Positions 1-64,000 of a DNA stretch of 64,000 bases are shown here, piece after piece. Below the pieces are notes generated by a model. It saw nothing but the letters and a program-made list of their open reading frames with translations. It made no database searches and was not told the DNA's origin. The DNA lies in NCBI RefSeq assembly GCF_020177375.1, contig NZ_JAIWHV010000003.1, forward strand, positions 1-64,000, given 5' to 3'. The stretch is from Saliphagus infecundisoli. Lineage in GTDB: Archaea; Halobacteriota; Halobacteria; Halobacteriales; Natrialbaceae. The translations under genes were made by a program, and so were the position numbers. How positions within the stretch are numbered: position 1 is the stretch's first letter; each line of letters begins with the position of its first letter.

Positions 1-192
1 GACTACTCGTTGGTTGAGAGACGCCGACAGCTTCACCGGCTTGCTGCTGAGTCCGCCCCTCGTAGAGATCTTCACGAAGCATAATCGCCGGACGAGACAC
101 GTCTCGTCCGCCTTCTGGGCCGCATTAATCGCCTGATCTAACTCTCCGTTCGACAGATGCTCAACGAGTTCAAACCGACGTGATCCGCTCAT
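1..192 (-). pseudogene. IS630-family transposase, N-terminal fragment (frameshifted, runs off the left edge)
   Basis: Reading leftward from an ATG at 192, the product begins MSGSRRFELVEHL and continues through RLCFVKI, the N-terminal helix-turn-helix region of haloarchaeal IS630-type transposases. Near position 66-70 the frame breaks: the continuation LYEGRTQQQAGEAVGVSQPT is found in the next frame, so about one base is missing. The rest lies outside the window. This copy is therefore probably inactive unless a frameshift restores it. The family call rests on remembered resemblance to IS630 N-termini; the frameshift is seen directly. Confidence 0.6.
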
Positions 193-238
193 GACGGAGA
201 TACGCTGTCTGTGTATTCATCCGTTGCGCTGATCACTC

Positions 239-454
239 ATCGAGTTCGTCTTCATCCCGCCGTATTCGCCGACGTTGAACGCGATCGAACCGCTCTGGAA
301 GAGCCTCAAACGAGATATCTCGCCACAGATCTACGAGAACGAAGACCACTTCAGAGAGTTCCTCACCGAGACGTTTCTTCGGTTGAGCCACCGCGTGAGC
401 TTTGCTGTCGATTGGATAGAAACGTTCCTCCCGAAAATCCAAAGGTTGCACTAA
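239..454 (+). pseudogene. IS630-family transposase, C-terminal remnant
   Basis: This stretch translates to about 71 residues containing FIPPYSPTLNAIEPLWKSLK, the C-terminal DDE-domain signature of IS630/Tc1-like transposases (the block PPYSPxLNxIExxW includes the last catalytic acid), followed by a normal-looking tail and a TAA stop. There is no start codon or N-terminal domain upstream on this strand. It lies on the opposite strand from the N-terminal fragment immediately to its left, so the two pieces belong to different copies or to a rearranged element. It is a dead relic at the edge of transporter cluster 1. Confidence 0.7.
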
Positions 455-532
455 TCACTCAGGTCGCCGAGAATCCTGAACCACTTACAGACGATAGTAC
501 GAATTATCCGAAGGGGTACGATAGTGACAGAA

Positions 533-546
533 TTTATAGATTTATA
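533..546 (+). promoter_or_regulatory. TATA region of the cluster 1 binding-protein gene
   Basis: Two overlapping AT-rich boxes (TTTATAGATTTATA) stand 15-28 nt before the ATG at 561 in an otherwise GC-rich sequence. The first box has the spacing expected for an archaeal promoter firing at or next to the start codon, giving a leaderless mRNA. Confidence 0.5.
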
Positions 547-560
547 TCAATAGTTAAATA

Positions 561-2486
561 ATGGGGGCCAGAATGGGAAAGCGTATGGTAGAGAATGACG
601 GCCGCGGATATCGACAGCCGACGCGACGACGGCTCCTTCAAAGCGGCGTCCTGGGCGGATCGGCGCTCATCGCTGGATGTCTCGGCGGGGGAGGCGACGA
701 CGAGGACGAAGAGCCCGAGGAGGACCCGTTCGACGATGGTGGAAACGGCAATGGCAACGGGAACGGTAATGGAAACGGGGACAACGAGAGCGAGACGGAC
801 GAACCGGAGGGCGACGCCGTCCGGTTCACGAAGGCGGCCCACCGGCCGGACTTCGACTTCGAGACCGCACAGTACAACCTGTTCGACCCCAACCAGGTGT
901 TGAGCAACATCGATCCGACGGGGATCCTCTACGAACAACCCGTCATCTACCTCGAGAGCACCGACGAGTTCCTCCCCTGGGTCGTCGAGGACTGGACCGT
1001 CGAGGAGGGTACCCTCGAGTTGCAGGTAAGCGAGGACTGGTACTGGCACGACGGCGACCAGGTGACCGCCGAGGACCTCGGCACCCAGTGGCAACTCGAG
1101 CTAGAGGTCCAGCGGATCCAGACGGGCGAGGAGGCCCCCCACAACACCTACGAGTCCGTCGAAATCGTCGACGATCGGACGCTTCGGTTCGGGTTGGCTC
1201 AGGACTTCGGCGAGAAGGCGGCAGTGTACCCGCTCGCGGTGTACGCATTGTTGATCGTCAAGGCAGACCTCGGTGATCCCTCCTACAGCGACTGGCTGGA
1301 GGACCTTCAAGAGGCCGAGGGCGACGAGGCCGAGGAGGTCATGACCGAGCTGCTTGAGTGGACCCAGCCCGAGCCGGTGGGAAACGGGGTCTTCCAGGTT
1401 CGGGACGTCGCTCCCGACCAGATGATCGCGGAGGTCTTCGAGGACCACCCCTACTCGGATCAGGTCGAGTTCGACGAGTACGCCTGGCGCCAGTTCGAGG
1501 ACCCGATCGTCGCCTTCCTCGAAGAACAGTGCGACGCCGTCCCCCAGCAGCTGCCGCCGGCCGAGGACCTCCAGGGCCAGATGCCCGAGTACCACACGAT
1601 AAACGGACATCACACCCACGCGTACACATTGATGTTCAACAACGGGCAGTACGACCACCGCAACTCGCCAGCGGATCCGGGTGCCTACGAACCCTATACC
1701 CAACATCAGGAGGTCCGGAAGGCCTTCGCCTGCATCATCGACCGCGAGACGATCGCGAGCCTCCTGCCCGCGGGCGCCCAGGTGCTCGACTACCCGTCGA
1801 CGTTCATCACGCCCGAATCGGCCGACGACTACGACCTCGAGGGATTCGACATGTACGAGCAGGACTTCGACCGCGCGGCTTCTCTGCTCGAGTCAGTCGG
1901 TTACTCGGAGGACGGCGGCAGCTGGGTCGACGACGAGGGCGAGCCCGTAGAGCCGAGGATAATGACGGACTCAGCAAACGACGTCGGCGTCCCGCTGGTC
2001 CAGGGGGTCGTTGACGACCTCCATGAGTTCGGCATCGAGGCCGTCCTTGAGTCGGTCGACGCCGCGACGTTCGGCGAACGCCGGACCTCCGGGGAGTACG
2101 ACGCGATGTACGATGCCACGAGCGCGACCTCGCTGCGGGACATGTGGTCGATCGAGAAACACGAGTGGTACACGACCATCCGCCACGGGAGAGACGAGTA
2201 CGAGATCCCCTCGACCGTTGGCGATCCCGACAGCGAACCCGAAACCGTCAACTACCCGGACCTGATGACCGAGTGGGCTCTAACGGGCAACGACGACCTC
2301 ATTCGGGACATGGCCTGGGTCTGGAACCAGTCGGTCCACCAGTACACGATCACCTACAAGACCGACGCTGGCGGAGTGCTGGCCGACGGCTGGAACGTCG
2401 ACGGGCCGGAGGGGCTCGTCCAGAACCGGGTCGCGGAGTTTAACCTGGTCAAACACCCCGACGGAACGATCGCGCCCTCGGAGTAG
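561..2486 (+). CDS. ABC transporter substrate-binding lipoprotein, family 5 (cluster 1)
   Basis: Extracellular solute-binding protein of the peptide/nickel/oligosaccharide class (SBP_bac_5), 641 aa, expected to deliver its ligand to the permeases encoded next. The N-terminus has a Tat motif (RRRLLQSG, residues 22-29) and a lipobox LIAGC with Cys40 as the probable lipidated residue. A flexible acidic and Asn-Gly-rich linker (about residues 45-80) follows, then the long bilobal domain. The ATG at 561 is supported by a TATA box about 28 nt upstream; in-frame ATGs at 573 and 585 also precede the Tat motif and cannot be excluded. A 167-nt gap with its own TATA-like GATATAAG separates it from the permease gene, so it may be transcribed separately. 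The ligand class (peptide or oligosaccharide) cannot be read from the sequence. Confidence 0.92.
   Translation: MGARMGKRMVENDGRGYRQPTRRRLLQSGVLGGSALIAGCLGGGGDDEDEEPEEDPFDDGGNGNGNGNGNGNGDNESETDEPEGDAVRFTKAAHRPDFDFETAQYNLFDPNQVLSNIDPTGILYEQPVIYLESTDEFLPWVVEDWTVEEGTLELQVSEDWYWHDGDQVTAEDLGTQWQLELEVQRIQTGEEAPHNTYESVEIVDDRTLRFGLAQDFGEKAAVYPLAVYALLIVKADLGDPSYSDWLEDLQEAEGDEAEEVMTELLEWTQPEPVGNGVFQVRDVAPDQMIAEVFEDHPYSDQVEFDEYAWRQFEDPIVAFLEEQCDAVPQQLPPAEDLQGQMPEYHTINGHHTHAYTLMFNNGQYDHRNSPADPGAYEPYTQHQEVRKAFACIIDRETIASLLPAGAQVLDYPSTFITPESADDYDLEGFDMYEQDFDRAASLLESVGYSEDGGSWVDDEGEPVEPRIMTDSANDVGVPLVQGVVDDLHEFGIEAVLESVDAATFGERRTSGEYDAMYDATSATSLRDMWSIEKHEWYTTIRHGRDEYEIPSTVGDPDSEPETVNYPDLMTEWALTGNDDLIRDMAWVWNQSVHQYTITYKTDAGGVLADGWNVDGPEGLVQNRVAEFNLVKHPDGTIAPSE
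741..779 (+). repeat. Asn-Gly microsatellite in binding-protein linker (cluster 1)
   Basis: Tandem 6-bp units of the type GGNAAY encode about seven Asn-Gly pairs directly after the lipobox region. It is the shortest of the three Asn-Gly tracts in the window. Confidence 0.7.
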
Positions 2487-2653
2487 CCGGTTCTCCGATC
2501 CGGTGATTCGGCTCGTCGAATCGTCCCGACTCGTGGGGGACGACCGACTCGCCAGGAACCGTCCGTCGCCTCCGATGGGCGATGGATATAAGTTCCGAGC
2601 CGGTAGACTGAACACGAACACGAGAGACAATAACATACGATGGCGACGAACAC

Positions 2654-3649
2654 ATGAACTGGAAGATACGACGGTTGGGACAGGCCGTGTTCACAGTGTG
2701 GGCCGTGGTGACGATCAGCTTCGCAATGGTCCGGCTGATGCCGGGGAACCCGGTCGACTACTTCATCACGATCGTGGGCCCGGATCTCGCCGACCCCTCA
2801 CAGGCCTACGAGCTGGCCGAGCTCTACCTGAACATCAACCCCGAAGAGCCACTGCCGGTTGCCTACGTCGATTACATGACCTCGACGCTCCAGGGTGATC
2901 TCGGCCAGTCGATGATCTACAACGAGCCCGTCACCGAGGTTCTGGCCGGCGCGATCCCCTGGACGCTGTTCGTGATGAGCTGGGCGATCTTCCTCAGCTT
3001 CGCAGTCGGGATCTCGCTCGGCGCGATCATGGCCTACTGGGAGGGAAGCAAGGTCGACGTCGGCCTGACGGCGTACGCGACGATCCTGACCTCGATTCCG
3101 TTTTACGTCCTCGCCTTGGTCATGCTTATCTACCTCTCCTACCGGTGGTCGGTGTTCCCCGTCGGGGGACGGGCCGCCGCCGAACTCGAGCCGGGCTTTC
3201 ACTGGGTGTACATCAAGAGCGTCGTCCACCACGCGATCCTCCCGGTGCTCTCGATGTTCGTCGCCAGCGGCGCGGCCTCGCTGTCGATGCGGGGCAACAG
3301 CATCCGGGTATTGGGCGAGGACTACCTCCGGGTCGCGAGACTCTGTGGGCTCTCGGATACGACGATTGCCGTCCAGTACGTCGGCCGGAACGCGATCCTT
3401 CCGATGTACACCGGGCTGATGATCTCGATCGGAAGCATGTTCGGGGGCGCGGTCGTCCTCGAACAGATCTTCCAGTACCGCGGGATGGGGTGGTACCTCC
3501 TGAACGCCGTCAACCAGCGCGACTACCCGCTGATGATGGGGGCGTTCATGATGATCACGATCGCGGTCGTGATCGCTCTCCTGATCGCGGACCTGACCTA
3601 CGGCAGGATCGACCCCCGGGCGGGAACCGAGGACCGGGAGGCCTTCTAA
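2654..3649 (+). CDS. ABC transporter permease, DppB type (cluster 1)
   Basis: Inner-membrane permease subunit of a Dpp/Opp-type importer, 331 aa. It shows the DppB hallmarks: an N-terminal membrane helix ending in RLMPGNPVDY, a large extracytoplasmic region, then five further hydrophobic segments. The cytoplasmic EAA-type coupling loop (about residues 216-250, EDYLRVARLCGLSDTTI) contacts the ATPase. It pairs with the DppC-type permease 27 nt downstream. The ATG forms an ATGA overlap with the stop of a five-codon reading frame (MATNT) just upstream. A TATA-like GATATAAG lies about 70 nt before the start. Confidence 0.93.
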   Translation: MNWKIRRLGQAVFTVWAVVTISFAMVRLMPGNPVDYFITIVGPDLADPSQAYELAELYLNINPEEPLPVAYVDYMTSTLQGDLGQSMIYNEPVTEVLAGAIPWTLFVMSWAIFLSFAVGISLGAIMAYWEGSKVDVGLTAYATILTSIPFYVLALVMLIYLSYRWSVFPVGGRAAAELEPGFHWVYIKSVVHHAILPVLSMFVASGAASLSMRGNSIRVLGEDYLRVARLCGLSDTTIAVQYVGRNAILPMYTGLMISIGSMFGGAVVLEQIFQYRGMGWYLLNAVNQRDYPLMMGAFMMITIAVVIALLIADLTYGRIDPRAGTEDREAF

Positions 3650-3676
3650 CCATGAACGGAGCAATCCAGCACCGAG

Positions 3677-4777
3677 GTGACGATGACCGCTGACAGCCAC
3701 GACTGCGAACCCGGACCGGACGACGGCGAATCGGCAGACGACGACGGCGTTGGGGGGATCCTCCGGGGCGACGGGGGACAGGTCGGGACGCCGTTCGACA
3801 CCACCGCCGACGTCCGGGAAACGCGGTGGGACCGCTACGGCCGGGCGATAGACGGTTACATTCGTATGCCGCTCACGATCATGCGCCAGGATTGGCGCTC
3901 GATCGTCGGGCTCTCGATCGTCGCCGTCTACCTCCTGATGGGGACCGTCCTGACGTGGACGGTCGAGCCGACCCGGACCGGCGATGGCCCCCAGTTCGTC
4001 CAGCCGTTCGAGACCTGGGAGTACCCGCTTGGCACCAACGAGATGGGCCAGGACCTCTTCGCACAGACCGTCCACTCGACGGGGCCCGTGCTAACCATGA
4101 TGGCCTCGGGCGCACTGTTTACAGTGGTAATGGGGACCTTCTTCGGGCTGGTCGCGGGCTACAAGGGCGGCGAGGTCGACACCGTCCTCAGCTCGATCAC
4201 CGACGTCTTCATCAACATTCCCGGGCTCCCGCTGGTGATCGTCCTCTCGGTGCTGTTCGAGCCCACCCACCCGATCTCGGTCGGTATCCTGCTCGCGGTC
4301 GCGGCCTGGGCGGGGCTGGCGCGGGCGATCCGCTCGCAGGTGCTCGCGATCAGGGACGAGTCGTTCGTCGAGGCCGCCCGCATGATGGACGTGCCGACCC
4401 CGGAGCTGCTGATAAAGGAGATTCTCCCTCATCTCATGCCATACATCATGGTGAACCTCGTCAACGCCGCTCGGACGATCATCTTCTCGGCGGTGGCGCT
4501 TTACTACCTCGGCGTGCTCCCCTTTGCCGACGCCAACTGGGGAGTCATGCTGAACCAGGCCTACCACGCTGGCGCGATCTACCGGCCCGACGCAACCCAC
4601 TGGCTGGTCGTCCCGATGGTCGCGATCGCGGGGATCTCGATCGGGTTGTTGCTGATCGCCCAGTCGCTGGATCGCGTGTTCAACCCCCGCGTACGGGCGC
4701 GCCACGCCGACACGGGCGACGCTGAGGACGGGGACGGAACCGAGCCGGGATCGACCGAAATGATGAAACAGGTATGA
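3677..4777 (+). CDS. ABC transporter permease, DppC type (cluster 1)
   Basis: Second permease of the cluster 1 importer, 366 aa from GTG at 3677 or 364 aa from ATG at 3683. The two starts are two codons apart and the nearby GAGGTGA does not separate them. A hydrophilic N-terminal arm of about 60 residues is typical of haloarchaeal DppC proteins. It is followed by the first helix, the periplasmic segment with YPLGTNEMGQDLF, and the transport domain with the EAA loop at about residues 224-258 (RDESFVEAARMMDVP). The stop overlaps the ATG of a 29-codon reading frame (ATGA), suggesting translational coupling toward the ATPase gene. Confidence 0.93.
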   Translation: MTMTADSHDCEPGPDDGESADDDGVGGILRGDGGQVGTPFDTTADVRETRWDRYGRAIDGYIRMPLTIMRQDWRSIVGLSIVAVYLLMGTVLTWTVEPTRTGDGPQFVQPFETWEYPLGTNEMGQDLFAQTVHSTGPVLTMMASGALFTVVMGTFFGLVAGYKGGEVDTVLSSITDVFINIPGLPLVIVLSVLFEPTHPISVGILLAVAAWAGLARAIRSQVLAIRDESFVEAARMMDVPTPELLIKEILPHLMPYIMVNLVNAARTIIFSAVALYYLGVLPFADANWGVMLNQAYHAGAIYRPDATHWLVVPMVAIAGISIGLLLIAQSLDRVFNPRVRARHADTGDAEDGDGTEPGSTEMMKQV

Positions 4778-4863
4778 TGGGATCTACACGCAACGATTCC
4801 GCTAGATACGACGAGGAACCAACCCCCGCGCGTCGCGGGATCGACGAGCCGGTGATACCATGA
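4774..4863 (+). CDS. 29-codon coupling ORF between DppC and the ATPase (cluster 1), putative
   Basis: A 29-residue reading frame (MMGSTRNDSARYDEEP followed by a Pro-rich end) starts in an ATGA overlap with the stop of the DppC gene. It ends in a second ATGA overlap with the start of the ATPase gene, so ribosomes could pass through three genes without release. The peptide has no recognisable domain. A frame of exactly the same length, ending at the ATPase start in the same way, precedes the ATPase of cluster 3. It may be a translational coupler rather than a functional peptide; chance is not excluded because ATGAC starts are common here. Confidence 0.3.
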   Translation: MMGSTRNDSARYDEEPTPARRGIDEPVIP

Positions 4864-7034
4864 CGATGACGACGACGGACCTGACCGACCGATCCGAGGA
4901 CGTGATCATGGAGGTATCGAACGCCAGGGTCAGCTTCGGGATGGAGCGTGGCCGGGCGCGGGTGTTGAACGACGTGAGTATGGACGTCCGCCGGGGGGAG
5001 ATCCTGGGCGTCATGGGCGAGTCGGGGTCGGGGAAGTCGATGTTCGCCGACGCGTTGCTCGACGCCGTCGTCGATCCCGGCGTCCTGCAAGGGGAGCTCA
5101 CCTACTACCCCGGCGACGGCGAGCCGATCGATCTCCTCTCGCTCTCCGAGGAGGAACGCCGACGGTACCGCTGGGAGGACGTCGCGATGGTGTTCCAGGG
5201 TGCGATGAGTTCGTTCAACCCGGTCCGGAAGATCCGGACTCACTTCGTCGACACCCTAAACGCCCACGACTACGACGTCGACCGGGGGCTTGAACGCGCC
5301 AAGGACCTGCTCGGCGATCTCTATCTGGACGCCGACCGCGTGCTCGATTCGTACCCCCACGAACTCTCCGGCGGGATGAAACAGCGGATTCTGATCGCGC
5401 TCTCGCTCGTGCTCGATCCGGAGATGCTCGTGATGGACGAGCCGACCGCGGCGCTGGACCTCCTGATGCAACGGTCGATCATCGCGCTCATCGAGGAGAT
5501 CCAGTCGAAACATGACCTCACGATCGTCTTCATCACCCACGACATCCCGCTCGTGGCGGGCCTGGCCGACCGGCTGGCGGTGCTGTACGCCTTCGAGTTC
5601 ATCGAGCTCGGCCCCGCCGACGACGTGCTGGCTGAGCCGGCCCACCCCTATACCCGGGCACTGTTGCGGACGACGCCCAACCTCGAAACGCCCTTAGAGG
5701 AGATGCGCCCGATCGAGGGCTCGAGCCCGGATCCGGTGAACATCCCCTCGGGCTGTTCGTACCACCCCCGGTGCCCGATGGCCGACGACCAGTGTCGGGA
5801 GGTCGATCCCGAACCCTACCGGGTCGACGACGACCATATCGCCCACTGTCACCACTGGGACGAGGCCATCGAGGAGGAGTCGCCCGTCGCGGTCGGCGGG
5901 GACGACCGGACGCCGACGCGGGCCTACGTCGGCCCGGACGGGGAAGACGCCGAGGATCCGCTCGTCTCCCTCGATGACGTCGAAGTCCACTTCGAGCAGA
6001 AGTCGGGCGGGCTATTGAGCAGAGCCGAGCCCGAGACCGTCGCCGCGGTCGACGGCGTCGACATCGACATCCACGAGAACGATACCGTCGTGCTGGTCGG
6101 AGAGTCGGGCTGCGGGAAGACGACCCTCGGGAAGGTCGCCGTCGGGGCCCAGCGTCCGACCGGCGGCTCGGTGAGCTACCGCGGCCAGGACGTCTGGGAC
6201 GCAAAGGACATGCTCGGGGGCGTTTCGATCCCCTTCGAGGAGATCCGGCGGGCGCTCCAGATCATCCACCAGGACCCCGGAAGCTCGCTGAACTCCCACC
6301 GGCGGGTCCGGGCGATCCTCGAGACGCCGCTGCGGCGATGGTTCCCCGAACTCGACGGCAACGACCGGATACAGCGGATACTCGGCATGCTCGAGTACGT
6401 CGGGATCAGCCCCCCGGAGGACTACATCGAGCGCTATCCCCACCAGCTGTCGGGCGGGGAGAAACAACGGATCACGCTCATCCGGTCGATGCTGATGGAC
6501 CCCGAACTGATCTTAGCCGACGAGGCCGTGTCGGCGCTCGACGTCTCCCTGCGCGTCGAGATGATGGACCTGATGATCGAACTCCAGGAACAGTTCGACA
6601 CCTCATTTCTCTTCATTAGCCACAACCTATCGAACGCCCGCTACCTGGCCGAGAAGACCGGCGGCCGGATCGCGGTGATGTACCTGGGCGAGATCGTCGA
6701 GATCGGGACCGTAGATCGAATTATCAACGATCCACAACATCCGTATACTCAGGCGCTGAAGTGGGCGACGCCCGACCTCGATCCCGACGACGAGATCGAG
6801 ACCGCCGACAGCCCGATTCGGACGATCGACATCCCGGACCCCTCGAACCCGCCGTCGGGCTGTCGGTACCACACCCGCTGTGCGAAGGCCCGCGAGGTCT
6901 GCCGGGTCGAGACGCCCGAGCTCATCGAGGCCGACGAGGGCCCGGGCCACCAGCGAGCGGCCTGCTTCCGGGCGTACGACGATCACGCCTACTGGAACAG
7001 CGAGCCGATCGTCGAGGGGCCGTCCGAGGAGTAA
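4860..7034 (+). CDS. Fused DppD-DppF-type double ABC ATPase (cluster 1)
   Basis: Single 724-aa polypeptide carrying both nucleotide-binding domains of a peptide-type importer, normally two proteins. Domain 1 has Walker A GESGSGKS (residues 53-60), signature LSGGMKQR (169-176), Walker B LVMDEPTAALD, and a C-terminal oligopeptide extension with four cysteines (GCSYHPRCPMADDQC, then CHHW). Domain 2 has Walker A GESGCGKT (414-421), LSGGEKQR (about 530-537), ADEAVSALD, and a second four-Cys extension. In related DppD proteins such cysteines can hold an iron-sulfur cluster, so cluster binding is possible. A small membrane protein gene follows after 9 nt. The ATG at 4860 is preferred; downstream ATGs at 4866 and later are less likely. 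Confidence 0.95.
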   Translation: MTMTTTDLTDRSEDVIMEVSNARVSFGMERGRARVLNDVSMDVRRGEILGVMGESGSGKSMFADALLDAVVDPGVLQGELTYYPGDGEPIDLLSLSEEERRRYRWEDVAMVFQGAMSSFNPVRKIRTHFVDTLNAHDYDVDRGLERAKDLLGDLYLDADRVLDSYPHELSGGMKQRILIALSLVLDPEMLVMDEPTAALDLLMQRSIIALIEEIQSKHDLTIVFITHDIPLVAGLADRLAVLYAFEFIELGPADDVLAEPAHPYTRALLRTTPNLETPLEEMRPIEGSSPDPVNIPSGCSYHPRCPMADDQCREVDPEPYRVDDDHIAHCHHWDEAIEEESPVAVGGDDRTPTRAYVGPDGEDAEDPLVSLDDVEVHFEQKSGGLLSRAEPETVAAVDGVDIDIHENDTVVLVGESGCGKTTLGKVAVGAQRPTGGSVSYRGQDVWDAKDMLGGVSIPFEEIRRALQIIHQDPGSSLNSHRRVRAILETPLRRWFPELDGNDRIQRILGMLEYVGISPPEDYIERYPHQLSGGEKQRITLIRSMLMDPELILADEAVSALDVSLRVEMMDLMIELQEQFDTSFLFISHNLSNARYLAEKTGGRIAVMYLGEIVEIGTVDRIINDPQHPYTQALKWATPDLDPDDEIETADSPIRTIDIPDPSNPPSGCRYHTRCAKAREVCRVETPELIEADEGPGHQRAACFRAYDDHAYWNSEPIVEGPSEE

Positions 7035-7043
7035 CGGGCCGAG

Positions 7044-7244
7044 ATGAGCCGAACGGACGCGATACTGAAGCTGGTGGTCGCCGTCAACGCCGTCTTCCTC
7101 CTGTTGCTGGGCTTTGCCTACCCTCACCTCGAGGCCGGTTCGGGCGCCCACGTCGCCGCCGTGCTCGCGTTCGTCCCGACCGTCCTGTCGCTGGCGCTCG
7201 CGACAGTCGTCTGGTACGTCGGATTGGACGTCTTCGTTCCCTGA
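7044..7244 (+). CDS. Two-helix small membrane protein, family A (cluster 1)
   Basis: A 66-aa protein of unknown function: a short charged N-terminus, then two hydrophobic segments (about residues 8-27 and 37-60) joined by a short turn containing HLEAGSGAHV. It starts 9 nt after the ATPase stop and so is probably in the transporter operon. The turn aligns loosely with VEPGSPTYV and VEPDGPTFV of the small proteins at 17619 and 59003, which sit beside the ATPase genes of the other two clusters; I regard it as a divergent member of the same family (inference). A role in assembly or regulation of the transporter is plausible but unproven. Confidence 0.7.
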   Translation: MSRTDAILKLVVAVNAVFLLLLGFAYPHLEAGSGAHVAAVLAFVPTVLSLALATVVWYVGLDVFVP

Positions 7245-7299
7245 CCTGGTATGGCATCGTTCACCAAAGATTTAAGATCCGAACGTGGATTGGTCCCGT

Positions 7300-7926
7300 A
7301 TGGCAACCGAGCAACGGGATATCGCCTCGTTTTTCGAGCAGGAAGCGCAGTTCGGCCGTACGCGCAGGTCGGCGGCGGTCGTGTTCCTGACGGCCCTCGC
7401 CATGGGTTCCCAGAGCCTCGCGACGTACTACGCGCTGGGTGCCGACAGGGTGGAGGTCAGCAACGCACTGACCGTCGAGTTCGCCTACCAGTTCGGCGAG
7501 CCGATCCTCCTGTGGGTGGCTCTCACGGGAGTGCTCTACCTCCTGGGACGGGTGTTCACCTCCCGGATCCGGATCGGCCGGCTGTTCAAGCTGCTGGGCT
7601 GGGGCTTCGTTCCGATGATCGCGACGGGACTTCTGGGCGCGGTCGGCCGGTACATCGTTTTCTCGGACGTCGACGTCCCCGACAACGTCCAGGTCGGAGT
7701 CCTCGGGTCCGAACGGGAGGCCTACGCCGCGATGAGTGCCGAGGTCGCGGGCGATCCGGTCCTGGTCGGAACGGTCGTCGTCGGGAGCCTGTTCGTGCTG
7801 GTCTCGGGGTACCTCTGGACCGTTGCCCTCGAGTACTCGAGCAACTTAGACCAGAGGCGGGCGGGGCTGGTGACCGTCGTCCCCGTCGTGGCCTACGTCG
7901 CGTTCACGATCCTCCGGGTGCTCTGA
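7300..7926 (+). CDS. YIP1-domain-like integral membrane protein
   Basis: A 208-aa polytopic membrane protein with a hydrophilic N-terminus (SFFEQEAQFGRTR) and about five hydrophobic segments, including LYLLGRVFTSRIRIGRLFKLLGWGFVP. The layout and length match the haloarchaeal YIP1-family (Yip1 domain) proteins, whose role in archaea is not established. The ATG at 7300 is chosen because a TATA box (GATTTAAG, 7269-7276) lies about 30 nt upstream, indicating a separate leaderless transcript; a GTG five codons earlier is also in frame. It converges on the SDR gene, leaving 5 nt between the two stops. Confidence 0.7.
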   Translation: MATEQRDIASFFEQEAQFGRTRRSAAVVFLTALAMGSQSLATYYALGADRVEVSNALTVEFAYQFGEPILLWVALTGVLYLLGRVFTSRIRIGRLFKLLGWGFVPMIATGLLGAVGRYIVFSDVDVPDNVQVGVLGSEREAYAAMSAEVAGDPVLVGTVVVGSLFVLVSGYLWTVALEYSSNLDQRRAGLVTVVPVVAYVAFTILRVL

Positions 7927-7931
7927 GCCGA

Positions 7932-8738
7932 TCAGTCCTCGAACCGCTCGTCCCACTCCATCCCCTTCCCGACGGCCGCGGTCCCGCCGTCGACCGCGAG
8001 GTTCGTCCCAGTAATAAAAGAGGCCTCGTCGCTCGCGAGAAACGAGACCGCGTCGGCGATCTCCCGGGGTTCGCCCGCTCGCTTTAAGATCCCGGAGCCG
8101 TCGGGGTGGGGCGCGGTCTTCTCGGCGAAGAACTCCTCGGCGCCGTCCTCGGGGAGGTGGTAGTCGGTGATCACCCAGCCCGGCGAGACCGCGTTGACGC
8201 GAATCCCTTCGGGAGCGAAGTCACAGGCCATATCCCGGGTCATCGAGACGATCGCGCCCTTCGTCGCGTCGTACTGGGCCCACTCGGGCCGGCCGACCCA
8301 CGCGCCGACGGAGGCGACGTTGACGATGGCGCTCCCCTCGGCCATTAGCCCGGCGAGGTGTTTGACGCAGAACGCGTACCCCTTCAGGTTCGCGTCGAGG
8401 ATCCGGTCCCAGCTCTCCTCGCCGGCCTCGGTGACCGGCTTGGGATCGACCCGGATCCCGGCGTTGTTCACGAGAACGTCGACCGCACTGAACCGCTCCT
8501 CGAGTTCGTCGGCCATCCTCTCGACGCTCTCCTCGTCGCCGACGTCGGTCTCGCGAGCGAGAGCCTCTCGACCCGTCCGTTCCTCGACTGCTTCGGCGGT
8601 CGCCTCCGCGGCGTCGCCGTTCCAATCTACTGCGACGACGTCCGCCCCGGCCTCGGCCAGCCTGAGGCAGGTCGTCTCGCCGATGCCCGCGCCACCGCCG
8701 ATCACGACAGCGACCGCGTCCTCGAGTCGTTCAGTCAT
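7932..8738 (-). CDS. SDR-family NAD(P)-dependent oxidoreductase
   Basis: Classical short-chain dehydrogenase, 268 aa, with a Rossmann nucleotide motif near the N-terminus (GGGAGIGE), NNAG, and catalytic Tyr156 and Lys160 (YDATK). The C-terminal block ends FITGTNLAVDGG. It probably oxidises or reduces a sugar or sugar acid, given the dehydratases and dehydrogenases nearby; the substrate cannot be deduced. The start is fixed by the ATG at 8738, which is immediately preceded by a run of 13 C on the coding strand. That tract occupies the place of a leader and could influence translation or vary in length. Confidence 0.9.
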   Translation of the reverse strand: MTERLEDAVAVVIGGGAGIGETTCLRLAEAGADVVAVDWNGDAAEATAEAVEERTGREALARETDVGDEESVERMADELEERFSAVDVLVNNAGIRVDPKPVTEAGEESWDRILDANLKGYAFCVKHLAGLMAEGSAIVNVASVGAWVGRPEWAQYDATKGAIVSMTRDMACDFAPEGIRVNAVSPGWVITDYHLPEDGAEEFFAEKTAPHPDGSGILKRAGEPREIADAVSFLASDEASFITGTNLAVDGGTAAVGKGMEWDERFED

Positions 8739-8751
8739 GGGGGGGGGGGGG
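8739..8751 (-). repeat. C13 homopolymer abutting the SDR start codon
   Basis: Thirteen consecutive G on the given strand (C on the coding strand) touch the ATG of the SDR gene. Such tracts are prone to slipped-strand mispairing and also to sequencing error. Confidence 0.85.
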
Positions 8752-9160
8752 ACGGGTGCGTGACAAGAGTTAACTCCTTCGCTCCGGCCGCCCTGGCGGC
8801 CGAGCGCCCGGTATTTACTTCGTGGAGCCGGAGCGCGTTCGACGGGCCGTTCCCCAGGCAGGAACCACATCGACGAGTGCGACGACGTTCCCTGGGCCCG
8901 CATCCGACCCCCGACGTCTCGAGGATCACGGGCCGTTCGGGCCCGCGGGAGCACTCGTCGCCCATCCATTACAACCATATGATAGTAATAAAATCGTCTA
9001 ATCCGTTCCCTCTATGGGAACGAACTCGTCCCGAAACGCTCACCAGGATGGCCTCCGCCGAGTCCGGGTGTCGAGCACGCACGCTCCCCCAGCACTCGGA
9101 CGGCCGTCCGTTTTCGGCGACGTGAAGATTTATCCCCTCCGACCCCACACCCACCCACGC
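8752..9160. other. 409-bp intergenic region with palindromes
   Basis: I see no convincing gene. The region holds a 20-bp palindrome (8969-8988) in an AT-rich patch, then a 7-bp inverted repeat CGTTCCC-TCTAT-GGGAACG (9004-9022). Near its end is a TATA box (GATTTAT, 9127-9133) serving the PCC-domain gene. Promoter elements of the leftward SDR gene must also lie here, but I cannot point to a clear TATA box for it. Confidence 0.5.
8969..8988. promoter_or_regulatory. 20-bp palindrome, copy 1 (candidate operator)
   Basis: TTACAACCATATGATAGTAA, with outer arms TTAC/GTAA and a CATATG core. Two related palindromes occur at 14102 and 51229; together they suggest the pattern TTACnAnCrTAyGnTnGTAA. The nearby IclR-type regulator is a candidate binder (inference). 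Confidence 0.45.
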
Positions 9161-9595
9161 ATGGACACCTTCGAATCCGACGACGGCCACGTGGTCGTTC
9201 GACTCGACCGAGGCGACCTCGCGTTAGAATCGCTCGCCGACGCCTGCGAGAGCCACGGGATCGACGCCGGCGTCGTCGTCTCGGGGATCGCGACGTTCAG
9301 CAACCTGAACATCCACTACGTCCACCGGACGGACCTTCCCGAAGAGCAGAGCAAGCGAAACACCGACCTCGAGCTCTCGGGCTCCTGGGAGGTCACGAAC
9401 GTCAACGGCGTCGTCGCCGACGGCGAGCCACACCTCCACGTGACGGCGTTCGACGGCGACCGAACGGTCGGGGGCCACCTGGAGGACGGCTGTGAGGTGA
9501 ACGTCCTTGGCGAGTTCACGATCCGGGAACTATCGGGACTCGACCTCGAGCGCCGACCGGACGATCACGGAATCTCGAAGCTCCGCGAGCGGTAG
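9161..9595 (+). CDS. PCC (DUF296)-domain protein
   Basis: A 144-aa protein consisting almost entirely of the plants-and-prokaryotes conserved (PCC/PPC, DUF296) domain. It begins with acidic strand-helix sequence (RLDRGDLALESLADACESHGI) and carries the characteristic VVSGIATFSN and HLHVTAFDGDRTVGGHLEDG segments. In plants the domain is joined to AT-hooks; the stand-alone prokaryotic proteins form trimers, with no settled function. The ATG is 34 nt after a TATA-like GATTTAT, fitting a short or absent leader. It converges with the dehydratase gene on the other strand. Confidence 0.85.
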   Translation: MDTFESDDGHVVVRLDRGDLALESLADACESHGIDAGVVVSGIATFSNLNIHYVHRTDLPEEQSKRNTDLELSGSWEVTNVNGVVADGEPHLHVTAFDGDRTVGGHLEDGCEVNVLGEFTIRELSGLDLERRPDDHGISKLRER

Positions 9596-9624
9596 GCCAC
9601 CCTCGGTCGCGGACCGCGGCGGGT

Positions 9625-10752
9625 CTATCGGTCGGCCCGAAGCTCCGCGACCGCGTCCTCGTCGACCTCGATCCCCAGGCCCGGCTCTTGGGGGACCGCG
9701 AGTTCCCCGCCGGAGGGGTCGAACGGCGTCTCGAGGATCTCGGTTCGCATCGGGTTCTCGCTGCGGTCGAACTCGACCATCATCGGGTCCGGGGCCGTCC
9801 GGCTGTGGGGGTAGGCAGGGACGCTCGCGGCGAACTGGACGGCCGCGGCGAGCCCGACCGCGCTGTTCCAGATGTGGGGACGGACGCCGACGTTCTCTGT
9901 GGTCGCGAGCTTCGCGATCGTTCGGGCCTCCGAGAGCCCGCCACACCGCGCGAGATTAGGCTGGACGATGTCGACTGCGCCGTCGATCAGGCGCTTGAAC
10001 TCGAACCGGCCGTAGTGAGCCTCGCCGGCCGCGAGCGCGGTCTCGACGTGGCGCTTGACCTCCTCGTACCCCGAGAGATTCTCCGGGGGAACCGGCTCCT
10101 CGATCCACTCGACGTCGTACTCCGCGATCGCTCGCCCGCTCCGGACCGCCTGCTCGGGGCGGTAGTTGCCGTTCATGTCGACCATCAGTCGGGCGTCGGG
10201 TCCCAGGATATCGCGCGCCGTCCGGACGCGCTCTTCGTCCTCCTCGACGCCGGTGCCGATCTTGATCTTCGCGGCCGTAAACCCCTCGTCGACGGCCGCC
10301 TCGATCGGCTCGGCGAGGGGACGCTCGGTCTCGGTGAAGTACATCGTCGAGGCGTAGGGGACGAGCGTCTCGACCGAACGACCCCCGAGCAGCCGGTGGA
10401 CCGGGCGGCCGACCTCCTTGCCGATGAGGTCCCAGCAGGCGACGTCGATCGCGCTGACGACGCTCTGGACGAAGACGGCCTCCCCGAAGTGGTAGGGATC
10501 GGTGTAGGACCGTTCGGCGAGCGATTCGACGTCGAAGGGGTCCATCCCGACGACGTCCTCGGCGAACAGTTCCTCGATCGTCGCCTCGGCGATCGACCCG
10601 GGGACGAACGCCTCGCCCCAGCCGACGAGGCCGGTATCGGTCTCGAGGCGGAGCAACGTCGTCGCCCGGTCGCGGCCGAACCCGCGTGCGTCGCCGAGAC
10701 CCGCGGACAGGGTGTGGGCGAGCGGGATCGGCTCGATCGTCGTGATCTCCAT
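9625..10752 (-). CDS. Mandelate racemase/muconate lactonizing enzyme-family dehydratase
   Basis: Enolase-superfamily enzyme of 375 aa with an N-terminal capping domain and a TIM barrel. Visible landmarks are the KxK base motif (AAKIKIG), metal ligands in LMVDMNGNY, EEPVPPENLSG and AAGEAHYG, VQPNLARCGGLSEA, and a late His (RPHIW). The KxK plus His arrangement is that of the mandelate racemase subgroup, mostly acid-sugar dehydratases or epimerases. It probably dehydrates a sugar acid to a 2-keto-3-deoxy acid, for which the aldolase-family gene at 46703 would be the next step. The exact substrate is not deducible. A second, different family member lies 100 bp upstream on the same strand. Confidence 0.9.
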   Translation of the reverse strand: MEITTIEPIPLAHTLSAGLGDARGFGRDRATTLLRLETDTGLVGWGEAFVPGSIAEATIEELFAEDVVGMDPFDVESLAERSYTDPYHFGEAVFVQSVVSAIDVACWDLIGKEVGRPVHRLLGGRSVETLVPYASTMYFTETERPLAEPIEAAVDEGFTAAKIKIGTGVEEDEERVRTARDILGPDARLMVDMNGNYRPEQAVRSGRAIAEYDVEWIEEPVPPENLSGYEEVKRHVETALAAGEAHYGRFEFKRLIDGAVDIVQPNLARCGGLSEARTIAKLATTENVGVRPHIWNSAVGLAAAVQFAASVPAYPHSRTAPDPMMVEFDRSENPMRTEILETPFDPSGGELAVPQEPGLGIEVDEDAVAELRADR

Positions 10753-10852
10753 GGTCGGACGAGCAGTGCGGGGCCGATATAGATTTGGTTCGCCGCGATC
10801 GGAGCGGGCGTTCCCGCTGGGCGAACGCGGCTCGTCGCCTCAACTGCCGACC

Positions 10853-12031
10853 TCAGCGCTCGCCGACGCTGCCGTCGGCCCGCCGGCCGATCGGGCGGTC
10901 GAAGCCGAGATCGGTTCCCGCGAGTTCGCGGACGCGGTCCTCGTCGATCGAGACACCGAGTCCCGGTTCCTCCGGGAGGTCGAGGTAACTCCCGGTGCGA
11001 TCGAGAAGCGAGTCGTCGGCGAGGTAGCGCGAGGCGTCGGGGTCGTCGACGACGACCTGCTCCTGGATCAGGGCGTTCGGGGCGGCCGCGACGACCTGCA
11101 GCGAGGCCGCCAGCGCGACCGGCCCGATCGGGCAGTGGAGTGCGAGGGAAACGTCGTACGTCTCGGCCATGTCGGCGATCTTCTTCGTCTCGGTGATCCC
11201 GCCGGCACTGGAGACGTCCGGCTGGACGATATCGACCGCGTCGGCCTCCAGCAGCGGTCGAAACCCCCACCGGGAGTAGAGGCGTTCGCCGGTCGCGATC
11301 GGGATCGTCGTCGCCCCGGCCACCCTCTCGAGGGCGTGGTCGTGTTCGGGGGTCACCGGCTCCTCGATGAACATCGGGTCGAACGCCTCGACGGCGTCGG
11401 CCAGGCGGCGGGCCATCGCCTTCGAGGCCCGCCCGTGGAAGTCCAGCGCGACGTCGACCTCGGGGCCGACGGCCTCCCGGACAGCACCGACGACGGCTCG
11501 TGCGCGCTCGACCGCCGCCGGAGCGTCGACGGGCTCTAAGCCGCCGGTCGGGACGAGCTTCAGGGCGGTGTAGCCCTCCTCGACGTAGCCCTCGGCCTCG
11601 CTGGCGGCCGCCGCGGCCGCCTTCTCGGGATCGTCGATCCCCCTGTGAGCATCGACGTGGTGGTAGACCCGGACCCGGTCGCGGACGGGACCGCCGAGCA
11701 GTTCGTAGACCGGGCACCCGCAGGCCTTTCCCTTCAGGTCCCAAAGCGCCTCGTCGATGCCGGCGATGGCGCTCATGTGAACGGGCCCGCCCCGGTAGAA
11801 GCTGCTGCGGTACATCGCCTGCCAGCGGTCCTCGATTCGGCCCGGATCAGCCCCCAGAACGTACTTCTGCATCATCTGATCGACGGCACTGCGGGTCGCG
11901 GGCGCGCTGCCCTCCCGGAAGTGCCATTTCGTGTAAACCTCGCCCCAGCCGACCCGGCCGTCGCTCGTCTCGAGCCTGAGGAACTGCCACCGTGGCGGGA
12001 CCTCGTACAGTTCGTAGTCGGTAACGCGCAT
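10853..12031 (-). CDS. D-galactonate dehydratase-like enolase-superfamily enzyme
   Basis: A 392-aa enolase-superfamily protein whose barrel motifs closely follow galactonate dehydratase (DgoD-type): ALKLVPTGG, VALDFHGR, FIEEPVTPEHD, TGERLYSRWGF, IVQPDVSSAGGITETKKIA, and ALHCPIGPVALAA. The Asp, two Glu metal ligands and the His of this subgroup are all present. Expected reaction: dehydration of D-galactonate or a related aldonate to 2-keto-3-deoxy-galactonate. The start at the ATG in MRVTDYELYEVPP is chosen because the preceding in-frame sequence is basic, unlike the rest of the protein. It lies 61 nt after the stop of the Gfo/Idh/MocA gene and is probably co-transcribed with it. Confidence 0.88.
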   Translation of the reverse strand: MRVTDYELYEVPPRWQFLRLETSDGRVGWGEVYTKWHFREGSAPATRSAVDQMMQKYVLGADPGRIEDRWQAMYRSSFYRGGPVHMSAIAGIDEALWDLKGKACGCPVYELLGGPVRDRVRVYHHVDAHRGIDDPEKAAAAAASEAEGYVEEGYTALKLVPTGGLEPVDAPAAVERARAVVGAVREAVGPEVDVALDFHGRASKAMARRLADAVEAFDPMFIEEPVTPEHDHALERVAGATTIPIATGERLYSRWGFRPLLEADAVDIVQPDVSSAGGITETKKIADMAETYDVSLALHCPIGPVALAASLQVVAAAPNALIQEQVVVDDPDASRYLADDSLLDRTGSYLDLPEEPGLGVSIDEDRVRELAGTDLGFDRPIGRRADGSVGER

Positions 12032-12092
12032 CCGGTGAGTGGGCGGGGGCCCGCCGCTTGAACCTTCGGGACGGGGAACCACGCGCCGGGAC

Positions 12093-13076
12093 TCACAGCT
12101 CCCGTAACTCCCCGACGGCGACCTCCCGACCCAGCTCCGCCGACGCGTAGGCCACGAGGACGACCTCGACGGCTCTCCGGGCCTCCCTCGCGTCGACGAT
12201 CGGCTGGCGGCCCTCCCGGACCGCCCCGACGAAGTCACGGATCTGGCCCTCGAGGCCCGTTCCACACGGCGGCCGGTCGAGGTCGGGCTCGACCGTCTCG
12301 TCGCCGAGAGCGAAGGTTCCGGAGCTGTAGGAGCCCTCGGTGCCGTTTACCTCGACGCGCTCCCTGGTCGCGCCCCGGACGCCCGTCGTTGCCTCGATCG
12401 TGCCGTAGCCGCCGTTCTCGAACCGGACCGTCGCGACGAGGACGTCCTCGTGGTTCATCTCGTGGGCGAGGGTGTCCGCCGACGCCGAGACGCTCTCGAT
12501 GCCGCCAGTAAGCCAGTCCAGGAGGTCGACGAAGTGGATCGCCTGCTGGAGGAGGGCGCCGCCGCCGGCTTCTTCGGTGCCGTGCCAGTCGTCGTAGTAC
12601 GACTGGGATCGGTGGTACTTGACGGCGGTGTCGGCCAGCAGGACGTCGCCGAACCGTCCCTCGTCGAGCCACCGCTTGGCGGTCCACCGTTCCGGCGTGA
12701 ACCGCCGCTGGAAGACGCCAGCGATCGTTGCGTCGTGCTCGTCGGCAGCCTCGACGATCCGGTCTGCGCGTTCGACGTCAACGTCCAGGGGTTTCTCGAC
12801 CAACACGTCGATCCCGCGTTCGATCGCGTCGATCGCGACCTCGGCATGGGTTCCCGAGGGCGTACAGACGCTTACCGCATCGAGGTCCTCGGCCTCGAAC
12901 ATCTCGACGTGGTCCGTGTACCCCCGCACGTCGTACTCCTCGGCGAACGGAGCGATCGACGACTCGCTCCGGGCCGACCCCGCGAGGAGGTCGGCGCCGT
13001 CGATCGCTCCGAGACGGTCCGCGTGGGTCGTCCCGAACCCGCTCGCCCCAACGATCCCGTATCCGATGGTTCCCAT
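12093..13076 (-). CDS. Gfo/Idh/MocA-family dehydrogenase (first of three)
   Basis: A 327-aa NAD(P)-dependent dehydrogenase of the glucose-fructose/inositol dehydrogenase class. The N-terminal Rossmann fold has GIVGASGFGTTHADRL, followed by CTPSGTHAEVA and the hallmark EKP (VEKPLDVDV) near residue 95. The C-terminal substrate domain has HxxD (HFVDLLDWLTGG). It likely oxidises a sugar or sugar derivative upstream of the adjacent dehydratases. The ATG at 13076 begins MGTIGYGIVG, exactly at the fold. It is divergent from the IclR regulator across 180 bp, a typical arrangement for a regulator and its target. Confidence 0.9.
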   Translation of the reverse strand: MGTIGYGIVGASGFGTTHADRLGAIDGADLLAGSARSESSIAPFAEEYDVRGYTDHVEMFEAEDLDAVSVCTPSGTHAEVAIDAIERGIDVLVEKPLDVDVERADRIVEAADEHDATIAGVFQRRFTPERWTAKRWLDEGRFGDVLLADTAVKYHRSQSYYDDWHGTEEAGGGALLQQAIHFVDLLDWLTGGIESVSASADTLAHEMNHEDVLVATVRFENGGYGTIEATTGVRGATRERVEVNGTEGSYSSGTFALGDETVEPDLDRPPCGTGLEGQIRDFVGAVREGRQPIVDAREARRAVEVVLVAYASAELGREVAVGELREL

Positions 13077-13256
13077 GCCGCCGGACTCGCTTCGCCGGCA
13101 CTTCAACGTTGCAGTAGCGGTACCGGCGGTCCGAGCGATGCGACCGACTCCTCGACCGTCGGTGATTCCCCCGACGGGTGTTGTCACTCGAACGAACGTT
13201 CCTCGTGACCGAACCGACCCGATAGCTATAGGGTCCTGGATTGGAATGCGAGGGAC

Positions 13257-14030
13257 ATGACCAGCGCGCGCGGAACCGGGCCCGATACGGGGATCAAGTC
13301 GACGGACACGCTGATCTCCATCCTCGAGGTCCTGCAGAGCCGCGACGGCGCGGGCGTCACCGAGATCGCCGAGGAGCTCGACCGCTCGAAGAGCACCGTC
13401 CACAGCCACCTCCAGTCGCTGCGGGCCCACCGCTGTATCCGGAAGGACGGAACGACCTACCGGCTCGGGCTGCGATTCCTGAGCTTCGGCGGCCACGCCT
13501 GCAACCGGACGGGGCTCCTCGAGATCGTCAGGCCCGAAGTCGACGGCTTGGTCGAGGAGACCGGCGAGACCGCCCAGATGGTCGTCGAGGAACACGGCCG
13601 CGGGATCTACGTCTGCCAGAGCCGGGGCGCCGAGGCAGTCAGGACCGACTCCCACGTCGGCACCGAGGTCGGCCTCCACTGTACGGCCGTCGGAAAGGCG
13701 ATCCTCGCCCACCTCCCCGAGGACCGGGTCCGGGAGATCGCCGACCGCCACGGACTTCCCCCGAGGACCGATGAAACGGTCACGGATCTCGACGAACTGT
13801 TCGCTGCTCTCGAACGAGTTCGCGAGCGGGGGTACGCGATCGACGACGGCGAACGGATCCCCGGGATCAGGTGCGTCGCAGCGCCGGTCCGGACCGACGA
13901 CGGCGTGATCGGCGCGCTCAGCGTCAACGGGCCGACGAAGCGCCTCGAGGGCGAGTATTTCCGGGAGAAACTCCCGTCGCTCGTCGGCCGGGCGGCCAGG
14001 GTCGTCGAGATCAACGCGACCTACGCCTGA
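13257..14030 (+). CDS. IclR-family transcriptional regulator
   Basis: A 257-aa regulator. The N-terminal winged helix-turn-helix (about residues 17-75) contains TLISILEVLQSRDGAGVTEI and KSTVHSHLQSL. The C-terminal effector domain has the usual landmarks HVGTEVGLHCTAVGKAILA, ERVRERGYAIDDGE and IRCVAAPVR. IclR proteins commonly control sugar-acid and aromatic catabolism, so the divergent dehydrogenase-dehydratase operon is the obvious target. The intergenic strip holds a loose inverted repeat (GTCAC at 13183, GTGAC at 13205) and GATAGCTATAGG upstream of this gene. One copy of the 20-bp palindrome lies 72 nt past its stop. Confidence 0.92.
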   Translation: MTSARGTGPDTGIKSTDTLISILEVLQSRDGAGVTEIAEELDRSKSTVHSHLQSLRAHRCIRKDGTTYRLGLRFLSFGGHACNRTGLLEIVRPEVDGLVEETGETAQMVVEEHGRGIYVCQSRGAEAVRTDSHVGTEVGLHCTAVGKAILAHLPEDRVREIADRHGLPPRTDETVTDLDELFAALERVRERGYAIDDGERIPGIRCVAAPVRTDDGVIGALSVNGPTKRLEGEYFREKLPSLVGRAARVVEINATYA

Positions 14031-14101
14031 GACGGATCGCCGTACCGATCCACCGACGCTCGGCGTGGCCGAACCGATACTCGTTACGGTTGCATTGGGA
14101 T

Positions 14102-14121
14102 TTACGGACGTACGATTGTAA
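14102..14121. promoter_or_regulatory. 20-bp palindrome, copy 2 (candidate operator)
   Basis: TTACGGACGTACGATTGTAA, with arms TTAC/GTAA around a CGTACG core, between the IclR gene and the HEAT-repeat gene. It is followed by GTATCGGTGGTC (14123-14134), nearly identical to the sequence after copy 3, and then by a small inverted repeat CGAACA-AC-TGTTCG (14141-14154). Confidence 0.5.
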
Positions 14122-14242
14122 CGTATCGGTGGTCAGGCGACGAACAACTGTTCGATGACAGGGGACGAAGCGACGGACGGAGGATCGTCCGCCGCTCGAG
14201 GGGCGCCAGCTATAAGCCGCGACGGGCGAACCCGACGGATAC

Positions 14243-15337
14243 ATGCCCCTCTCCCCAGACGAACCGGAGGCGTCAGTGCTCTGCGAGCGGGCCCAGCGGG
14301 AGCCGGAATCGGTGGCGGTCGCGGCCGTCGTCGACCACCTCGTCTTCGGCGATCGGGCGACCCGGCGGACGGCCCTCGAGGCCTACGAAACGCTCGTCGA
14401 GCGCCGTCCGGGAGCGGTCGAGGACGCTGCGACCCGGCTCGCCGAACATCTCGCCGCCGACGACTGGGGTGCCCGGCGTCGGGCGGCGCTGACGGTCCGG
14501 GCGCTCGTCGAGCCCGCCCCGGAGGCGGTCGAGGGGGTCGTCCCCGAACTCCGGGCGCTCGGAGATTCCAGGAAACCCGGCCGCGAGGCGGCGGTCGACG
14601 CCCTCGCGGGGCTCGCCCTGGAGCGTCCGGAGGCGGCGGTTCCCGCGGTCGAGGTCCTCGCCGCGATCTGTCACGAGCCGGTCGAGCCCGTAGAGGGCGG
14701 GCAGCGAGTCGGTCCGGCGCGGGCGTCGGGAGGCGGCCCGTTGGCTCCGGAACGCGAGCGCCGCGACCGGGTCCGGGTCCGCGCGATCGCGGGACTCACC
14801 CGGATCGCCGCCGTCGAACCGGCGGCGATGGAGCCGGTCGTCGCCGGCGTCGGCGACCTCCTCTCGGACGACCACAACCTCGTCCGGGCGGCGGCCTGCG
14901 AGGTCTTCGAGGCCGTCGCGACGACGTTCCCCGACGAGGTGGCGGCCGTCGCCGACGCCCTCGCCGAGCGGGCCGGCTCCGACCCCGAGCAGCCGGTTCC
15001 CTGGCGGGCGGCCGACGCACTCGTCGCCCTCGCGGCCGTTCGTCCCGCGCGGGTCGGTCGCGCGGTCGCGCCGGTCGCCGCCGACCTCTCGCGCTTTCTC
15101 GACTCCCGAGAGGCCGACCGGCGCCGGACGGGGACGACGCTGGCCGTCGCCGCCGCGGCCGTCCGGCCGACCGCCATCGAGCCCGCCGGAGCGCTCCTCG
15201 AGGAGCGCCTCGCCGACGAGGACGACGTGAGGACGCATGCGGCGACCGCGCTCGCGCTCTCGGGCGTCGGGAGGGCGCGGGCACTGCGGGCCGTTCTGGC
15301 CGGGGGCGTCGACCGATCGGGGGGCACGGACGGCTGA
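14243..15337 (+). CDS. HEAT-repeat protein
   Basis: A 364-aa, Ala/Arg/Glu-rich, all-helical protein. It is built from about eight HEAT-like units; recurrent elements are R/AAALxxxAxxxP and LADDxxxVRxxAAxAL, as in AADDWGARRRAALTVRALV, SDDHNLVRAAACEVFEAVA and ADEDDVRTHAATALALSGV. There is no signal peptide or membrane segment, so it is cytoplasmic. Such solenoids usually mediate protein-protein contacts. A TATA box (GCTATAAG, 14209-14216) about 30 nt upstream supports this start and its own leaderless promoter. It stands 78 nt before the ATPase gene of cluster 2 and may be expressed with it; its partner is unknown. Confidence 0.8.
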   Translation: MPLSPDEPEASVLCERAQREPESVAVAAVVDHLVFGDRATRRTALEAYETLVERRPGAVEDAATRLAEHLAADDWGARRRAALTVRALVEPAPEAVEGVVPELRALGDSRKPGREAAVDALAGLALERPEAAVPAVEVLAAICHEPVEPVEGGQRVGPARASGGGPLAPERERRDRVRVRAIAGLTRIAAVEPAAMEPVVAGVGDLLSDDHNLVRAAACEVFEAVATTFPDEVAAVADALAERAGSDPEQPVPWRAADALVALAAVRPARVGRAVAPVAADLSRFLDSREADRRRTGTTLAVAAAAVRPTAIEPAGALLEERLADEDDVRTHAATALALSGVGRARALRAVLAGGVDRSGGTDG

Positions 15338-15414
15338 CCGCCGCCGGAGGAGCGCCGCGCGGCAAGGTTTATGTATGCGATCTCCGAACAGGACTCCAGA
15401 ACGACGCCACGCAA

Positions 15415-17586
15415 ATGACACGGAGCCTATCCGACCACGAGATCCGCGGCGATCCGGAGTCGATCCTCGAGGTGTCCGACCTCGACGTCACCTTCGACAT
15501 GGACCGGGGGGAGTCGAAGGTCCTGGACGGGGTGAGCTTCGAGGTCCACCGCGACGAGATGCTCGGGATCGTCGGCGAGTCCGGCTCGGGGAAGTCGATG
15601 TTCGCCTCCGCGCTGCTCAACGCCGTCGTCGACCCCGGGCGGGCCTCCGGGGAGGTGATCTACGACGATCCCGACGCGGGACCCGTCGACGTCCTCTCGC
15701 TGTCGGAAGACCAGCTCGAGTCGTTCCGGTGGGAGGAGGTCGCGATGGTGTTCCAGGGCGCGATGAGCTCGTTCAACCCGACGATGAAGATCGACGAGCA
15801 CTTCGAGGAAACGATCCAGGCCCACGGGGAGCCGATGGACGACCGGATGGCCCACGCCCGCGAGCTCCTCTCGAACCTCTATCTCGACCCCGACCGGGTG
15901 CTCGGCTCGTATCCCCACGAGCTCTCGGGGGGGATGAAACAGCGCGCGCTGATCGCGCTCTCGCTCGTGCTCGACCCGGAGGTGCTCGTGATGGACGAGC
16001 CGACCGCCGCCCTGGACCTCCTGATGCAGCGCTCCATCATGAACCTGCTCGACAACCTCCAGGAGGAGTACGACCTCACCATCGTCTTCATCACCCACGA
16101 CCTCCCGCTGGTCGCGGGCCTGGCCGACCGGCTGGCGGTGATGTACGCCTTCGAGTTCGTCGAGTATGGGCCAAGCGAGGAGGTCATCCGGGACGCAGCC
16201 CACCCCTACACGCGGGCGCTGTTGAAATCGGTTCCGAGCGTCGACGCCGCCTTAGAGGACATGAACCCCATCGAGGGCGAGAGCCCCGATCCCGTGGACA
16301 CGCCCGCCGGCTGTTCGTACCACCCGCGGTGTCCGCTGGCCGACGAGCAGTGCGTCGCCGAGGACCCCGACTACCACGACGTCGGCGAGGACCGGGGAGC
16401 CGCCTGTTTCCACTGGGAGCGGTCCTCGGAGGCCGTCGAGTACAAACTCGGCGTCGATCCGGTCGTGCCCGACGAGCCCTCGCGGGCCGTCCGCGGGGAC
16501 GAGGAGACCGTGGTCTCCCTCGAGGACCTCGAGGTCCACTTCGACCAGTCGGGGTTCATCGATCGCCTGTTCGATCAGGACGCGACCGTCCGGGCGGTCG
16601 ACGGCGTCGACTTGGAGATTGCCGAGAACGAGGTGGTCGCGCTGGTCGGCGAGAGCGGCTGCGGGAAGACCACGCTCGGCAAGACCGCGATCGGACTCCA
16701 GGAGCCGACCGCGGGGACGGTCCGGTACCGGGGTCACGACGTCTGGGAGGCAAAGCGCGGCGAGGGCGAGATCGACCACGACCGGATCCGGCGGGCCCTC
16801 CAGATCGTCCACCAGGACCCCGGGAGCTCGCTCAACCCGACCCGCACAGTCAGAACGAGCCTCGCGGCCCCGCTGAAGCGCTGGCGGTCGGACCTGAACT
16901 CCAGCGACCGGGAGACGGTGGTCCACAACCTCCTGGAGCGAGTGGGGATGAAACCCGCCGAGGACTACGCGCTCCGTTTCCCCCACCAGCTGTCGGGCGG
17001 CGAGAAACAGCGGGTCGTGCTCCTGCGGGCCCTGCTGATGAGTCCGGACCTCATCCTCGCCGACGAGGCCGTCTCGGCCCTGGACGTCTCCCTGCGCGTC
17101 GAGATGATGGAACTCATGCTCAGCCTCCAGGAGCTGTTCGACACCTCCTATCTGTTCATCTCCCACGACTTCGCGAACGCCCGCTACCTCGCCGAGGAGT
17201 CCGGCGGCCGGATCGGGATCATGTACCTCGGAAACGTAGTCGAGATCGGCCCCGCCGAGGAGATCATCCACGACCCGAAACACCCCTACACGAAGGTCCT
17301 TCGGTGGGCGACGCCGCCGCTCGATCCCGACGCGGCTCAGGAGGCCCGGGAGACCGAGCCGCCGATCCGCGAGATCGACATCCCCGACCCGACCGATCCC
17401 CCGAGCGGCTGTCCGTTCCACACCCGCTGTCCGGAGGCCCGGGAGGTCTGTCGGGAGCGCGAGCCGGAGCTGACGGCCAGCGAGGGCGAGGCGTCGCTGG
17501 CGGCCTGCTTCCGTGAGGACGAGGACCACGCCTACTGGGAGAGCGAACCGATCGTCGAGGGAAGCTCCGGCGAGAACGCCTCCTAA
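15415..17586 (+). CDS. Fused DppD-DppF-type double ABC ATPase (cluster 2)
   Basis: A 723-aa fusion of two ATPase domains, colinear with the cluster 1 protein. Domain 1: Walker A GESGSGKS (from residue 53), LSGGMKQR, LVMDEPTAALD and the Cys-rich oligopeptide extension. Domain 2: Walker A GESGCGKT (from about 412), LSGGEKQR, ADEAVSALD and a second Cys-rich extension. The ATG at 15415 starts MTRSLSDHEIRG. The same frame is open far upstream, but that part is out of character (basic, Arg/Gly-rich) and overlaps the HEAT gene in another frame. The start is in an ATGA overlap with a 15-codon frame that opens at 15371. Confidence 0.95.
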   Translation: MTRSLSDHEIRGDPESILEVSDLDVTFDMDRGESKVLDGVSFEVHRDEMLGIVGESGSGKSMFASALLNAVVDPGRASGEVIYDDPDAGPVDVLSLSEDQLESFRWEEVAMVFQGAMSSFNPTMKIDEHFEETIQAHGEPMDDRMAHARELLSNLYLDPDRVLGSYPHELSGGMKQRALIALSLVLDPEVLVMDEPTAALDLLMQRSIMNLLDNLQEEYDLTIVFITHDLPLVAGLADRLAVMYAFEFVEYGPSEEVIRDAAHPYTRALLKSVPSVDAALEDMNPIEGESPDPVDTPAGCSYHPRCPLADEQCVAEDPDYHDVGEDRGAACFHWERSSEAVEYKLGVDPVVPDEPSRAVRGDEETVVSLEDLEVHFDQSGFIDRLFDQDATVRAVDGVDLEIAENEVVALVGESGCGKTTLGKTAIGLQEPTAGTVRYRGHDVWEAKRGEGEIDHDRIRRALQIVHQDPGSSLNPTRTVRTSLAAPLKRWRSDLNSSDRETVVHNLLERVGMKPAEDYALRFPHQLSGGEKQRVVLLRALLMSPDLILADEAVSALDVSLRVEMMELMLSLQELFDTSYLFISHDFANARYLAEESGGRIGIMYLGNVVEIGPAEEIIHDPKHPYTKVLRWATPPLDPDAAQEARETEPPIREIDIPDPTDPPSGCPFHTRCPEAREVCREREPELTASEGEASLAACFREDEDHAYWESEPIVEGSSGENAS

Positions 17587-17618
17587 AGGTTTTTCCCGGT
17601 CGGGACCGCCCCTCCCGT

Positions 17619-17843
17619 ATGGCCGGCAAGTACGACAAGAGCTACGTCGACCATCTCTGTGACCACGAGCAGGGGTGGCGCCTGCTGTTTACGTTCTCGG
17701 TCGGCTTCCTCGCGCTGTCGGTCCTCTGGTTTCTCTCCGTCGAGCCCGGCTCCCCGACGTACGTCGTCACGATCATGAACCTCGTCGGGTTGAGCGGGCT
17801 CGCGATCCTGAGCGGGTTCGTGCTCTCGCGGTGTCGGCGGTAA
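17619..17843 (+). CDS. Two-helix small membrane protein, family A (cluster 2)
   Basis: A 74-aa protein: a charged N-terminus with Cys14, two hydrophobic helices (about residues 20-42 and 48-70), a short turn VEPGSPTYV between them, and a basic end (RCRR). It lies between the ATPase and the DppB permease genes. It is clearly related to the protein at 59003 in cluster 3: the Cys at position 14, the VEPxxPT turn and the helix-2 pattern line up. The N-terminus should face the cytoplasm or outside depending on the positive tail; I cannot decide. No known family comes to mind; a small accessory subunit of the transporter is the simplest guess. Confidence 0.75.
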   Translation: MAGKYDKSYVDHLCDHEQGWRLLFTFSVGFLALSVLWFLSVEPGSPTYVVTIMNLVGLSGLAILSGFVLSRCRR

Positions 17844-17887
17844 CGGAGTAAACTATATGATGGCCGAGACGCCATCCAGTACCATCA

Positions 17888-18973
17888 ATGAGCGAGTACG
17901 TCGGGAGAGCGAGGGAGGGGGTCGCCGCCACCCTCGGATTCCTCGCCGGGTTCGACTACTACTGGCGGAAGATCGGACACGCGTTCGTGACGCTGATCAG
18001 CGTGACGACGATCACGTTCGCGCTCTTCCGGCTGATGCCGGGGAACCCGGCCCAGGCGATGCGCGCACAGTTCGAGTCCCAGCTCGAGGGCTCCGGGCAG
18101 GCCGCGGATCCGGAGGTCCTCGATCAGATGGTACAGGTCCACACCGGGTTCGACCCGAGCCAGCCGATCTACATGCAGTACTTCGAGTACGTCCGGGACA
18201 TCGTCCTCTACCAGGACTTCGGTCAGTCGATCCAGTACGGCGATCCGGTGTTCGACATCCTGTTTCGGGCGATGCCGTGGTCGGTGTTCATCAGCGTCTA
18301 CGGGCTCGCGCTTGGCTACTCGACGAACATCCTGCTGGGCGCGGCGATGGCCTACAAGGAGGGGTCGCGGTTCGACGGCACGATGACCGTCGTCGCCACC
18401 TTCCTGAACTCGATTCCCTACTACGTCGGCGCGCTGCTCTTTCTGGCCTTTTTCGCACACGACCTGGGCTGGTTCCCCAGCGGCGGCCGGTACGACACGA
18501 GCATCGAGGCGGGGCTCAACCCAGCGTTCATGGCGAGCATCGTCCACCACGGGGCCCTGCCGATCATGTCGAGTTTCATCGTCGGCTTCGGCGGCGGCGC
18601 ACTCGCCATGCGGGGCAACTCCGTGCGGATCCTGGGCGCCGACTACCTCCGGGTCGCCCGCCTCCGGGGAATCGGCTCGGTCCGGATCGCAACCCGCTAC
18701 GTCGCCCGCAACGCGATCCTTCCCCTCTACACCCAGATGATGATCGGCATCGCCGCGGTGTTTTCGAGCAGCGTCGTCCTCGAGTACATCTTCACCTACC
18801 CCGGCGTGGGATGGTACACGTTCGACGCGATCAACATGCGCGATTACCCGCTGTTGATGGGGTCGTTCCTATTTTTCACCATCGTCACGCTGATCGGGAT
18901 CCTGCTCGCGGAGTTTACCTACGGCATCGTCGACCCCCGTGCGGGGTCGGGAGGCGAGAATGAGTCCTACTGA
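17888..18973 (+). CDS. ABC transporter permease, DppB type (cluster 2)
   Basis: Permease of 361 aa with an N-terminal helix ending in FRLMPGNPAQA, a long extracytoplasmic loop, five further hydrophobic segments and the EAA-type loop (ADYLRVARLRGIGSVRIATRYV). A TATA box (AAACTATATGA, around 17849-17859) stands about 35 nt upstream, so a transcript may begin here despite the small gene just before. It overlaps the DppC-type gene by 14 nt. It is closely similar to the permease at 57843 (cluster 3), sharing long stretches such as the IFTYPGxGWYTFxA segment. Confidence 0.94.
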   Translation: MSEYVGRAREGVAATLGFLAGFDYYWRKIGHAFVTLISVTTITFALFRLMPGNPAQAMRAQFESQLEGSGQAADPEVLDQMVQVHTGFDPSQPIYMQYFEYVRDIVLYQDFGQSIQYGDPVFDILFRAMPWSVFISVYGLALGYSTNILLGAAMAYKEGSRFDGTMTVVATFLNSIPYYVGALLFLAFFAHDLGWFPSGGRYDTSIEAGLNPAFMASIVHHGALPIMSSFIVGFGGGALAMRGNSVRILGADYLRVARLRGIGSVRIATRYVARNAILPLYTQMMIGIAAVFSSSVVLEYIFTYPGVGWYTFDAINMRDYPLLMGSFLFFTIVTLIGILLAEFTYGIVDPRAGSGGENESY

Positions 18974-20072
18974 CGAGTCCTCGACGGACGGCGGCGTACA
19001 GCTCAGCGATGACCAGCTATTCGGCCAGCTTGCCGACTCCGACAGCGTCGAGCTCTCGGGGCGCGAACGCCTTGCCCGGATCCTCGACGCCTACGTGCTC
19101 GCGCCGGGACGCGTCGCGTGGAACGACTGGCGGACCCGGCTTGGCATCCTCATCATCGCGCTGTTCGTCCTCGCCGGGACGGTCGGGCCGCGGGTGATCG
19201 AGGCGCCCGCGACGAACCAGGCGCCGACGAACCACCCGCCATTCGAGGGCGGGTTCGGAGCGATCACCGAGGACGGCGGCTGGATCGACCTCGTACAGAT
19301 CTCGGTCGGGAGCGTCTCGCTGCCGTGGCTGTCCTTCGAGTTCCCGCTCGGCGCCGACAACTACGGCTCGCCGATCGGTCGACAGCTCGTCCACGCGACG
19401 CCGGACATGCTCGAGATGGTCGTCGCGGGCGCGATCGTCTCCGTCGGGTTCGCGACGATCATCGGCGTCACGGCGGGCTACAAGGGCGGCCGGACCGACT
19501 CGTTTCTGATGTATATCACCGACATCGTGATGACGATGCCGGGGCTCCCGCTGGTCATCGTGATCGCGGCGATCTACCCGCCCCGACAGGCGTGGCTGGT
19601 CGGGGTCATCCTCGCGATCGACGCCTGGCCGGGACTGGCACGCGCGTTGCGCTCGCAGGTGCTGACGCTCCGCGAGGAGTCCTACGTCGAGGCCTCGCGG
19701 ACGATGGGGCTCCCCTCGCGGACGATCCTCTCGCGGGACGTCATCCCGCAGTTGATGCCCTACGTCCTGATCAACGCGGCCCAGGCCGGGCGGAAGGTGA
19801 TCTTCGAGTCCGTCGCGCTCTATTTCCTGGGCGTGTTGCCCTTCACGACGGCCAACTGGGGGATCATGATGGACACCGCCTACAGCGAGGCGTTCGCGCT
19901 GGTCGATCTGGGCAACTTCTACCAGCTCCTCTGGCCGATGAGCGCGATCGTCATCATCTCGTTTGGGTTCATCCTGTTCTCCCAGGGGATGGACCGGGTG
20001 TTCAACCCCCGCATCCGGGCGCGCCACACGAAGAAGGTCGGCGGCGGCGACGAGCAGCCGCCCACCGAGTGA
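18960..20072 (+). CDS. ABC transporter permease, DppC type (cluster 2)
   Basis: Permease of 370 aa with a hydrophilic arm of about 60 residues, a first helix (LGILIIALFVLAGTVG), a periplasmic stretch with EFPLGADNYGSPIGRQLVH, and an EAA loop (REESYVEASRTMGLP). It ends with the FNPRIRARHTKK tail common to all three DppC proteins here. The ATG at 18960 overlaps the last codons of the DppB gene and is preferred to a GTG seven codons earlier. Pairs with the preceding permease; the small membrane protein gene of family B follows. Confidence 0.93.
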   Translation: MSPTDESSTDGGVQLSDDQLFGQLADSDSVELSGRERLARILDAYVLAPGRVAWNDWRTRLGILIIALFVLAGTVGPRVIEAPATNQAPTNHPPFEGGFGAITEDGGWIDLVQISVGSVSLPWLSFEFPLGADNYGSPIGRQLVHATPDMLEMVVAGAIVSVGFATIIGVTAGYKGGRTDSFLMYITDIVMTMPGLPLVIVIAAIYPPRQAWLVGVILAIDAWPGLARALRSQVLTLREESYVEASRTMGLPSRTILSRDVIPQLMPYVLINAAQAGRKVIFESVALYFLGVLPFTTANWGIMMDTAYSEAFALVDLGNFYQLLWPMSAIVIISFGFILFSQGMDRVFNPRIRARHTKKVGGGDEQPPTE

Positions 20073-20185
20073 GAGGTCCGCGGAGGATTTCGGCCGCGCT
20101 CGCGTCCACTGGTCCGGGTTCGACGGGATGGGAGCCAGTGGCAACGTTTATGTGGTGGTCCCGCGAGACGTCTCCCAGAGGGGCC

Positions 20186-20446
20186 ATGGCATCAGCAACC
20201 GACGAGGACGCGAGCCCGCGGTGGCGGTTCCTGTATCGAGAGCTCAAGGCGCTTCGAGGGTCGCTCCTGTTGTCGACCGTCGCCATCGGCGTCGTCCTGC
20301 TGGGCGTCGCGGTCGTCTTCGAGAGCGGCCTCACGATCACGCGCAATGACGGCGTTCTCGCGGGGATGCTCGGCGTGTTCGGCATCTCGGCGATCCTCGT
20401 CGGCGGGACGTTCTACCTGCTTCTCAAGGCGATCCACCGGAGTTGA
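20186..20446 (+). CDS. Two-helix small membrane protein, family B (cluster 2)
   Basis: An 86-aa protein: a hydrophilic N-terminus of about 22 residues (SPRWRFLYRELKAL), then two hydrophobic segments (about 23-45 and 57-80) and a basic tail. The second helix, GVLAGMLGVFGISAILVGG, matches GIVAGMFGIYGATALLVSA of the protein at 56444, which occupies the same place after the DppC gene in cluster 3. The family is unrelated in sequence to family A. A TATA-like TTTATG (20147-20152) lies upstream of the ATG. The function is unknown; conserved position argues for a link to the transporter. Confidence 0.72.
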   Translation: MASATDEDASPRWRFLYRELKALRGSLLLSTVAIGVVLLGVAVVFESGLTITRNDGVLAGMLGVFGISAILVGGTFYLLLKAIHRS

Positions 20447-20565
20447 AATCACGGCGGCTCGTCGCTTCCGGAAGCGAGCACGGGCCACGGTCGCCCCGGC
20501 AGTCGTGATGTCCCCTCGTGACGACCGGTAGTTATTTGTGATAGTGGTCGATATACTCGTATGGT

Positions 20566-22551
20566 ATGGCAAATCCTGACAGGTATGATGCGATCGAGTC
20601 CGCGGAGGAGTTCCTCTCCCGGCGGCGGATGTTGGCGGCGACGGCGGCCGCGGTCGGTTCCGGGTTCGCCGGCTGTCTCGGGGGCGACGGTGGGAACGGA
20701 AACGGGAACGGAAACGGAAACGGGAACGGAAACGGAAACGGGAACGACAGCGGAAACGGGAACGACAGCGGGAACGGAAACGGGAATGGAAACGGCAACG
20801 GCAACGATAGTGGCAACGGGAATGGAAACGGGAACGGTGGGTCGGGTGACGATACCACCATCACCACGTTCATGCAGTCGATTCCCAGTGAGATGAACTT
20901 CAACACGTGGGCGCCCAGCTATCCCTGGACGCCCACGTGGCTTCTCTTGGAACCGGTTATCCGATACTACGCCGATGGTTCCGTCAGCCTCGAGATGATC
21001 GAGGACTGGGACTACGATGGCGACAGCCAAGAAGTGACGGTTCACTTCAACGATGAGTTTACGTGGTGGAACGGCGACCAGGTAAACGCTGCCGACAAGT
21101 ACTGGTACGAGGAGACTGCTCGTCTCCTCAATCCCGAGTCGAGCGACATCGCACAGCTCACACTCGAAAACGACGGCCAGACGCTCGTTCGCGAGTACAA
21201 GAACCAGCAGAATCCGCAACTGCTCGAGTATGCGCTCGGCGGCTACCTCGGTGAGATGATGCGGACCCACCGAGACAGCTTCCGGCCGTGGGCCGAGGAA
21301 CTCCAAGATGCCTCGAGTGGCGAAGAACGCACGGGGATCCAGGAGCGCATGGCAGAGGAAATGCCGCTCAACATCCAGACCGTCATGGAGGACGGCCTCG
21401 GCAACGGTCCGTTCCGAATCGTCGACTACAATGAACAGGGGATCTACTGCGAACTCCACGACGGTCATCCCTACTCCGACCAGATCAACATCGACCGGCT
21501 CGACTATGAGCTTGCGGCCGACGAGGCCGTTGCCCAGAACATCATGGGCGGCGAGTACGACTTCGGCTATTCGACGCTGGCGAACTGGCTTGGCGACAGC
21601 ACTCCGGATAACGCCGAGACGATAGCCGAGTACCAGGACACGTTCATGCGGAAGCTCGAGTTCCAGATGCAGGGGCCTGGATCGAAACACACCCGGAACC
21701 TGAACTTCCGGCGCGCGGTCATCCACGCCCTCAGCCTCGAGAACATCTCCGGGAACGAATCGAGCGAAACTACGCCCCGGACGTTACAGACCGGTATTAC
21801 CGAAAATGTCACCAACGAGTGGCTCGGCGATTACGTGAGCGACTTTATCGAGTATCCCGTCCAAGCCGACGAGAGTGGCGCGGCGGAACTGCTTCAGGAG
21901 GAGGGCTATGAACAGGATGGGGACGCCTGGCTCGGGCCCGATGGGGAGCAGGTTTCCCTGGAGTTCGTGATCCCCCAGCGGGAGTCGAACCCTGCTCGGA
22001 CGATCACCGACCAACTTTCGCAGTTTGGGTTCGAAGTGAACCTGAGTTCTCTCGAGGGTGCCGCATACAATGATCGGACCGAGGACAGCATCGACTTTGA
22101 CCTGTCAATCTTTAGTCACGGATCGCTGGCCGCACACCCGTCTTCGTTCTTCCGGCCGACCCATAAGGCCGGCAACGATCTGGGCGAACAAGCTGTCATC
22201 GTGGACGCGATTGAGAACGGCGAGGAACGGTCGCCGTACAACGGGAAGGAGCTCGTCGTCGAGATTCCAGAAGAGGTCGGCCAGGAAGATCTTTCGGGAT
22301 CTACCCAAGAGATTAATCTCTACGATCACTACCAAGAGTGGAGTACTGCCCAATCCGATGAAGAGAACCTGCAGTTCGCCGAGACGTTCAGTTGGCTCTG
22401 GAACTTCTATCTTCCCGGGATCGACATGTACGAGCAAATCAACGGCTCGTGGGGAAAGACCGACGAGTGGGAGTTCGAGGTCAACCAGGATTGGGAGGCC
22501 TACCGGGGCGCCTACCGTGCCGTAAAGCGCGGGCTCATCTCGCCCCAGTAG
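20566..22551 (+). CDS. ABC transporter substrate-binding lipoprotein, family 5 (cluster 2)
   Basis: Binding protein of 661 aa. A Tat motif (SRRRMLAATAA, from residue 18) leads to a lipobox FAGC with Cys37. A roughly 50-residue Asn-Gly linker interrupted by three Asn-Asp-Ser sites follows, then an SBP_bac_5 domain. Codon use differs from the neighbours: many A/T-ending codons (for example GATCTTTCGGGATCTACC), whereas the permease and ATPase genes are almost exclusively G/C-ending. This suggests a different history for this gene. An ATG at 20561 is out of frame; 20566 is the start. It is the last gene of cluster 2 and lies 119 nt after the small membrane protein gene. Confidence 0.93.
   Translation: MANPDRYDAIESAEEFLSRRRMLAATAAAVGSGFAGCLGGDGGNGNGNGNGNGNGNGNGNDSGNGNDSGNGNGNGNGNGNDSGNGNGNGNGGSGDDTTITTFMQSIPSEMNFNTWAPSYPWTPTWLLLEPVIRYYADGSVSLEMIEDWDYDGDSQEVTVHFNDEFTWWNGDQVNAADKYWYEETARLLNPESSDIAQLTLENDGQTLVREYKNQQNPQLLEYALGGYLGEMMRTHRDSFRPWAEELQDASSGEERTGIQERMAEEMPLNIQTVMEDGLGNGPFRIVDYNEQGIYCELHDGHPYSDQINIDRLDYELAADEAVAQNIMGGEYDFGYSTLANWLGDSTPDNAETIAEYQDTFMRKLEFQMQGPGSKHTRNLNFRRAVIHALSLENISGNESSETTPRTLQTGITENVTNEWLGDYVSDFIEYPVQADESGAAELLQEEGYEQDGDAWLGPDGEQVSLEFVIPQRESNPARTITDQLSQFGFEVNLSSLEGAAYNDRTEDSIDFDLSIFSHGSLAAHPSSFFRPTHKAGNDLGEQAVIVDAIENGEERSPYNGKELVVEIPEEVGQEDLSGSTQEINLYDHYQEWSTAQSDEENLQFAETFSWLWNFYLPGIDMYEQINGSWGKTDEWEFEVNQDWEAYRGAYRAVKRGLISPQ
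20692..20842 (+). repeat. Asn-Gly/Asn-Asp-Ser minisatellite in binding-protein linker (cluster 2)
   Basis: About 150 bp of tandem GGAAACGGGAAC-type units, with GACAGC or GATAGT interruptions, encode alternating Gly-Asn with three embedded NDS sequons. It is the longest of the three Asn-Gly tracts here. The repetition at DNA level makes copy-number change by slippage likely. Confidence 0.8.
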
Positions 22552-22629
22552 CCAGCGGTTCCGGGTCGAAGTCCCGCCGTCTTCCCCCTCGGGAAAACGG
22601 TTAAGCCGGTCGGTTCCCTCGCCGATACC

Positions 22630-24351
22630 ATGACCGAACCGCCCGTACTGCCGAGGCCGCGCCACGTTCGGAAGGGGTCGGGAACCGTCCGGCTCGAGCC
22701 GCCGTTCCGTATCTCCTCGAGCGGTGACGACGTCGATCCGGTCGCATCGCTTCTCGGGGACCTCCTCGAGCGGGAGACGACCGAACCCGCGCGCCGGGTC
22801 GAAGCGGGGACTGAGGGCGCCGACGTCCGACTGGAGATCACCGGGGAGCCAAGCGAGCGGGGCGACGATCCGGAGGGGTACGTCCTCCGTGCGGACCCCG
22901 ACGCCGTCGAGATCCGGGCGGCGACGGCGGACGGAGTCCGCCACGGCTGCCGGTCGCTCGTGACGGCGCTCGCCCGGGACGGGGAGGAGTGGACGTTTCC
23001 GGTGTGTACGATCCACGACCGGCCGGAGACCGACTGGCGGGGGCTCATGCTCGATCCCGCACGCGGGTTCCTGTCGGTCGAACGGGTGAAGCTGCGGATC
23101 GACCAGGCCGCCAGGGCGAAGCTGAACCGGCTCCACCTCCACCTGCTCGACGACGAGGGGTACGCCCTCGAGTCCGCGGCCTACCCGGAGCTGAACCGGG
23201 ATCTCGACGGAACCGAGCGGCCGGCGTACTCGCGGGACGACCTCGCGGAACTGGTCGCGTACGCGGGTCGGCGCGGGATCGAGATCGTGCCCGAGATCGA
23301 CGTCCCCGCCCACGCAGCGCACGTCCTCGAGCGGTTTCCGGAACTGGGGTGTACGGTCGAGGGCGGCGCCCCCTCCGACCGGACGATCTGTATCGGAAGC
23401 GAGGAGAGCCGCGAGTTCGTCGAGACCCTCCTGGGGGAGGTGGTCGAGGCGTTTCCCTTCGGGGTCGTCCACATCGGGGGAGACGAGTGGGAGATGCACG
23501 GCCACTCCTGGGAGGAGTGTGTCGACTGCCGGGAGCGGATGGCCGCCGAGGGCTCGGAGACGCCGACCGAACACTTCTATGCGTTCGTCCGCCGGCTCCA
23601 CAGCTTTCTAGAGGAACACGATCGCCGGACGATGCTCTGGAACGACCAGATCGACGTCTCGGAGTCGCCCGACCTCCCGCGGGACGTCCTGATCCAGTTC
23701 TGGCGCGTCGCCGCCCCCGACCGCGGGCCCGTCGAGGGCTGTAGCATGGAGCGGTTCGTCGAGGAAGGGTTCGAGGTGGTCAACTCCTACGTCCACGCGG
23801 CCTACGTCAGGGGGTGGATCGGGGAGGAGTACATGCTCGGCTGGGCGCCCCGGCGCCGGCCGACCGCCCCCGAGGGACGCGAATCCCGCGTCGCCGGGGG
23901 CGAACTCGCCGCCTGGGAACCCTCGAGCGAGGAGCGCCGGGAGTACTTCGAGCGGGCGCTCCCGTCGGCGATCCCCCTGTTCGCCGACCGGCTCTGGAAC
24001 CCCGATCCCGTCGAGAGCGGGTCCGCGATTTCCCGGGCCGTGACCCGTCACGCACTGGGCCCGTTCGTCCCCGACGGGCTCGATGTCTACCGGGATCTCG
24101 GCGGGCTGATCCTCCCGACGAACTGGAAGCGCTCGGACCCAGACCCGCCGGCCCACCCGGATCGGTCGCTGCCGGAACTGTCACCCACTGAAGCCCGATC
24201 GGCCTACGAAGAAACGATCGGGGCGCTGACCGCCCTATGTGAGTCGGGGCGTGCGATCTATCCGGAGACCGCATCGGCCTACGTCGATTCCCTCGAGTGG
24301 CTGATCGAAGTCGCCGAGCGCGACGGCCGGGGCGTGCTCGACCGGCCCTGA
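22630..24351 (+). CDS. GH20 beta-N-acetylhexosaminidase
   Basis: A 573-aa glycoside hydrolase of family 20, with the N-terminal GH20b-like alpha/beta domain (about residues 10-130) followed by the TIM barrel. The barrel opens with DWRGLMLDPARGFLSVERVK, includes LNRLHLHLLDDEGYALE, and has the catalytic pair Asp285-Glu286 in VVHIGGDEWEMHGH; the substrate-assisted mechanism needs exactly this DE pair. Trp and Tyr residues near the end (FADRLWNPD) also fit. It has no signal peptide, so it acts in the cytoplasm on imported HexNAc-containing oligosaccharides. A TATA-like GGTTAAGCC about 30 nt upstream suggests its own promoter. Confidence 0.93.
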   Translation: MTEPPVLPRPRHVRKGSGTVRLEPPFRISSSGDDVDPVASLLGDLLERETTEPARRVEAGTEGADVRLEITGEPSERGDDPEGYVLRADPDAVEIRAATADGVRHGCRSLVTALARDGEEWTFPVCTIHDRPETDWRGLMLDPARGFLSVERVKLRIDQAARAKLNRLHLHLLDDEGYALESAAYPELNRDLDGTERPAYSRDDLAELVAYAGRRGIEIVPEIDVPAHAAHVLERFPELGCTVEGGAPSDRTICIGSEESREFVETLLGEVVEAFPFGVVHIGGDEWEMHGHSWEECVDCRERMAAEGSETPTEHFYAFVRRLHSFLEEHDRRTMLWNDQIDVSESPDLPRDVLIQFWRVAAPDRGPVEGCSMERFVEEGFEVVNSYVHAAYVRGWIGEEYMLGWAPRRRPTAPEGRESRVAGGELAAWEPSSEERREYFERALPSAIPLFADRLWNPDPVESGSAISRAVTRHALGPFVPDGLDVYRDLGGLILPTNWKRSDPDPPAHPDRSLPELSPTEARSAYEETIGALTALCESGRAIYPETASAYVDSLEWLIEVAERDGRGVLDRP

Positions 24352-24668
24352 TACTGCTGGCTGTAACTACGTCAAGGGGCTCGCCAATACGGGGTGGCGA
24401 GAACCCTGAAGGACATATAGTCGGTCGTATGAGAACCTCCCCCAGCATCCCAGTCCTCGCTTCGATCCCGAACCAGTCGGCTCTCGCGGTGGACCGAACC
24501 GGCAGCCGCGACCTCCGATCCGGGGATCGGCGGGACTGGCGGCGGCGTTCGTCGCGGGTACTCTCCCGGTGCCGACCGTGGATCGAACTCGACCGCCACG
24601 CGCTCAGCCCGTGTTGACTGTGGTTATTTCCGAAAGGTATATTGTGGGTGAGATTATCTTGCAGGTAT
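24352..24668. other. 317-bp intergenic region with a hairpin
   Basis: No gene is supported. A perfect 7-bp inverted repeat CTCGCCA...TGGCGAG with an 8-nt loop (24380-24401) follows the hexosaminidase gene and might end its transcript, though it lacks a T-run. Near the right end are an AT-rich element GGTTATTTCCGAAAGG (24622-24637) and GGTATATTG, the likely promoter of the first heparinase-like gene. Confidence 0.4.
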
Positions 24669-27600
24669 ATGACGGGTACCGATCCCGATCGGAACGATAG
24701 CGAACGGGCCGACGAACGAGCGAGAGCGGTCACTGATCGCCGCTTCCGTCCTGGCGTGTCGCGTCGGGCGGTACTGGCGACGGCCGGCATGAGCGCAATC
24801 GGCGGGATGCTCTCTGCCGGAACGGCCGTGGGCGACGACCACAACGCGCTCCACGCGAAGACCCGGCCGACGATCTGGACCGAGAGCGACCGGGAGAACG
24901 CCCGAACGAACGTCGGGCGCTACGACTGGGCCGAAAACAGGCGGGATTCGGCGGTCGCGACGGCGGACCGACGGCTCTCTCGCATCAGCGAGCTGTTCGG
25001 CTCGGACGCGGCGAGCCCGGATTTAGAGAGCCTCTGGCGGTTCGTCACCTCCCAGGAGATCCCCCGCGGGGGCGGGTTCAGCCCACAGCGGGATCTGTTG
25101 GAGTCCGCCGGGGAGAGTTCGGCGGCCGTCGCCGGGCTCTCCGCCGACGACCGGTCCAGAGGGGATCGGGACCCGCCGGCGAACGACTTCGAAGCCTACC
25201 AGCGCTACGGCTCCGACTACTTCCTGATCGACGACGAGCGCCCGGGGACGGGAGAGGACAGGGAGGTCGGCGAAAGCCGTGGATCGGTCGGAATCAACGC
25301 GGAGGACTCGCCGAACACCGACCGGATCTGGAAGGTCGAGACGCCGGTCTCCGACCCCCACGGCGAGGGGAACCTGGTCCTCCCGACGAACGACTTCGAG
25401 GCCTACAGGCAGAGCGGGCTCGACGACCTGGGCATGTTCGATCCCGACCTCGCGGACGACTCGCTGCTGGTCAACGAGGAACACCCCGAGATGGGCGAGG
25501 GCTGGGGCGTAGACGATGGCTACGGCTGGGTCGACGAGGACAACGACCTGGGGATCGCAAACGAGGAGTACCTCCGGTGGAACGTCGTCGCCTACTACAA
25601 CCACTGGTCGATCTGGCACCACAGCAGCGGCATCCCCAGCCTCCTCGCGGGGCTGACCGACGCCTACTTGCTGACGGGCGATCGGACGTATGCCCGTGCG
25701 GGGACCGTCGTCCTCGACCGGATCGCCGACGTCTATCCCGGGATGGACCTCACGGAGTACCCGATGACGCCGCCCGGGGAGTGGACCGACGGCTTCTGGA
25801 ACAGCCACGGCGGGCGGATGACCGGCAAGACCGTCGGCGCGTTCTGGGAGTCGAACGTCATGCGGCCGGTGATCCGGGCGTACGACGCCTTCTTCCCGGC
25901 GATGGAGGGCGACGACGAACTCGTCTCCTTCCTCTACGGCAAGACCCAGGAGTTCCCCGGACTCCCCGAGAAGGACTCGATCGAGAAGATCCGAAAGAAC
26001 ATCGAGGACGGCATCCTCAGAGAGATCCTCCCGGCGATGGAGGCCTCGAACATGAAAAGCGGCGGACTGAGCGCGCTGGTCCAGGCCGCTCGCGTCCTCG
26101 ACGAGCCCGACGGCTACACCCAGGAGGCCATCGAGTGGGTGTTCCAGCCCGGCCGGGAGATCTTCGACGGCGACGTCTGGGACGCCGAACCCGAGAACTG
26201 GTATACGACCGGCGGGAACGTCCTCGCGCCGATGGTCGACGTCTGGGACCGGGACGGCTACAACAACAGGGCGGGACCGGGCTACAACACCATCCAGATA
26301 AGCGGCACCCGGCAGGTCGCCGACTACCTCCAGGGGTACGACGGGTTCGACGGCGCCGACCTCTACGGCCACCCGAAGCTGCTCCAGTCGCTCGACGTGA
26401 ACGTCCCGTTGCTCCTCATCGATCGATTCACCCCACAGATCGGCGACCAGCACGGCCCCTACACCTCCGAGTGGATCCCGACGAGCATCCGGGAGGGCTA
26501 CCGGGAGACGGGCGAGTCCCTGTTCGCCCAGGTGTGGCACTTCGACGAGGGGTACACGACCGACGGCATCCAGGGCTCGATCTTCGACGCCGATCCGGAG
26601 GGCCTCGGCGACGAGATCGACTCGATCATCGAGGCCGAGGGACCGCTCGACCTCCCGAGTCGAAACCTTCCCGGCTACGGGTTCGCCGCGCTGAAAGACG
26701 GCGAGAACCACGACGTCGGTACGCCCGAGTGGGAGTACGACACCTCCGAACTGTTCGTCAAGGCCTCGACGGAGGTAGACGACAGCTTCCCCGAGGCCAT
26801 ACAGCTCCAGGCCTACGGGGAACGCGAGTGGTGGACCTTCGAGTTCGACGTCGAGGAGGCGGGGAGCTACGATCTCGACCTGGAGGCGCTGTTCGTGGGC
26901 ACCTACGGCATCTACGAGATGAGCGTCAACGGCGACTCCGTCGATACGATCGACTTCATGGCCGACGGCAGCGGCCGGGAGGTCCTGACGTACACCCTCG
27001 AACTTCCCGAGGGAACCAACGAACTGCGCTTCGACTGCGTGGGCAAGAACGACGACTCGGACAACTACCTGATGGCGCTCTACTCGCTGACGGTCACCGA
27101 GGAGCAAGAGGACGTCGGTGATCTGGGCAACGAGAAGCGGGCGTTCTGGATGTACTACGGCCGGACCGGATCCGAGGCCGGCGGCAACGACCACAACCAC
27201 GCCGACGCGTTGAACGTCGGGGTCGCGGCCCACGACCTCGAACTCTCGCCTGACCTCGGCTATCCGGAGGCGACCGGAAGCTGGCCCAAACGCCGGAACT
27301 GGACCGAGAACACGATCAGTCACAACACCGTCACGGTGGACGTCTCCCAGCAGGACGCCCAGTGGGTCGGAACGCCCCGACACTTCGAGGGTGACGACGA
27401 GCGGGTGAACCTGATCGACGTCGACGCCCGCCACGCCTACGAGCAGTGTGAGACCTACCGGCGGACGATGGCGACGATCGAAGTGGACGAACGCCACTCC
27501 TACGCGGTCGACTTCTTCCGGGTCGCCGGCGGCGACGACCACGTCTTCAGCTTCCACGGACAGGTCGGGGAGGCGACCGCTGAGGGCGTCGATCTCACGC

Positions 27601-28622
27601 CCCAGGACGGCGGCACCTACGCCGGCGAGGACGTCCCGAAACCGGGGTACGGCGAGGATTCGGACTACAATCAGGCGGTCGGCAGCGGCTTCAACTACCT
27701 CACGAACGTCGCTCGCGACGACGACCCCGCCGAGGCGGTGACGGTCGACTGGGACGTCGAGGACTACTGGGACCACCGCTCCGACGACGCCGAGGGCGTC
27801 CACATGCGTCTGACGACCTTCGGGGAGTTCGACGAGGTCGCGCTGGCCGACGGCCATCCGCCGGATCGGGACGGCAATCCCGACAGCCTGCGGTACGCCC
27901 TCCTACGCCGACAGGGAAGCGACCTCGAGAGCGACTTCGTCTCCGCGATCGAACACTACGACGGTGACCGGGTCGTCGAATCGGTCGAGCGCGTCCCGGT
28001 CACCGGCGGCGACGGGAACGCCATCAAGGTCGAACTTGCGAACGGTCGCACCGACTACGTGGTCTGCTCGTTCGAGGGAGATACGATGTTGACCGTGGAC
28101 GACGAGTTCCAGTTCCGGGGCTTCTTCGGCGTCTACTCGCTCGAGGACGACGAGTCGGAGTACGCCTACGTCCACGACGGCAGGCGTATCCGGCCGATGA
28201 ACGGCGCGCCGATCGTCCAGGCGAACGCGCCCGCGATCCGGGGCACCGTCGAGGACTTCACTCGGGGAATGGCCCTCGAAAACGAGTTGGAGATACGGAT
28301 CGCCGGGGACCGTCGCCACGTCGATCGCCACACTGGCTTCGTCTACGTCGACACCGACGACTCGAACCCTTGGCAGGGCCAGCCCGATCCGAAGGACCCG
28401 ATCACCGGAAACGGACAGCGTGGGCGTGGAAACGGGGTGTATCCGATCGAGGACGTCGAGGTCGGACGGGGGAACCGCGCGACCATCGACGTCGGTCGCC
28501 GGACGTTCGTCCGCCAGTTCACCGATCCCATGGAACTCGAAGAGGGCGGCTACGAGTACATGGTCTCCGAGGACGACGACGTCCGGATCCCGCTGACCGC
28601 GGTGTGGAAGCGGGATCGATAG
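24669..28622 (+). CDS. Secreted heparinase II/III-like polysaccharide lyase with inserted CBM-like domain (paralog 1)
   Basis: A 1317-aa Tat-exported protein (VSRRAVLATAGMSAIGG, about residues 32-48; no lipobox). The N-terminal half is a helical toroid-like region opening with RPTIWTESDRENA. A CBM-like beta-sandwich (about 700-812) carries WWTFEFDVEEAGSYDL and MADGSGREVLTY. It is followed by the heparinase II/III beta-sandwich with H842-N-H844-A-D846 and the TISHNTV block (His885), positions where this fold keeps catalytic and metal-binding His. Expected role: beta-elimination of uronate-containing polysaccharide outside the cell. Residues about 175-215 weakly repeat the NDFEAYRQSGLDD segment that follows. 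The ATG at 24669 leaves a short acidic leader before the RR motif. Confidence 0.85.
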   Translation: MTGTDPDRNDSERADERARAVTDRRFRPGVSRRAVLATAGMSAIGGMLSAGTAVGDDHNALHAKTRPTIWTESDRENARTNVGRYDWAENRRDSAVATADRRLSRISELFGSDAASPDLESLWRFVTSQEIPRGGGFSPQRDLLESAGESSAAVAGLSADDRSRGDRDPPANDFEAYQRYGSDYFLIDDERPGTGEDREVGESRGSVGINAEDSPNTDRIWKVETPVSDPHGEGNLVLPTNDFEAYRQSGLDDLGMFDPDLADDSLLVNEEHPEMGEGWGVDDGYGWVDEDNDLGIANEEYLRWNVVAYYNHWSIWHHSSGIPSLLAGLTDAYLLTGDRTYARAGTVVLDRIADVYPGMDLTEYPMTPPGEWTDGFWNSHGGRMTGKTVGAFWESNVMRPVIRAYDAFFPAMEGDDELVSFLYGKTQEFPGLPEKDSIEKIRKNIEDGILREILPAMEASNMKSGGLSALVQAARVLDEPDGYTQEAIEWVFQPGREIFDGDVWDAEPENWYTTGGNVLAPMVDVWDRDGYNNRAGPGYNTIQISGTRQVADYLQGYDGFDGADLYGHPKLLQSLDVNVPLLLIDRFTPQIGDQHGPYTSEWIPTSIREGYRETGESLFAQVWHFDEGYTTDGIQGSIFDADPEGLGDEIDSIIEAEGPLDLPSRNLPGYGFAALKDGENHDVGTPEWEYDTSELFVKASTEVDDSFPEAIQLQAYGEREWWTFEFDVEEAGSYDLDLEALFVGTYGIYEMSVNGDSVDTIDFMADGSGREVLTYTLELPEGTNELRFDCVGKNDDSDNYLMALYSLTVTEEQEDVGDLGNEKRAFWMYYGRTGSEAGGNDHNHADALNVGVAAHDLELSPDLGYPEATGSWPKRRNWTENTISHNTVTVDVSQQDAQWVGTPRHFEGDDERVNLIDVDARHAYEQCETYRRTMATIEVDERHSYAVDFFRVAGGDDHVFSFHGQVGEATAEGVDLTPQDGGTYAGEDVPKPGYGEDSDYNQAVGSGFNYLTNVARDDDPAEAVTVDWDVEDYWDHRSDDAEGVHMRLTTFGEFDEVALADGHPPDRDGNPDSLRYALLRRQGSDLESDFVSAIEHYDGDRVVESVERVPVTGGDGNAIKVELANGRTDYVVCSFEGDTMLTVDDEFQFRGFFGVYSLEDDESEYAYVHDGRRIRPMNGAPIVQANAPAIRGTVEDFTRGMALENELEIRIAGDRRHVDRHTGFVYVDTDDSNPWQGQPDPKDPITGNGQRGRGNGVYPIEDVEVGRGNRATIDVGRRTFVRQFTDPMELEEGGYEYMVSEDDDVRIPLTAVWKRDR

Positions 28623-28775
28623 AACCGGGGGAAAGCCATCGCCCCGCCGGTCGCAGTGCAGTCTCGCTATCGATCGGTACGTGGCTTTTCTTGACTCGCC
28701 GACCGTCCGTTCGGACCGACAGTCAGGTTCGTGTATTATCCCTGTTGGATCGAAATTGATAATATCCAGAAGAAA

Positions 28776-28792
28776 TATCTTTCGGAAAGATA
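28776..28792. promoter_or_regulatory. 17-bp palindrome upstream of heparinase-like paralog 2
   Basis: TATCTTTCGGAAAGATA is a perfect palindrome with 8-bp arms, 12 nt before the ATG at 28805. Related TTTCCGAAAG and TTTCCGTAAAG elements precede the first paralog (24628) and the gamma-glutamyltransferase gene (36625). It may be an operator shared by the secreted enzymes (inference). Confidence 0.35.
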
Positions 28793-28804
28793 GTGTGGTT
28801 ACTG

Positions 28805-31800
28805 ATGGCGTCCGACAATCATCGAGAGGACGGCGACTGGTCCCGCGAGGAACTGTGTTCGGTGATCGACCGCGTCCGAGGGTTCGACGTCTCGCGGCGG
28901 TCGATGCTCGCGACGACCGGGGCGGGGATCCTCGGCGGGCTGGTGTCCCAGACCGGGGCCGCCGCCGAGGAGGACGGGTACCACCGCAAGACCCGACCGA
29001 CGATGTGGACCGAAGGGGATCGCACGAACGCCCAGGAGAACATCGATCGCTACGACTGGGCGGAGAACAGACGCAACAGCGCAGTCCAGGGGGCGGAGGG
29101 ACGTCTAGAGGCGTACGACCGCGACCTCGACGAAATGTGGAGTCTGGTTACCGCCCAGGACGTCCCCCGTGCCGGCGGCATCGCCGCCGAGCGAAACGTC
29201 CTGGGGGGGATCAGTAGCCCGGGAACCGACCGTCCGTGGAAGATCGAGACGACGGTCTCCGATCCCCACGGCGATGGGAACCTGGTCCTCCCGACGAACG
29301 ACTTCGGAGCCTATCGCGAGAGCGGACTGGACGACCGAGGCATGTTCGATCCCGACCTCGCGGACGACTCGCTGCTGGTCAACGAGGAACACCCCGAGAT
29401 GGGCGAGGGCTGGGGCGTAGACGACGGCTGGGGATGGATCGATGGAGAGGACGACCTCGGTCTGGGCGAGGGCAACCGCTGGAACCTCGTCGCCTACTAC
29501 AACCACTGGTTCGTCTGGCGACCCGGCGGAATCAGGCGGATCCTGGCGTCATTGTCCGACGGCTACCTGCTCGCCGAGGATCCCGAGTACGCGATCGCCG
29601 GGCTGGTACTGTTGGACCGCATCGCCGACGTCTACCCCGAGATGACGATCGCGGACTACCAGCAGAACGCCGACGGCTTCTGGAACAATCACGGCGGCCG
29701 ACAGACCGGGCGGATCATCGGCTCCCACTGGGAGGGCAATCTGGCTCGCAACCTGCTCGTCGCCTACGACGCGTTCTTCCCCGCCCTGGACGACCAGGAC
29801 GTTGCGGACGCGGTGGTCGAGTTCCTCGACGGAAAAACCCAGGAGTATCCCGGACTGGAGGGCAAGGACTCAGTCGAGGCGGTCCGGGAGAACATCGAGG
29901 AGAACTACGTCCGGGAGATGCTTCCCGCGGCCAAGGACTCACAGATGGCTCCCGGACGGGGACAGCTCTCGGCGGTCGCGATCTCGGCGCGGGTCCAGGA
30001 CGACACGCGCGAGGGCGGCTACACCCGCGAGGCCCTCGAGTGGGTGTTCCAGCCCGGCGAGGAGGTCTTCGACGGCGACGTCTGGAACGAGGAGCCCGAG
30101 AACTGGTATACGACGGGCGGGAACGTGCTGGCCCCGATCGTCGACGAGGCCGACCGGGACGGTTACTGGCACGAGGGAGCACTCGGCTACAACCGGATCC
30201 GGATGTCCTCGATCCGCCAGGTCGCCGAGAACCTACAGGGGTACGACGGGTTCGACGGCGCGAACCTCTACCAGCACCCGAAGTTCCAGAACGCCCTGAA
30301 GATCAACGCCGACCTACTCCTGCTCGACTCGTTCTCGCCCGCGCTCGGCGACACCCACTACCCGTCGGGGACCGAGTGGAGCACGAGCGCCATCGAGGCC
30401 GGCTACGAGGTGACGGGCGACCCGGAGTTCGCCCAGTTGTGGCACTACTCGAACGGCTACTCGACGGCGGGGATGCGGGGCTCGATCTACGACGCCGAAC
30501 CCGAGGGCCTCGCCGACGAGATCCAGTCGGTCATCGACGCCGAGGGTCCCCTCGACGTCCCGAGCCAGAACCTCGCGGGCTTCGGCTTCGCGGCGCTGCG
30601 CGACGGGGAGAACTACACTGCCGGCTCGTTCGGCGTGACCTACGACACCTCCGAACTGTTCGCCGACGCCTCCGCGGCGACCGATGACAGCTTCGACGAG
30701 GCCATCCAGTTCGAGGCCGAGGAGGCGGGCGAGTGGTGGACCTTCGAGTTCGACGTCGAGGAGGCAGGCGAGTACGAACTCGAGATCGAAGCGCTGTTCG
30801 TCGATACGTACGGGATCTACGACCTCTTCATCGAGGGCGAACACGTCGACACGATCGATTTCATGGCCGACGGCAGCGGCCGGGAGGTCCTGACGTACGT
30901 CCGGGAACTCCCCGAGGGGACCACCACGATGCGTTGGGAGTGTATCGGCCAGAACGACGACGCGGGCGGCTACAGCATGGCGCTGTACTACCTGACGCTG
31001 CTCGACGAACGGGAGCGAGAGCGCAAGGAGAAGGTCACCCTCGGGAACGTCAAGCGCGCGGTCTGGATGTACTACGGCCGCAACGGCGTCGAGGGCGGAG
31101 GCACCTCACACGCCCACCGGGACACGCTCCAGATCGGCGTCGCGGCCCACGAGATGGACCTCGCCCGGGACGTCGGGTATCCGGCCGAAACCGGGGCCCA
31201 TCCCCCGAGCCGGATGTTCACCGACAACACGATTAGCCACAACACCGTGATGGTCGACGAACGCGGCCAGAAACACCACTGGGTCGGCAATCCCCGCCAC
31301 TTCGAGGGCGACGACGAGCGGGTCGACCTGATCGACGTCGAGGCGCCACACTGTTACGACGCCACGGAGGAGTACCGCCGGACGACCGCCCTGATCACCG
31401 TCGGCCAGGAACGCTCCTACGCGGTCGACTTCTTCGACGTCGCCGGCGGAGACCACCACCGGTACGGCTTCCACGCGACGAAAGCCGAGGTCACGACTGC
31501 GGGACTCGATCTCGAGGCCCAGGAGGGCGGCACGCTCGCCGGCCCGGACGTTCCCTACGGCGACGACGACTACGACAGCGAGCGGGATCCCCGCTCTGTG
31601 GGCTCGGGGATGAACTACTTCGATAACGTCGAGCGCGACGACGATCCGTCGGAGAAGGTCACCGTCGACTGGGACGTCGAGGACCACTACAACTTCCGGG
31701 ACGACGACGCCGAGGGCGTCCACCTCCGGCTGACCAGCATCGGCGAGTTCGACGAGGTCGCCCTCGCCGACGCCCATCCCCCCGACAGCAGCGGCGGGTC

Positions 31801-33055
31801 CGCGCCAGAGGACGATCTGAGATACGCCTTCCTCGACCGGAGCGGATCGGACCTTGAGACAACGTTCACGTCCGTGATCGAGCACTACGAGGGCGACCGC
31901 GTCGTCGAGTCGATCGAGGAGGCCGACGTGACCGGCGGCGAGGGCCACGCCCTCAAAATCGAACTCTCGAACGGGCGCACGGACTACGTGGTCCGCTCGC
32001 TCGATGGCGACGCGACGCTCACCGTCGACGACACGTTCCAGTTTTCGGGCTTCTTCGGCCTCTATTCGGTCGAAGAGGGCGAGTCCGAGTACGCCTACGT
32101 CCACGACGGAACCCGACTCCAGCCCACGGCCGACGGCGAGTTGATCGGAGAGAACACGAACGCGGTCCGCGGAACCGTCGAGGACTTCACGAGGGGGATG
32201 ACCCTCGACAACGAACTCGACGTCCGGGCCGGCGGCGACCGCCGTCACGTCGATCGCCACACCGGCTTCGTCTACGTCGACAACGACGACACCAGCCCCT
32301 ACCACGAGAACTCGGATCCGAAAGAACGCATCGACGAGCGCGACCAGCGCGGCCGGGGCAACGGCGCCTACCCGATCGACGGGATCGAGTCCAGCGGAAA
32401 CACCCTCGCGTTCGACGTCGGGACGAAGACGTTCACCCGGGACTTCGTCGATCCCGAACAGTTGGAGGACGGCGGCTACCACTACGTCATAAGCGAGGGC
32501 GACGACGTCCGGGTTCCGCTCGCGGCCTCGTGGTCGCCCGGCGGCGAGCGGCCGCCGGTCGCCGAGGTGCTCGAGGTTCGCCAGGAACACTGGCTCGCCA
32601 ACCGGGAATACATCCTCGAGATCGTCGGCGACGACCTCTGGGCGGCCGACTGGGAGTTCGGCGACGACACCCGCGCCTCGGGCCACTACGTCCGTCACAC
32701 CTACGAGGAGGACGGGACGTACGAGGTCACGCTCACTGCCACGATCGACGGCGAGGAGTACACGTACAAGGAGACGATCGATGCCGAGGGCGGACCGAAC
32801 GACGGCGACGACGGCCCGCCCGCAGAGGAGGTCTACGACGTCCGCCGGGAGGACTGGCTCGGAGAGCGCGAGTACGTCTTCGAGATCGTCGGCGACGACG
32901 TCTGGGACGCCGACTGGGAGTTCGGTGACGGGAGCGAGACCTCCGGACACTACCTCCGACACACCTACGAGGAGGCTGGAACGTACGAGTTCACCCTGCT
33001 CGCGACGATCGGCGGGGAGGAGTACGTCTACGCCGATACCGTCGAGGTCGAGTAG
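28805..33055 (+). CDS. Secreted heparinase II/III-like polysaccharide lyase with CBM-like insert and two PKD-like repeats (paralog 2)
   Basis: A 1416-aa Tat-exported protein (SRRSMLATTGAGILGG). It is colinear with the preceding gene product: the same RPTMWTEGDR opening, the same LADDSLLVNEEHPEMGEGWG block, and the same CBM-like insert (about residues 622-735). The heparinase C-domain has H769-A-H771-R-D773 and TISHNTV (His812). It differs by two C-terminal repeats (about 1252-1416) of roughly 75 residues, each with DWEFGD and GTYEVTL/GTYEFTL, which resemble PKD-type beta-sandwiches that hold substrate or cell surface. The ATG at 28805 is preferred to a GTG four codons earlier. It is a tandem duplicate with added C-terminal modules. 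Confidence 0.85.
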   Translation: MASDNHREDGDWSREELCSVIDRVRGFDVSRRSMLATTGAGILGGLVSQTGAAAEEDGYHRKTRPTMWTEGDRTNAQENIDRYDWAENRRNSAVQGAEGRLEAYDRDLDEMWSLVTAQDVPRAGGIAAERNVLGGISSPGTDRPWKIETTVSDPHGDGNLVLPTNDFGAYRESGLDDRGMFDPDLADDSLLVNEEHPEMGEGWGVDDGWGWIDGEDDLGLGEGNRWNLVAYYNHWFVWRPGGIRRILASLSDGYLLAEDPEYAIAGLVLLDRIADVYPEMTIADYQQNADGFWNNHGGRQTGRIIGSHWEGNLARNLLVAYDAFFPALDDQDVADAVVEFLDGKTQEYPGLEGKDSVEAVRENIEENYVREMLPAAKDSQMAPGRGQLSAVAISARVQDDTREGGYTREALEWVFQPGEEVFDGDVWNEEPENWYTTGGNVLAPIVDEADRDGYWHEGALGYNRIRMSSIRQVAENLQGYDGFDGANLYQHPKFQNALKINADLLLLDSFSPALGDTHYPSGTEWSTSAIEAGYEVTGDPEFAQLWHYSNGYSTAGMRGSIYDAEPEGLADEIQSVIDAEGPLDVPSQNLAGFGFAALRDGENYTAGSFGVTYDTSELFADASAATDDSFDEAIQFEAEEAGEWWTFEFDVEEAGEYELEIEALFVDTYGIYDLFIEGEHVDTIDFMADGSGREVLTYVRELPEGTTTMRWECIGQNDDAGGYSMALYYLTLLDERERERKEKVTLGNVKRAVWMYYGRNGVEGGGTSHAHRDTLQIGVAAHEMDLARDVGYPAETGAHPPSRMFTDNTISHNTVMVDERGQKHHWVGNPRHFEGDDERVDLIDVEAPHCYDATEEYRRTTALITVGQERSYAVDFFDVAGGDHHRYGFHATKAEVTTAGLDLEAQEGGTLAGPDVPYGDDDYDSERDPRSVGSGMNYFDNVERDDDPSEKVTVDWDVEDHYNFRDDDAEGVHLRLTSIGEFDEVALADAHPPDSSGGSAPEDDLRYAFLDRSGSDLETTFTSVIEHYEGDRVVESIEEADVTGGEGHALKIELSNGRTDYVVRSLDGDATLTVDDTFQFSGFFGLYSVEEGESEYAYVHDGTRLQPTADGELIGENTNAVRGTVEDFTRGMTLDNELDVRAGGDRRHVDRHTGFVYVDNDDTSPYHENSDPKERIDERDQRGRGNGAYPIDGIESSGNTLAFDVGTKTFTRDFVDPEQLEDGGYHYVISEGDDVRVPLAASWSPGGERPPVAEVLEVRQEHWLANREYILEIVGDDLWAADWEFGDDTRASGHYVRHTYEEDGTYEVTLTATIDGEEYTYKETIDAEGGPNDGDDGPPAEEVYDVRREDWLGEREYVFEIVGDDVWDADWEFGDGSETSGHYLRHTYEEAGTYEFTLLATIGGEEYVYADTVEVE

Positions 33056-33122
33056 ATCGGCGTCCCCTCCGGGGCCTTCGAACGGGCACCAGACGTAAGG
33101 CGGAATCCGTCGTAGCCGGCGT

Positions 33123-34547
33123 ATGGCCGATCGACCGAACGTGCTGTTGATCACGACCGACCAGCACCGGGGAAGCGCGATCGGGGCCGATCCTGCCGTT
33201 CCCCGGGACGGCCACGGCGATCCGCTGGTCCACACGCCGACGCTGGACTCGCTCGTCGGCGAAGGGGCGATGTTCTCCCGGGCGTATACCCCGGCGCCGT
33301 CGTCGATCCCCGCCCGGCGGTGTCTCTGGACCGGCCGGCGCCCCGCGAACGTCGACGCGACGACCTACCACGGCCGACCCTGGACGTTCGAGCCGACGCT
33401 TGCCGGGCTCCTCCGGGAGGCGGGCTACCGGACGCGACTGACCGGCAAGACCCACGCGATCCCGGCGGGCAACCGGATCGGGTTCGAGGAGACGGTCCTC
33501 CATACGGGTCTCTCGGGACGCGAGGACGACTACTCCCGGTGGCTCGCCCGCGAACGCGACGGCGCCGACGAGATCGGCCACGGCGTCGGGCGAAACTCCT
33601 GGGACGCCCGGCCCTGGCACGTAGACGAGCGGGCCCACCCGACGGTCTGGACCACCGACCGGGCGATCGAGTTCCTGGCCGACCGGGACCCGACGCGCCC
33701 CTTCTTCCACTACGTCTCCTACGTCCGGCCCCACCAGCCTTACGACCCGCCGCGGGCCGCCTGGGAGCACTACGACGGGCGGGAGATTCCCGAACCACCC
33801 GTGGGCGACTGGGCGAGGGAGATCTACGGCGACCGGGTTCCGGCGCATCCGCCGACGAACGCCTGGCTCGCGGACCTCCCCCGCGAGGTCGTCCGCCGGG
33901 CCCGGGTGGGCTACTACGGCTCGGTGACCCACGTCGACCGCCAGATCGGGCGGCTGCTTCGGGCCGTCGACCTGGAGGACACCCTCGTGATCTTCGCCTC
34001 GGACCACGGCGACATGCTCGGGGACCACGACCTCTGGCGGAAGACCTTCGCCTACGAGGGCTCCGCCCGGGTCCCCCTGATCGTCCGTCCCCCGGGACGG
34101 GATGAGCGTGCGAGGGGCCGGCGGATCTCCCGGCCGGTCGGGCTCGAGGACCTCCTGCCGACGATCCTCGAGGTGGCGGGCGTCGAGGTCCCCGGATCGG
34201 TCGACGGCCGGTCGCTGTGGCCGCTACTGGACGGGGACGCGGAGTGGCGATCCCACTACCACGGCGAACACGGGCCGACCTACGACCCGGAGACGGGAAC
34301 CCAGTTCCTCGTGAGCGAGGACGCGAAGTACGTCTGGCATCCCACGACGGGCGACGAACTCCTCTTCGACCTCGCGGACGACCCCCTCGAGACCCGTAAC
34401 CTCGCCGGCGAGCGCCCCGACGAACTCATGACGTGGCGCGACCGGCTCGTCGATCGGCTCGCGGGCCGGCCGGAGGGGTTCACCGACGGCGACCGACTGA
34501 CCCCGGTGACGGCCGAGGAGGGCTGGAACCGAACCGGATCGTCGTGA
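33123..34547 (+). CDS. Sulfatase, Ser-type
   Basis: Arylsulfatase-superfamily hydrolase of 474 aa that should remove sulfate esters from saccharides. It has the N-terminal metal site NVLLITTDQHRG (Asp13), the active-site motif S61-I-P-A-R65 followed by TGRRP, and the late metal site ASDHGDMLGDH (Asp294, His295). The residue converted to formylglycine is Ser rather than Cys, so maturation would need a radical-SAM (anSME-like) enzyme, not encoded here. There is no signal peptide, so desulfation of imported fragments in the cytoplasm is implied. It converges with the gamma-glutamyltransferase gene, and the two stop codons share TGATCA. Confidence 0.9.
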   Translation: MADRPNVLLITTDQHRGSAIGADPAVPRDGHGDPLVHTPTLDSLVGEGAMFSRAYTPAPSSIPARRCLWTGRRPANVDATTYHGRPWTFEPTLAGLLREAGYRTRLTGKTHAIPAGNRIGFEETVLHTGLSGREDDYSRWLARERDGADEIGHGVGRNSWDARPWHVDERAHPTVWTTDRAIEFLADRDPTRPFFHYVSYVRPHQPYDPPRAAWEHYDGREIPEPPVGDWAREIYGDRVPAHPPTNAWLADLPREVVRRARVGYYGSVTHVDRQIGRLLRAVDLEDTLVIFASDHGDMLGDHDLWRKTFAYEGSARVPLIVRPPGRDERARGRRISRPVGLEDLLPTILEVAGVEVPGSVDGRSLWPLLDGDAEWRSHYHGEHGPTYDPETGTQFLVSEDAKYVWHPTTGDELLFDLADDPLETRNLAGERPDELMTWRDRLVDRLAGRPEGFTDGDRLTPVTAEEGWNRTGSS

Positions 34548-36580
34548 TCAGTTCGGGCCGCGACCGGGGTGGTCGCCGCCGTGGCCCGGCGGGTCGCCTC
34601 CACGGCCGGGGTGGTCGTCGTCCTCTCCCGGCGGGCCGCCCGGATGGTCGTCCTCCTCGCCGAGCCCGGGCGGGCCCCTGCCGGGGACGTCCGCCGGGGG
34701 GCCCCGCGGCCGACGTCCTCGCCGCCGGCGCCGGCGACGCCGCCGCCCCGGCGGGGGTCGTAGACGCCCAGCGGGCCGTCCCGGTCGACGGCGACCATCT
34801 GCGTGTCGCCGAGCGGTCCGGTGGGCTCGTCGGCCATCGAATACCCCATCGCCTCGAGCCCGTCGATCGTCGCTCCGGGAACTGCCTCCTCGTACTCGCC
34901 GGTGAAGACGTACATCCGCGGGTGGGCGACGGCCTCCTCCAGGCCCATCCCGTACTCGAGGACGTTGACGAGCACGTCGGCGACGACCTGGGAGATGACG
35001 ATGCCGCCGGGCGAGCCACAGGTCAGCAGGGGCTCCCCGTCCTGAAGGACGAGCGTCGGCGCGGCGGTGGTGTTGTACCGCCGGAGCGGCCCCAGGCGGT
35101 CGGGCCCGGACTCGCCGAGCTGGGCGATCGAGTTGTTGAGGAAGAAGCCGTAGCCGGGGACCACGGCACCGGTGCCAAAGCCCGAGGAGAGCGTCCCCGT
35201 AAAGGAGACGACGTTTCCCGCCCCGTCGGCGACCGAGAAGTGGGTCGTATCCTCGGTCGTCGGCGGCTCGAACTCCCCGGGAACGTTCGCCTCGCTCACG
35301 TCGACGGGCGGGTCGGTCGTCCAGGGGTCGCCGGGCTGGCGGGCCCACGGGTCGCTCTCGGCACCCAGGAGGCCGGGGTTTCGCTCGTCGGGGTCGATGA
35401 GATCCCGCCGGCTCGCGATCAGGTCGTCCGAGAGGATCCCTCGAACCGGGACGTCGACGAACTCCGGGTCGGCCGTCGTCGTGATCATCGGGTCCTCGAT
35501 CGCCGCGCGGGCCGCCCACGTCCGGTGGTAGCGCGTCGCCGACATCGGGTCCGCCGGCAGCTCCATCCCGTCTATGAGCTTCAGCATTCCGGGGACGACC
35601 AGCCCGCCCTCGACCGGCGGCGGCGCCGAGAGCACGTCCACCGAGTTCCCGATCGTCGGATGGGGGTCGTCGTAGGTCACCCGGGTCGGCGGATCCACCG
35701 TCGGCCGGTAGGCCCGGAGGTCGGCCATCTCCATGACCCCGCCCGCGTCCTGGACGAGGTCGACGATCGCCTCGCCGATCTCGCCCCGGTAGAAGGGGTC
35801 GACCCCCCCCTCCTCGATCAGCGAGAGCGTCCCCGCGAGGTCCTCCTGGACGACGAGGTCGCCGGCCTCGAGGGCCTCGCCGTCGGGTGCCCAGATGTCG
35901 AGGGCGGCGTCGTTCATCCGCCAGACGACTGCCGAGAGGACGCTCGCGACCCGCTCGTCGAGTTCGAACCCCTCCGCGGCGATCTCTCTGGGTCGGGTCG
36001 CGAGGTCGCTCAGCGAGCGGGTGCCCCACCGCTTGAGCATGACGTCGAGCCCGCGCAGCGTCCCAGGCGTCCCGATCGAGATCCCGCCATAGTATCGCTG
36101 GGCGGGCGGCTTCAGGTTCCCGTCGTCGTAGCGCATGGCCGGCGAGGCATCGATCGGCGCGCGGGCCTGGCAGTTCAGCGTGACCGGCCGGTCCTCGCTC
36201 GCGGCGTAGCCGACCAGCATCCCGCTGCCGCCGATCCCGGAGCCGTAGGGGTCGACGACGGTCAACGCGAGCTGGACCGCCGCGGCGGCGTCGAAGGCGT
36301 TGCCGCCCGACTCCAGAACCTCGGCGCCGACCTCCGCGGCGATCGGATGGGAGGCCGAGACCACGCCCTCGGAGTCGTGGATCGACTCGACCTCCCAGCC
36401 CTCCTCGCCTCCGTCGTCCCCGTCGTCGCCCTCGTCGGCCGCCGCGCTCCCGGAGACGCCGGCCCCCGAGAGCGCGAGCGCGACGGCCGTTCCCCGCATG
36501 AACCGCCGCCGGTCGGGCTCCCGTGAGACGCTCTTCTCCGACTCGTCGCCGCCGCCCTCTTCTCTGCCAATACCTGGCAT
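34548..36580 (-). CDS. ggt: Secreted gamma-glutamyltransferase, with a frameshift in its C-terminal tail
   Basis: Ntn-hydrolase that cleaves or transfers gamma-glutamyl groups and self-processes at a Thr. A Tat signal (DRRRFMRGTAVALALSG) shows export. The large-subunit region has GGNAFDAAAAVQLALTVVDPYGSGIGG; the processing and catalytic Thr is residue 446 in EDTTHFSVADGAGN, and TCGSPGG follows. Near 34696-34705 (a G6C4 run) the frame breaks: downstream, the natural acidic, His/Pro/Gly-rich tail (GLGEEDDHPGGPPGEDDDHP) is in the next frame and stops exactly beside the sulfatase stop. The undisturbed frame instead runs 268 nt into the sulfatase as a basic, unnatural tail. The catalytic domain is intact; only the tail is affected. 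Confidence 0.85.
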
Positions 36581-36706
36581 GGCAACATCTAACTCTCCCT
36601 GACTCTCATTAAATCTATTGGTTATTTCCGTAAAGAACGTCGTCGGCAGCCGCACCTCCCGGCCGCTGGAGAAACTTTAACCCGAACGGCTCCGTCGCTC
36701 GACGGT

Positions 36707-37801
36707 ATGAGCGAGGAAACGGACACCATGACCTACGCGGAGGCGGTCGAGCGGATTCCCGACCGCGACTTCCCCGAATTCTGGGTCGGCGACCGCGAGA
36801 CGCTCGTCGACCGGCTGGATGCCGTCGATCGCGGGCGAATCGAGGAACTCGCCCGGTCGCCCGGCGGCCGACCGATCCACGCCGTCACCTACGGCGGGTC
36901 GGCCGACCGCGACCACCGGGCGAACTACAACTCCGCGGTCGCCGCCCGCGACCCGACCAGCTACGCCGACCGCGACGAGCGCGACCGGCCGGTCGTCTTC
37001 CTCCTGGGACCGGTCCACGGCCACGAGGTCGAGGGACTGACCGGGCTCTGTAACCTCCTGTCGGTCCTCGAGACGGGTCGGGATCTCGCGGGTACCGAGC
37101 GGCCGACCCTGGAGCGCCTCGCGGATCGCTGTCGGCTGGTCGTCGTCCCCTGTGGCAACCCGGACGGGCTCGCCCGGTTCGAGCCCCGATCCCTCCACGG
37201 AATGACCCTCGCCGACCTCGAGTTCTGGGGTCAGGGCACCTGGAGCGACGACCGCCTCGTCGGCTACCCCGACGCGAAGGGACTGCACCCGATGGCCGGC
37301 GAGGAGGTCGCCTTTCTCGGGTGTTACTTCGACGACGACGGGGTCAACCCGATGCACGACGAGTTCTTCGCGCCGATGGGGCCGGAGGCGCCCGCCATTC
37401 TCGAGGCGATCGGTCAGGAGGCCCCCGACGCCACGCTCTCCTTGCACAGCCACGGCTATCCGCCCGGGTTCGTCCGCACCTCTTACGTCCCCCTCGAGGC
37501 CCAGGCCGACGCCCGGGCGATCCACCGGTCGTACAACGAGGCCCTCCGCGAGCGGGAGCTTCCGGCGTACGACCCGATCGAGGTGAGCGCCGAGAGCGGC
37601 GACCCTCCGCCGTACTTCAACCTGCTGAGCGCCGCCCATCACGCGAGCGGCACCCTTCCCCTGCTCCACGAGTCCGCCCACGGGCTCGCCGACGGCCACG
37701 CCGGCGACATCGACCACGGGGGGATCCTCGAGGCCCAGTTCGCGCTCTACGAGGTCGTCCTCCGGCACGCTCTCGACGGCACGGCAGGTACAGCGACCTG
37801 A
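36707..37801 (+). CDS. M14-family zinc carboxypeptidase-like protein
   Basis: A 364-aa metallopeptidase-fold protein. The first zinc ligands are in GPVHGHEVEG (HxxE, near residues 104-107), GNPDG and the third ligand in LSLHSHGYPPG follow, and a Glu in LLHESAHG may be catalytic. It lacks a signal peptide, so it is cytoplasmic. M14 enzymes include carboxypeptidases and gamma-D-glutamyl-DAP amidases (MpaA), which would suit the neighbouring gamma-glutamyltransferase and NagZ-like gene; the substrate is not proven. A TATA-like TTTAAC (36676-36681) lies 31 nt upstream, indicating a leaderless mRNA. It converges with the GH3 gene, with 3 nt between stops. Confidence 0.82.
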   Translation: MSEETDTMTYAEAVERIPDRDFPEFWVGDRETLVDRLDAVDRGRIEELARSPGGRPIHAVTYGGSADRDHRANYNSAVAARDPTSYADRDERDRPVVFLLGPVHGHEVEGLTGLCNLLSVLETGRDLAGTERPTLERLADRCRLVVVPCGNPDGLARFEPRSLHGMTLADLEFWGQGTWSDDRLVGYPDAKGLHPMAGEEVAFLGCYFDDDGVNPMHDEFFAPMGPEAPAILEAIGQEAPDATLSLHSHGYPPGFVRTSYVPLEAQADARAIHRSYNEALRERELPAYDPIEVSAESGDPPPYFNLLSAAHHASGTLPLLHESAHGLADGHAGDIDHGGILEAQFALYEVVLRHALDGTAGTAT

Positions 37802-37804
37802 TCC

Positions 37805-39436
37805 TCACTCACCGATCGGCAGCGACTCCCGAACCGCCGGCGGCTCCCGGAGGACCCCGACGATCGCCCGACCGGCCGCGTCGGGTACGGGATCGGGCAA
37901 TCCCAGGCGATCCTGAAGGTAGGTCGCGAGGTATCCCACTTCGGGGAGGCCCGGAAACTCGTTCGGCAGGCCGAGCGAGACGACGGTCGTCGGCGCCTCG
38001 CCCGCGACGGCCTCGACCATCCGGCGCTGGAAGTCCGGAACCCCTTCCCTGTTGTAGGTCGTCACGACCGCGCGATCGACCCCAGCGGCGAGGTCTCGGA
38101 CGGTCGGGAGCGCGTCGGCCGTGGGCACGGTCGCGGGCTTCGAATCCCCCGTCCGGGTCCCGTCGGGCGCCAGCGAGCAGGTCACCACGGGCCCGAACGC
38201 CCGGTCGAAGTGGGGCTTGAGCGCGCCCACACCCCGAACTCCGGTCAGCAAGACTGTGTCGTCCTCGCGGATCGGGAGCCCGTCGTCCGTGAGGAGGGTC
38301 ACGGAGCGCTCGTAGGCCTCGCGGGCGAGCGACCGGTGGGCCTCGCTTCCCGTCACCTCGAGGGCCTCGATGGGATCGACCTGGCGGCCGTCGGCCACCC
38401 GCTCTTTGAGCGCGAGGATCCGCTCGACCGAGCGGTCGATCCGCGATTCGGGGAGGTCGCCGGTTTCGACCGCTTCGAGGAGCACGTCCCGCGTTTCCCG
38501 GAGATCCTCGTGGGGCACGTACCCCGTGAGGACGAGGTCGGCACCCGCGGCGACCGCCCGGACGGCGGCCTCGCCGACGCCGTAGTTCTCGGCGACCGCG
38601 TCCATCATCATCGCGTCGGTGACGACGACGCCCTCGAAGCCGAGTTCCGCGCGGAGTAATCCCGAGAGCACCGGCTCCGAGAGCGTCGCCGGGCGGTCAG
38701 GGTCGATGGCATCCACGAGGACGTGGGAGGTCATGATGCAGTCGACGCCCGCCTCGATCAGCGCCTCGAAGGGAGGGAGGTGGACCTCCTCTATCCTCTC
38801 GCGGTCGTCGGTGACGTGGGGTAGGTCGTGGTGTGAGTCGAGTTCGGTGTCGCCGTGGCCGGGGAAGTGTTTGGCGACTCCGAGCGCTCCGGCGTCGTGG
38901 ATTCCCTCGAGAGCGGCGGTCGCGTACCGCGAGACGGTCGCGGGGTCGGTCCCGGGCGAGCGGACGCCGATGACGGGGTTGTCGGGGTTGGTGTGGACGT
39001 CGGCGACCGGCCTGTGGGTCATCGAGAGTCCCATCGAGCGCGCGTCCCGTGCGATCGCCGCCGAGACCTCGCGGGCGAGGCCGGGGTCGCCGGTCACCGT
39101 CCGTCCCATCAGGGAGGGATACGCCCGGGTGCCGTGGCCGACGACGTCGACGGTGCCGTACTCGCAGTCAGCCGAGAGCAGGAGGGGAATGGCGTGGTCG
39201 ACCCCCGCGGCCCACTCCTGGAGGCGGTTCGCGTACTCCGCCATGGCGTAGGGACCGGCCCGATGGCTGCCGTAGATCCGGACCGCGCCGGGCTGGAGGT
39301 CGCGGATCACCTCGCCCGTTTCCTCGGCGGGCCATCCCGCGTCGGTCTCTCCGTACCCGTTTCCGATCCCGACGTGGAGGAGCTGTCCGACCTTTTCCTC
39401 GAGCGAGAGCCCATCGACCCCGCGTTCGCCGCTCAT
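37805..39436 (-). CDS. GH3 beta-N-acetylhexosaminidase-like (NagZ type)
   Basis: Glycoside hydrolase family 3 enzyme of 543 aa. The (beta/alpha)8 domain carries the NagZ-type signature KHFPGHGDTELDSHHDLP, whose Asp-His pair serves as general acid/base, and the nucleophile Asp274 in VVTDAMMMDAV. An additional C-terminal alpha/beta domain of about 190 residues (TVLLTGVRGVGALKPHFD to the end) is like that of Bacillus NagZ. No signal peptide: it acts inside the cell on HexNAc oligosaccharides, complementing the GH20 enzyme. The start ATG gives MSGERGVDGLSLEEKVGQLL, beginning at the domain. It is divergent from the SDR gene across 78 bp. Confidence 0.92.
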   Translation of the reverse strand: MSGERGVDGLSLEEKVGQLLHVGIGNGYGETDAGWPAEETGEVIRDLQPGAVRIYGSHRAGPYAMAEYANRLQEWAAGVDHAIPLLLSADCEYGTVDVVGHGTRAYPSLMGRTVTGDPGLAREVSAAIARDARSMGLSMTHRPVADVHTNPDNPVIGVRSPGTDPATVSRYATAALEGIHDAGALGVAKHFPGHGDTELDSHHDLPHVTDDRERIEEVHLPPFEALIEAGVDCIMTSHVLVDAIDPDRPATLSEPVLSGLLRAELGFEGVVVTDAMMMDAVAENYGVGEAAVRAVAAGADLVLTGYVPHEDLRETRDVLLEAVETGDLPESRIDRSVERILALKERVADGRQVDPIEALEVTGSEAHRSLAREAYERSVTLLTDDGLPIREDDTVLLTGVRGVGALKPHFDRAFGPVVTCSLAPDGTRTGDSKPATVPTADALPTVRDLAAGVDRAVVTTYNREGVPDFQRRMVEAVAGEAPTTVVSLGLPNEFPGLPEVGYLATYLQDRLGLPDPVPDAAGRAIVGVLREPPAVRESLPIGE

Positions 39437-39514
39437 ACGTCGCTCTCTCGGGGCGGGATCAAGGCTCTTGTGGGGACCCGATCGATTAAGTCCTCGGGGG
39501 CCGAATCGCCGGCG

Positions 39515-40393
39515 ATGACCGAGACCGAGGAAGCGACCGGCGTTCTCGCGGGCGACGTCGCGATCGTAACCGGCGGAACCCGCGGCATCGGGCGGGCGAT
39601 CGTCGACCGGTTCGCCGAGGAGGGAGCGGCCGTCGTCGTCTCCGCGCGGGGCGAAGACGATGTGGAGACCGTCGCCGAGGAACTCGAGGGCGAGCACGGA
39701 ATCGAGGCGGCGGGGGTCGCCTGCGACGTCACCGACTCGGCCGAGGTCGCGGCGCTCGTAGACGCCACGGTCGATCGCTTCGGCGGGATCGACGTCCTCG
39801 TGAACAACGCGGGTGGATCGATCGACGACGACAACCTCCACCGGGTCACGGAGGAGGCCTGGGACCGGACGGTCGACCTCAACCTCAAATCGCTCTTTCT
39901 GGCCTCCCGGGAGGCCCTGCCGGTGATGGTCGAGGGCAGCGGGGGATCGATCGTCCAGATGTCGTCGGTCAACGGGCTCGACGGCATCGGCCAGATCGCC
40001 TACTCGTCGGCGAGAAGCGGCGTCCTCGGCCTCTCGCGGCTGATCGCGACCCAGTACGGCCGCCACGGTGTCCGCTCGAACGTCGTCTGCCCGGGCACAA
40101 TCGAGACCGATCGGCGCTCGGAGAACATGGATCGGGTCGGCGAGAGCCGGGCGAGCGCCGAACACGACGGCGAGTGGACCCAGCGCGACCAGTGGGTAGA
40201 CCAGTACCCCCAGGGCCGCTTCGGCAGGCCCGAGGAGGTCGCCGAAGCGGCGCTGTTTCTGGCCTCGCCGATGTCCTCCTTCGTCAACGGCACCGATCTC
40301 GTCGTCGACGGCGGGCTCACCGCCGGCCTCGACTGGAGCTTCCAGCGCCAGATCTTCGATAGCGGGGAGACGCCGACCCGGCCCGAGCGGTAG
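39515..40393 (+). CDS. SDR-family oxidoreductase with YxxxR in place of YxxxK
   Basis: A 292-aa short-chain dehydrogenase: TGGTRGIGRA nucleotide motif, CDVTD, NNAG, a catalytic Ser region SSVNGLDGIGQI, and Tyr163. The normally invariant Lys four residues after Tyr is Arg167 (YSSAR). The C-terminus has FVNGTDLVVDGG. Arg might partly replace Lys, or the protein may have altered activity. A large acidic insert (NMDRVGESRASAEHDGEW) follows the PGTIETDRR segment. The ATG at 39515 follows a TATA-like GATTAAG by about 30 nt. Confidence 0.88.
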   Translation: MTETEEATGVLAGDVAIVTGGTRGIGRAIVDRFAEEGAAVVVSARGEDDVETVAEELEGEHGIEAAGVACDVTDSAEVAALVDATVDRFGGIDVLVNNAGGSIDDDNLHRVTEEAWDRTVDLNLKSLFLASREALPVMVEGSGGSIVQMSSVNGLDGIGQIAYSSARSGVLGLSRLIATQYGRHGVRSNVVCPGTIETDRRSENMDRVGESRASAEHDGEWTQRDQWVDQYPQGRFGRPEEVAEAALFLASPMSSFVNGTDLVVDGGLTAGLDWSFQRQIFDSGETPTRPER

Positions 40394-40418
40394 GCAGGGT
40401 CGGCCGCGGACCGACCGC

Positions 40419-41612
40419 TCAGGCGTGTTCGGACGGCCAGATGAAGTACCGGAGCGGGAGGGCCGTCTCGAGGAGGGGATCGCCCGAACGGAGTGATTCC
40501 GTGCGGTCGGGGAGTCCGAACAGGAGCGAGACCGTCTCCCGGCGGTCGCGTTCGACCACCGTCCGCTCTCGTTCGTCCACGCCGCCCCCGCCGGAGCCGA
40601 CCGACACTCCCTCGGAGTCGTACTCGATGCCGACCGGATCGCCCTCGGGGAGCGCGAGTTCGATCGATCCCTGCTCGGTGCGCCCGCTCGCGAGCCACCG
40701 GTTCTCGAGTTGGCCTCGGAAGCCGGAGAGCAAGGCCTCGAGATCGTTGATCCGCAGTTTGCGGTGGGGTCGGGCGAACCAGCTACTGGCGTGGCGGGCC
40801 AGGAGCGGTTCCGCGTCGTGCCAGGGCGGTGCCCGGACCGATAGCTCGTTCAGATCGAGGACGGCGAGGACGTGACCGAGGAGCGTCTCGAGGCCGGCCT
40901 CGCTCCCGCCGAACTCGGAGATGGTTCGCGAGCGGGACCGGCGGGTCATCGAGAGGTAGGCAGGATCGGGAGCGTCGTCGCTGGCCCCCCGGTTCGAGCC
41001 AGCGGCGCCCACGACGAACGTCTCGAGGCCGCGCTGGCCGAACACCGTCCGGTCGCCCTCGCGGTCCCGGACGAGGCGATAGGGTTCGGTCGCGTGGATC
41101 CCGCCAATGGTCTCGAGGGTCGTCTCCTCGCCGTCGTAGACCTCCACAGTGGGGGAAGCTTCGGGCTCGCCGTCGAACGACCGGGCCGTGATCGTGTACT
41201 CGTACTCGCTGCCGGCCATCTCGTAGCCGAAGTGGCCGTACCGCTGCCGGTTCCCGCTCAGATCCGAGAGGGGAGCACCCGCGTCGTCCATCCGGTCGAA
41301 CCAGAACGACAGGAGGTCGGTCATGTAGCCCTCGCCCCGATACCGGCGGTCGGTAGCGACGCCGCCGATACCCCAGCACTCGACTTGCCCCCCGAAAGCC
41401 GTCGAGAGGGTCTGTGGGACCGCCGCGACGTGGCTCACGATCTCGCCATCGGCGAGGATCACCGCGTGGCGATCGGGACGGTCGGGGTCGTAGACGAACG
41501 GGAGGTTCGCCTGCATCCCGCCCCGGTCGTAGGCGAAGTAGCGATCCAGCAGTTCCATCATCTCGGGGAACTCCTCGCGGGTCGCGAGGCGTGGCCCCTC
41601 GAGGTCGGTCAT
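40419..41612 (-). CDS. Eis-like GNAT acetyltransferase (paralog 1)
   Basis: A 397-aa protein with the Eis-type layout: an N-terminal GNAT domain (acetyl-CoA loop VATDRRYRGEGYMTDLL, about residues 85-102), a second degenerate GNAT-like middle part, and a C-terminal SCP2-like domain. It ends LPLRYFIWPSEHA with the free C-terminal carboxylate typical of Eis proteins. It acetylates an amine, unknown here; amino sugars are an obvious possibility in this setting. It is closely related to the protein at 53724, and both have a secreted beta-helix gene as neighbour. The start aligns with that paralog (GPRLATREEF versus GPRLVRPEEF). Confidence 0.85.
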   Translation of the reverse strand: MTDLEGPRLATREEFPEMMELLDRYFAYDRGGMQANLPFVYDPDRPDRHAVILADGEIVSHVAAVPQTLSTAFGGQVECWGIGGVATDRRYRGEGYMTDLLSFWFDRMDDAGAPLSDLSGNRQRYGHFGYEMAGSEYEYTITARSFDGEPEASPTVEVYDGEETTLETIGGIHATEPYRLVRDREGDRTVFGQRGLETFVVGAAGSNRGASDDAPDPAYLSMTRRSRSRTISEFGGSEAGLETLLGHVLAVLDLNELSVRAPPWHDAEPLLARHASSWFARPHRKLRINDLEALLSGFRGQLENRWLASGRTEQGSIELALPEGDPVGIEYDSEGVSVGSGGGGVDERERTVVERDRRETVSLLFGLPDRTESLRSGDPLLETALPLRYFIWPSEHA

Positions 41613-41742
41613 CGTCTCCCTCCGTGGGTCGAGGAGTCGGCATCGCGGCCGTCTCGACGTGTCGCTTCGGGTGGCATCTCCCGGCGCTTCTCGCCCGACG
41701 ACTATAACTCCCGGTGGCGAAGCAGGGGCTACGACCGGCCGG

Positions 41743-43788
41743 TCACGACTGGCCGGTCAGGTTGTCCCGGACGAAGGTCCCTTCGCTTTCGTCGGCGAGG
41801 ATCTCCCCGCAGACGTTGTTCTTGATCCAGAGGCCGGAGACGTCGCCTCCGGCGAAGTCGACGTCGGCCTCGTCGCCGCCGGTCGTGTTACAGCCGGTGA
41901 TCCAGACGTTCGACACGGCGCCACCGCCCGTGTGGCCGATCGGCGCGGCGGCGTCGGCCACGCAGTCGGCGTCCGTCACGCGGAGGTCCGAGACGTCGCT
42001 CGCGACGACCGACGGACCGCTCCCGTGAAGGATCCCGGTCACGCCGACGTTCTCGGAGTCGTCGACGGCGACGTCGGGCGCGTCCGTCGCGTTCTCGAGG
42101 ACGTCGATATCCAGAGAAACGTTCTCGGCGCCCTCGATGGACGCCGCGGCCTCCGAGAAGTCCCCGGTGATCTCGCCGGTGACGGCGACGTTCTCGGCGC
42201 CCTCGAGATTCAACCCGATCTCGTCGCTACCCCGTCCAACGAGATTGACGTTCTCGAGCCGGGAGTTTCTGAGAGTTCCGTTCACGACGTTCGCGCTCGT
42301 GCCGGCGAACGTCTCGAGCGAACAGCCCTCGAGGGTGAGGTCAGAGGCCTGACCGTAGGGGGTGTTGACCGCGGCGGGCCGGCCGACGACGGTCGTCCCG
42401 AACGCCTTAACGTGGCTCTGGTTCGGCGACAGCGAGAGGCCGTAGCCCGCGTGGTACTTGTCGTGGAGGATCTCCTCGGCCCCCTCGATCCGGCCGCCGT
42501 AGATCTCGTAGGCGCCGTAGACCTGTTGGTCCGCGTTCGAGTGAAAGCAGGCGCCGTGGAGGTAGGCGTTCCTGATCCGCGGGTCGAACACCCTGACCGT
42601 GTTCGCCCCGGCGTTGACGTCGATTCCGCGCCGGCAGGTGTCGATCGACGGGCGAATCACTGTCGGATCCGTGCTGCCCCGGAACTGGAACGGCTCCCAG
42701 TGGGAGGAGGCCCGTTCCGGGAGAACCGGATCGGTCGCCTCGCAGTCGACCATCACCGTCCGCAACGAGTGGATGTCGGTGAAGGGGAAGCCGACGTACT
42801 CCGCGGCCGAACAGTCGATCATCGCACAGTCGCGGGCATACGCACACATCAGGAAGCCCTCGGACTCGTCCTCGCCGTCGCCGGAGACCATGTGCAGATC
42901 GACGAACCGACCGCCGACGACGGAATCGAGCAGAAAGACGCCAGCGTCGCCCGCGCCGTGGTCGTAGTTCAGCCCGCGATCGAGGTAGAGCGTCGAGCCC
43001 TCTATCTCGCGGATCACCGCCCGCGTGGGACAGGTGCCCCGGCCCGCGGTGCCGCCCCACGAGAGCGTCGGCGTGTTGTCGTACTTCGTCTCCGAGACCG
43101 TGACGTCGTTGCCGGCCTCGAACGGCGAGGGGTCCTCGACCTCGATCCGCTGGTCGCCCTCGCTTGCGTCCGCGGCGAGGACGGTGTCGCCGCCGAAGTC
43201 GCTGACGTTCTCGAAACTCCCGAACGAGAGGAAATGCGAGTACGAGCCGTAGGCGATCCCCGTGATCCGCAGGCGCGAACCCGTTCCCAGCACTGTCACG
43301 TGGTCCTCGTAGATCTCGTGGGGCGCGTCGAACCAGTACTCGCCGTCGGTCATGACGAGCGTCGCGCCCTCGCTCAGGTCCTCGATCGCGGCGTCGAGAG
43401 CGTCGTCCGAGGGGTCCTCGCCCGTCGGGTCCGCCCCGTAGTCGTCGATGTCGACGACGTCGACCGCGCCGCCCGCTCCCGATCCCCCGGTGGCGTGCAA
43501 CACGCCGTCCTCGACCGCGAGGTTCTCCCCGGCGAGGTCACTGACCGCTTCGCCCGTGGCGGCCAGCTCGAGCGCGCCCAGGTCCGTCAGGTCGTTCCCG
43601 CCGGCGTCGACGTCGCTCTCCCAGCCGTACCACGGCTGGTTGCCCCGTCCCCGGGACTGGGCGCCCGCCCGGCCGCTCAGCAGGCCGAGGCCGCCGAGAC
43701 CTAGCGCGGCGATCGCCGCCCGCCGGCCCACGCCGGCGTCGTCGGGTCGCGTCGCTACTCCGCTCTCCGCGTCGTCTGAACCATCCAT
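41743..43788 (-). CDS. Secreted right-handed parallel beta-helix protein (pectate-lyase-like fold)
   Basis: A 681-aa Tat-exported protein (VGRRAAIAALGLGGLGLLSG). A short spacer is followed by VDIDDYGADPTGEDPSDDALDAAI, the start typical of pectate-lyase-3/GH28-like beta-helices, and then a long series of strand-turn repeats rich in VxGxxxG and NVxLxG. I cannot assign a catalytic activity; pectate-lyase, epimerase or glycan-binding roles are possible. ATG 43788 is chosen because a TATA-like GACTTATGACC lies about 35 nt upstream; a TTG five codons earlier is in frame. The last 200 residues, with repeated VxGxI units on a DD/EN ladder, look like a regular helix without insertions. Confidence 0.8.
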   Translation of the reverse strand: MDGSDDAESGVATRPDDAGVGRRAAIAALGLGGLGLLSGRAGAQSRGRGNQPWYGWESDVDAGGNDLTDLGALELAATGEAVSDLAGENLAVEDGVLHATGGSGAGGAVDVVDIDDYGADPTGEDPSDDALDAAIEDLSEGATLVMTDGEYWFDAPHEIYEDHVTVLGTGSRLRITGIAYGSYSHFLSFGSFENVSDFGGDTVLAADASEGDQRIEVEDPSPFEAGNDVTVSETKYDNTPTLSWGGTAGRGTCPTRAVIREIEGSTLYLDRGLNYDHGAGDAGVFLLDSVVGGRFVDLHMVSGDGEDESEGFLMCAYARDCAMIDCSAAEYVGFPFTDIHSLRTVMVDCEATDPVLPERASSHWEPFQFRGSTDPTVIRPSIDTCRRGIDVNAGANTVRVFDPRIRNAYLHGACFHSNADQQVYGAYEIYGGRIEGAEEILHDKYHAGYGLSLSPNQSHVKAFGTTVVGRPAAVNTPYGQASDLTLEGCSLETFAGTSANVVNGTLRNSRLENVNLVGRGSDEIGLNLEGAENVAVTGEITGDFSEAAASIEGAENVSLDIDVLENATDAPDVAVDDSENVGVTGILHGSGPSVVASDVSDLRVTDADCVADAAAPIGHTGGGAVSNVWITGCNTTGGDEADVDFAGGDVSGLWIKNNVCGEILADESEGTFVRDNLTGQS

Positions 43789-43894
43789 GATGTCCGGTGG
43801 CAATCGTCACCCGCGGGTCATAAGTCTATCTTCGGGGAGGAGACACGAGGAGCGCGGGGAGAACGCTTTAGGCGACGGTCCGAGAGCATCCCGT

Positions 43895-45055
43895 ATGCCC
43901 GCGCTCTGGACGTACCCCTGGACCCTCGAGCGGGAGGGCCTCGACGCGACCGCCGACCGCCTCGCGGCCTGCGGGATCGATACGGTCAACGTCGCTTCCC
44001 ACTACCACTCGGTGCGCTCGATGAACCCCCGCTCCCCCGACGCTCTGTTTCACTCCGCGTCGGGGGCCTGTTACTTCGATCCCGGCGAGGCGTTCGATGG
44101 ACTCGCGATCAATCCCCCCGTCAACGCCGTTGGGGAGTGGGCCGATCCTCTCGAGGCGATCGCTGAGGGGCTCGACGAGTACGGAATCGCGACGAACGCC
44201 TGGACGGTCTGTCTCCACAACACGCGCCTCGCCTCCGCCAATCCCGACTACCGGATCGAGAGTGCCTTCGGCGACGCCCACGACCACTCGCTCTGTCCCT
44301 CCCACCCCGAGGTCCGCGCCTACTTCGCGAGCGTCGTCCGCGCGGCCCGCGAGCGAGGCGTAAGCGCGATCCATCTCGAGTCCGTCGGCTTTCCGAGCGC
44401 GTTTCACGATCACGGCGCCGACTTCGGCCACCCCAAGCGCCAGACGATCGCCTCGACCGCCGGCGAGATCCTGCTCTCGCAGTGTTTCTGTGATGGCTGT
44501 CGGGCGGCCGCCGAGGACCACCCGATCGACCTCGAGCGCGCACGGGCGAAGGTTCGAGAGTTGCTTGCCGATCCCTTCGCGGACCCGACTGCGTCCCCCC
44601 CGCCGCTCGAAGACCTCGTCGCGGACGACCCCCTCGTCGCCGACCTCTTCGAGTTCCGGGCGGCCGTGATCGAGAACCTGCTCGCCGAACTCGACGACGC
44701 CGGGGGCTCGACCCCGCTGACGTACTATGTGATGGAGGCCGCGGGCGCCGATCCCGACGACCTCCTCGGAACCGGCGTCCGGTTCGACGCCCTCGAGAAC
44801 CACGTCGACCGGCTGCTCGCGATCTGTTACGTCGCCGACCCCGACGTCGCCCGCGAGCGGATCGGAGCGATCGACGCCGGGACTCGGCTCCCGACCGACG
44901 CCGGGATCACGCTCGATCCCACCGTTATCGGGAGCGAGGACGAGTTCCGCGAGCTTGCGGACGCGGTCCGCGAGGAAGCAGAGGGAGTCTCGATCTACCA
45001 CGACACGCTCGCGACCGAAACGCACCTCGAGTGGCTCGAGTCCGCGTTCGCCTGA
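43895..45055 (+). CDS. Uncharacterised TIM-barrel protein, glycoside-hydrolase-like
   Basis: A 386-aa cytoplasmic protein that I do not recognise as a named family. The N-terminus (LWTYPWTLEREGLDATADRLAACGIDTVNVASHYHSVRS), the central AIHLESVGFPSAFHDHG and the CFCDGC motif, and the end SIYHDTLATETHLEWL suggest a (beta/alpha)8 fold of the family-10-like or beta-galactosidase-like glycosidase type. Conserved-looking acids and His (HLES, HDHG) may form the active site. TATA-like CTTTAGG about 30 nt upstream supports the ATG. It converges on the amidohydrolase gene, with 4 nt between stops. A role in glycan processing is inferred from context only. Confidence 0.65.
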   Translation: MPALWTYPWTLEREGLDATADRLAACGIDTVNVASHYHSVRSMNPRSPDALFHSASGACYFDPGEAFDGLAINPPVNAVGEWADPLEAIAEGLDEYGIATNAWTVCLHNTRLASANPDYRIESAFGDAHDHSLCPSHPEVRAYFASVVRAARERGVSAIHLESVGFPSAFHDHGADFGHPKRQTIASTAGEILLSQCFCDGCRAAAEDHPIDLERARAKVRELLADPFADPTASPPPLEDLVADDPLVADLFEFRAAVIENLLAELDDAGGSTPLTYYVMEAAGADPDDLLGTGVRFDALENHVDRLLAICYVADPDVARERIGAIDAGTRLPTDAGITLDPTVIGSEDEFRELADAVREEAEGVSIYHDTLATETHLEWLESAFA

Positions 45056-45059
45056 GTGT

Positions 45060-46637
45060 CTACCCCGTCGTCTCGAGCCCTGGGTCGGGTGCCTCGTAGA
45101 CGATCTCGCCGCCGACGACCGTCGCCACCACCTCGATCTCGTCGATCTCCTCCGGATGTTCGAAAGGGTCCCGATCGAGAACCACCGCGTCGGCGAGTTT
45201 GCCGGGCTCGAGGCTTCCCCGCTCGTCGGCGAACCCCGCATAGGCCCCGCCCCGGGTGTAGGCTCGCAGCGCCTCGCCCACCGACAGGCGCTGGGCGTCG
45301 TGGGGGGCGTTCACCGCGTGGTGGATCCCGTAGAGTGGACCGAACGGCATCGTGTCGCTGCCGAGGGCGAGACGAACACCGGCGTCGCGCATCGTCCGGA
45401 GACGGTTGTTCTCCCGGCGCCAGCGCTCGCCGAGGCGAGCCTCGTACAGCCCTCCCGGAGCCGACCACTGGAGGAAGTTCGGCTGCATGCTCGCGATCAC
45501 GTCCAGCTCCGCCATCCGCTCGATCTGGTCGTCGGTCGCGAGTTCGGCGTGCTCGATCCGGAGCCGGGGATCGTCCGTCTCGTAGGCGGGCAGGACCTCC
45601 TCGTAGGCGTCGAGGACGACCTCGATCGCCTTCGTGCCGATCGCGTGGGTCGCGATCGACTGGTTCGCCCGTGCCGCCGCGGCGAACGCCTCCCTGAGCC
45701 GATCGCGGTCGATCACGAACTGGCCGTCGTTGCCGGGGTCGTCGGCGAACTCGCCGTCGAGTTTCGCGCTTTGCGCGCCGATCGATCCGTCCGCAAACAC
45801 CTTCAAGCCCAGGATCGAGAGCCGGTCGTCGCCGAACCCGCTCGCGATCTCGAGGTCGGCGAGCGCGTCGCCCCGATCGACGTGGACGTAGTAGCCGACC
45901 CGGACCGGCAGGGCGTCCTCGCGCCAGGCCGAAAAGAGCGCGGCGTGAAACGGGTCCCCGGGCTCGTTGGGCGTCGCCATCCCGGCCATGTCGTAGACGG
46001 TCGTGATGCCGAGTTCGGCCGCTCGCCGGGCGCCCTTCTCGAGGACGGTCCGCGCTTTCTCCCGGTCGGGATAGGTCGCTTCGGTGACGCGGATCACCGC
46101 GTCCTCGACGACGACGCCGGTCGCCTCGCCGCCCTCCCGACGGACGTCGCCGTCCACGCCGTCGAGATCGACCCGCTCCAGCCCTGTGGCGTTCAGCGAG
46201 ACCGCGTGGCCGTCCACTCGTTTGGCGGCGATCGGGTGGGTCTCGCTCACGCCGTCGAGCTCCCCGCGGGTGAGCGGGTCGTCCTCGCCCGCGGGCCAGG
46301 TACTCTCGTCGTAACCGAACCCGAGCACCCAGTCGCCCGCCGCGGTATCCGCGGCGTTTTCGGCGAGCGCGGCGAGGGCCTCCTCCCGGTCGTCGGCGGC
46401 CGAGAGGTCGGTCTCGTGGAGGGCGATCCCGACCCACGGGAGGTGGGCGTGGGCGTCGACGAAGCCGGGAAGGACCGTCCGGCCCTCGAGGTCGATCGTC
46501 CGCTCGGCCGTCCCCCCGGCGAGGTCCGCGACTCTCCCGTCACGAAAGACGATCCCGTCGGCGGTCGACTCCTCCGTGGGCGAGCCGGCGAGCGTGTAGA
46601 CGGTCCCTCCCGAGAGCGCGAGCGAGTCTGCGTTCAT
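45060..46637 (-). CDS. YtcJ-like amidohydrolase (Amidohydro_3)
   Basis: Metal-dependent amidohydrolase of 525 aa. It has the N-terminal small beta domain, the metal-binding HxH (LPGFVDAHAHLPW), a barrel His (IATHAIGTKAIE), LRIEHAELATDDQ, and the catalytic Asp (LALGSDTMPFGPL). It closes with the small-domain segment GSLEPGKLADAVVLDRDPF. The family includes N-substituted formamide deformylases and other amidases; a deacylase for an N-acyl sugar or amino acid would suit the locus, but the substrate is unknown. The ATG at 46637 starts MNADSLALSGGTVYTL. A TATA-like TTACTAT lies upstream, indicating its own promoter. Confidence 0.88.
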   Translation of the reverse strand: MNADSLALSGGTVYTLAGSPTEESTADGIVFRDGRVADLAGGTAERTIDLEGRTVLPGFVDAHAHLPWVGIALHETDLSAADDREEALAALAENAADTAAGDWVLGFGYDESTWPAGEDDPLTRGELDGVSETHPIAAKRVDGHAVSLNATGLERVDLDGVDGDVRREGGEATGVVVEDAVIRVTEATYPDREKARTVLEKGARRAAELGITTVYDMAGMATPNEPGDPFHAALFSAWREDALPVRVGYYVHVDRGDALADLEIASGFGDDRLSILGLKVFADGSIGAQSAKLDGEFADDPGNDGQFVIDRDRLREAFAAAARANQSIATHAIGTKAIEVVLDAYEEVLPAYETDDPRLRIEHAELATDDQIERMAELDVIASMQPNFLQWSAPGGLYEARLGERWRRENNRLRTMRDAGVRLALGSDTMPFGPLYGIHHAVNAPHDAQRLSVGEALRAYTRGGAYAGFADERGSLEPGKLADAVVLDRDPFEHPEEIDEIEVVATVVGGEIVYEAPDPGLETTG

Positions 46638-46702
46638 ACCTCGAGTGCGAACGGGAAGATAGTAAGAATGGGGGTCCCGGCGGGCGGGCGACGGACGGGG
46701 GG

Positions 46703-47638
46703 CTATGCGGGTACGAGCAGTTCCTCCTCGCCGTCGACTCGTTCGAGGCATTCCTCGACGCGCTCGCGGTCCTCGGGGGCGAGGTCGACCAGGGGCTCCC
46801 TGACGGCCCCCCCGGAAAGCCCCCGGAGGTCCATCCCATACTTGACGGCGGGGACGTTCTTCGCGGCGCCGAAGGCGGGACCGCCCCCCGCTTCCGCCCG
46901 GAGGTCCTCGAAGGGACGCAGCAGGTCACGGAGCTCCCGGGCCCGGTTCCAGTCGCCTTCCTCGAGGGCGTCGTACAGCGCGAGGACGGGTCCGGGGATG
47001 AAGTTCCCGATCCCCGTGGTCAGCCCCTCGGCGCCCTCGAGGGCGTAGGCCGGGCCGTAGCGTTCGGCGACGCCGTTGAGCCAGATCACGTCGGTGATCG
47101 TCGACGCCAGTCGGGAAAACTCCGTGACGTCGTTGACCGCGTACTTCACGGCAACGACGTTCTCGATCCCGGCGACCGCTTCGAGGAGCCGATCGCTCAG
47201 GAGGGGGCCCCGCTTGTAGACGACGATCCCGAGGTCGGTCGACGCCGCAATTCGTCGATAATAGTCGATCAGCCCCTCCTCGTGGACGTAGGTGTGGCGG
47301 GGATACATCACCATCGCGGCGTCGGCGCCGGCGTCCTCGTAGGCGTCGATCAGTTCGATCGCTTCGCTGGTCGCGCCGCCGGCCCCGGCGACGACGGCGG
47401 CTTCGGCGGGGGCCGCGTCGACGGTCGCCTCGACGACCGCCGTGCGCTCGTCGTCGGTAAGCGAGTAGTATTCCCCCGTGTTCCCACACGGGATGAACAG
47501 GTCGGCGCCCGCCGCGGCGAGCGAGCCGACGTTCTCGGCGATCGCCTCGCGGTCGACCCGGTCGCCGCCTTCCGAAAAGGGCGTCGCCGTCGTGAACGCG
47601 ACTCCTCGCAAGTCCTCCCGAAGGGTCTCGTATCCCAT
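46703..47638 (-). CDS. DHDPS/KDG-type aldolase or dehydratase
   Basis: Class I lyase of the dihydrodipicolinate synthase superfamily, 311 aa. It has the CGNTGEYYSLTDDE phosphate/carboxylate loop, Tyr141 (VVYKRGP) and Schiff-base Lys165 (VAVKYAVND). The resemblance is closest to 5-dehydro-4-deoxyglucarate dehydratase or 2-keto-3-deoxy-sugar-acid aldolases (KdgD/YagE-like). This would complete a path from uronates or aldonates through the enolase-superfamily dehydratases encoded at 9625 and 10853. The ATG at 47638 (MGYETLREDLRGVAF) is chosen because the upstream in-frame part is basic and unrelated. It is divergent from the 161-aa gene. Confidence 0.87.
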   Translation of the reverse strand: MGYETLREDLRGVAFTTATPFSEGGDRVDREAIAENVGSLAAAGADLFIPCGNTGEYYSLTDDERTAVVEATVDAAPAEAAVVAGAGGATSEAIELIDAYEDAGADAAMVMYPRHTYVHEEGLIDYYRRIAASTDLGIVVYKRGPLLSDRLLEAVAGIENVVAVKYAVNDVTEFSRLASTITDVIWLNGVAERYGPAYALEGAEGLTTGIGNFIPGPVLALYDALEEGDWNRARELRDLLRPFEDLRAEAGGGPAFGAAKNVPAVKYGMDLRGLSGGAVREPLVDLAPEDRERVEECLERVDGEEELLVPA

Positions 47639-47769
47639 CTCTGAGCCAACGGTTCGCAAGGGGGAATCATTATCGTTCCGGTTCGGGCGGTCCTCGCGGG
47701 AGGCCGCCGAACCCATCAGCGATCCGTAGAGTCGGGAGCTATAAGCCGCTCGCGGCCCAGAGCGGTCGT

Positions 47770-48255
47770 ATGTACGTGTTCGCCGTCGGTAGTGACACTG
47801 CTGTCGGCGGGCCAATCCCCATCGAGTGGCTCGAGGGGCTGGCCCGCGGGACCGACCACGAGGTGTGGGCGACCGGCGACCAGTCGCTCGCCCGGGAGAC
47901 GGGGATTCCCGGCGACGACGAGGCCCTCGCTCGCTACCGGGAGCGGTGGGGCGATCCCACGGACCACGCCGAGGACTGGCTCGTCGGCGAGGAGTGGGCC
48001 GATCGCCCGCCGACCGCCCCCGATCCGGACGTCGTGACCGCCCTCGCGGCCTACGAGCGGGAGGGCCATCCCCTCGCGGGCCACCAGCACCTGCGGCTCC
48101 TGTCGGCGCTGTTTCCCGACGCCGACCACGTCGCCGTCCGCGACCGCGACGTCGACTATCTCGAGGGCTGGCGCTCGTACTACCCCTGGGAGTTCAGGGC
48201 CGCCATCGAGGACGGACTGGTCGACATCGAACACCCCCTGGAGGCGCCGCGATGA
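47770..48255 (+). CDS. Uncharacterised 161-aa acidic protein, translationally coupled to the propeller gene
   Basis: I do not recognise this protein. It is soluble and acidic, and begins MYVFAVGSDTAVGGPIPIEWL with ATGDQSLARETGIPGDDEAL after it, a pattern loosely like the start of a small alpha/beta (HAD- or Rossmann-like) domain. It continues with HQHLRLLSALFPDADHVAVRDRDVDYLEGWRSYYPWEFR. The stop overlaps the next ATG (ATGA), so it is expressed with the beta-propeller protein. TATA-like CTATAAG about 35 nt upstream supports the start. The tight coupling to a putative polysaccharide enzyme is the only functional hint. Confidence 0.7.
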   Translation: MYVFAVGSDTAVGGPIPIEWLEGLARGTDHEVWATGDQSLARETGIPGDDEALARYRERWGDPTDHAEDWLVGEEWADRPPTAPDPDVVTALAAYEREGHPLAGHQHLRLLSALFPDADHVAVRDRDVDYLEGWRSYYPWEFRAAIEDGLVDIEHPLEAPR

Positions 48256-50063
48256 CCGGCGAACCGGACCGCTCGCGGGGACTGCTCGGCCACTGGGAGG
48301 AGGTCTCTCCCGGCGGGATCGTCCGGGACCGATCGCCGGAGGGAAACGACGGCAACTACGGGATCGACGCGCGCTGGATCTGGTTTACGAACCCGCGGGC
48401 GACCTTCCACGCGGGCGAGCGCGAGGCGACCTATCTCGCGTACCTCGGCGGCCCCACCGGCCGGGACGTCGTGGTCGGGGCCTACGATCACGACCGGGAG
48501 AGCCTCGAGTCGACCGTCGTCGAACGCGACTTTTCTCCCGACGACCACACGAACCCCTCGCTCGCGCTCCGGGCCGACGGCCGCCTGCTCGTGTTCTGGG
48601 GCGGGCACAACGGCGAGTCGATCCGCTACACCGTCTCGTGTGAGCCCGAGAGCGTGGCGGGGTTCGGCCCGCCCCGCCGGCTCGAGGGCGAGAGCGTCAC
48701 CTACCCGAACCCGATCCGGTCGCCCGACGGCGACTCCCTCCTGCTGTTCTATCGGGACCGGATCTACACCCGCGACGCGACCGACGACGAGTACGGCTAC
48801 ATGGGCGACGGCAACTGTTATCTCCGCCGGTCGGACGACGAGGGCGCGACCTGGGGCGACCCCACGCTCCTGGCGGTCCCGCCGGAAGGCCACTACTCGC
48901 TGTACGCTCTCCCCGCCCGCGGCCCCGGGGCGATCCACCTCTTTTTCACCGACGCCGAGCGCGGCGGCGACGCCCCCAAGTGGAACGTCATGTACGCGAA
49001 GCTCTGCGACGGCCGGCTCTACGCGGCCGACGACACCCTGCTGGGCGATCCCGAGGAAGCGCCACTCGAGAAGGAGGATCTCGAGACCGTCTACGACTCG
49101 CATGCGCCCGGGAACCACCACGCCTGGCTCTGGGACTGCGCGGTCGACTCCGAGGGGAGGCCGGTCGTCGCCTACGCGACGTTCCCCTCGACGCTCGCCC
49201 ACGAGTACCGCTACGCCCGCTGGACGGGCGAGGAGTGGGCCGACCACCCCATCGCGGACGCGGGCCCCTACATCGCGCGGCGACCGATCGAACTCCACTA
49301 CTCGGGCGGGCTCTCGATCGATCGTTCGAATCCGAGCGTCGTCTACGGCTGCGTGGCCCGCGGGCGGAACCGATCGGAGGGAAGCGTCCTCACCCGGTTC
49401 GAGACCGATACTGGGGGGAGAACCTGGTCCTCGACGACCGTCGGCCGGGACCGGCCCGGCTGGGACCTCCGGCCCGTGGTCCCGCGAAACGCGAGCGAAG
49501 AGCTCCCGGTGCTCTGGCTCGCCGGCTCGTACGACCACATGGACACCTCCCAGACCGTCCTCCGGGGGCTGCCGACCGACCGTCACGGTGGCCCGCTCGC
49601 GGGCGACGGCCGCCGCGGCGTCGACCTGGGGCTCGCTCCCTACGGTCCGCGGACCTTCGCCGACGGGCTCACCGTCGCCGCCTCGATCCGCCTCGAGGAC
49701 CTCGACTCGCCGGGCACGGTCGCGAATCTGGGGAGCGCTACCCTCGAGGTCGGCGACGGGAGGATCGAGTTCGGGCTCGAGGGTCCCGACGGGAAGAGAG
49801 CGGTTCCCTGGGACGTCGCGAGCGAGGGCGAGCGGTACCACGTCGCCGGCACCTGGAACGGCGACCGGCTCGCGCTCGCCGTCGACGGCGAGTACGTCGC
49901 CGAGACCGCTTTCGGGGGACCGATCGGCGGCGGGGAGCGGGAAAGCTGGACGCTGCTGAAAGGCGAGTACCTGTTCGATCGGGGGTTCGAGGGGCGGGTC
50001 TCGGACGTCAGGCTCTACCGGCGGGCGCTGTCGGCGGGGGAGATCCGGGCACTGGCGGGCTGA
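48252..50063 (+). CDS. BNR_4-type beta-propeller protein with LamG-like C-terminal domain, possible polysaccharide lyase
   Basis: A 603-aa protein without signal peptide. Residues about 30-420 form a BNR_4-type propeller with DDHTNPSLALRADG (His99), FWGGHN (His119), YPNPIRSPDGDSLLLFYR, SDDEGATW and GNHHAWLWD. The C-terminal part (about 440-603), with TVAASIRLEDLDSPG and GRVSDVRLYRRALSAGEIRAL, is a concanavalin-like LamG_3 domain. Propeller-type ulvan lyases (PL24/PL25) share this BNR_4 fold and keep two functional His about 20 residues apart near the start; the same spacing is seen here, but activity is an inference. It starts in an ATGA overlap with the 161-aa gene. Confidence 0.78.
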   Translation: MTGEPDRSRGLLGHWEEVSPGGIVRDRSPEGNDGNYGIDARWIWFTNPRATFHAGEREATYLAYLGGPTGRDVVVGAYDHDRESLESTVVERDFSPDDHTNPSLALRADGRLLVFWGGHNGESIRYTVSCEPESVAGFGPPRRLEGESVTYPNPIRSPDGDSLLLFYRDRIYTRDATDDEYGYMGDGNCYLRRSDDEGATWGDPTLLAVPPEGHYSLYALPARGPGAIHLFFTDAERGGDAPKWNVMYAKLCDGRLYAADDTLLGDPEEAPLEKEDLETVYDSHAPGNHHAWLWDCAVDSEGRPVVAYATFPSTLAHEYRYARWTGEEWADHPIADAGPYIARRPIELHYSGGLSIDRSNPSVVYGCVARGRNRSEGSVLTRFETDTGGRTWSSTTVGRDRPGWDLRPVVPRNASEELPVLWLAGSYDHMDTSQTVLRGLPTDRHGGPLAGDGRRGVDLGLAPYGPRTFADGLTVAASIRLEDLDSPGTVANLGSATLEVGDGRIEFGLEGPDGKRAVPWDVASEGERYHVAGTWNGDRLALAVDGEYVAETAFGGPIGGGERESWTLLKGEYLFDRGFEGRVSDVRLYRRALSAGEIRALAG

Positions 50064-50126
50064 TTCTCCCGGAGGGGAGCGGCGTGGGATCGAAGCGTAC
50101 AAGGGGGAAAGCGAGTTGGGGGAGGT

Positions 50127-51098
50127 ATGGAGATCGGATTCATCGGAGCCGGCAAGATGGCCGGCACCCTCATGGAGAAGGTAGACGGCTACGACGGCGC
50201 GCGGGTCACGGCCGTCTGTGACGTAGACGAGGACGCGGCCCGCGAGGCAGCCGAGCCCCGCGAGGCCGCGGCGTACGCCGACCACACGGACCTCTACGAG
50301 GGGGCCGACCTCGACGCCGTCGTCGTCGCGATCCCGCCATTTGCCTACGACGACCAGGTGACGAGGGCGGCCGAACGCGGGATCGACGTCTTCGTCGAGA
50401 AGCCCGTGGCTCTCCGGGTCGAACAGGGAGAAGAAACCCTCGACGCGATCGAGGAGGCCGGAATCGTCAGCGGGACGGGCTACGTCTTCCGGTACGACGG
50501 GATCACCGAGCGCGCCCGCGAACTGCTCGAAGACCGCGAGATATCGCTGCTCGCGGGCCGGTACTGGAGCGGCCTGCTCGCGAGCTCGTGGGGGAACGAA
50601 CTCGAGCTCTCGGGCGGGGAAATCGTCACCCGAACCACCCACATCTACGACATGGCCCGATACCTCGCCGGCGACGTGGACCGCGTCTCGGCGGCGAGCA
50701 CCGACCGGATCGGGACCGAGGAGATCGACTACCCCGATGCGACGACCGCGACCCTGGAACACGAAAACGGCGTCGTCACCACGGTCTCCTCGGGGGTCAC
50801 CTCGCCGACGTGGACGGCCGAACTCGACGTCCTCGGCGACGATCTCCACCTCCATCTCGACTACCCCTCCCAGACGCTCACCGGCCAGGTCGGCCCCGAG
50901 GCGATCGACTACCACGCGCCGACCGACCGCTACGGCCGCGAGATCGAGACGTTCCTCGAGGCCGTCGAGCGGGGCGACCCCGACCACGTCCGGTCGGACT
51001 ACGCCGACGCCCTCCGGACGCTGTCGGTGAACTGGACCGTCATCGACGCCGCCGCGGACGGCGAGCCCGCGGCCGTCGGCGAGACCCGCCGCTCCTGA
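50127..51098 (+). CDS. Gfo/Idh/MocA-family dehydrogenase (second of three)
   Basis: A 323-aa dehydrogenase with the Rossmann motif GFIGAGKMAG, the AIPPFAYDDQVTRAAERGIDV segment, EKP (FVEKPVALRV), and HxxD-type HIYDMARYLAGDV in the substrate domain. It probably oxidises a sugar or sugar acid derived from the imported glycan. It lies 63 nt after the propeller gene on the same strand. A GGGGAGGT sequence touches the ATG, too close to act as a normal ribosome-binding site, so the message may be leaderless or coupled. Confidence 0.88.
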   Translation: MEIGFIGAGKMAGTLMEKVDGYDGARVTAVCDVDEDAAREAAEPREAAAYADHTDLYEGADLDAVVVAIPPFAYDDQVTRAAERGIDVFVEKPVALRVEQGEETLDAIEEAGIVSGTGYVFRYDGITERARELLEDREISLLAGRYWSGLLASSWGNELELSGGEIVTRTTHIYDMARYLAGDVDRVSAASTDRIGTEEIDYPDATTATLEHENGVVTTVSSGVTSPTWTAELDVLGDDLHLHLDYPSQTLTGQVGPEAIDYHAPTDRYGREIETFLEAVERGDPDHVRSDYADALRTLSVNWTVIDAAADGEPAAVGETRRS

Positions 51099-51567
51099 CC
51101 GGGCCTCAATACCGTCCCGTCCGGACGACAATCACGAACGATCGCCAACGACCGACCCGTTCGTTTTACTCCTCCAAACGGATCCCGTGAGGTGTTCACG
51201 ACGACCGGGCGGGACCTGCCCCGATCGATTACAACCGTACGGTTGTCATTGTATCGTGGTCCCTCTCGAAGAAATCCGTCGAGCGGTCGGCACGCCCGGC
51301 GAGATCACCCGTTCGGGCCGGACGGTCGGTGTTTTCCCTTCCAAAACGATTCGTCCCTCTCGATCGGCGGATCGGTTCGAGACGGGTCGAACTATCGATC
51401 GGTCGTCGGACGCGCCGACGCGAATACCCGAGACGTTTCACGACGTCAAACGAAATCTCGACCGGTCGCCGGGGGATCCATCACAACTTACATTACGGCG
51501 GGGTCCGTCGATTCGGACGAACGGCTATGCAGGAGTGTCCCACGGTCCAGTCCGAGGTGGGTTCGGC
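51099..51567. other. 469-bp intergenic region with palindrome copy 3
   Basis: I see no supported gene. The region contains the 20-bp palindrome (51229-51248), followed by GTATCGTGGTC (51251-51261) and an inverted repeat CTCGA...TCGAG (51265-51283). A ribosome-binding-site-like GAGGTGGG (51554-51561) lies before the GTG of the flavin monooxygenase gene. A leader of some 300 nt would be unusual beside the mostly leaderless genes here. Confidence 0.45.
51229..51248. promoter_or_regulatory. 20-bp palindrome, copy 3 (candidate operator)
   Basis: TTACAACCGTACGGTTGTCA contains the perfect 16-bp palindrome ACAACCGTACGGTTGT. It is the best-conserved of the three copies and shares downstream sequence with copy 2. 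Confidence 0.55.
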
Positions 51568-52551
51568 GTGAAGTTCGGCGTCTTCTTGAACCAGTACTAC
51601 ACGCCCGAGAGCGGGTTCGAGGTCACCGACCTCTACGAACAGGTCGAACTGATGGAGCGGGTCGGGTTCGACGGCGCCGCCGTCGGCGAGCGCCACGTCC
51701 ACGAGGAGGGGTTCGCGGAGGCGATCACCACCCTCTCGGCGATCGCCGCCCGGACCGAGCGCCTCGAGCTTGCGACGATGGCGCTGCTGCCAATGTGCTA
51801 CGATCCGATCCGTCTCGCCGAGCAGGTCGCGATGATCGACCGCCTCTCGGACGGTCGGATGCACTTTGGCGCCGCGATCGGCTACCGCGAGCGCGAGCTC
51901 GAGGCCTTCGGCGTCGACCTCGAGGGCCGCTCGAAGACGTTCATCGAGTCGCTCTCCCTGCTCAAACGGCTCTGGAGCGAGGAGTCGGTGAGCCACGACG
52001 GCCCCGAGTGGACCGTCGAGGACGTCTTCGTCTCGCCCCGTCCCGAGGAGATGCCCGTCTGGATCGGCGGCCACGCCGATGTCGCGATCAAGCGGGCGGC
52101 CTACCGCGGCGACGGCTGGATCGCCAGCGCCTCCTCGACGACCGAGGACCTGAAACACCAGATCGGGGTCTACGAGGACGCCCTGGACGAGTTCGGCGAG
52201 AATCGGGATGATCACGAGGTCGTCCTGATGCGCGACTGCTTCGTCGCCGACTCCGTCGCCGACGCCCGCGAGACGATCGAGCCCTATCTGCTGCGGATGT
52301 ACGAGTGGTACGCCCGCTGGGGCCAGACCTACATGGACGAACACGAGGTTGAGGTCGATTACGACGACCTCGAGGAGAAGTTCGTTATCGGCTCGCCCGA
52401 CGAGTGCGTCGACCAGCTCCGGGTCTACGAGGACCTCGGCGTCGACCAGGTCTACCTCCGGTGTCAGTTCCCCGGCCAGCCACAGGACGTCACCCTCGAG
52501 ACGGTAGAGCGGTTCGGCCGCGAGGTCATGCCCGCCATGGAGGCGCGATGA
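51568..52551 (+). CDS. LLM-class flavin-dependent oxidoreductase (luciferase-like)
   Basis: A 327-aa bacterial luciferase-like monooxygenase, TIM-barrel fold, expected to use reduced FMN or F420. Landmarks: KFGVFLNQYYTPESG at the N-terminus, GFDGAAVGERHVHEEGF, ALLPMCYDPIRLAEQVAMIDRLSDGRMHFGAAIGY, VFVSPRPEEMPVWIGGHA and VIGSPDECVDQL. The start is GTG at 51568, supported by GAGGTG 9 nt upstream; a longer frame to 51187 is open but unrelated to the family. It overlaps the following dehydrogenase gene by ATGA, so the two form an operon. The substrate is unknown. Confidence 0.88.
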   Translation: MKFGVFLNQYYTPESGFEVTDLYEQVELMERVGFDGAAVGERHVHEEGFAEAITTLSAIAARTERLELATMALLPMCYDPIRLAEQVAMIDRLSDGRMHFGAAIGYRERELEAFGVDLEGRSKTFIESLSLLKRLWSEESVSHDGPEWTVEDVFVSPRPEEMPVWIGGHADVAIKRAAYRGDGWIASASSTTEDLKHQIGVYEDALDEFGENRDDHEVVLMRDCFVADSVADARETIEPYLLRMYEWYARWGQTYMDEHEVEVDYDDLEEKFVIGSPDECVDQLRVYEDLGVDQVYLRCQFPGQPQDVTLETVERFGREVMPAMEAR

Positions 52552-53618
52552 GCTCCGTGAAGGCGCCGACCGTCGGCTACGTCGGCCTCGACCACCACCA
52601 CGCCGAACCCTACCTCCAGACGCTTTCGACGCTGCCGGCGACGGTCGTCGCGGCCTGCGAGCCAAACCCCGCGTTCGACGCCGACGGCGTCGATGCCCTC
52701 GACGACGTCCCCGTCTACGGCGACGTGGAGACGTTGCTGGCGCGGGAGTCCCCCGACGTCGTCTTCCTCACGCTCCCGAACCGCGACACCCCCGACGCGA
52801 TCCGCCGGGCCGTCGCCGCCGGCTGTGACGTCTTCACCGAGAAGCCCGCCGCGCGCACTGCGGGGGAACTCGAGGCTCTCAGGGACGACCTCCCGGCGTC
52901 CGCGACGGTCTGTGTCTCCTACCCCTGGCAATCGCACCCCATCGCCCGCGAACTCCGCGATCGGGTCGATGATGGCTTCTTCGGGGAGATGCGCGCGTTC
53001 GACGCGCGTTTCATCGCCTCGAAGCTCGACTACCGGGACGCCGACCACTTCATCTTCGACCCCGACGCGAGCCGCGGGGGGATCCTCCAGTGGCTCGGCA
53101 TCCACTGGCTTCAGTTGTTCACCCGGCTGCTCGAGGCCCCGATCCGGCGGGTCAACGCCGCTACGACCGCCGGCACCGACGGCGTCGCCGTCGAGGACGG
53201 CGTCTCCCTCCAGCTCGAAACCGCCACCGGCGGCCTGGGCACCCTCCAGGCGGGCTACTACCTCGCGGAGGGCGTCTACGACACCCGCTTCGACCTCTAC
53301 GGCGAGGACGGCGCCAGCCGCTGGGACCCGATGGGCCGGGAGTTCGGCTTCACCGGCGAGACGAGCCTCGAGCTCGAGGACTCCGGCGGCCGATGGGGTG
53401 CGACGCCCCACCGGACGATCACCCACGACTACGAGCCCGCACCGGGCTACGGCGGCTCGTGGGGCCGCGAGTTCGTCGAGGCGTTTTTCGACTCCCGGGC
53501 CGGCGGCGAGCCGCCCGTGACCGTCGGCGACGCCCTCGACGTGCTCAGGATCACGGACGCGGCCTACGATTCCGCCCGGACCGGGGAGTGGGTCGAGGTG
53601 GCCGGTACCGACCACTGA
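52548..53618 (+). CDS. Gfo/Idh/MocA-family dehydrogenase-like protein (third of three)
   Basis: A 356-aa protein of the Gfo/Idh/MocA fold. The dinucleotide loop is degenerate (VGYVGLDHHHAEPYL instead of GxGxxG), but TLPNRDTPDAIRRAVAAGCDV, the EKP motif (FTEKPAA) and the C-terminal sheet domain are clear; GIHWLQLFTRLLEAP stands where HxxD usually lies. Loss of the Gly loop may mean a weaker or different cofactor mode. It starts in an ATGA overlap with the flavin monooxygenase gene and is presumably translated with it. Confidence 0.85.
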   Translation: MSSVKAPTVGYVGLDHHHAEPYLQTLSTLPATVVAACEPNPAFDADGVDALDDVPVYGDVETLLARESPDVVFLTLPNRDTPDAIRRAVAAGCDVFTEKPAARTAGELEALRDDLPASATVCVSYPWQSHPIARELRDRVDDGFFGEMRAFDARFIASKLDYRDADHFIFDPDASRGGILQWLGIHWLQLFTRLLEAPIRRVNAATTAGTDGVAVEDGVSLQLETATGGLGTLQAGYYLAEGVYDTRFDLYGEDGASRWDPMGREFGFTGETSLELEDSGGRWGATPHRTITHDYEPAPGYGGSWGREFVEAFFDSRAGGEPPVTVGDALDVLRITDAAYDSARTGEWVEVAGTDH

Positions 53619-53723
53619 TACGGTCGGAGGAAAGTCATTGCACCCCCGATCGCGACCCGTTGGGGCGATCGACCGGTACACCGTTTCTTCCGGCCGTATG
53701 ACCCTCGACCCGACCTCGCCGGA

Positions 53724-54902
53724 TCAGATCGTTTCGGTTTGCCAGAAGTAGTACTCGAGGGGGAGCACCGAGCGGAGGATCGGGCGGGAGCGTTTGATCG
53801 ACCAACAGGCGTCGGACGAGCCAAAGAGGAGGCGGGTCATCGTTCGCCGGTCGAGGACCACGTCCGGCGACCGGGACGTCCGCTCGACGGCGAGGACGTC
53901 GCCGGTCGTCCTAATCGCCACCGCCTCCCGGGACGCCTCGACCGATTCGCCCGCTTCGGTCCCGTCGAGTGCGAGCGTCACCGAGTCGGACCGATCTCCA
54001 CCGAGGGCCTGGGCCATCGACCGCCAGCGATCGGCCAGCAGCGGCTCGTACGCCTCGAGGGTTCCCGTGAGATCGAGGACGTTCAGCTTGCGGTGTGGCT
54101 GTGTTCGCCAGTCGGCGGCGACCTCCCGGAACAGCGCGGTCAGCGGGTGATGGGGGTGGGTAAAGAGTGCGAGTTCCCCGGAGTCGGCCGACTCAAGGAC
54201 GGTCGCGAGCAGCGCCACGAGGCCCTCCCGAGAGCCGCCGAACTCGAGGATGGCCGTCGGATCGCTCCCGCGATGGGCGAGGTACGCCGGTCGGTCGCCC
54301 TCGAAGACCAGCGTCTCGAGGTCGCGCTGGTCGAACAGCCGCTCGTACCGGCGCCGATCCCGGGAGACGCGATACCGTTCGCGCTCGTGGATCGGCTCGA
54401 TCGCGTCGAGGTCCTCGGGGCCGCGGTACTGACGGACGCGATCGGTCCCGCCGGGCTCTCGCCCGAACGATCGCTCGGTGATCAGGTACCGCCGCTCCCG
54501 GCCGGCGTTTTCCCACCCGAACCGGCCGTAGCCGACTCGGTCACCCTCGAGTTCGGCCAGGGGAACGGTCCGCTCGTCGAGGCGCTCGAGCCAGAACTCG
54601 ATCAGCCGGGTCATGTACCCCTCGCCGCGATGGTCGGGATCCGTTGCGACCCCCGCGACGCCGCCACACTCGATCCGGGCGCTGCCGGCCCGGAGCTCCG
54701 CCGGGACGCAGGCGACGTGGCTCACGACCGCCCCATCGCGTTTGACGATTGCGTGTCTCTCGGGTTTCGACTCGTCGAAGCAGTGGGGCATTCGCCTCTT
54801 GAGTCCACCGGATTCGAACCCGAAACAGCGTTCGGCCAGCGTCATTGCCTCCCGGAACTCCTCGGGCCGAACGAGCCGTGGCCCGTCGATGGCTGCGGTC
54901 AC
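53724..54902 (-). CDS. Eis-like GNAT acetyltransferase (paralog 2)
   Basis: A 392-aa paralog of the protein at 40419: GGVAGVATDPDHRGEGYMTRLIEFW as the acetyl-CoA loop, EFGGSREGLVALLATVLES in the middle, and an SCP2-like C-terminus ending LPLEYYFWQTETI. The GTG at 54902 (TAAIDGPRLVRPEEF) is chosen by alignment with the first paralog; in-frame upstream ATGs would add a basic stretch with no counterpart. It is divergent from a secreted beta-helix gene, repeating the acetyltransferase/beta-helix pairing seen at 40.4-43.8 kb. Confidence 0.83.
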   Translation of the reverse strand: MTAAIDGPRLVRPEEFREAMTLAERCFGFESGGLKRRMPHCFDESKPERHAIVKRDGAVVSHVACVPAELRAGSARIECGGVAGVATDPDHRGEGYMTRLIEFWLERLDERTVPLAELEGDRVGYGRFGWENAGRERRYLITERSFGREPGGTDRVRQYRGPEDLDAIEPIHERERYRVSRDRRRYERLFDQRDLETLVFEGDRPAYLAHRGSDPTAILEFGGSREGLVALLATVLESADSGELALFTHPHHPLTALFREVAADWRTQPHRKLNVLDLTGTLEAYEPLLADRWRSMAQALGGDRSDSVTLALDGTEAGESVEASREAVAIRTTGDVLAVERTSRSPDVVLDRRTMTRLLFGSSDACWSIKRSRPILRSVLPLEYYFWQTETI

Positions 54903-55052
54903 GTCGGTCGGTAGACGGCCCGAATACAACACGATTTCGATGGTGCACTCGAGCCCTTTCGAGTGATTGACCCGGTACAACCGGAGAACGAAGTGGCAGT
55001 CGATCATCAACGGAGTTTATGTGTTACCACGAGCCATTACCGCCGTGGTTGC

Positions 55053-56375
55053 ATGAATAGACGCACCTACCTGTCGTCGATCGGTATCGCCAGCGGCGTC
55101 CTCGCGAGTAGCCCGGGACCCATCGGAGCACGTTCGTCGCCGGGGGAATCGAGGAACAACCGTACGGGACGACACCGGATCCGGACCGCCGACGACCTCG
55201 TGGAGCTCTCGACCGACGACCTGCTCGAGCTCGACAACGAAACGGTCCGGAGACCGTTCCATCCGGGGATCGGCGGCGGCCGCCACTACGATCCGGACCG
55301 GTTCGACGGCCCCGAGGAGTACCCCCACGGGGGTTCGGTCTCCCGATCCGACGCCGACTACGTGGTCGCGAACGGCGACGAACTCGGGACGGCGGCCGAC
55401 GAGGCGTCCATGGGAGAGGTCGTCTGGATCGACGGCGACGCCGAGATCGATATGACCGGGCTCTCGATCACGCTCGCCGGCGGCGTGACCCTCGCCTCGG
55501 ATCGTGGACGCGGCAACTCCCAAGGGGGAGTGCTCCACCAGGACGAAAACGGGTTCAACGCGTTCGTCACCACCGGCGGCGACGACGTCCGAATCACCGG
55601 GGTCAGGTTCTCCGGACCGGAACACGAGTACTGGAACTACGAGGACAAGGGGATCGACAGCATCTACGACGTCGGGATCACCTACGGGCTCCTGATAGAC
55701 GACACCGACGACGTCGAAGTGGACAACTGCCGGTTCTCCGGGTTCACCTACACCGGAATCCGGGTCGGGATGTGGGGCGACTACGAGTGTGAGGGGATCT
55801 ACGTCCATCACACCGAGTTCGTCGACAACCCCTCGCCGGCACTCGGCTACGGGATCGAGATCTACGGCGGAGACCCCGTCATCGAGTACAACTACTTCGA
55901 CAACAACCGCCGGTCCATCGCGGGCGTCGGCGGCGATTTCCCGGTGAACTACACGGTCCGAAACAATCTCTTCGGGCCGCGGACGCGACTGGCACCGATC
56001 GACGCCCACGGCGGCGCCGTCGACGACATGGACCAACCGCAAGCGGGGGTTCGGCTGACTATCGACAACAACGTCGTCCTCTCGGAGGAAGGCGCCGTCT
56101 CCGGAAACGCACAGCCCGCCGTCGTCATCCGGGGCGTGCCACGGGAGCGCGCGTACATCCGCAACAATTGGTTTTTCACCGACCGGGCTCCGCCGTTCAG
56201 CACAGGGGAGGGCACCGGCGACGGTGGCGGAGCGATTCGCCAGTGGACCGACGAGTACACCGCGATCACGGCGTACAACAACATCGTCGGCAAGTTCGTC
56301 CTGACCGACCGGCTCGGGGTCCCGAACACGGCCTGGGACTCACGACGAGGACGCGGGAAGCGATCGAACGACTGA
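55053..56375 (+). CDS. Secreted right-handed parallel beta-helix protein (pectate-lyase-like)
   Basis: A 440-aa protein with an N-terminal Tat motif (NRRTYLSSIGIASGVLASS). The mature domain begins with SRSDADYVVANGDELGTAAD and EVVWIDGDAEIDMTGLSI, the usual entry of pectate-lyase-type helices. Repeats rich in Asn ladders follow (VEYNYFDNNR, VRNNLFGPRT, IDNNVVLSEE, YIRNNWFF). The repeats are of the polysaccharide-lyase/Pel_C-like type, but a catalytic Arg/Lys set cannot be named with confidence. TATA-like GTTTATGTG about 35 nt before the ATG indicates a leaderless mRNA. Confidence 0.8.
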   Translation: MNRRTYLSSIGIASGVLASSPGPIGARSSPGESRNNRTGRHRIRTADDLVELSTDDLLELDNETVRRPFHPGIGGGRHYDPDRFDGPEEYPHGGSVSRSDADYVVANGDELGTAADEASMGEVVWIDGDAEIDMTGLSITLAGGVTLASDRGRGNSQGGVLHQDENGFNAFVTTGGDDVRITGVRFSGPEHEYWNYEDKGIDSIYDVGITYGLLIDDTDDVEVDNCRFSGFTYTGIRVGMWGDYECEGIYVHHTEFVDNPSPALGYGIEIYGGDPVIEYNYFDNNRRSIAGVGGDFPVNYTVRNNLFGPRTRLAPIDAHGGAVDDMDQPQAGVRLTIDNNVVLSEEGAVSGNAQPAVVIRGVPRERAYIRNNWFFTDRAPPFSTGEGTGDGGGAIRQWTDEYTAITAYNNIVGKFVLTDRLGVPNTAWDSRRGRGKRSND

Positions 56376-56443
56376 CCCGTCCGCCGGCAGCTCCGTCGAG
56401 ACGATCGATCCCGATCGAGAGCCGTCGATTCCGAACCGTTCGC

Positions 56444-56677
56444 TCACTGGTTCCGGCGCAGGATCGCCAGGACGACGTACGCCACCGCGGAAACGAGGAG
56501 GGCAGTCGCCCCGTAGATTCCGAACATGCCGGCGACGATGCCGTCCCCTTTGAGTACGCCCGCGACGAGCAACGCGATGCCGCCCAACGCGACGACGAGC
56601 AGCGGCGACTCGAGCCATCGCTCCACTCGTCGCGCCAGGTCCGACTCCCTCGATTCCTCCGCTAGCTCAGTGGTCAT
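56444..56677 (-). CDS. Two-helix small membrane protein, family B (cluster 3)
   Basis: A 77-aa protein: an acidic N-terminus (TTELAEESRESDLARRVERW), two hydrophobic helices (about residues 25-42 and 46-73) and a basic end RRNQ. Its GDGIVAGMFGIYGATALLV matches NDGVLAGMLGVFGISAILV of the cluster 2 protein at 20186. It is the last gene of cluster 3, directly after the DppC gene, the same place as in cluster 2. A TATA-like GCTTTATGCC (about 30 nt upstream) points to its own leaderless promoter. Function unknown. Confidence 0.72.
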   Translation of the reverse strand: MTTELAEESRESDLARRVERWLESPLLVVALGGIALLVAGVLKGDGIVAGMFGIYGATALLVSAVAYVVLAILRRNQ

Positions 56678-56810
56678 GTCGTACCTACTCGTTAGCCCAG
56701 AGGGGCATAAAGCTTCACGTGGTCCCGACTCGCCCGGGTAGTGCTCGGAACGTCGAATTACGGTTCTCGGTATTCGCCTCGCCGAGCGGAGGAAGAGACG
56801 ATGAACGGGG

Positions 56811-57833
56811 TTACTGGTTCGGCAGGTCCTCGCTGTCGTCGACGGTCTTCGAGTGGCGGGCCCGGAGACGCGGGTTGAACACCTTGTCGAGCCCCTGGGA
56901 GAGCAAGACGAGGGCGAACGAGAGCAGGATGAGCGCCCCCATCGGTGGATACAACCAGTGGGCTGCACGCGCCGGGTTCGAGAGCGCACCACCCGTGGCG
57001 TAGGCATCGTTCATCATCGAGCCCCAGTTGGCCTCCGAGGGCGAGAGGAATCCGAGGAAGTACAGCGCGACCGACGCGAAGATCACCCCGCGAGCGGCCT
57101 GCGCGGAGTTGATCAGCACGTAGGGCATGAGCTGTGGGACGATATCGCTCTGGAGGATCGATCGCGTCGAGACGCCCATCGAGCGGGCGGCCTCGACGTA
57201 CGACTCCTCGCGGAGGGTCAGCACCTGTGAGCGAATGGTCCGTGCCAACCCCGGCCAGCTGTCGATCGCGAGGATCACGCCGACCTCGAACGGACCGCTC
57301 GGTTGCCAGATCGCCGCGAGCACGATGACCAGCGGGAGCCCGGGGATCACCATGAGTACGTCCGAGACCAGCATCAGGGCGTAATCGACGACCCCACCTT
57401 TGTAACCTGCGAGCGTCCCGACGACGACCGCGACGCCTGCTGCGAATATCGCTCCGGCCAGCCCCATCTTGAGCATGGCCGGTGTCGCGTGAACGAGCTG
57501 TTTGTGGATCGGTCGCCCCATGTTGTCGGTTCCGAGCGGGTACTCCCACGACTGGAACCAGGTCATGTACGTTTCGGCCTCGTTCATCGAGGACTCGGGG
57601 ACGATCTGAACCCCCACCGTTCCGGTGAAGATGAACAGTCCGAGGACAACGATCCCGAACCTCGTTCGCCAGTCGGTCCAGGCGATCCGAGCCTGGGTCA
57701 GGAAGTACCGGTCGATCGTTCGGCCGAATCGTTCGCGCTTCGTCGTGACGGACGACGACTCGGACATTCCGGTCAGGAAGTCGGGGGTCTCGCCGCCGTC
57801 CGTTCGCGTCTCGGATTGGGTTTCGTTGTCCAT
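56811..57833 (-). CDS. ABC transporter permease, DppC type (cluster 3)
   Basis: Permease of 340 aa: a hydrophilic arm of about 50 residues, a first helix (FGIVVLGLFIFTGTVG), the periplasmic SWEYPLGTDNMGRPIHKQLVH, the transport domain with EAA loop REESYVEAARSMGVS, and the common tail FNPRLRARHSK. It follows the DppB gene by 9 nt. It is very similar to the cluster 2 DppC protein over the membrane domain, more so than to cluster 1. Confidence 0.94.
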   Translation of the reverse strand: MDNETQSETRTDGGETPDFLTGMSESSSVTTKRERFGRTIDRYFLTQARIAWTDWRTRFGIVVLGLFIFTGTVGVQIVPESSMNEAETYMTWFQSWEYPLGTDNMGRPIHKQLVHATPAMLKMGLAGAIFAAGVAVVVGTLAGYKGGVVDYALMLVSDVLMVIPGLPLVIVLAAIWQPSGPFEVGVILAIDSWPGLARTIRSQVLTLREESYVEAARSMGVSTRSILQSDIVPQLMPYVLINSAQAARGVIFASVALYFLGFLSPSEANWGSMMNDAYATGGALSNPARAAHWLYPPMGALILLSFALVLLSQGLDKVFNPRLRARHSKTVDDSEDLPNQ

Positions 57834-57842
57834 AGTGGTTCA

Positions 57843-58862
57843 CTAGTAGGATTCCCGGTCGCTCGTTCCGGCTCGTGGATCGATCAGTCCGTAGGTCAGA
57901 TCCGCGATCATGATCCCGATGACGGTGATCGTCGAGAAGAAGATGAGCAGCCCCATCAGGAGGGGATAATCGCGCTGGGAGAGCGCCTCGAACGTGTACC
58001 AGCCGATGCCCGGATACGTGAAGATCTGTTCCATGATGATCGAACTGCTGAAGATCGCCGCGATCCCGATCATGAAGCTCGTATACAGGGGCAAGATCGC
58101 GTTCCGTCCGACGTAGCGGATGGCGATCCGGTTGTCGCTCAGCCCCCGGAGCCTCGCGACCCGGAGGTAGTTCTGGCCCATGACCCGGATACAGTTCCCG
58201 CGCATCGAGAGGGCGGTTCCCCCGAAGCCGACGATTATCGTCGAGGCGATCGGCAACGCCGAGTGATGGAGGACGCTCAGCATGAACGGGAGGTTGAACC
58301 CCTCGACCGTGGCGGGATCGTACCGCCCTCTGGTCGGAAACCAGCCGAACTGGAACCCGAGAAAGGAGAGCATCAGGATGGCGCCGACGTAGTACGGAAC
58401 CGAGTTGAGAAACGTCGCACCGATCGAGGCGACGGCGTCGAAGCGCGAGCCCTCCTTGTACGCCATGACGGCCCCGAGCAGGATGTTCAGGGTGAACCCG
58501 ATCAGGAGGCCGTAAATGCTGACGAAGATCGACCACGGCATGGCCCGAAAGAGGATGTCGAACACCGGCTCGCCCCGCCAGATCGACTCCCCGAAGTCCT
58601 GATAGACGACGATGTTGATCATGTACTCGGCGTACGCCTGGTAGACCGGCTGTTGGGGGTCGACGTTCGTCCGCAACTCGATCATCCGATTGACCTGCTC
58701 GACGTTGACGTCCTGGCCCTGCTGGACTGCCTCTTGTATCATCTGCTGGCGCATGATGTCCAGTGGCCCCCCAGGCATGAGCCGATACAGAACGAACGTT
58801 ATCGTGATAACAGAAAATAACGTGACGATCGCTTGCCCTATGCGCCTCACATAGTAGTTCAT
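57843..58862 (-). CDS. ABC transporter permease, DppB type (cluster 3)
   Basis: Permease of 339 aa with the N-terminal helix ending LYRLMPGGPLD, a Gln-rich extracytoplasmic stretch (RQQMIQEAVQQGQDVNVEQV), five more hydrophobic segments and the EAA-type loop (QNYLRVARLRGLSDNRIAIRYV). A clear TATA box 29 nt before the ATG shows that the permease pair has its own leaderless promoter, separate from the ATPase genes. The gene is divergent from the small family A gene. Confidence 0.94.
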   Translation of the reverse strand: MNYYVRRIGQAIVTLFSVITITFVLYRLMPGGPLDIMRQQMIQEAVQQGQDVNVEQVNRMIELRTNVDPQQPVYQAYAEYMINIVVYQDFGESIWRGEPVFDILFRAMPWSIFVSIYGLLIGFTLNILLGAVMAYKEGSRFDAVASIGATFLNSVPYYVGAILMLSFLGFQFGWFPTRGRYDPATVEGFNLPFMLSVLHHSALPIASTIIVGFGGTALSMRGNCIRVMGQNYLRVARLRGLSDNRIAIRYVGRNAILPLYTSFMIGIAAIFSSSIIMEQIFTYPGIGWYTFEALSQRDYPLLMGLLIFFSTITVIGIMIADLTYGLIDPRAGTSDRESY

Positions 58863-58883
58863 AGGATCTCATTTCAGCACTCG

Positions 58884-58891
58884 TTATTAAA
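58884..58891 (-). promoter_or_regulatory. TATA box of the cluster 3 permease genes
   Basis: TTTAATAA on the coding strand, first base 29 nt before the DppB ATG, in an otherwise GC-rich strip. The spacing fits transcription starting at the start codon. Confidence 0.5.
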
Positions 58892-59002
58892 GGTTACGTC
58901 ACCCTCTCACACACGTCGTCGCTCTTTCGGCCGACCGTCCGGACGTCTCTCACGCCACCTTTCCGAACGCTTATGATGGTGTCTGCGATGGGTCACTACA
59001 CG

Positions 59003-59236
59003 ATGGGTCAATCGTTCGGACGGGAGTTGGGCGAGCAAATCTGTACACACAAGACCCAGTTGATATTCGGCATCTCGCTTGCACTCGTCCTGATCGTGCT
59101 CTCGATTGTTTCACTCACCGTCGTCGAACCGGACGGCCCGACGTTCGTCATCGTCGTGGTGAACATCGTTTCGCTCCTCGCGGTCCTCGTCTGTTTCTCG
59201 GTCGCCGTCGTCGTCTGTACGAGACGGAGCTACTAG
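59003..59236 (+). CDS. Two-helix small membrane protein, family A (cluster 3, inverted)
   Basis: A 77-aa protein from this ATG; in-frame ATGs at 58973 and 58988 would lengthen it. The shorter start is favoured because Cys14 then falls at the same position as Cys14 of the cluster 2 protein, and because a TATA-like GCTTATG lies about 35 nt upstream. It has two helices (about residues 18-42 and 46-71) joined by VVEPDGPTFV, matching VEPGSPTYV. Unlike in cluster 2, the gene points against the transporter genes: it is divergent from DppB and convergent with the F-type ATPase. Confidence 0.72.
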   Translation: MGQSFGRELGEQICTHKTQLIFGISLALVLIVLSIVSLTVVEPDGPTFVIVVVNIVSLLAVLVCFSVAVVVCTRRSY

Positions 59237-59258
59237 ACTGGCGGGCCGTGGGAGCCGC

Positions 59259-60338
59259 TCACTCCGGCAGCGGTTCGCTGTTCCAGTAGGCGTGGTCGCT
59301 CTCCGAGCGAAAGCAGGCGACCTCGGATCGACCGTTCCCGTCGGCAGGCAACAACCGTGGGACCTCCTCGGTACACGCCTCCCGGGCTTTCGGACACCGG
59401 GTGTGGAACCGACAGCCACTGGGTGGGTTCTTCGGGTCCGGAATGTCGATCTTGCGCATCGGCGGCTCGGTCGCCGCCTCCCGTGCCGCATCGGGATCCA
59501 TGACCGGCGTCGCCCACCGGAGGATCTTGGTGTAGGGATGTCTCGGGTTCCGGATGATCTCCTCGGCCGCGCCGATCTCGACGAGTTTCCCGAGGTACAT
59601 GATCCCGATCCGGCCGCCGACCTTCTCGGCGAAGTAGTAGGCGTTCGCGAGGTCGTGGGAGATGAACAGATACGACGTGTTGAACTCCCGCTGGAGGTCG
59701 TGCATGAGATCCATCATCTCGATCCGCAGGGAGACGTCGAGCGCGCTCACCGCCTCGTCGGCGAGGATCACGTCGGGGTTCATCAGGAGGGCACGACCCA
59801 GCGCGACCCGTTGTTGCTCGCCGCCGGAAAGCTGGTGTGGATAGCGCGAGGCGTACGACGACGCCGGTTTCATCCCGACGTACTCGAGGAGCCTGTGGAT
59901 CCGGTCCTCCCGCTCGTCGACGCCCATGTCCGGGTACCACCGCTTCAGGGGCACCGAGAGGCTGTTGAGGATCGTTCGATTGGGGTTGAGCGAACTCCCC
60001 GGGTCTTGGTGGATGATCTGGAGCGATCGCCGAATGTCGGTAAACGGAACCGTCACGTCGCCGTTGCCGTCCTTCGCGTCCCAGACGTCCTGGCCGCGGT
60101 ACTTCACCGAGCCACCGGTCGGTCGCTGGAGACCCACGGCGGTCTTTCCGAGCGTGGTCTTTCCACAGCCGCTTTCTCCGACCAGCACGATCACCTCGTT
60201 CTCGTGGATGTCGAGGGAAACGCCGTCGACCGCTCTGACGACATCCTTCTCCCGACGAAGGGTCTGTATCAGCGACTTGTTCGTGAACTGTACCTCGACG
60301 TCCTCGAGCGTGACGACCGGATCCTTATCGACGCTCAT
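59259..60338 (-). CDS. DppF-type ABC ATPase (cluster 3)
   Basis: A 359-aa ATPase corresponding to the second half of the fused proteins of clusters 1 and 2. It has Walker A GESGCGKT, LSGGEQQR, LADEAVSALDVS, the D-loop region, and a C-terminal oligopeptide extension with GCRFHTRCPKAREAC. Its start overlaps the end of the D-type ATPase gene by 14 nt. The two fused proteins show no such break, so cluster 3 represents the unfused state (or a secondary split). It converges with the small family A gene. Confidence 0.94.
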   Translation of the reverse strand: MSVDKDPVVTLEDVEVQFTNKSLIQTLRREKDVVRAVDGVSLDIHENEVIVLVGESGCGKTTLGKTAVGLQRPTGGSVKYRGQDVWDAKDGNGDVTVPFTDIRRSLQIIHQDPGSSLNPNRTILNSLSVPLKRWYPDMGVDEREDRIHRLLEYVGMKPASSYASRYPHQLSGGEQQRVALGRALLMNPDVILADEAVSALDVSLRIEMMDLMHDLQREFNTSYLFISHDLANAYYFAEKVGGRIGIMYLGKLVEIGAAEEIIRNPRHPYTKILRWATPVMDPDAAREAATEPPMRKIDIPDPKNPPSGCRFHTRCPKAREACTEEVPRLLPADGNGRSEVACFRSESDHAYWNSEPLPE

Positions 60339-61407
60339 CGAACGTCACCTCCTGTTCGCGATCGCTCAGCGTGTACGTGATCTCCTCTCGGGCGTCCTCC
60401 CAGTAGAAGCAGGCGGCTTCGTGGCCGTCCGAGACGCGTTCGAATCCCGGATCCGTCGATCGACACTGTTCGTCCGCGAGCGGACAGCGGACGTGGTACG
60501 AACAGCCGGAGGGAACGTCGACGGGATCGGGACTGTCGCCCTCGATCGGCTCCATCTCCTCGAGGGCCGACGAGAGGTTCGGCACGGCCTTCAGCAGGGC
60601 CCGGGTGTAGGGGTGGGCGGCGTCCTTCAGGATGTCGTAACACGGTCCGACCTCGATGAACTCGAAGGCGTACATCACGGCCAAGCGGTCGGCGAGATCC
60701 GCGACCAGCGGGAGGTCGTGGGTGATGAAGATCATCGTGATCCCGTACTCCTCGTGGAGGTTCGCCAGCAGGCTCGTGATCGACCGTTGCATCAGGAGGT
60801 CGAGGGCAGCGGTCGGCTCGTCCATCACGAGGACGTTCGGCTTGAGCAAGAGGCTGAGCGCGATCAGCGCCCGCTGTTGCATCCCCCCCGAGAGCTCGTG
60901 TGGATAGGAGTCGAGGACGCGGTCAGGGTCGAGATAGAGATCCGCCAGAAGCTGGCGACCGTGGTCCATTCCGTCGGCGACGTTGTAGTCGTGGGCGCGA
61001 AGGGTCTCCTCGAAGTGGCCGCCAATCGACATCGTCGGGTTGAACGAGTCCATCGCCCCCTGGAACACCATCGAGATCTCCTCCCAGCGGAACTCCTTGA
61101 GTTCCTCGTCGTCGAGGTCCAGGACGCTGAACGAGTCGCCGTCCGGCGGGTGATAGATCACGTCGCCGGTCAGGACGCCCGGGTCGACGACGGCGTCCAT
61201 GAGCGCGGAGGCGAACATCGACTTGCCGCTCCCGCTCTCGCCGACGATCCCGAGGATCTCCTCGCGGTGGATATCCATCGTGACGTCGTCCATCACCTTC
61301 GACCGGCCACGATCCATGTCGAACGTCACCGACGCGTTTCGGACTTCGATCAGCGTCTCGGTGCCTCCAGCGTCGAGCGATAGCGACGTCTCGTTGCGAG
61401 CAGTCAT
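60325..61407 (-). CDS. DppD-type ABC ATPase (cluster 3)
   Basis: A 360-aa ATPase corresponding to the first half of the fused proteins: Walker A GESGSGKS, LSGGMQQR, LVMDEPTAALD, THDLPLVADLADRLAVMY, and the Cys-rich end GCSYHVRCPLADEQC. The ATG overlaps by ATGA the stop of a 29-codon upstream frame that itself begins 29 nt after a TATA box, so translation may be coupled to that leader. Partner of the F-type ATPase, with which it overlaps by 14 nt. Confidence 0.94.
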   Translation of the reverse strand: MTARNETSLSLDAGGTETLIEVRNASVTFDMDRGRSKVMDDVTMDIHREEILGIVGESGSGKSMFASALMDAVVDPGVLTGDVIYHPPDGDSFSVLDLDDEELKEFRWEEISMVFQGAMDSFNPTMSIGGHFEETLRAHDYNVADGMDHGRQLLADLYLDPDRVLDSYPHELSGGMQQRALIALSLLLKPNVLVMDEPTAALDLLMQRSITSLLANLHEEYGITMIFITHDLPLVADLADRLAVMYAFEFIEVGPCYDILKDAAHPYTRALLKAVPNLSSALEEMEPIEGDSPDPVDVPSGCSYHVRCPLADEQCRSTDPGFERVSDGHEAACFYWEDAREEITYTLSDREQEVTFDERR

Positions 61408-61493
61408 GGATAGTCACCCGAACGTGAAGAATCGACTTTACGGTACCGTTCGCACTGGCGCGTAGCGAGAGTTCGGCTGCCTCCCCATACCAT
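61404..61493 (-). CDS. 29-codon leader ORF before the DppD gene (cluster 3), putative
   Basis: A 29-residue frame (begins MVWGGSRTLATRQCER) starts at the expected leaderless position, 29 nt after the first base of a TATA box, and ends in an ATGA overlap with the ATPase start. Size and coupling match the frame at 4774 in cluster 1. The peptide is basic, with no domain. Promoter geometry makes it likely that ribosomes load here first, so it may serve as a translational leader. Confidence 0.4.
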   Translation of the reverse strand: MVWGGSRTLATRQCERYRKVDSSRSGDYP

Positions 61494-61515
61494 GACCGAA
61501 TGACCGTCCCATTCT

Positions 61516-61522
61516 CATATAA
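61516..61522 (-). promoter_or_regulatory. TATA box of the cluster 3 ATPase genes
   Basis: TTATATG on the coding strand, 29 nt before the ATG of the 29-codon leader frame and about 115 nt before the ATPase start. It is the only good TATA box in the 261-bp gap. Confidence 0.5.
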
Positions 61523-61668
61523 GCCTTTGTGTACCCCCACGCCCAACCCCGGATCACCGCGTCGACGGCGTCGCGACTGTTCGAGGGGTTCCGGAGGCTT
61601 TCGTCGCGCATCGCGAGGAAAAAGGGAAGAAACGCCGGCGTCGAACCGTCTCGGAGTACCTGCTCTCG

Positions 61669-63681
61669 TCAGGGGTAGCCGACGGTCCCGTTCTTGATTA
61701 GGGGGTACAGCGCGTTGTTGGTCTCGAGGCGCCACTCCTCGTCGACGGACCAGTCGAAGTCACGCGTGTTCGCCCACCGGCCCGACTGGCGGTAGAGGAG
61801 GTCGATCTCCGGCATGTGGAAGTTCCACATCCAGCACAGCTTCTTGATCTGTTCGTTGGTCCACTCGACGTCGTCGGTGACCATGATCTCCCGGACCGTC
61901 TCGGCTAAGTTGATCTCCTCGGTCTCGCCCGAGAGGTCCCGCTGGCCGATCTCCGTCGGGATCTCCCAGACGAGGGGTTTTCCGTTGTACGGCGAGTGAG
62001 TTCGCCCCTCCTCGAGCCAGCCGTCGATCGCGTCGTCGGCGGGACCCTCACCGCCGAGGGCCGTCTGCGAGACGAGACGGAGCCCGAAGGGGTGGTTGTA
62101 CCGGAAGAAGCCCACCGGGTGCTGGTAGTCTGCGGCGTAGTGGCTGTAGAGCGTGAGGCCCCAGTCCATGGTCTGGTTCCTGCGCTCGGTCACCTGGGTC
62201 TCCTGTTGACCCTCGAAGACGATCGGGAAACCGTACTCTTGGAGCTGTCCGTGGGCGGTCTGTCCGGGGACGTTGAAGAAGTAATCGGTGCCGATCGGCA
62301 TCGAGATCGGCTCGAGCTCTTCCCCGTCCGGGTTGTAGACGGTGCCGTCCTCGCGGCTGTAGCCGCCCGCCTCGAGGAACTCGTCGGCGAGTTCGTGGTC
62401 CGTGGACTGTGGCGCGTAGTCGATGAAGTTCTCGAGATCGTCGCCGATGTACGTCTCGTTCCACTGCTGTTCGATCCCGGTGTGGACGTCGATCGGGAGG
62501 CCGGTTTCGAAATTGGTGACGACCTCCTGGGTGTTGATGACCGCAGCCATGGCCCGTCGCACGGCGAGGTCCTGTAACGCCTCGGTGTGGTTCCAGTTCA
62601 TGATCATCGAGTACATGAACTTCGAGGCGTACTTCGCCAGGTCCTGGTAGTGGTCGGGCAACACCTCCCTGTACTTCTGTTCCATCGCGACGGAGGCGAA
62701 GTCGACCTCCTGGTTCGAGATCAGTTCGTCTTGGGCGGCACCCTCGGCGACGAGTTCCTCGTACTGTTCGATCTGGACGTCCTCGGACCAGCGGTGGCCG
62801 TCCGCGGGCTCGAACGTGACGCCCTGGGTCGACCAGTCGACGAGCTGGAACGATCCCGTTCCGAGCCCCTCGTTCATGTACTGGTCGATGCCGATCTGCA
62901 TCTCGAGGATCTCCGTCGAGGCCGCGTCGCGTTCCTCGTCCGAGGTCGCGTCCTGGAGCGCCTCCATGTGGGGCCGCCAGATGTCGGCGTTGAGCGGGCC
63001 GATGTTCCCGTCGGTTCCGCCGAGGTCGGTCGTCTCGATGAGCGCCGGGTTCTTGGGTTGTTTGTACGTGTACTCGATCGTGAGGTCGTCGGCCATCTCG
63101 ATGCTCTCGTACTGGCTCCCGTCGGGAGACATCAGCCGGTTCATCTCGTCCCAGGTGTAGAGATCCTCGGCCGTGTACTGGTCCCCGTTCCAGAAGACGA
63201 GGTCGTCACGGAGCGTCTTCGTCAGGACCAGGTTGTCCGAGTCCCAGTTCCACTCGTCGATCGCGAGGGTTTCGACGTCCCCGTTGTTGTAGACGATCGT
63301 CTGGCGATCGTTGGCGAAGTCGGACATCCGGGAGGGGAACTGCTCCCCGAGAGGGTTCCAGTTGTACTCCTCGGGGAGCGTGCTTCCCGCGATCCGGGTC
63401 AGCGTCCGGTTTCCACCGTCGGATCCCTCCCCGTTGCCGTTACCGCCGTTTCCGCCGTTGCCATCGTCGCCGCCGTTGCCGTTGCCGTTTCCGTTGCCAT
63501 TGCCGTTTCCGCTGTCGTTTCCGTTGCCATTGCCGTTCTCGTTTCCGTTGCCGTTACCACTGTCGTCATTCCCCCCGAGACATCCCGCGAGAGTCGCTGC
63601 ACTACCGATCCCCATCGCCTGGAGCCACCGCCGGCGGGAGAAATCCTTCGCTCGAGTTCGACGCCTGTCTCTGCCTGACAT
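61669..63681 (-). CDS. ABC transporter substrate-binding lipoprotein, family 5 (cluster 3)
   Basis: A 670-aa binding protein: Tat motif SRRRWLQAMGIG, lipobox TLAGC with the lipidated Cys at about residue 34, and an Asn-Gly-rich linker of about 55 residues with an Asn-Asp-Ser site. The SBP_bac_5 domain follows; VVTNFETGLPIDVHTGIEQQ and DYFFNVPGQTAHGQLQEYGF are within it. The ATG at 63681 is preferred to one four codons earlier because the TATA box is 31 nt upstream of it. It is transcribed in the same direction as the ATPase and permease genes, 261 bp before them, with a separate promoter. Confidence 0.92.
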   Translation of the reverse strand: MSGRDRRRTRAKDFSRRRWLQAMGIGSAATLAGCLGGNDDSGNGNGNENGNGNGNDSGNGNGNGNGNGNGGDDGNGGNGGNGNGEGSDGGNRTLTRIAGSTLPEEYNWNPLGEQFPSRMSDFANDRQTIVYNNGDVETLAIDEWNWDSDNLVLTKTLRDDLVFWNGDQYTAEDLYTWDEMNRLMSPDGSQYESIEMADDLTIEYTYKQPKNPALIETTDLGGTDGNIGPLNADIWRPHMEALQDATSDEERDAASTEILEMQIGIDQYMNEGLGTGSFQLVDWSTQGVTFEPADGHRWSEDVQIEQYEELVAEGAAQDELISNQEVDFASVAMEQKYREVLPDHYQDLAKYASKFMYSMIMNWNHTEALQDLAVRRAMAAVINTQEVVTNFETGLPIDVHTGIEQQWNETYIGDDLENFIDYAPQSTDHELADEFLEAGGYSREDGTVYNPDGEELEPISMPIGTDYFFNVPGQTAHGQLQEYGFPIVFEGQQETQVTERRNQTMDWGLTLYSHYAADYQHPVGFFRYNHPFGLRLVSQTALGGEGPADDAIDGWLEEGRTHSPYNGKPLVWEIPTEIGQRDLSGETEEINLAETVREIMVTDDVEWTNEQIKKLCWMWNFHMPEIDLLYRQSGRWANTRDFDWSVDEEWRLETNNALYPLIKNGTVGYP
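63425..63566 (-). repeat. Asn-Gly minisatellite in binding-protein linker (cluster 3)
   Basis: About 140 bp of GGNAAY-type tandem units coding for Gly-Asn with Asp, Glu and Ser interruptions. It is the counterpart of the tracts in the other two binding-protein genes. Confidence 0.8.
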
Positions 63682-63703
63682 ACACCGTTTCATTGGTCGT
63701 ACG

Positions 63704-63712
63704 GTATATAAA
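63704..63712 (-). promoter_or_regulatory. TATA box of the cluster 3 binding-protein gene
   Basis: TTTATATAC on the coding strand, 31 nt before the ATG at 63681. The adjacent CCGTACGACC recalls the CGTACG core of the 20-bp palindromes but lacks the TTAC/GTAA arms. Confidence 0.55.
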
Positions 63713-63858
63713 AATATTGTGTGACGTCCGACAAAACCTCGGCCATCGGAGCGATCCGTCGACGATCGTCGGATCGAATCCGCCGCGAACGTCGAACCGA
63801 ACGAGAACGGGCGGCGTCACGCGAACCTTTATTCGCCCATCACTGCTTGTCCCAGCTG

Positions 63859-64000
63859 ATGCACACCGCCCTCTTTACGAAGACGTTCGACGACCGATCG
63901 CTCGAGGACGCCATCGCCACGGCCGCCGAAATCGGGTACGACGGCGTCGAGATCATGGCCCGCGAGCCACACTTCCCCGCGGACGTCTCCCTCGAGCGCG
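63859..64000 (+). CDS. Sugar phosphate isomerase/epimerase-type TIM-barrel protein (5' end only)
   Basis: The first 47 residues are visible: MHTALFTKTFDDRSLEDAI followed by IGYDGVEIMAREPHFPAD. This is the N-terminal strand-helix-strand of xylose-isomerase-like TIM-barrel proteins (AP_endonuc_2 superfamily), which act as sugar isomerases, epimerases or dehydratases. TATA-like TTTATT 31 nt upstream supports the start and a leaderless mRNA. It is divergent from the cluster 3 binding-protein gene and runs off the right edge. Confidence 0.75.
   Translation, partial: MHTALFTKTFDDRSLEDAIATAAEIGYDGVEIMAREPHFPADVSLER

Follow-up and report, generated by a model that had tools for sequence, protein, structure and literature searches.

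Gene content of the locus

The window analyzed here, a 64-kb stretch (64,000 nucleotides) of Saliphagus infecundisoli DNA, is part of a bigger locus that covers about 0–95 kb of contig C33. It begins with a dipeptide-type ABC importer assigned by Pfam and composed of an SBP_bac_5 protein, two permeases and a fused double ATPase (561–7034, plus strand). Two MR_MLE sugar-acid dehydratases follow on the minus strand (9625–12265), the one at 10853–12265 exceeding the D-galactonate dehydratase cut-off (NF010624), together with a Gfo/Idh/MocA oxidoreductase (12093–13751, minus) whose frame is probably noncoding in its N-terminal part. An IclR-type regulator (13257–14030, plus), a gene that recurs at most sister loci, precedes a second dipeptide-type importer, whose double ATPase and two permeases (14155–20072, plus) likewise recur at sister loci and whose SBP_bac_5 protein (20566–22551, plus; Pfam) has a Tat/lipobox-like N terminus.

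The plus strand then encodes, by Pfam, a GH20 beta-N-acetylhexosaminidase (22630–24351), two secreted heparinase-superfamily lyases with Hepar_II_III_C domains and an S1 sulfatase-family protein with the motif SIPAR, which places Ser at the formylglycine position (33123–34547). Lyase 1 (24642–28622) bears a Tat-like SRRAVL motif, and lyase 2 (28793–33055) has a CBM84-like domain inserted within the chain and PKD domains at its C terminus. Pfam further identifies a gamma-glutamyltransferase (GGT; 34280–36655, minus) with a Tat-like leader and the TTH motif of the catalytic Thr, its frame continuing for a last ~140 codons beyond the point where such proteins normally stop and overlapping the sulfatase gene; an M14 zinc carboxypeptidase-like protein (36707–37801, plus); and a GH3 protein (37805–39436, minus; start set by homology, longest frame reaching 40165). 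No signal peptide is visible in the GH20, GH3, sulfatase or M14 sequences, and we therefore read these proteins as cytoplasmic; Tat-like RR motifs are confined to the lyases, the GGT and the binding proteins.

The remainder of the window holds an SDR oxidoreductase that recurs at sister loci (39530–40393, plus; start approximate, taken from the Pfam domain), a GNAT protein (Acetyltransf_9; 40419–41612, minus) found at 7/7 deeply sampled loci, a secreted protein with a weak pectate-lyase-like beta-helix signal (41743–43803, minus; Pect-lyase_RHGA_epim, E 0.0026) and a conserved protein weakly matching DUF4015, a putative glycosyl hydrolase (43901–45049, plus). A putative Amidohydro_3 metal hydrolase (45060–46751, minus) and a DHDPS-family aldolase/dehydratase (46703–47815, minus) were both assigned by Pfam; the nearest curated model for the latter is 5-dehydro-4-deoxyglucarate dehydratase, with a score below the cut-off. 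A cytoplasmic protein combining a BNR_4 beta-propeller with a LamG domain (48252–50063, plus) is followed by a Gfo/Idh/MocA oxidoreductase, an F420-type LLM oxidoreductase and another Gfo/Idh/MocA protein (50127–53618, plus), a second GNAT protein (53724–55010, minus), a secreted beta-helix protein identified by Pfam (54963–56375, plus) and a third dipeptide-type ABC importer (56811–63693, minus; Pfam). Outside the window, at 64–95 kb of the contig, lie genes for a D-aminoacylase, an FAH hydrolase, a DgaE-like ammonia lyase, CapA, amidases and a PIG-L protein.

Pfam thus recovered all enzyme classes named in the original prediction where it had placed them, as well as its three importers (561–7034, 14155–22551 and 56811–63693). 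The sugar-acid dehydratases that it had listed are real MR_MLE proteins but lie beyond the region that it had delimited, at 9625–12265, and of its beta-helix proteins the one at 54963–56375 stands, while that at 41743–43803 is weakly supported. It had not listed the BNR_4, F420-type LLM, Gfo/Idh/MocA and GNAT genes inside that region, or the D-aminoacylase, FAH, DgaE-like, CapA, amidase and PIG-L genes at 64–95 kb. We rejected the beta-helix proteins as core parts, no counterpart of either having been found at sister loci. Assignment of the BNR_4 protein to PL24/25 was also dropped, as its PDB sequence relatives match the LamG part only; its AF2 model is weak (pLDDT 50).

Conservation among haloarchaea

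Comparison of annotated records from seven deeply sampled Natrialbaceae genomes revealed a shared gene set in reshuffled order. Its recurrent parts are Tat-secreted heparinase-superfamily lyases, a dipeptide-type ABC importer, a sulfatase family and GNAT, along with the DgaE-like D-glucosaminate-type ammonia lyase and the adjoining FAH hydrolase past the window edge. The cytoplasmic GH20 occurs at 7/7 of these loci, the NagZ-like GH3 at 5/7 and a sulfatase-family gene at 7/7.

Co-occurrence was assessed in 293 haloarchaeal genomes. The lyase is present in 11/293, one of the 11 being marginal, and 10 were counted as lyase genomes. GH20 orthologues (threshold at least 60%) were found in 4/293 genomes and BNR_4 orthologues in 5/293, in each case exclusively among the 10 lyase genomes (hypergeometric 7e-7 and 1.4e-8, respectively, phylogeny ignored). 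The DgaE-like gene is present in 10/10 lyase genomes, compared with 67/283 other haloarchaeal genomes. We conclude that the locus is a real, conserved glycan-utilization system, with a lyase family that is probably new.

The gamma-glutamyl component behaves differently. Locus-type GGT occurs in 3/7 loci, as does M14, and GGT relatives are found in 92/293 haloarchaea, on which grounds GGT was rejected as a core part and is at most accessory; the gamma-glutamyl bond that had been proposed as a core target is accordingly not upheld. The locus-type GGT clade was seen only beside lyases.

The secreted lyases resemble PL40 and PL17 enzymes

In an AF2 model (pLDDT 86, pTM 0.82), the lyase adopts a PL40-type fold, an (alpha/alpha) toroid with an antiparallel beta-sheet. 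The model aligns with the PL40 ulvan lyase Uly1040 (PDB 9vtk) at Z 36.2 over 700 residues with 17% identity and with PL17 at Z about 35; heparinase II/III and PL33 lyases are also structural relatives. The CBM84-like insert within the lyase was recognized at Z 17.6 and an rmsd of 1.8. Y264, D342, H712 and H714 are invariant in 39/39 lyase sequences, and the PL40 mechanism uses the same kinds of residue, a Tyr, an Asp and two His (PMC12915356); the correspondence to the PL40 catalytic set was drawn from sequence pattern and fold rather than from superposed coordinates.

Sequence similarity to PL40 falls short of family level: a single-sequence search misses it, a profile picks up a part only (E 1e-7), and the structural alignment gives the 17% identity noted above. 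The protein probably represents a polysaccharide-lyase family with no characterized member. Relatives are abundant in Paenibacillus and gut Clostridia; Paenibacillus gene neighborhoods, considered as a clue to the substrate, share little except the lyase.

Hydrolases, sulfatase and putative amino-sugar catabolism

The catalytic Asp-Glu pair of the GH20 enzyme is intact (GGDEW in 5/5 aligned sequences), and the GH3 protein retains the NagZ-type KHFPG loop with its catalytic Asp-His, read as KHFPGHGDTELDSH. The window sulfatase is of the Ser type and would need an anSME; the genome has an FGE, and no anSME is detectable in the Saliphagus infecundisoli genome, so the activity of this sulfatase is uncertain. 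A second sulfatase family, at sister loci, carries CLPSR. Pfam scans found neither PL8 nor GH88 in the window, the sole GH88 residing on another contig (C75).

The protein annotated as a class V aminotransferase is DgaE-like. It matches TIGR01437 with E 2e-61, its 208 bits lying below the curated subfamily cut-off of 385, and its best PDB relative is DgaE (7lc0, E 3e-44). The same D-glucosaminate ammonia lyase step appears in a published prediction for the chitin-eating Natrarchaeobius (PMC12343721). The D-aminoacylase gave a promising PDB match to the GlcNAc1A deacetylase OngB, whose specificity residues are Gln298, Ser292 and Cys97 (PMC12017989), but membership was ruled out by these positions: Leu replaces Gln298 in 6/6 sequences and Asp replaces the metal-ligand Cys97, position 292 being Ser or Thr. 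Alignments to AfDam and BbDam show that the acetamido and alpha-carboxylate residues are kept (counterparts of Lys254, Tyr285, Ser291, Asp368 and Arg379). The D-aminoacylase-FAH-DgaE module also occurs with no lyase nearby.

Proposed function

We consider it likely that the locus is a polysaccharide-utilization locus for an acidic, probably sulfated glycan of N-acetylhexosamine (HexNAc) and (amino)uronic acid, degraded by a five-step route. The presence of uronate and HexNAc in the substrate is well supported, and that of sulfate fairly supported. The two Tat-secreted PL40/PL17-superfamily lyases, with their inserted carbohydrate-binding domain, fold and conserved residues, would cleave by beta-elimination next to uronate, and the resulting oligosaccharides would enter through importers that are dipeptide-type by family. 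In the cytoplasm, sulfate would be removed and the GH20 and NagZ-like GH3 enzymes, recognized by family and motif, would free terminal HexNAc, in an order that we infer. As a guess at roles, a Gfo/Idh/MocA, SDR or LLM dehydrogenase might convert HexNAc to the aldonic acid; enzyme class and operon context suggest that the D-aminoacylase-family or PIG-L protein then de-N-acetylates it and that the DgaE-like ammonia lyase deaminates the product to a 2-keto-3-deoxy acid. The DHDPS-family aldolase or the FAH hydrolase may finally split this acid and the uronate-derived sugar acid. GGT, M14, amidases and CapA, where present, may trim amide or gamma-glutamyl decorations. The missing unsaturated uronidase (GH88) at the locus, which concerns removal of the unsaturated end, was counted against this explanation, as were the Ser-type window sulfatase in a genome with no detectable anSME, the replaced Gln and Cys positions of the D-aminoacylase and the sub-cut-off score of the DgaE-like protein.

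The dedicated acidic HexNAc/uronate locus proposed originally is thus borne out by the lyase fold and invariant residues, the GH20, the NagZ-type GH3, the sulfatase gene at 7/7 loci and the D-glucosaminate-type ammonia lyase, although its gamma-glutamyl core is not. Two polymers offered as alternatives are disfavored: peptidoglycan, because uronate lyases and a sulfatase are unsuited to it, and ulvan, because the loci read carry no annotated rhamnosidase and their GH20, GH3 and DgaE-like enzymes indicate an amino sugar.

Discussion

Two narrower identities for the polymer, both special cases of the preferred explanation, deserve consideration. Natrialba, a genus associated with gamma-PGA, carries the locus with no locus-type GGT, and Natronococcus species carry the lyase locus themselves. 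Both observations, together with the 3/7 frequencies of GGT and M14 and the abundance of related lyases in Paenibacillus and gut Clostridia, bacteria in which a polymer of this kind would not be expected, count against a haloarchaeal surface glycan, be it the Natronococcus poly-gamma-glutamine glycoconjugate, the Halococcus wall heteropolysaccharide, a sulfated S-layer glycan or sulfated EPS. A candidate for the last is the Haloferax mediterranei type, with 2-acetamido-2-deoxyglucuronic acid. We regard this origin as possible but somewhat unlikely: haloarchaeal surface polymers combine HexNAc, uronate or aminouronate, sulfate or gamma-Glu, a composition that fits (PMC4243693, PMC3191746), and the locus-type GGT is restricted to lyase loci, where CapA and amidases also occur. 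An animal- or bacteria-type glycosaminoglycan entering brines (hyaluronan, chondroitin sulfate or heparosan) is similarly doubtful. Haloarchaea that grow on hyaluronan and chondroitin sulfate are known (PMC13260240), the sulfatase, HexNAc-ases and uronate lyase would suit such a polymer, and the lyase is related in structure to heparinase II/III and PL33 enzymes; however, known haloarchaeal glycosaminoglycan loci use PL8, GH88 and GH154, of which PL8 and GH88 are missing here, and the nearest folds are PL40 and PL17 rather than glycosaminoglycan lyases.

It is improbable that several unrelated catabolic clusters, for chitin-type amino sugars, peptide uptake and sugar acids, simply gathered on megaplasmids. 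The reshuffled gene order, the D-aminoacylase-FAH-DgaE module found alone and the dipeptide-type importers are compatible with such an assembly, but GH20, BNR_4 and the DgaE-like gene follow the lyase across genomes and each deeply read locus has a sulfatase gene. Very improbable, in our assessment, is a role in remodeling the cell's own envelope instead of feeding. Wall-bearing Natronococcus has the locus, and CapA and genes annotated as S-layer proteins lie nearby; against this, the importers and the cytoplasmic exo-hydrolases, like the ammonia lyase and aldolase of catabolic type, indicate carbon use, and the lyase is rare across the order (11/293).

Considered as a probable system for using an acidic glycan of HexNAc and uronate, the region shares features with several known systems. 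PL40 Uly1040 and the PL17/PL39 alginate lyases have the same toroid and beta-sheet fold (Z 36 and 35) and His/Tyr/Asp/His set, whereas the locus lyase differs in its low identity, internal CBM84-like domain, archaeal host and a gene context that points to amino sugar instead of rhamnose. Haloarchaeal glycosaminoglycan loci (PL8, GH88, GH154, sulfatase; PMC13260240) likewise combine a plasmid-borne uronate lyase with a sulfatase and an ABC importer, but the present locus has GH20, GH3, DgaE-like and BNR_4 genes in place of PL8 or GH88. The Pseudoalteromonas ong cluster (GH20, OngB deacetylase, OngC deaminase, RidA, KdgK; PMC9537276) is alike in its GH20, D-aminoacylase-family deacylase, PLP deaminase and RidA; the locus here lacks the OngB specificity residues, its ammonia lyase is DgaE/SelA-related and its context is non-chitin. 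A chitinase-bearing comparison system shares the DgaE-like enzyme, galactonate dehydratase, IclR and a Rid protein, with chitinases replacing the uronate lyases and sulfatase.

More speculatively, the region may encode a new lyase family with an internal CBM84-like domain, digest sulfated (amino)uronate glycans from the S-layer, EPS or wall of other archaea and employ an unphosphorylated hexosaminate route, a combination that we put forward only tentatively. The first report of acidic-polysaccharide use by haloarchaea dates from 2026 and involves PL8 lyases (PMC13260240), and amino-sugar breakdown in haloarchaea is treated as unresolved (PMC12343721). The locus predicts a second acidic-polysaccharide enzyme system in haloarchaea, unrelated to the PL8 one, points to a lyase family, widespread in Paenibacillus and gut Clostridia as well, that has no characterized member, and offers a testable route for the breakdown of amino sugars in haloarchaea.

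Recurrence of the locus across haloarchaeal genomes

Searching a plasmid collection by tblastn with the first of the two heparinase-superfamily lyases (lyase 1, 24642-28622, plus strand), we recovered nine haloarchaeal megaplasmids, and further named relatives were added by a search of genome contigs. Seven genomes were sampled deeply: that of Saliphagus infecundisoli itself and those of Natrononativus amylolyticus, Halomontanus rarus, Natronococcus sp. CG52, Natrinema zhouii, Natrialba taiwanensis and the genome designated G237. In this comparison, where absence denotes absence from the stretch read, all seven carried a lyase, GH20 (22630-24351, plus strand), a sulfatase-family gene (drawn from two different families), a GNAT protein, a DgaE-like PLP enzyme of the D-glucosaminate ammonia lyase kind, a FAH-family hydrolase and a sugar phosphate isomerase/epimerase-like gene. 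PIG-L was present in six of the seven, GH3 and D-aminoacylase in five each, CapA and DHDPS in four each, and the gamma-glutamyltransferase (GGT) and the M14 peptidase in three each.

In a survey of 293 genomes from the order, 11 had the lyase, one of these cases being marginal. At a threshold of at least 60% identity, GH20 occurred in four genomes and the BNR_4 beta-propeller protein (48252-50063, plus strand) in five, every one of which also had the lyase; in G237, BNR_4 lies approximately 280 kb away from it. The DgaE-like enzyme was detected in 77 of the 293 genomes, including 10/10 lyase genomes (p = 1e-6, shared ancestry ignored).

Gene content and extent of the locus

Pfam scans of the window, with reading frames picked via codon-position GC, placed the enzymes named in the original prediction where it had located them. 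The extent first described proved too small, as the genes of the locus continue at 64-95 kb of contig NZ_JAIWHV010000003.1, past the window, with amidases, CapA, D-aminoacylase, the FAH-family hydrolase, the PLP enzyme, PIG-L, an IclR regulator and a RidA-like protein. The N termini of the lyases, GGT and the binding proteins carry twin-arginine motifs and mark these proteins as exported. GH20, GH3, the sulfatase, M14 and BNR_4 are read as cytoplasmic from their predicted N termini, because these proteins begin directly with their catalytic domains.

A second, near-identical copy of the locus lies on another contig of the same assembly (C4:36461-76460), with protein identities of 81-96%. The contamination estimate of the assembly is 4.5%, and the C4 copy reflects either genuine duplication or a mixture of two strains.

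Fold and relatives of the lyases

The model of lyase 2 (28793-33055, plus strand), built from 39 sequences, reached a pLDDT of 86 and a pTM of 0.82. Its best structural match was the PL40 enzyme Uly1040 (Z = 36.2, rmsd 3.9 over 700 residues, 17% identity), with PL17 also matching (Z ~35), then PL39, heparinases, PL15 and PL33; residues 552-678 resemble MiXBM, a xanthan-binding module (Z = 17.6, rmsd 1.8). Tyr264, Asp342, His712 and His714 are invariant in 39/39 lyase sequences, and His177 is kept in 38/39. In PL40, the catalytic acid is a Tyr and the base a His that is activated by an Asp and a second His (PMC12915356). We infer a putative uronate lyase, probably in a family of its own.

The haloarchaeal lyases form a single clade in our tree (support 0.997). 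Lyase 1 and lyase 2 fall into separate subclades, each shared with other genera, and are therefore old paralogues. The family is also expanded in Paenibacillus, with many paralogues in P. contaminans, and occurs in Cohnella, Actinopolymorpha and gut Clostridia; at these bacterial loci (L066-L132) the archaeal gene context is lacking.

Sulfatase, esterases and gamma-glutamyltransferase

The window sulfatase (33123-34547) has Ser at the formylglycine site; no anSME was detectable in the S. infecundisoli genome, and FGE is present. The other sulfatase family, found at the sister loci, is Cys-type; a 58% relative of this family is encoded at the C4 locus. At the Halomontanus locus there is a gene for an alpha/beta hydrolase that includes a glucuronyl-esterase domain (L034:19945-22371), and AXE1-like esterases, labelled prolyl oligopeptidase, occur at other loci.

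GGT of any type is present in 92 of the 293 genomes and is not clearly enriched with the lyase (p = 0.06, shared ancestry ignored). The locus type (at least 60% identity) was seen only beside lyases, namely twice in S. infecundisoli and in Natrononativus, Natronococcus CG52 and YIM A00010, and GGT is therefore a specialised yet optional accessory. Past its conserved C terminus, the GGT frame (34280-36655) continues for approximately 140 codons, and it overlaps with the sulfatase gene that converges on it; the frame of the C4 copy is likewise long.

Amino-sugar branch and identity of the polymer

Compared with published enzymes (PMC12017989), the D-aminoacylase has retained the acetamido/carboxylate site, but the hallmarks of OngB are absent from it. 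The trio of D-aminoacylase, FAH-family hydrolase and DgaE-like enzyme was also found without a lyase nearby in two genomes (G040 and G057), where it is accompanied by an amidase, a ceramidase-like protein, Gfo/Idh/MocA pairs and CapA (L135, L137). A DgaE-type step has been predicted in Natrarchaeobius (PMC12343721). We propose a route in which HexNAc would be converted, via a putative dehydrogenase, to a hexosaminate and on to a 2-keto-3-deoxy acid, with or without a phosphorylated intermediate.

As to the substrate, the polymer could be GAG-like; no GH88 was found in the locus, which thereby differs from PL8 GAG loci, where GH88 is present (PMC13260240). It could also be a haloarchaeal sulfated EPS, an S-layer glycan or a wall; the original prediction of growth on haloarchaeal wall polymers is one candidate among several, not singled out by the evidence. 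That the polymer contains HexNAc and uronate is well supported, and that it is sulfated is fairly supported.
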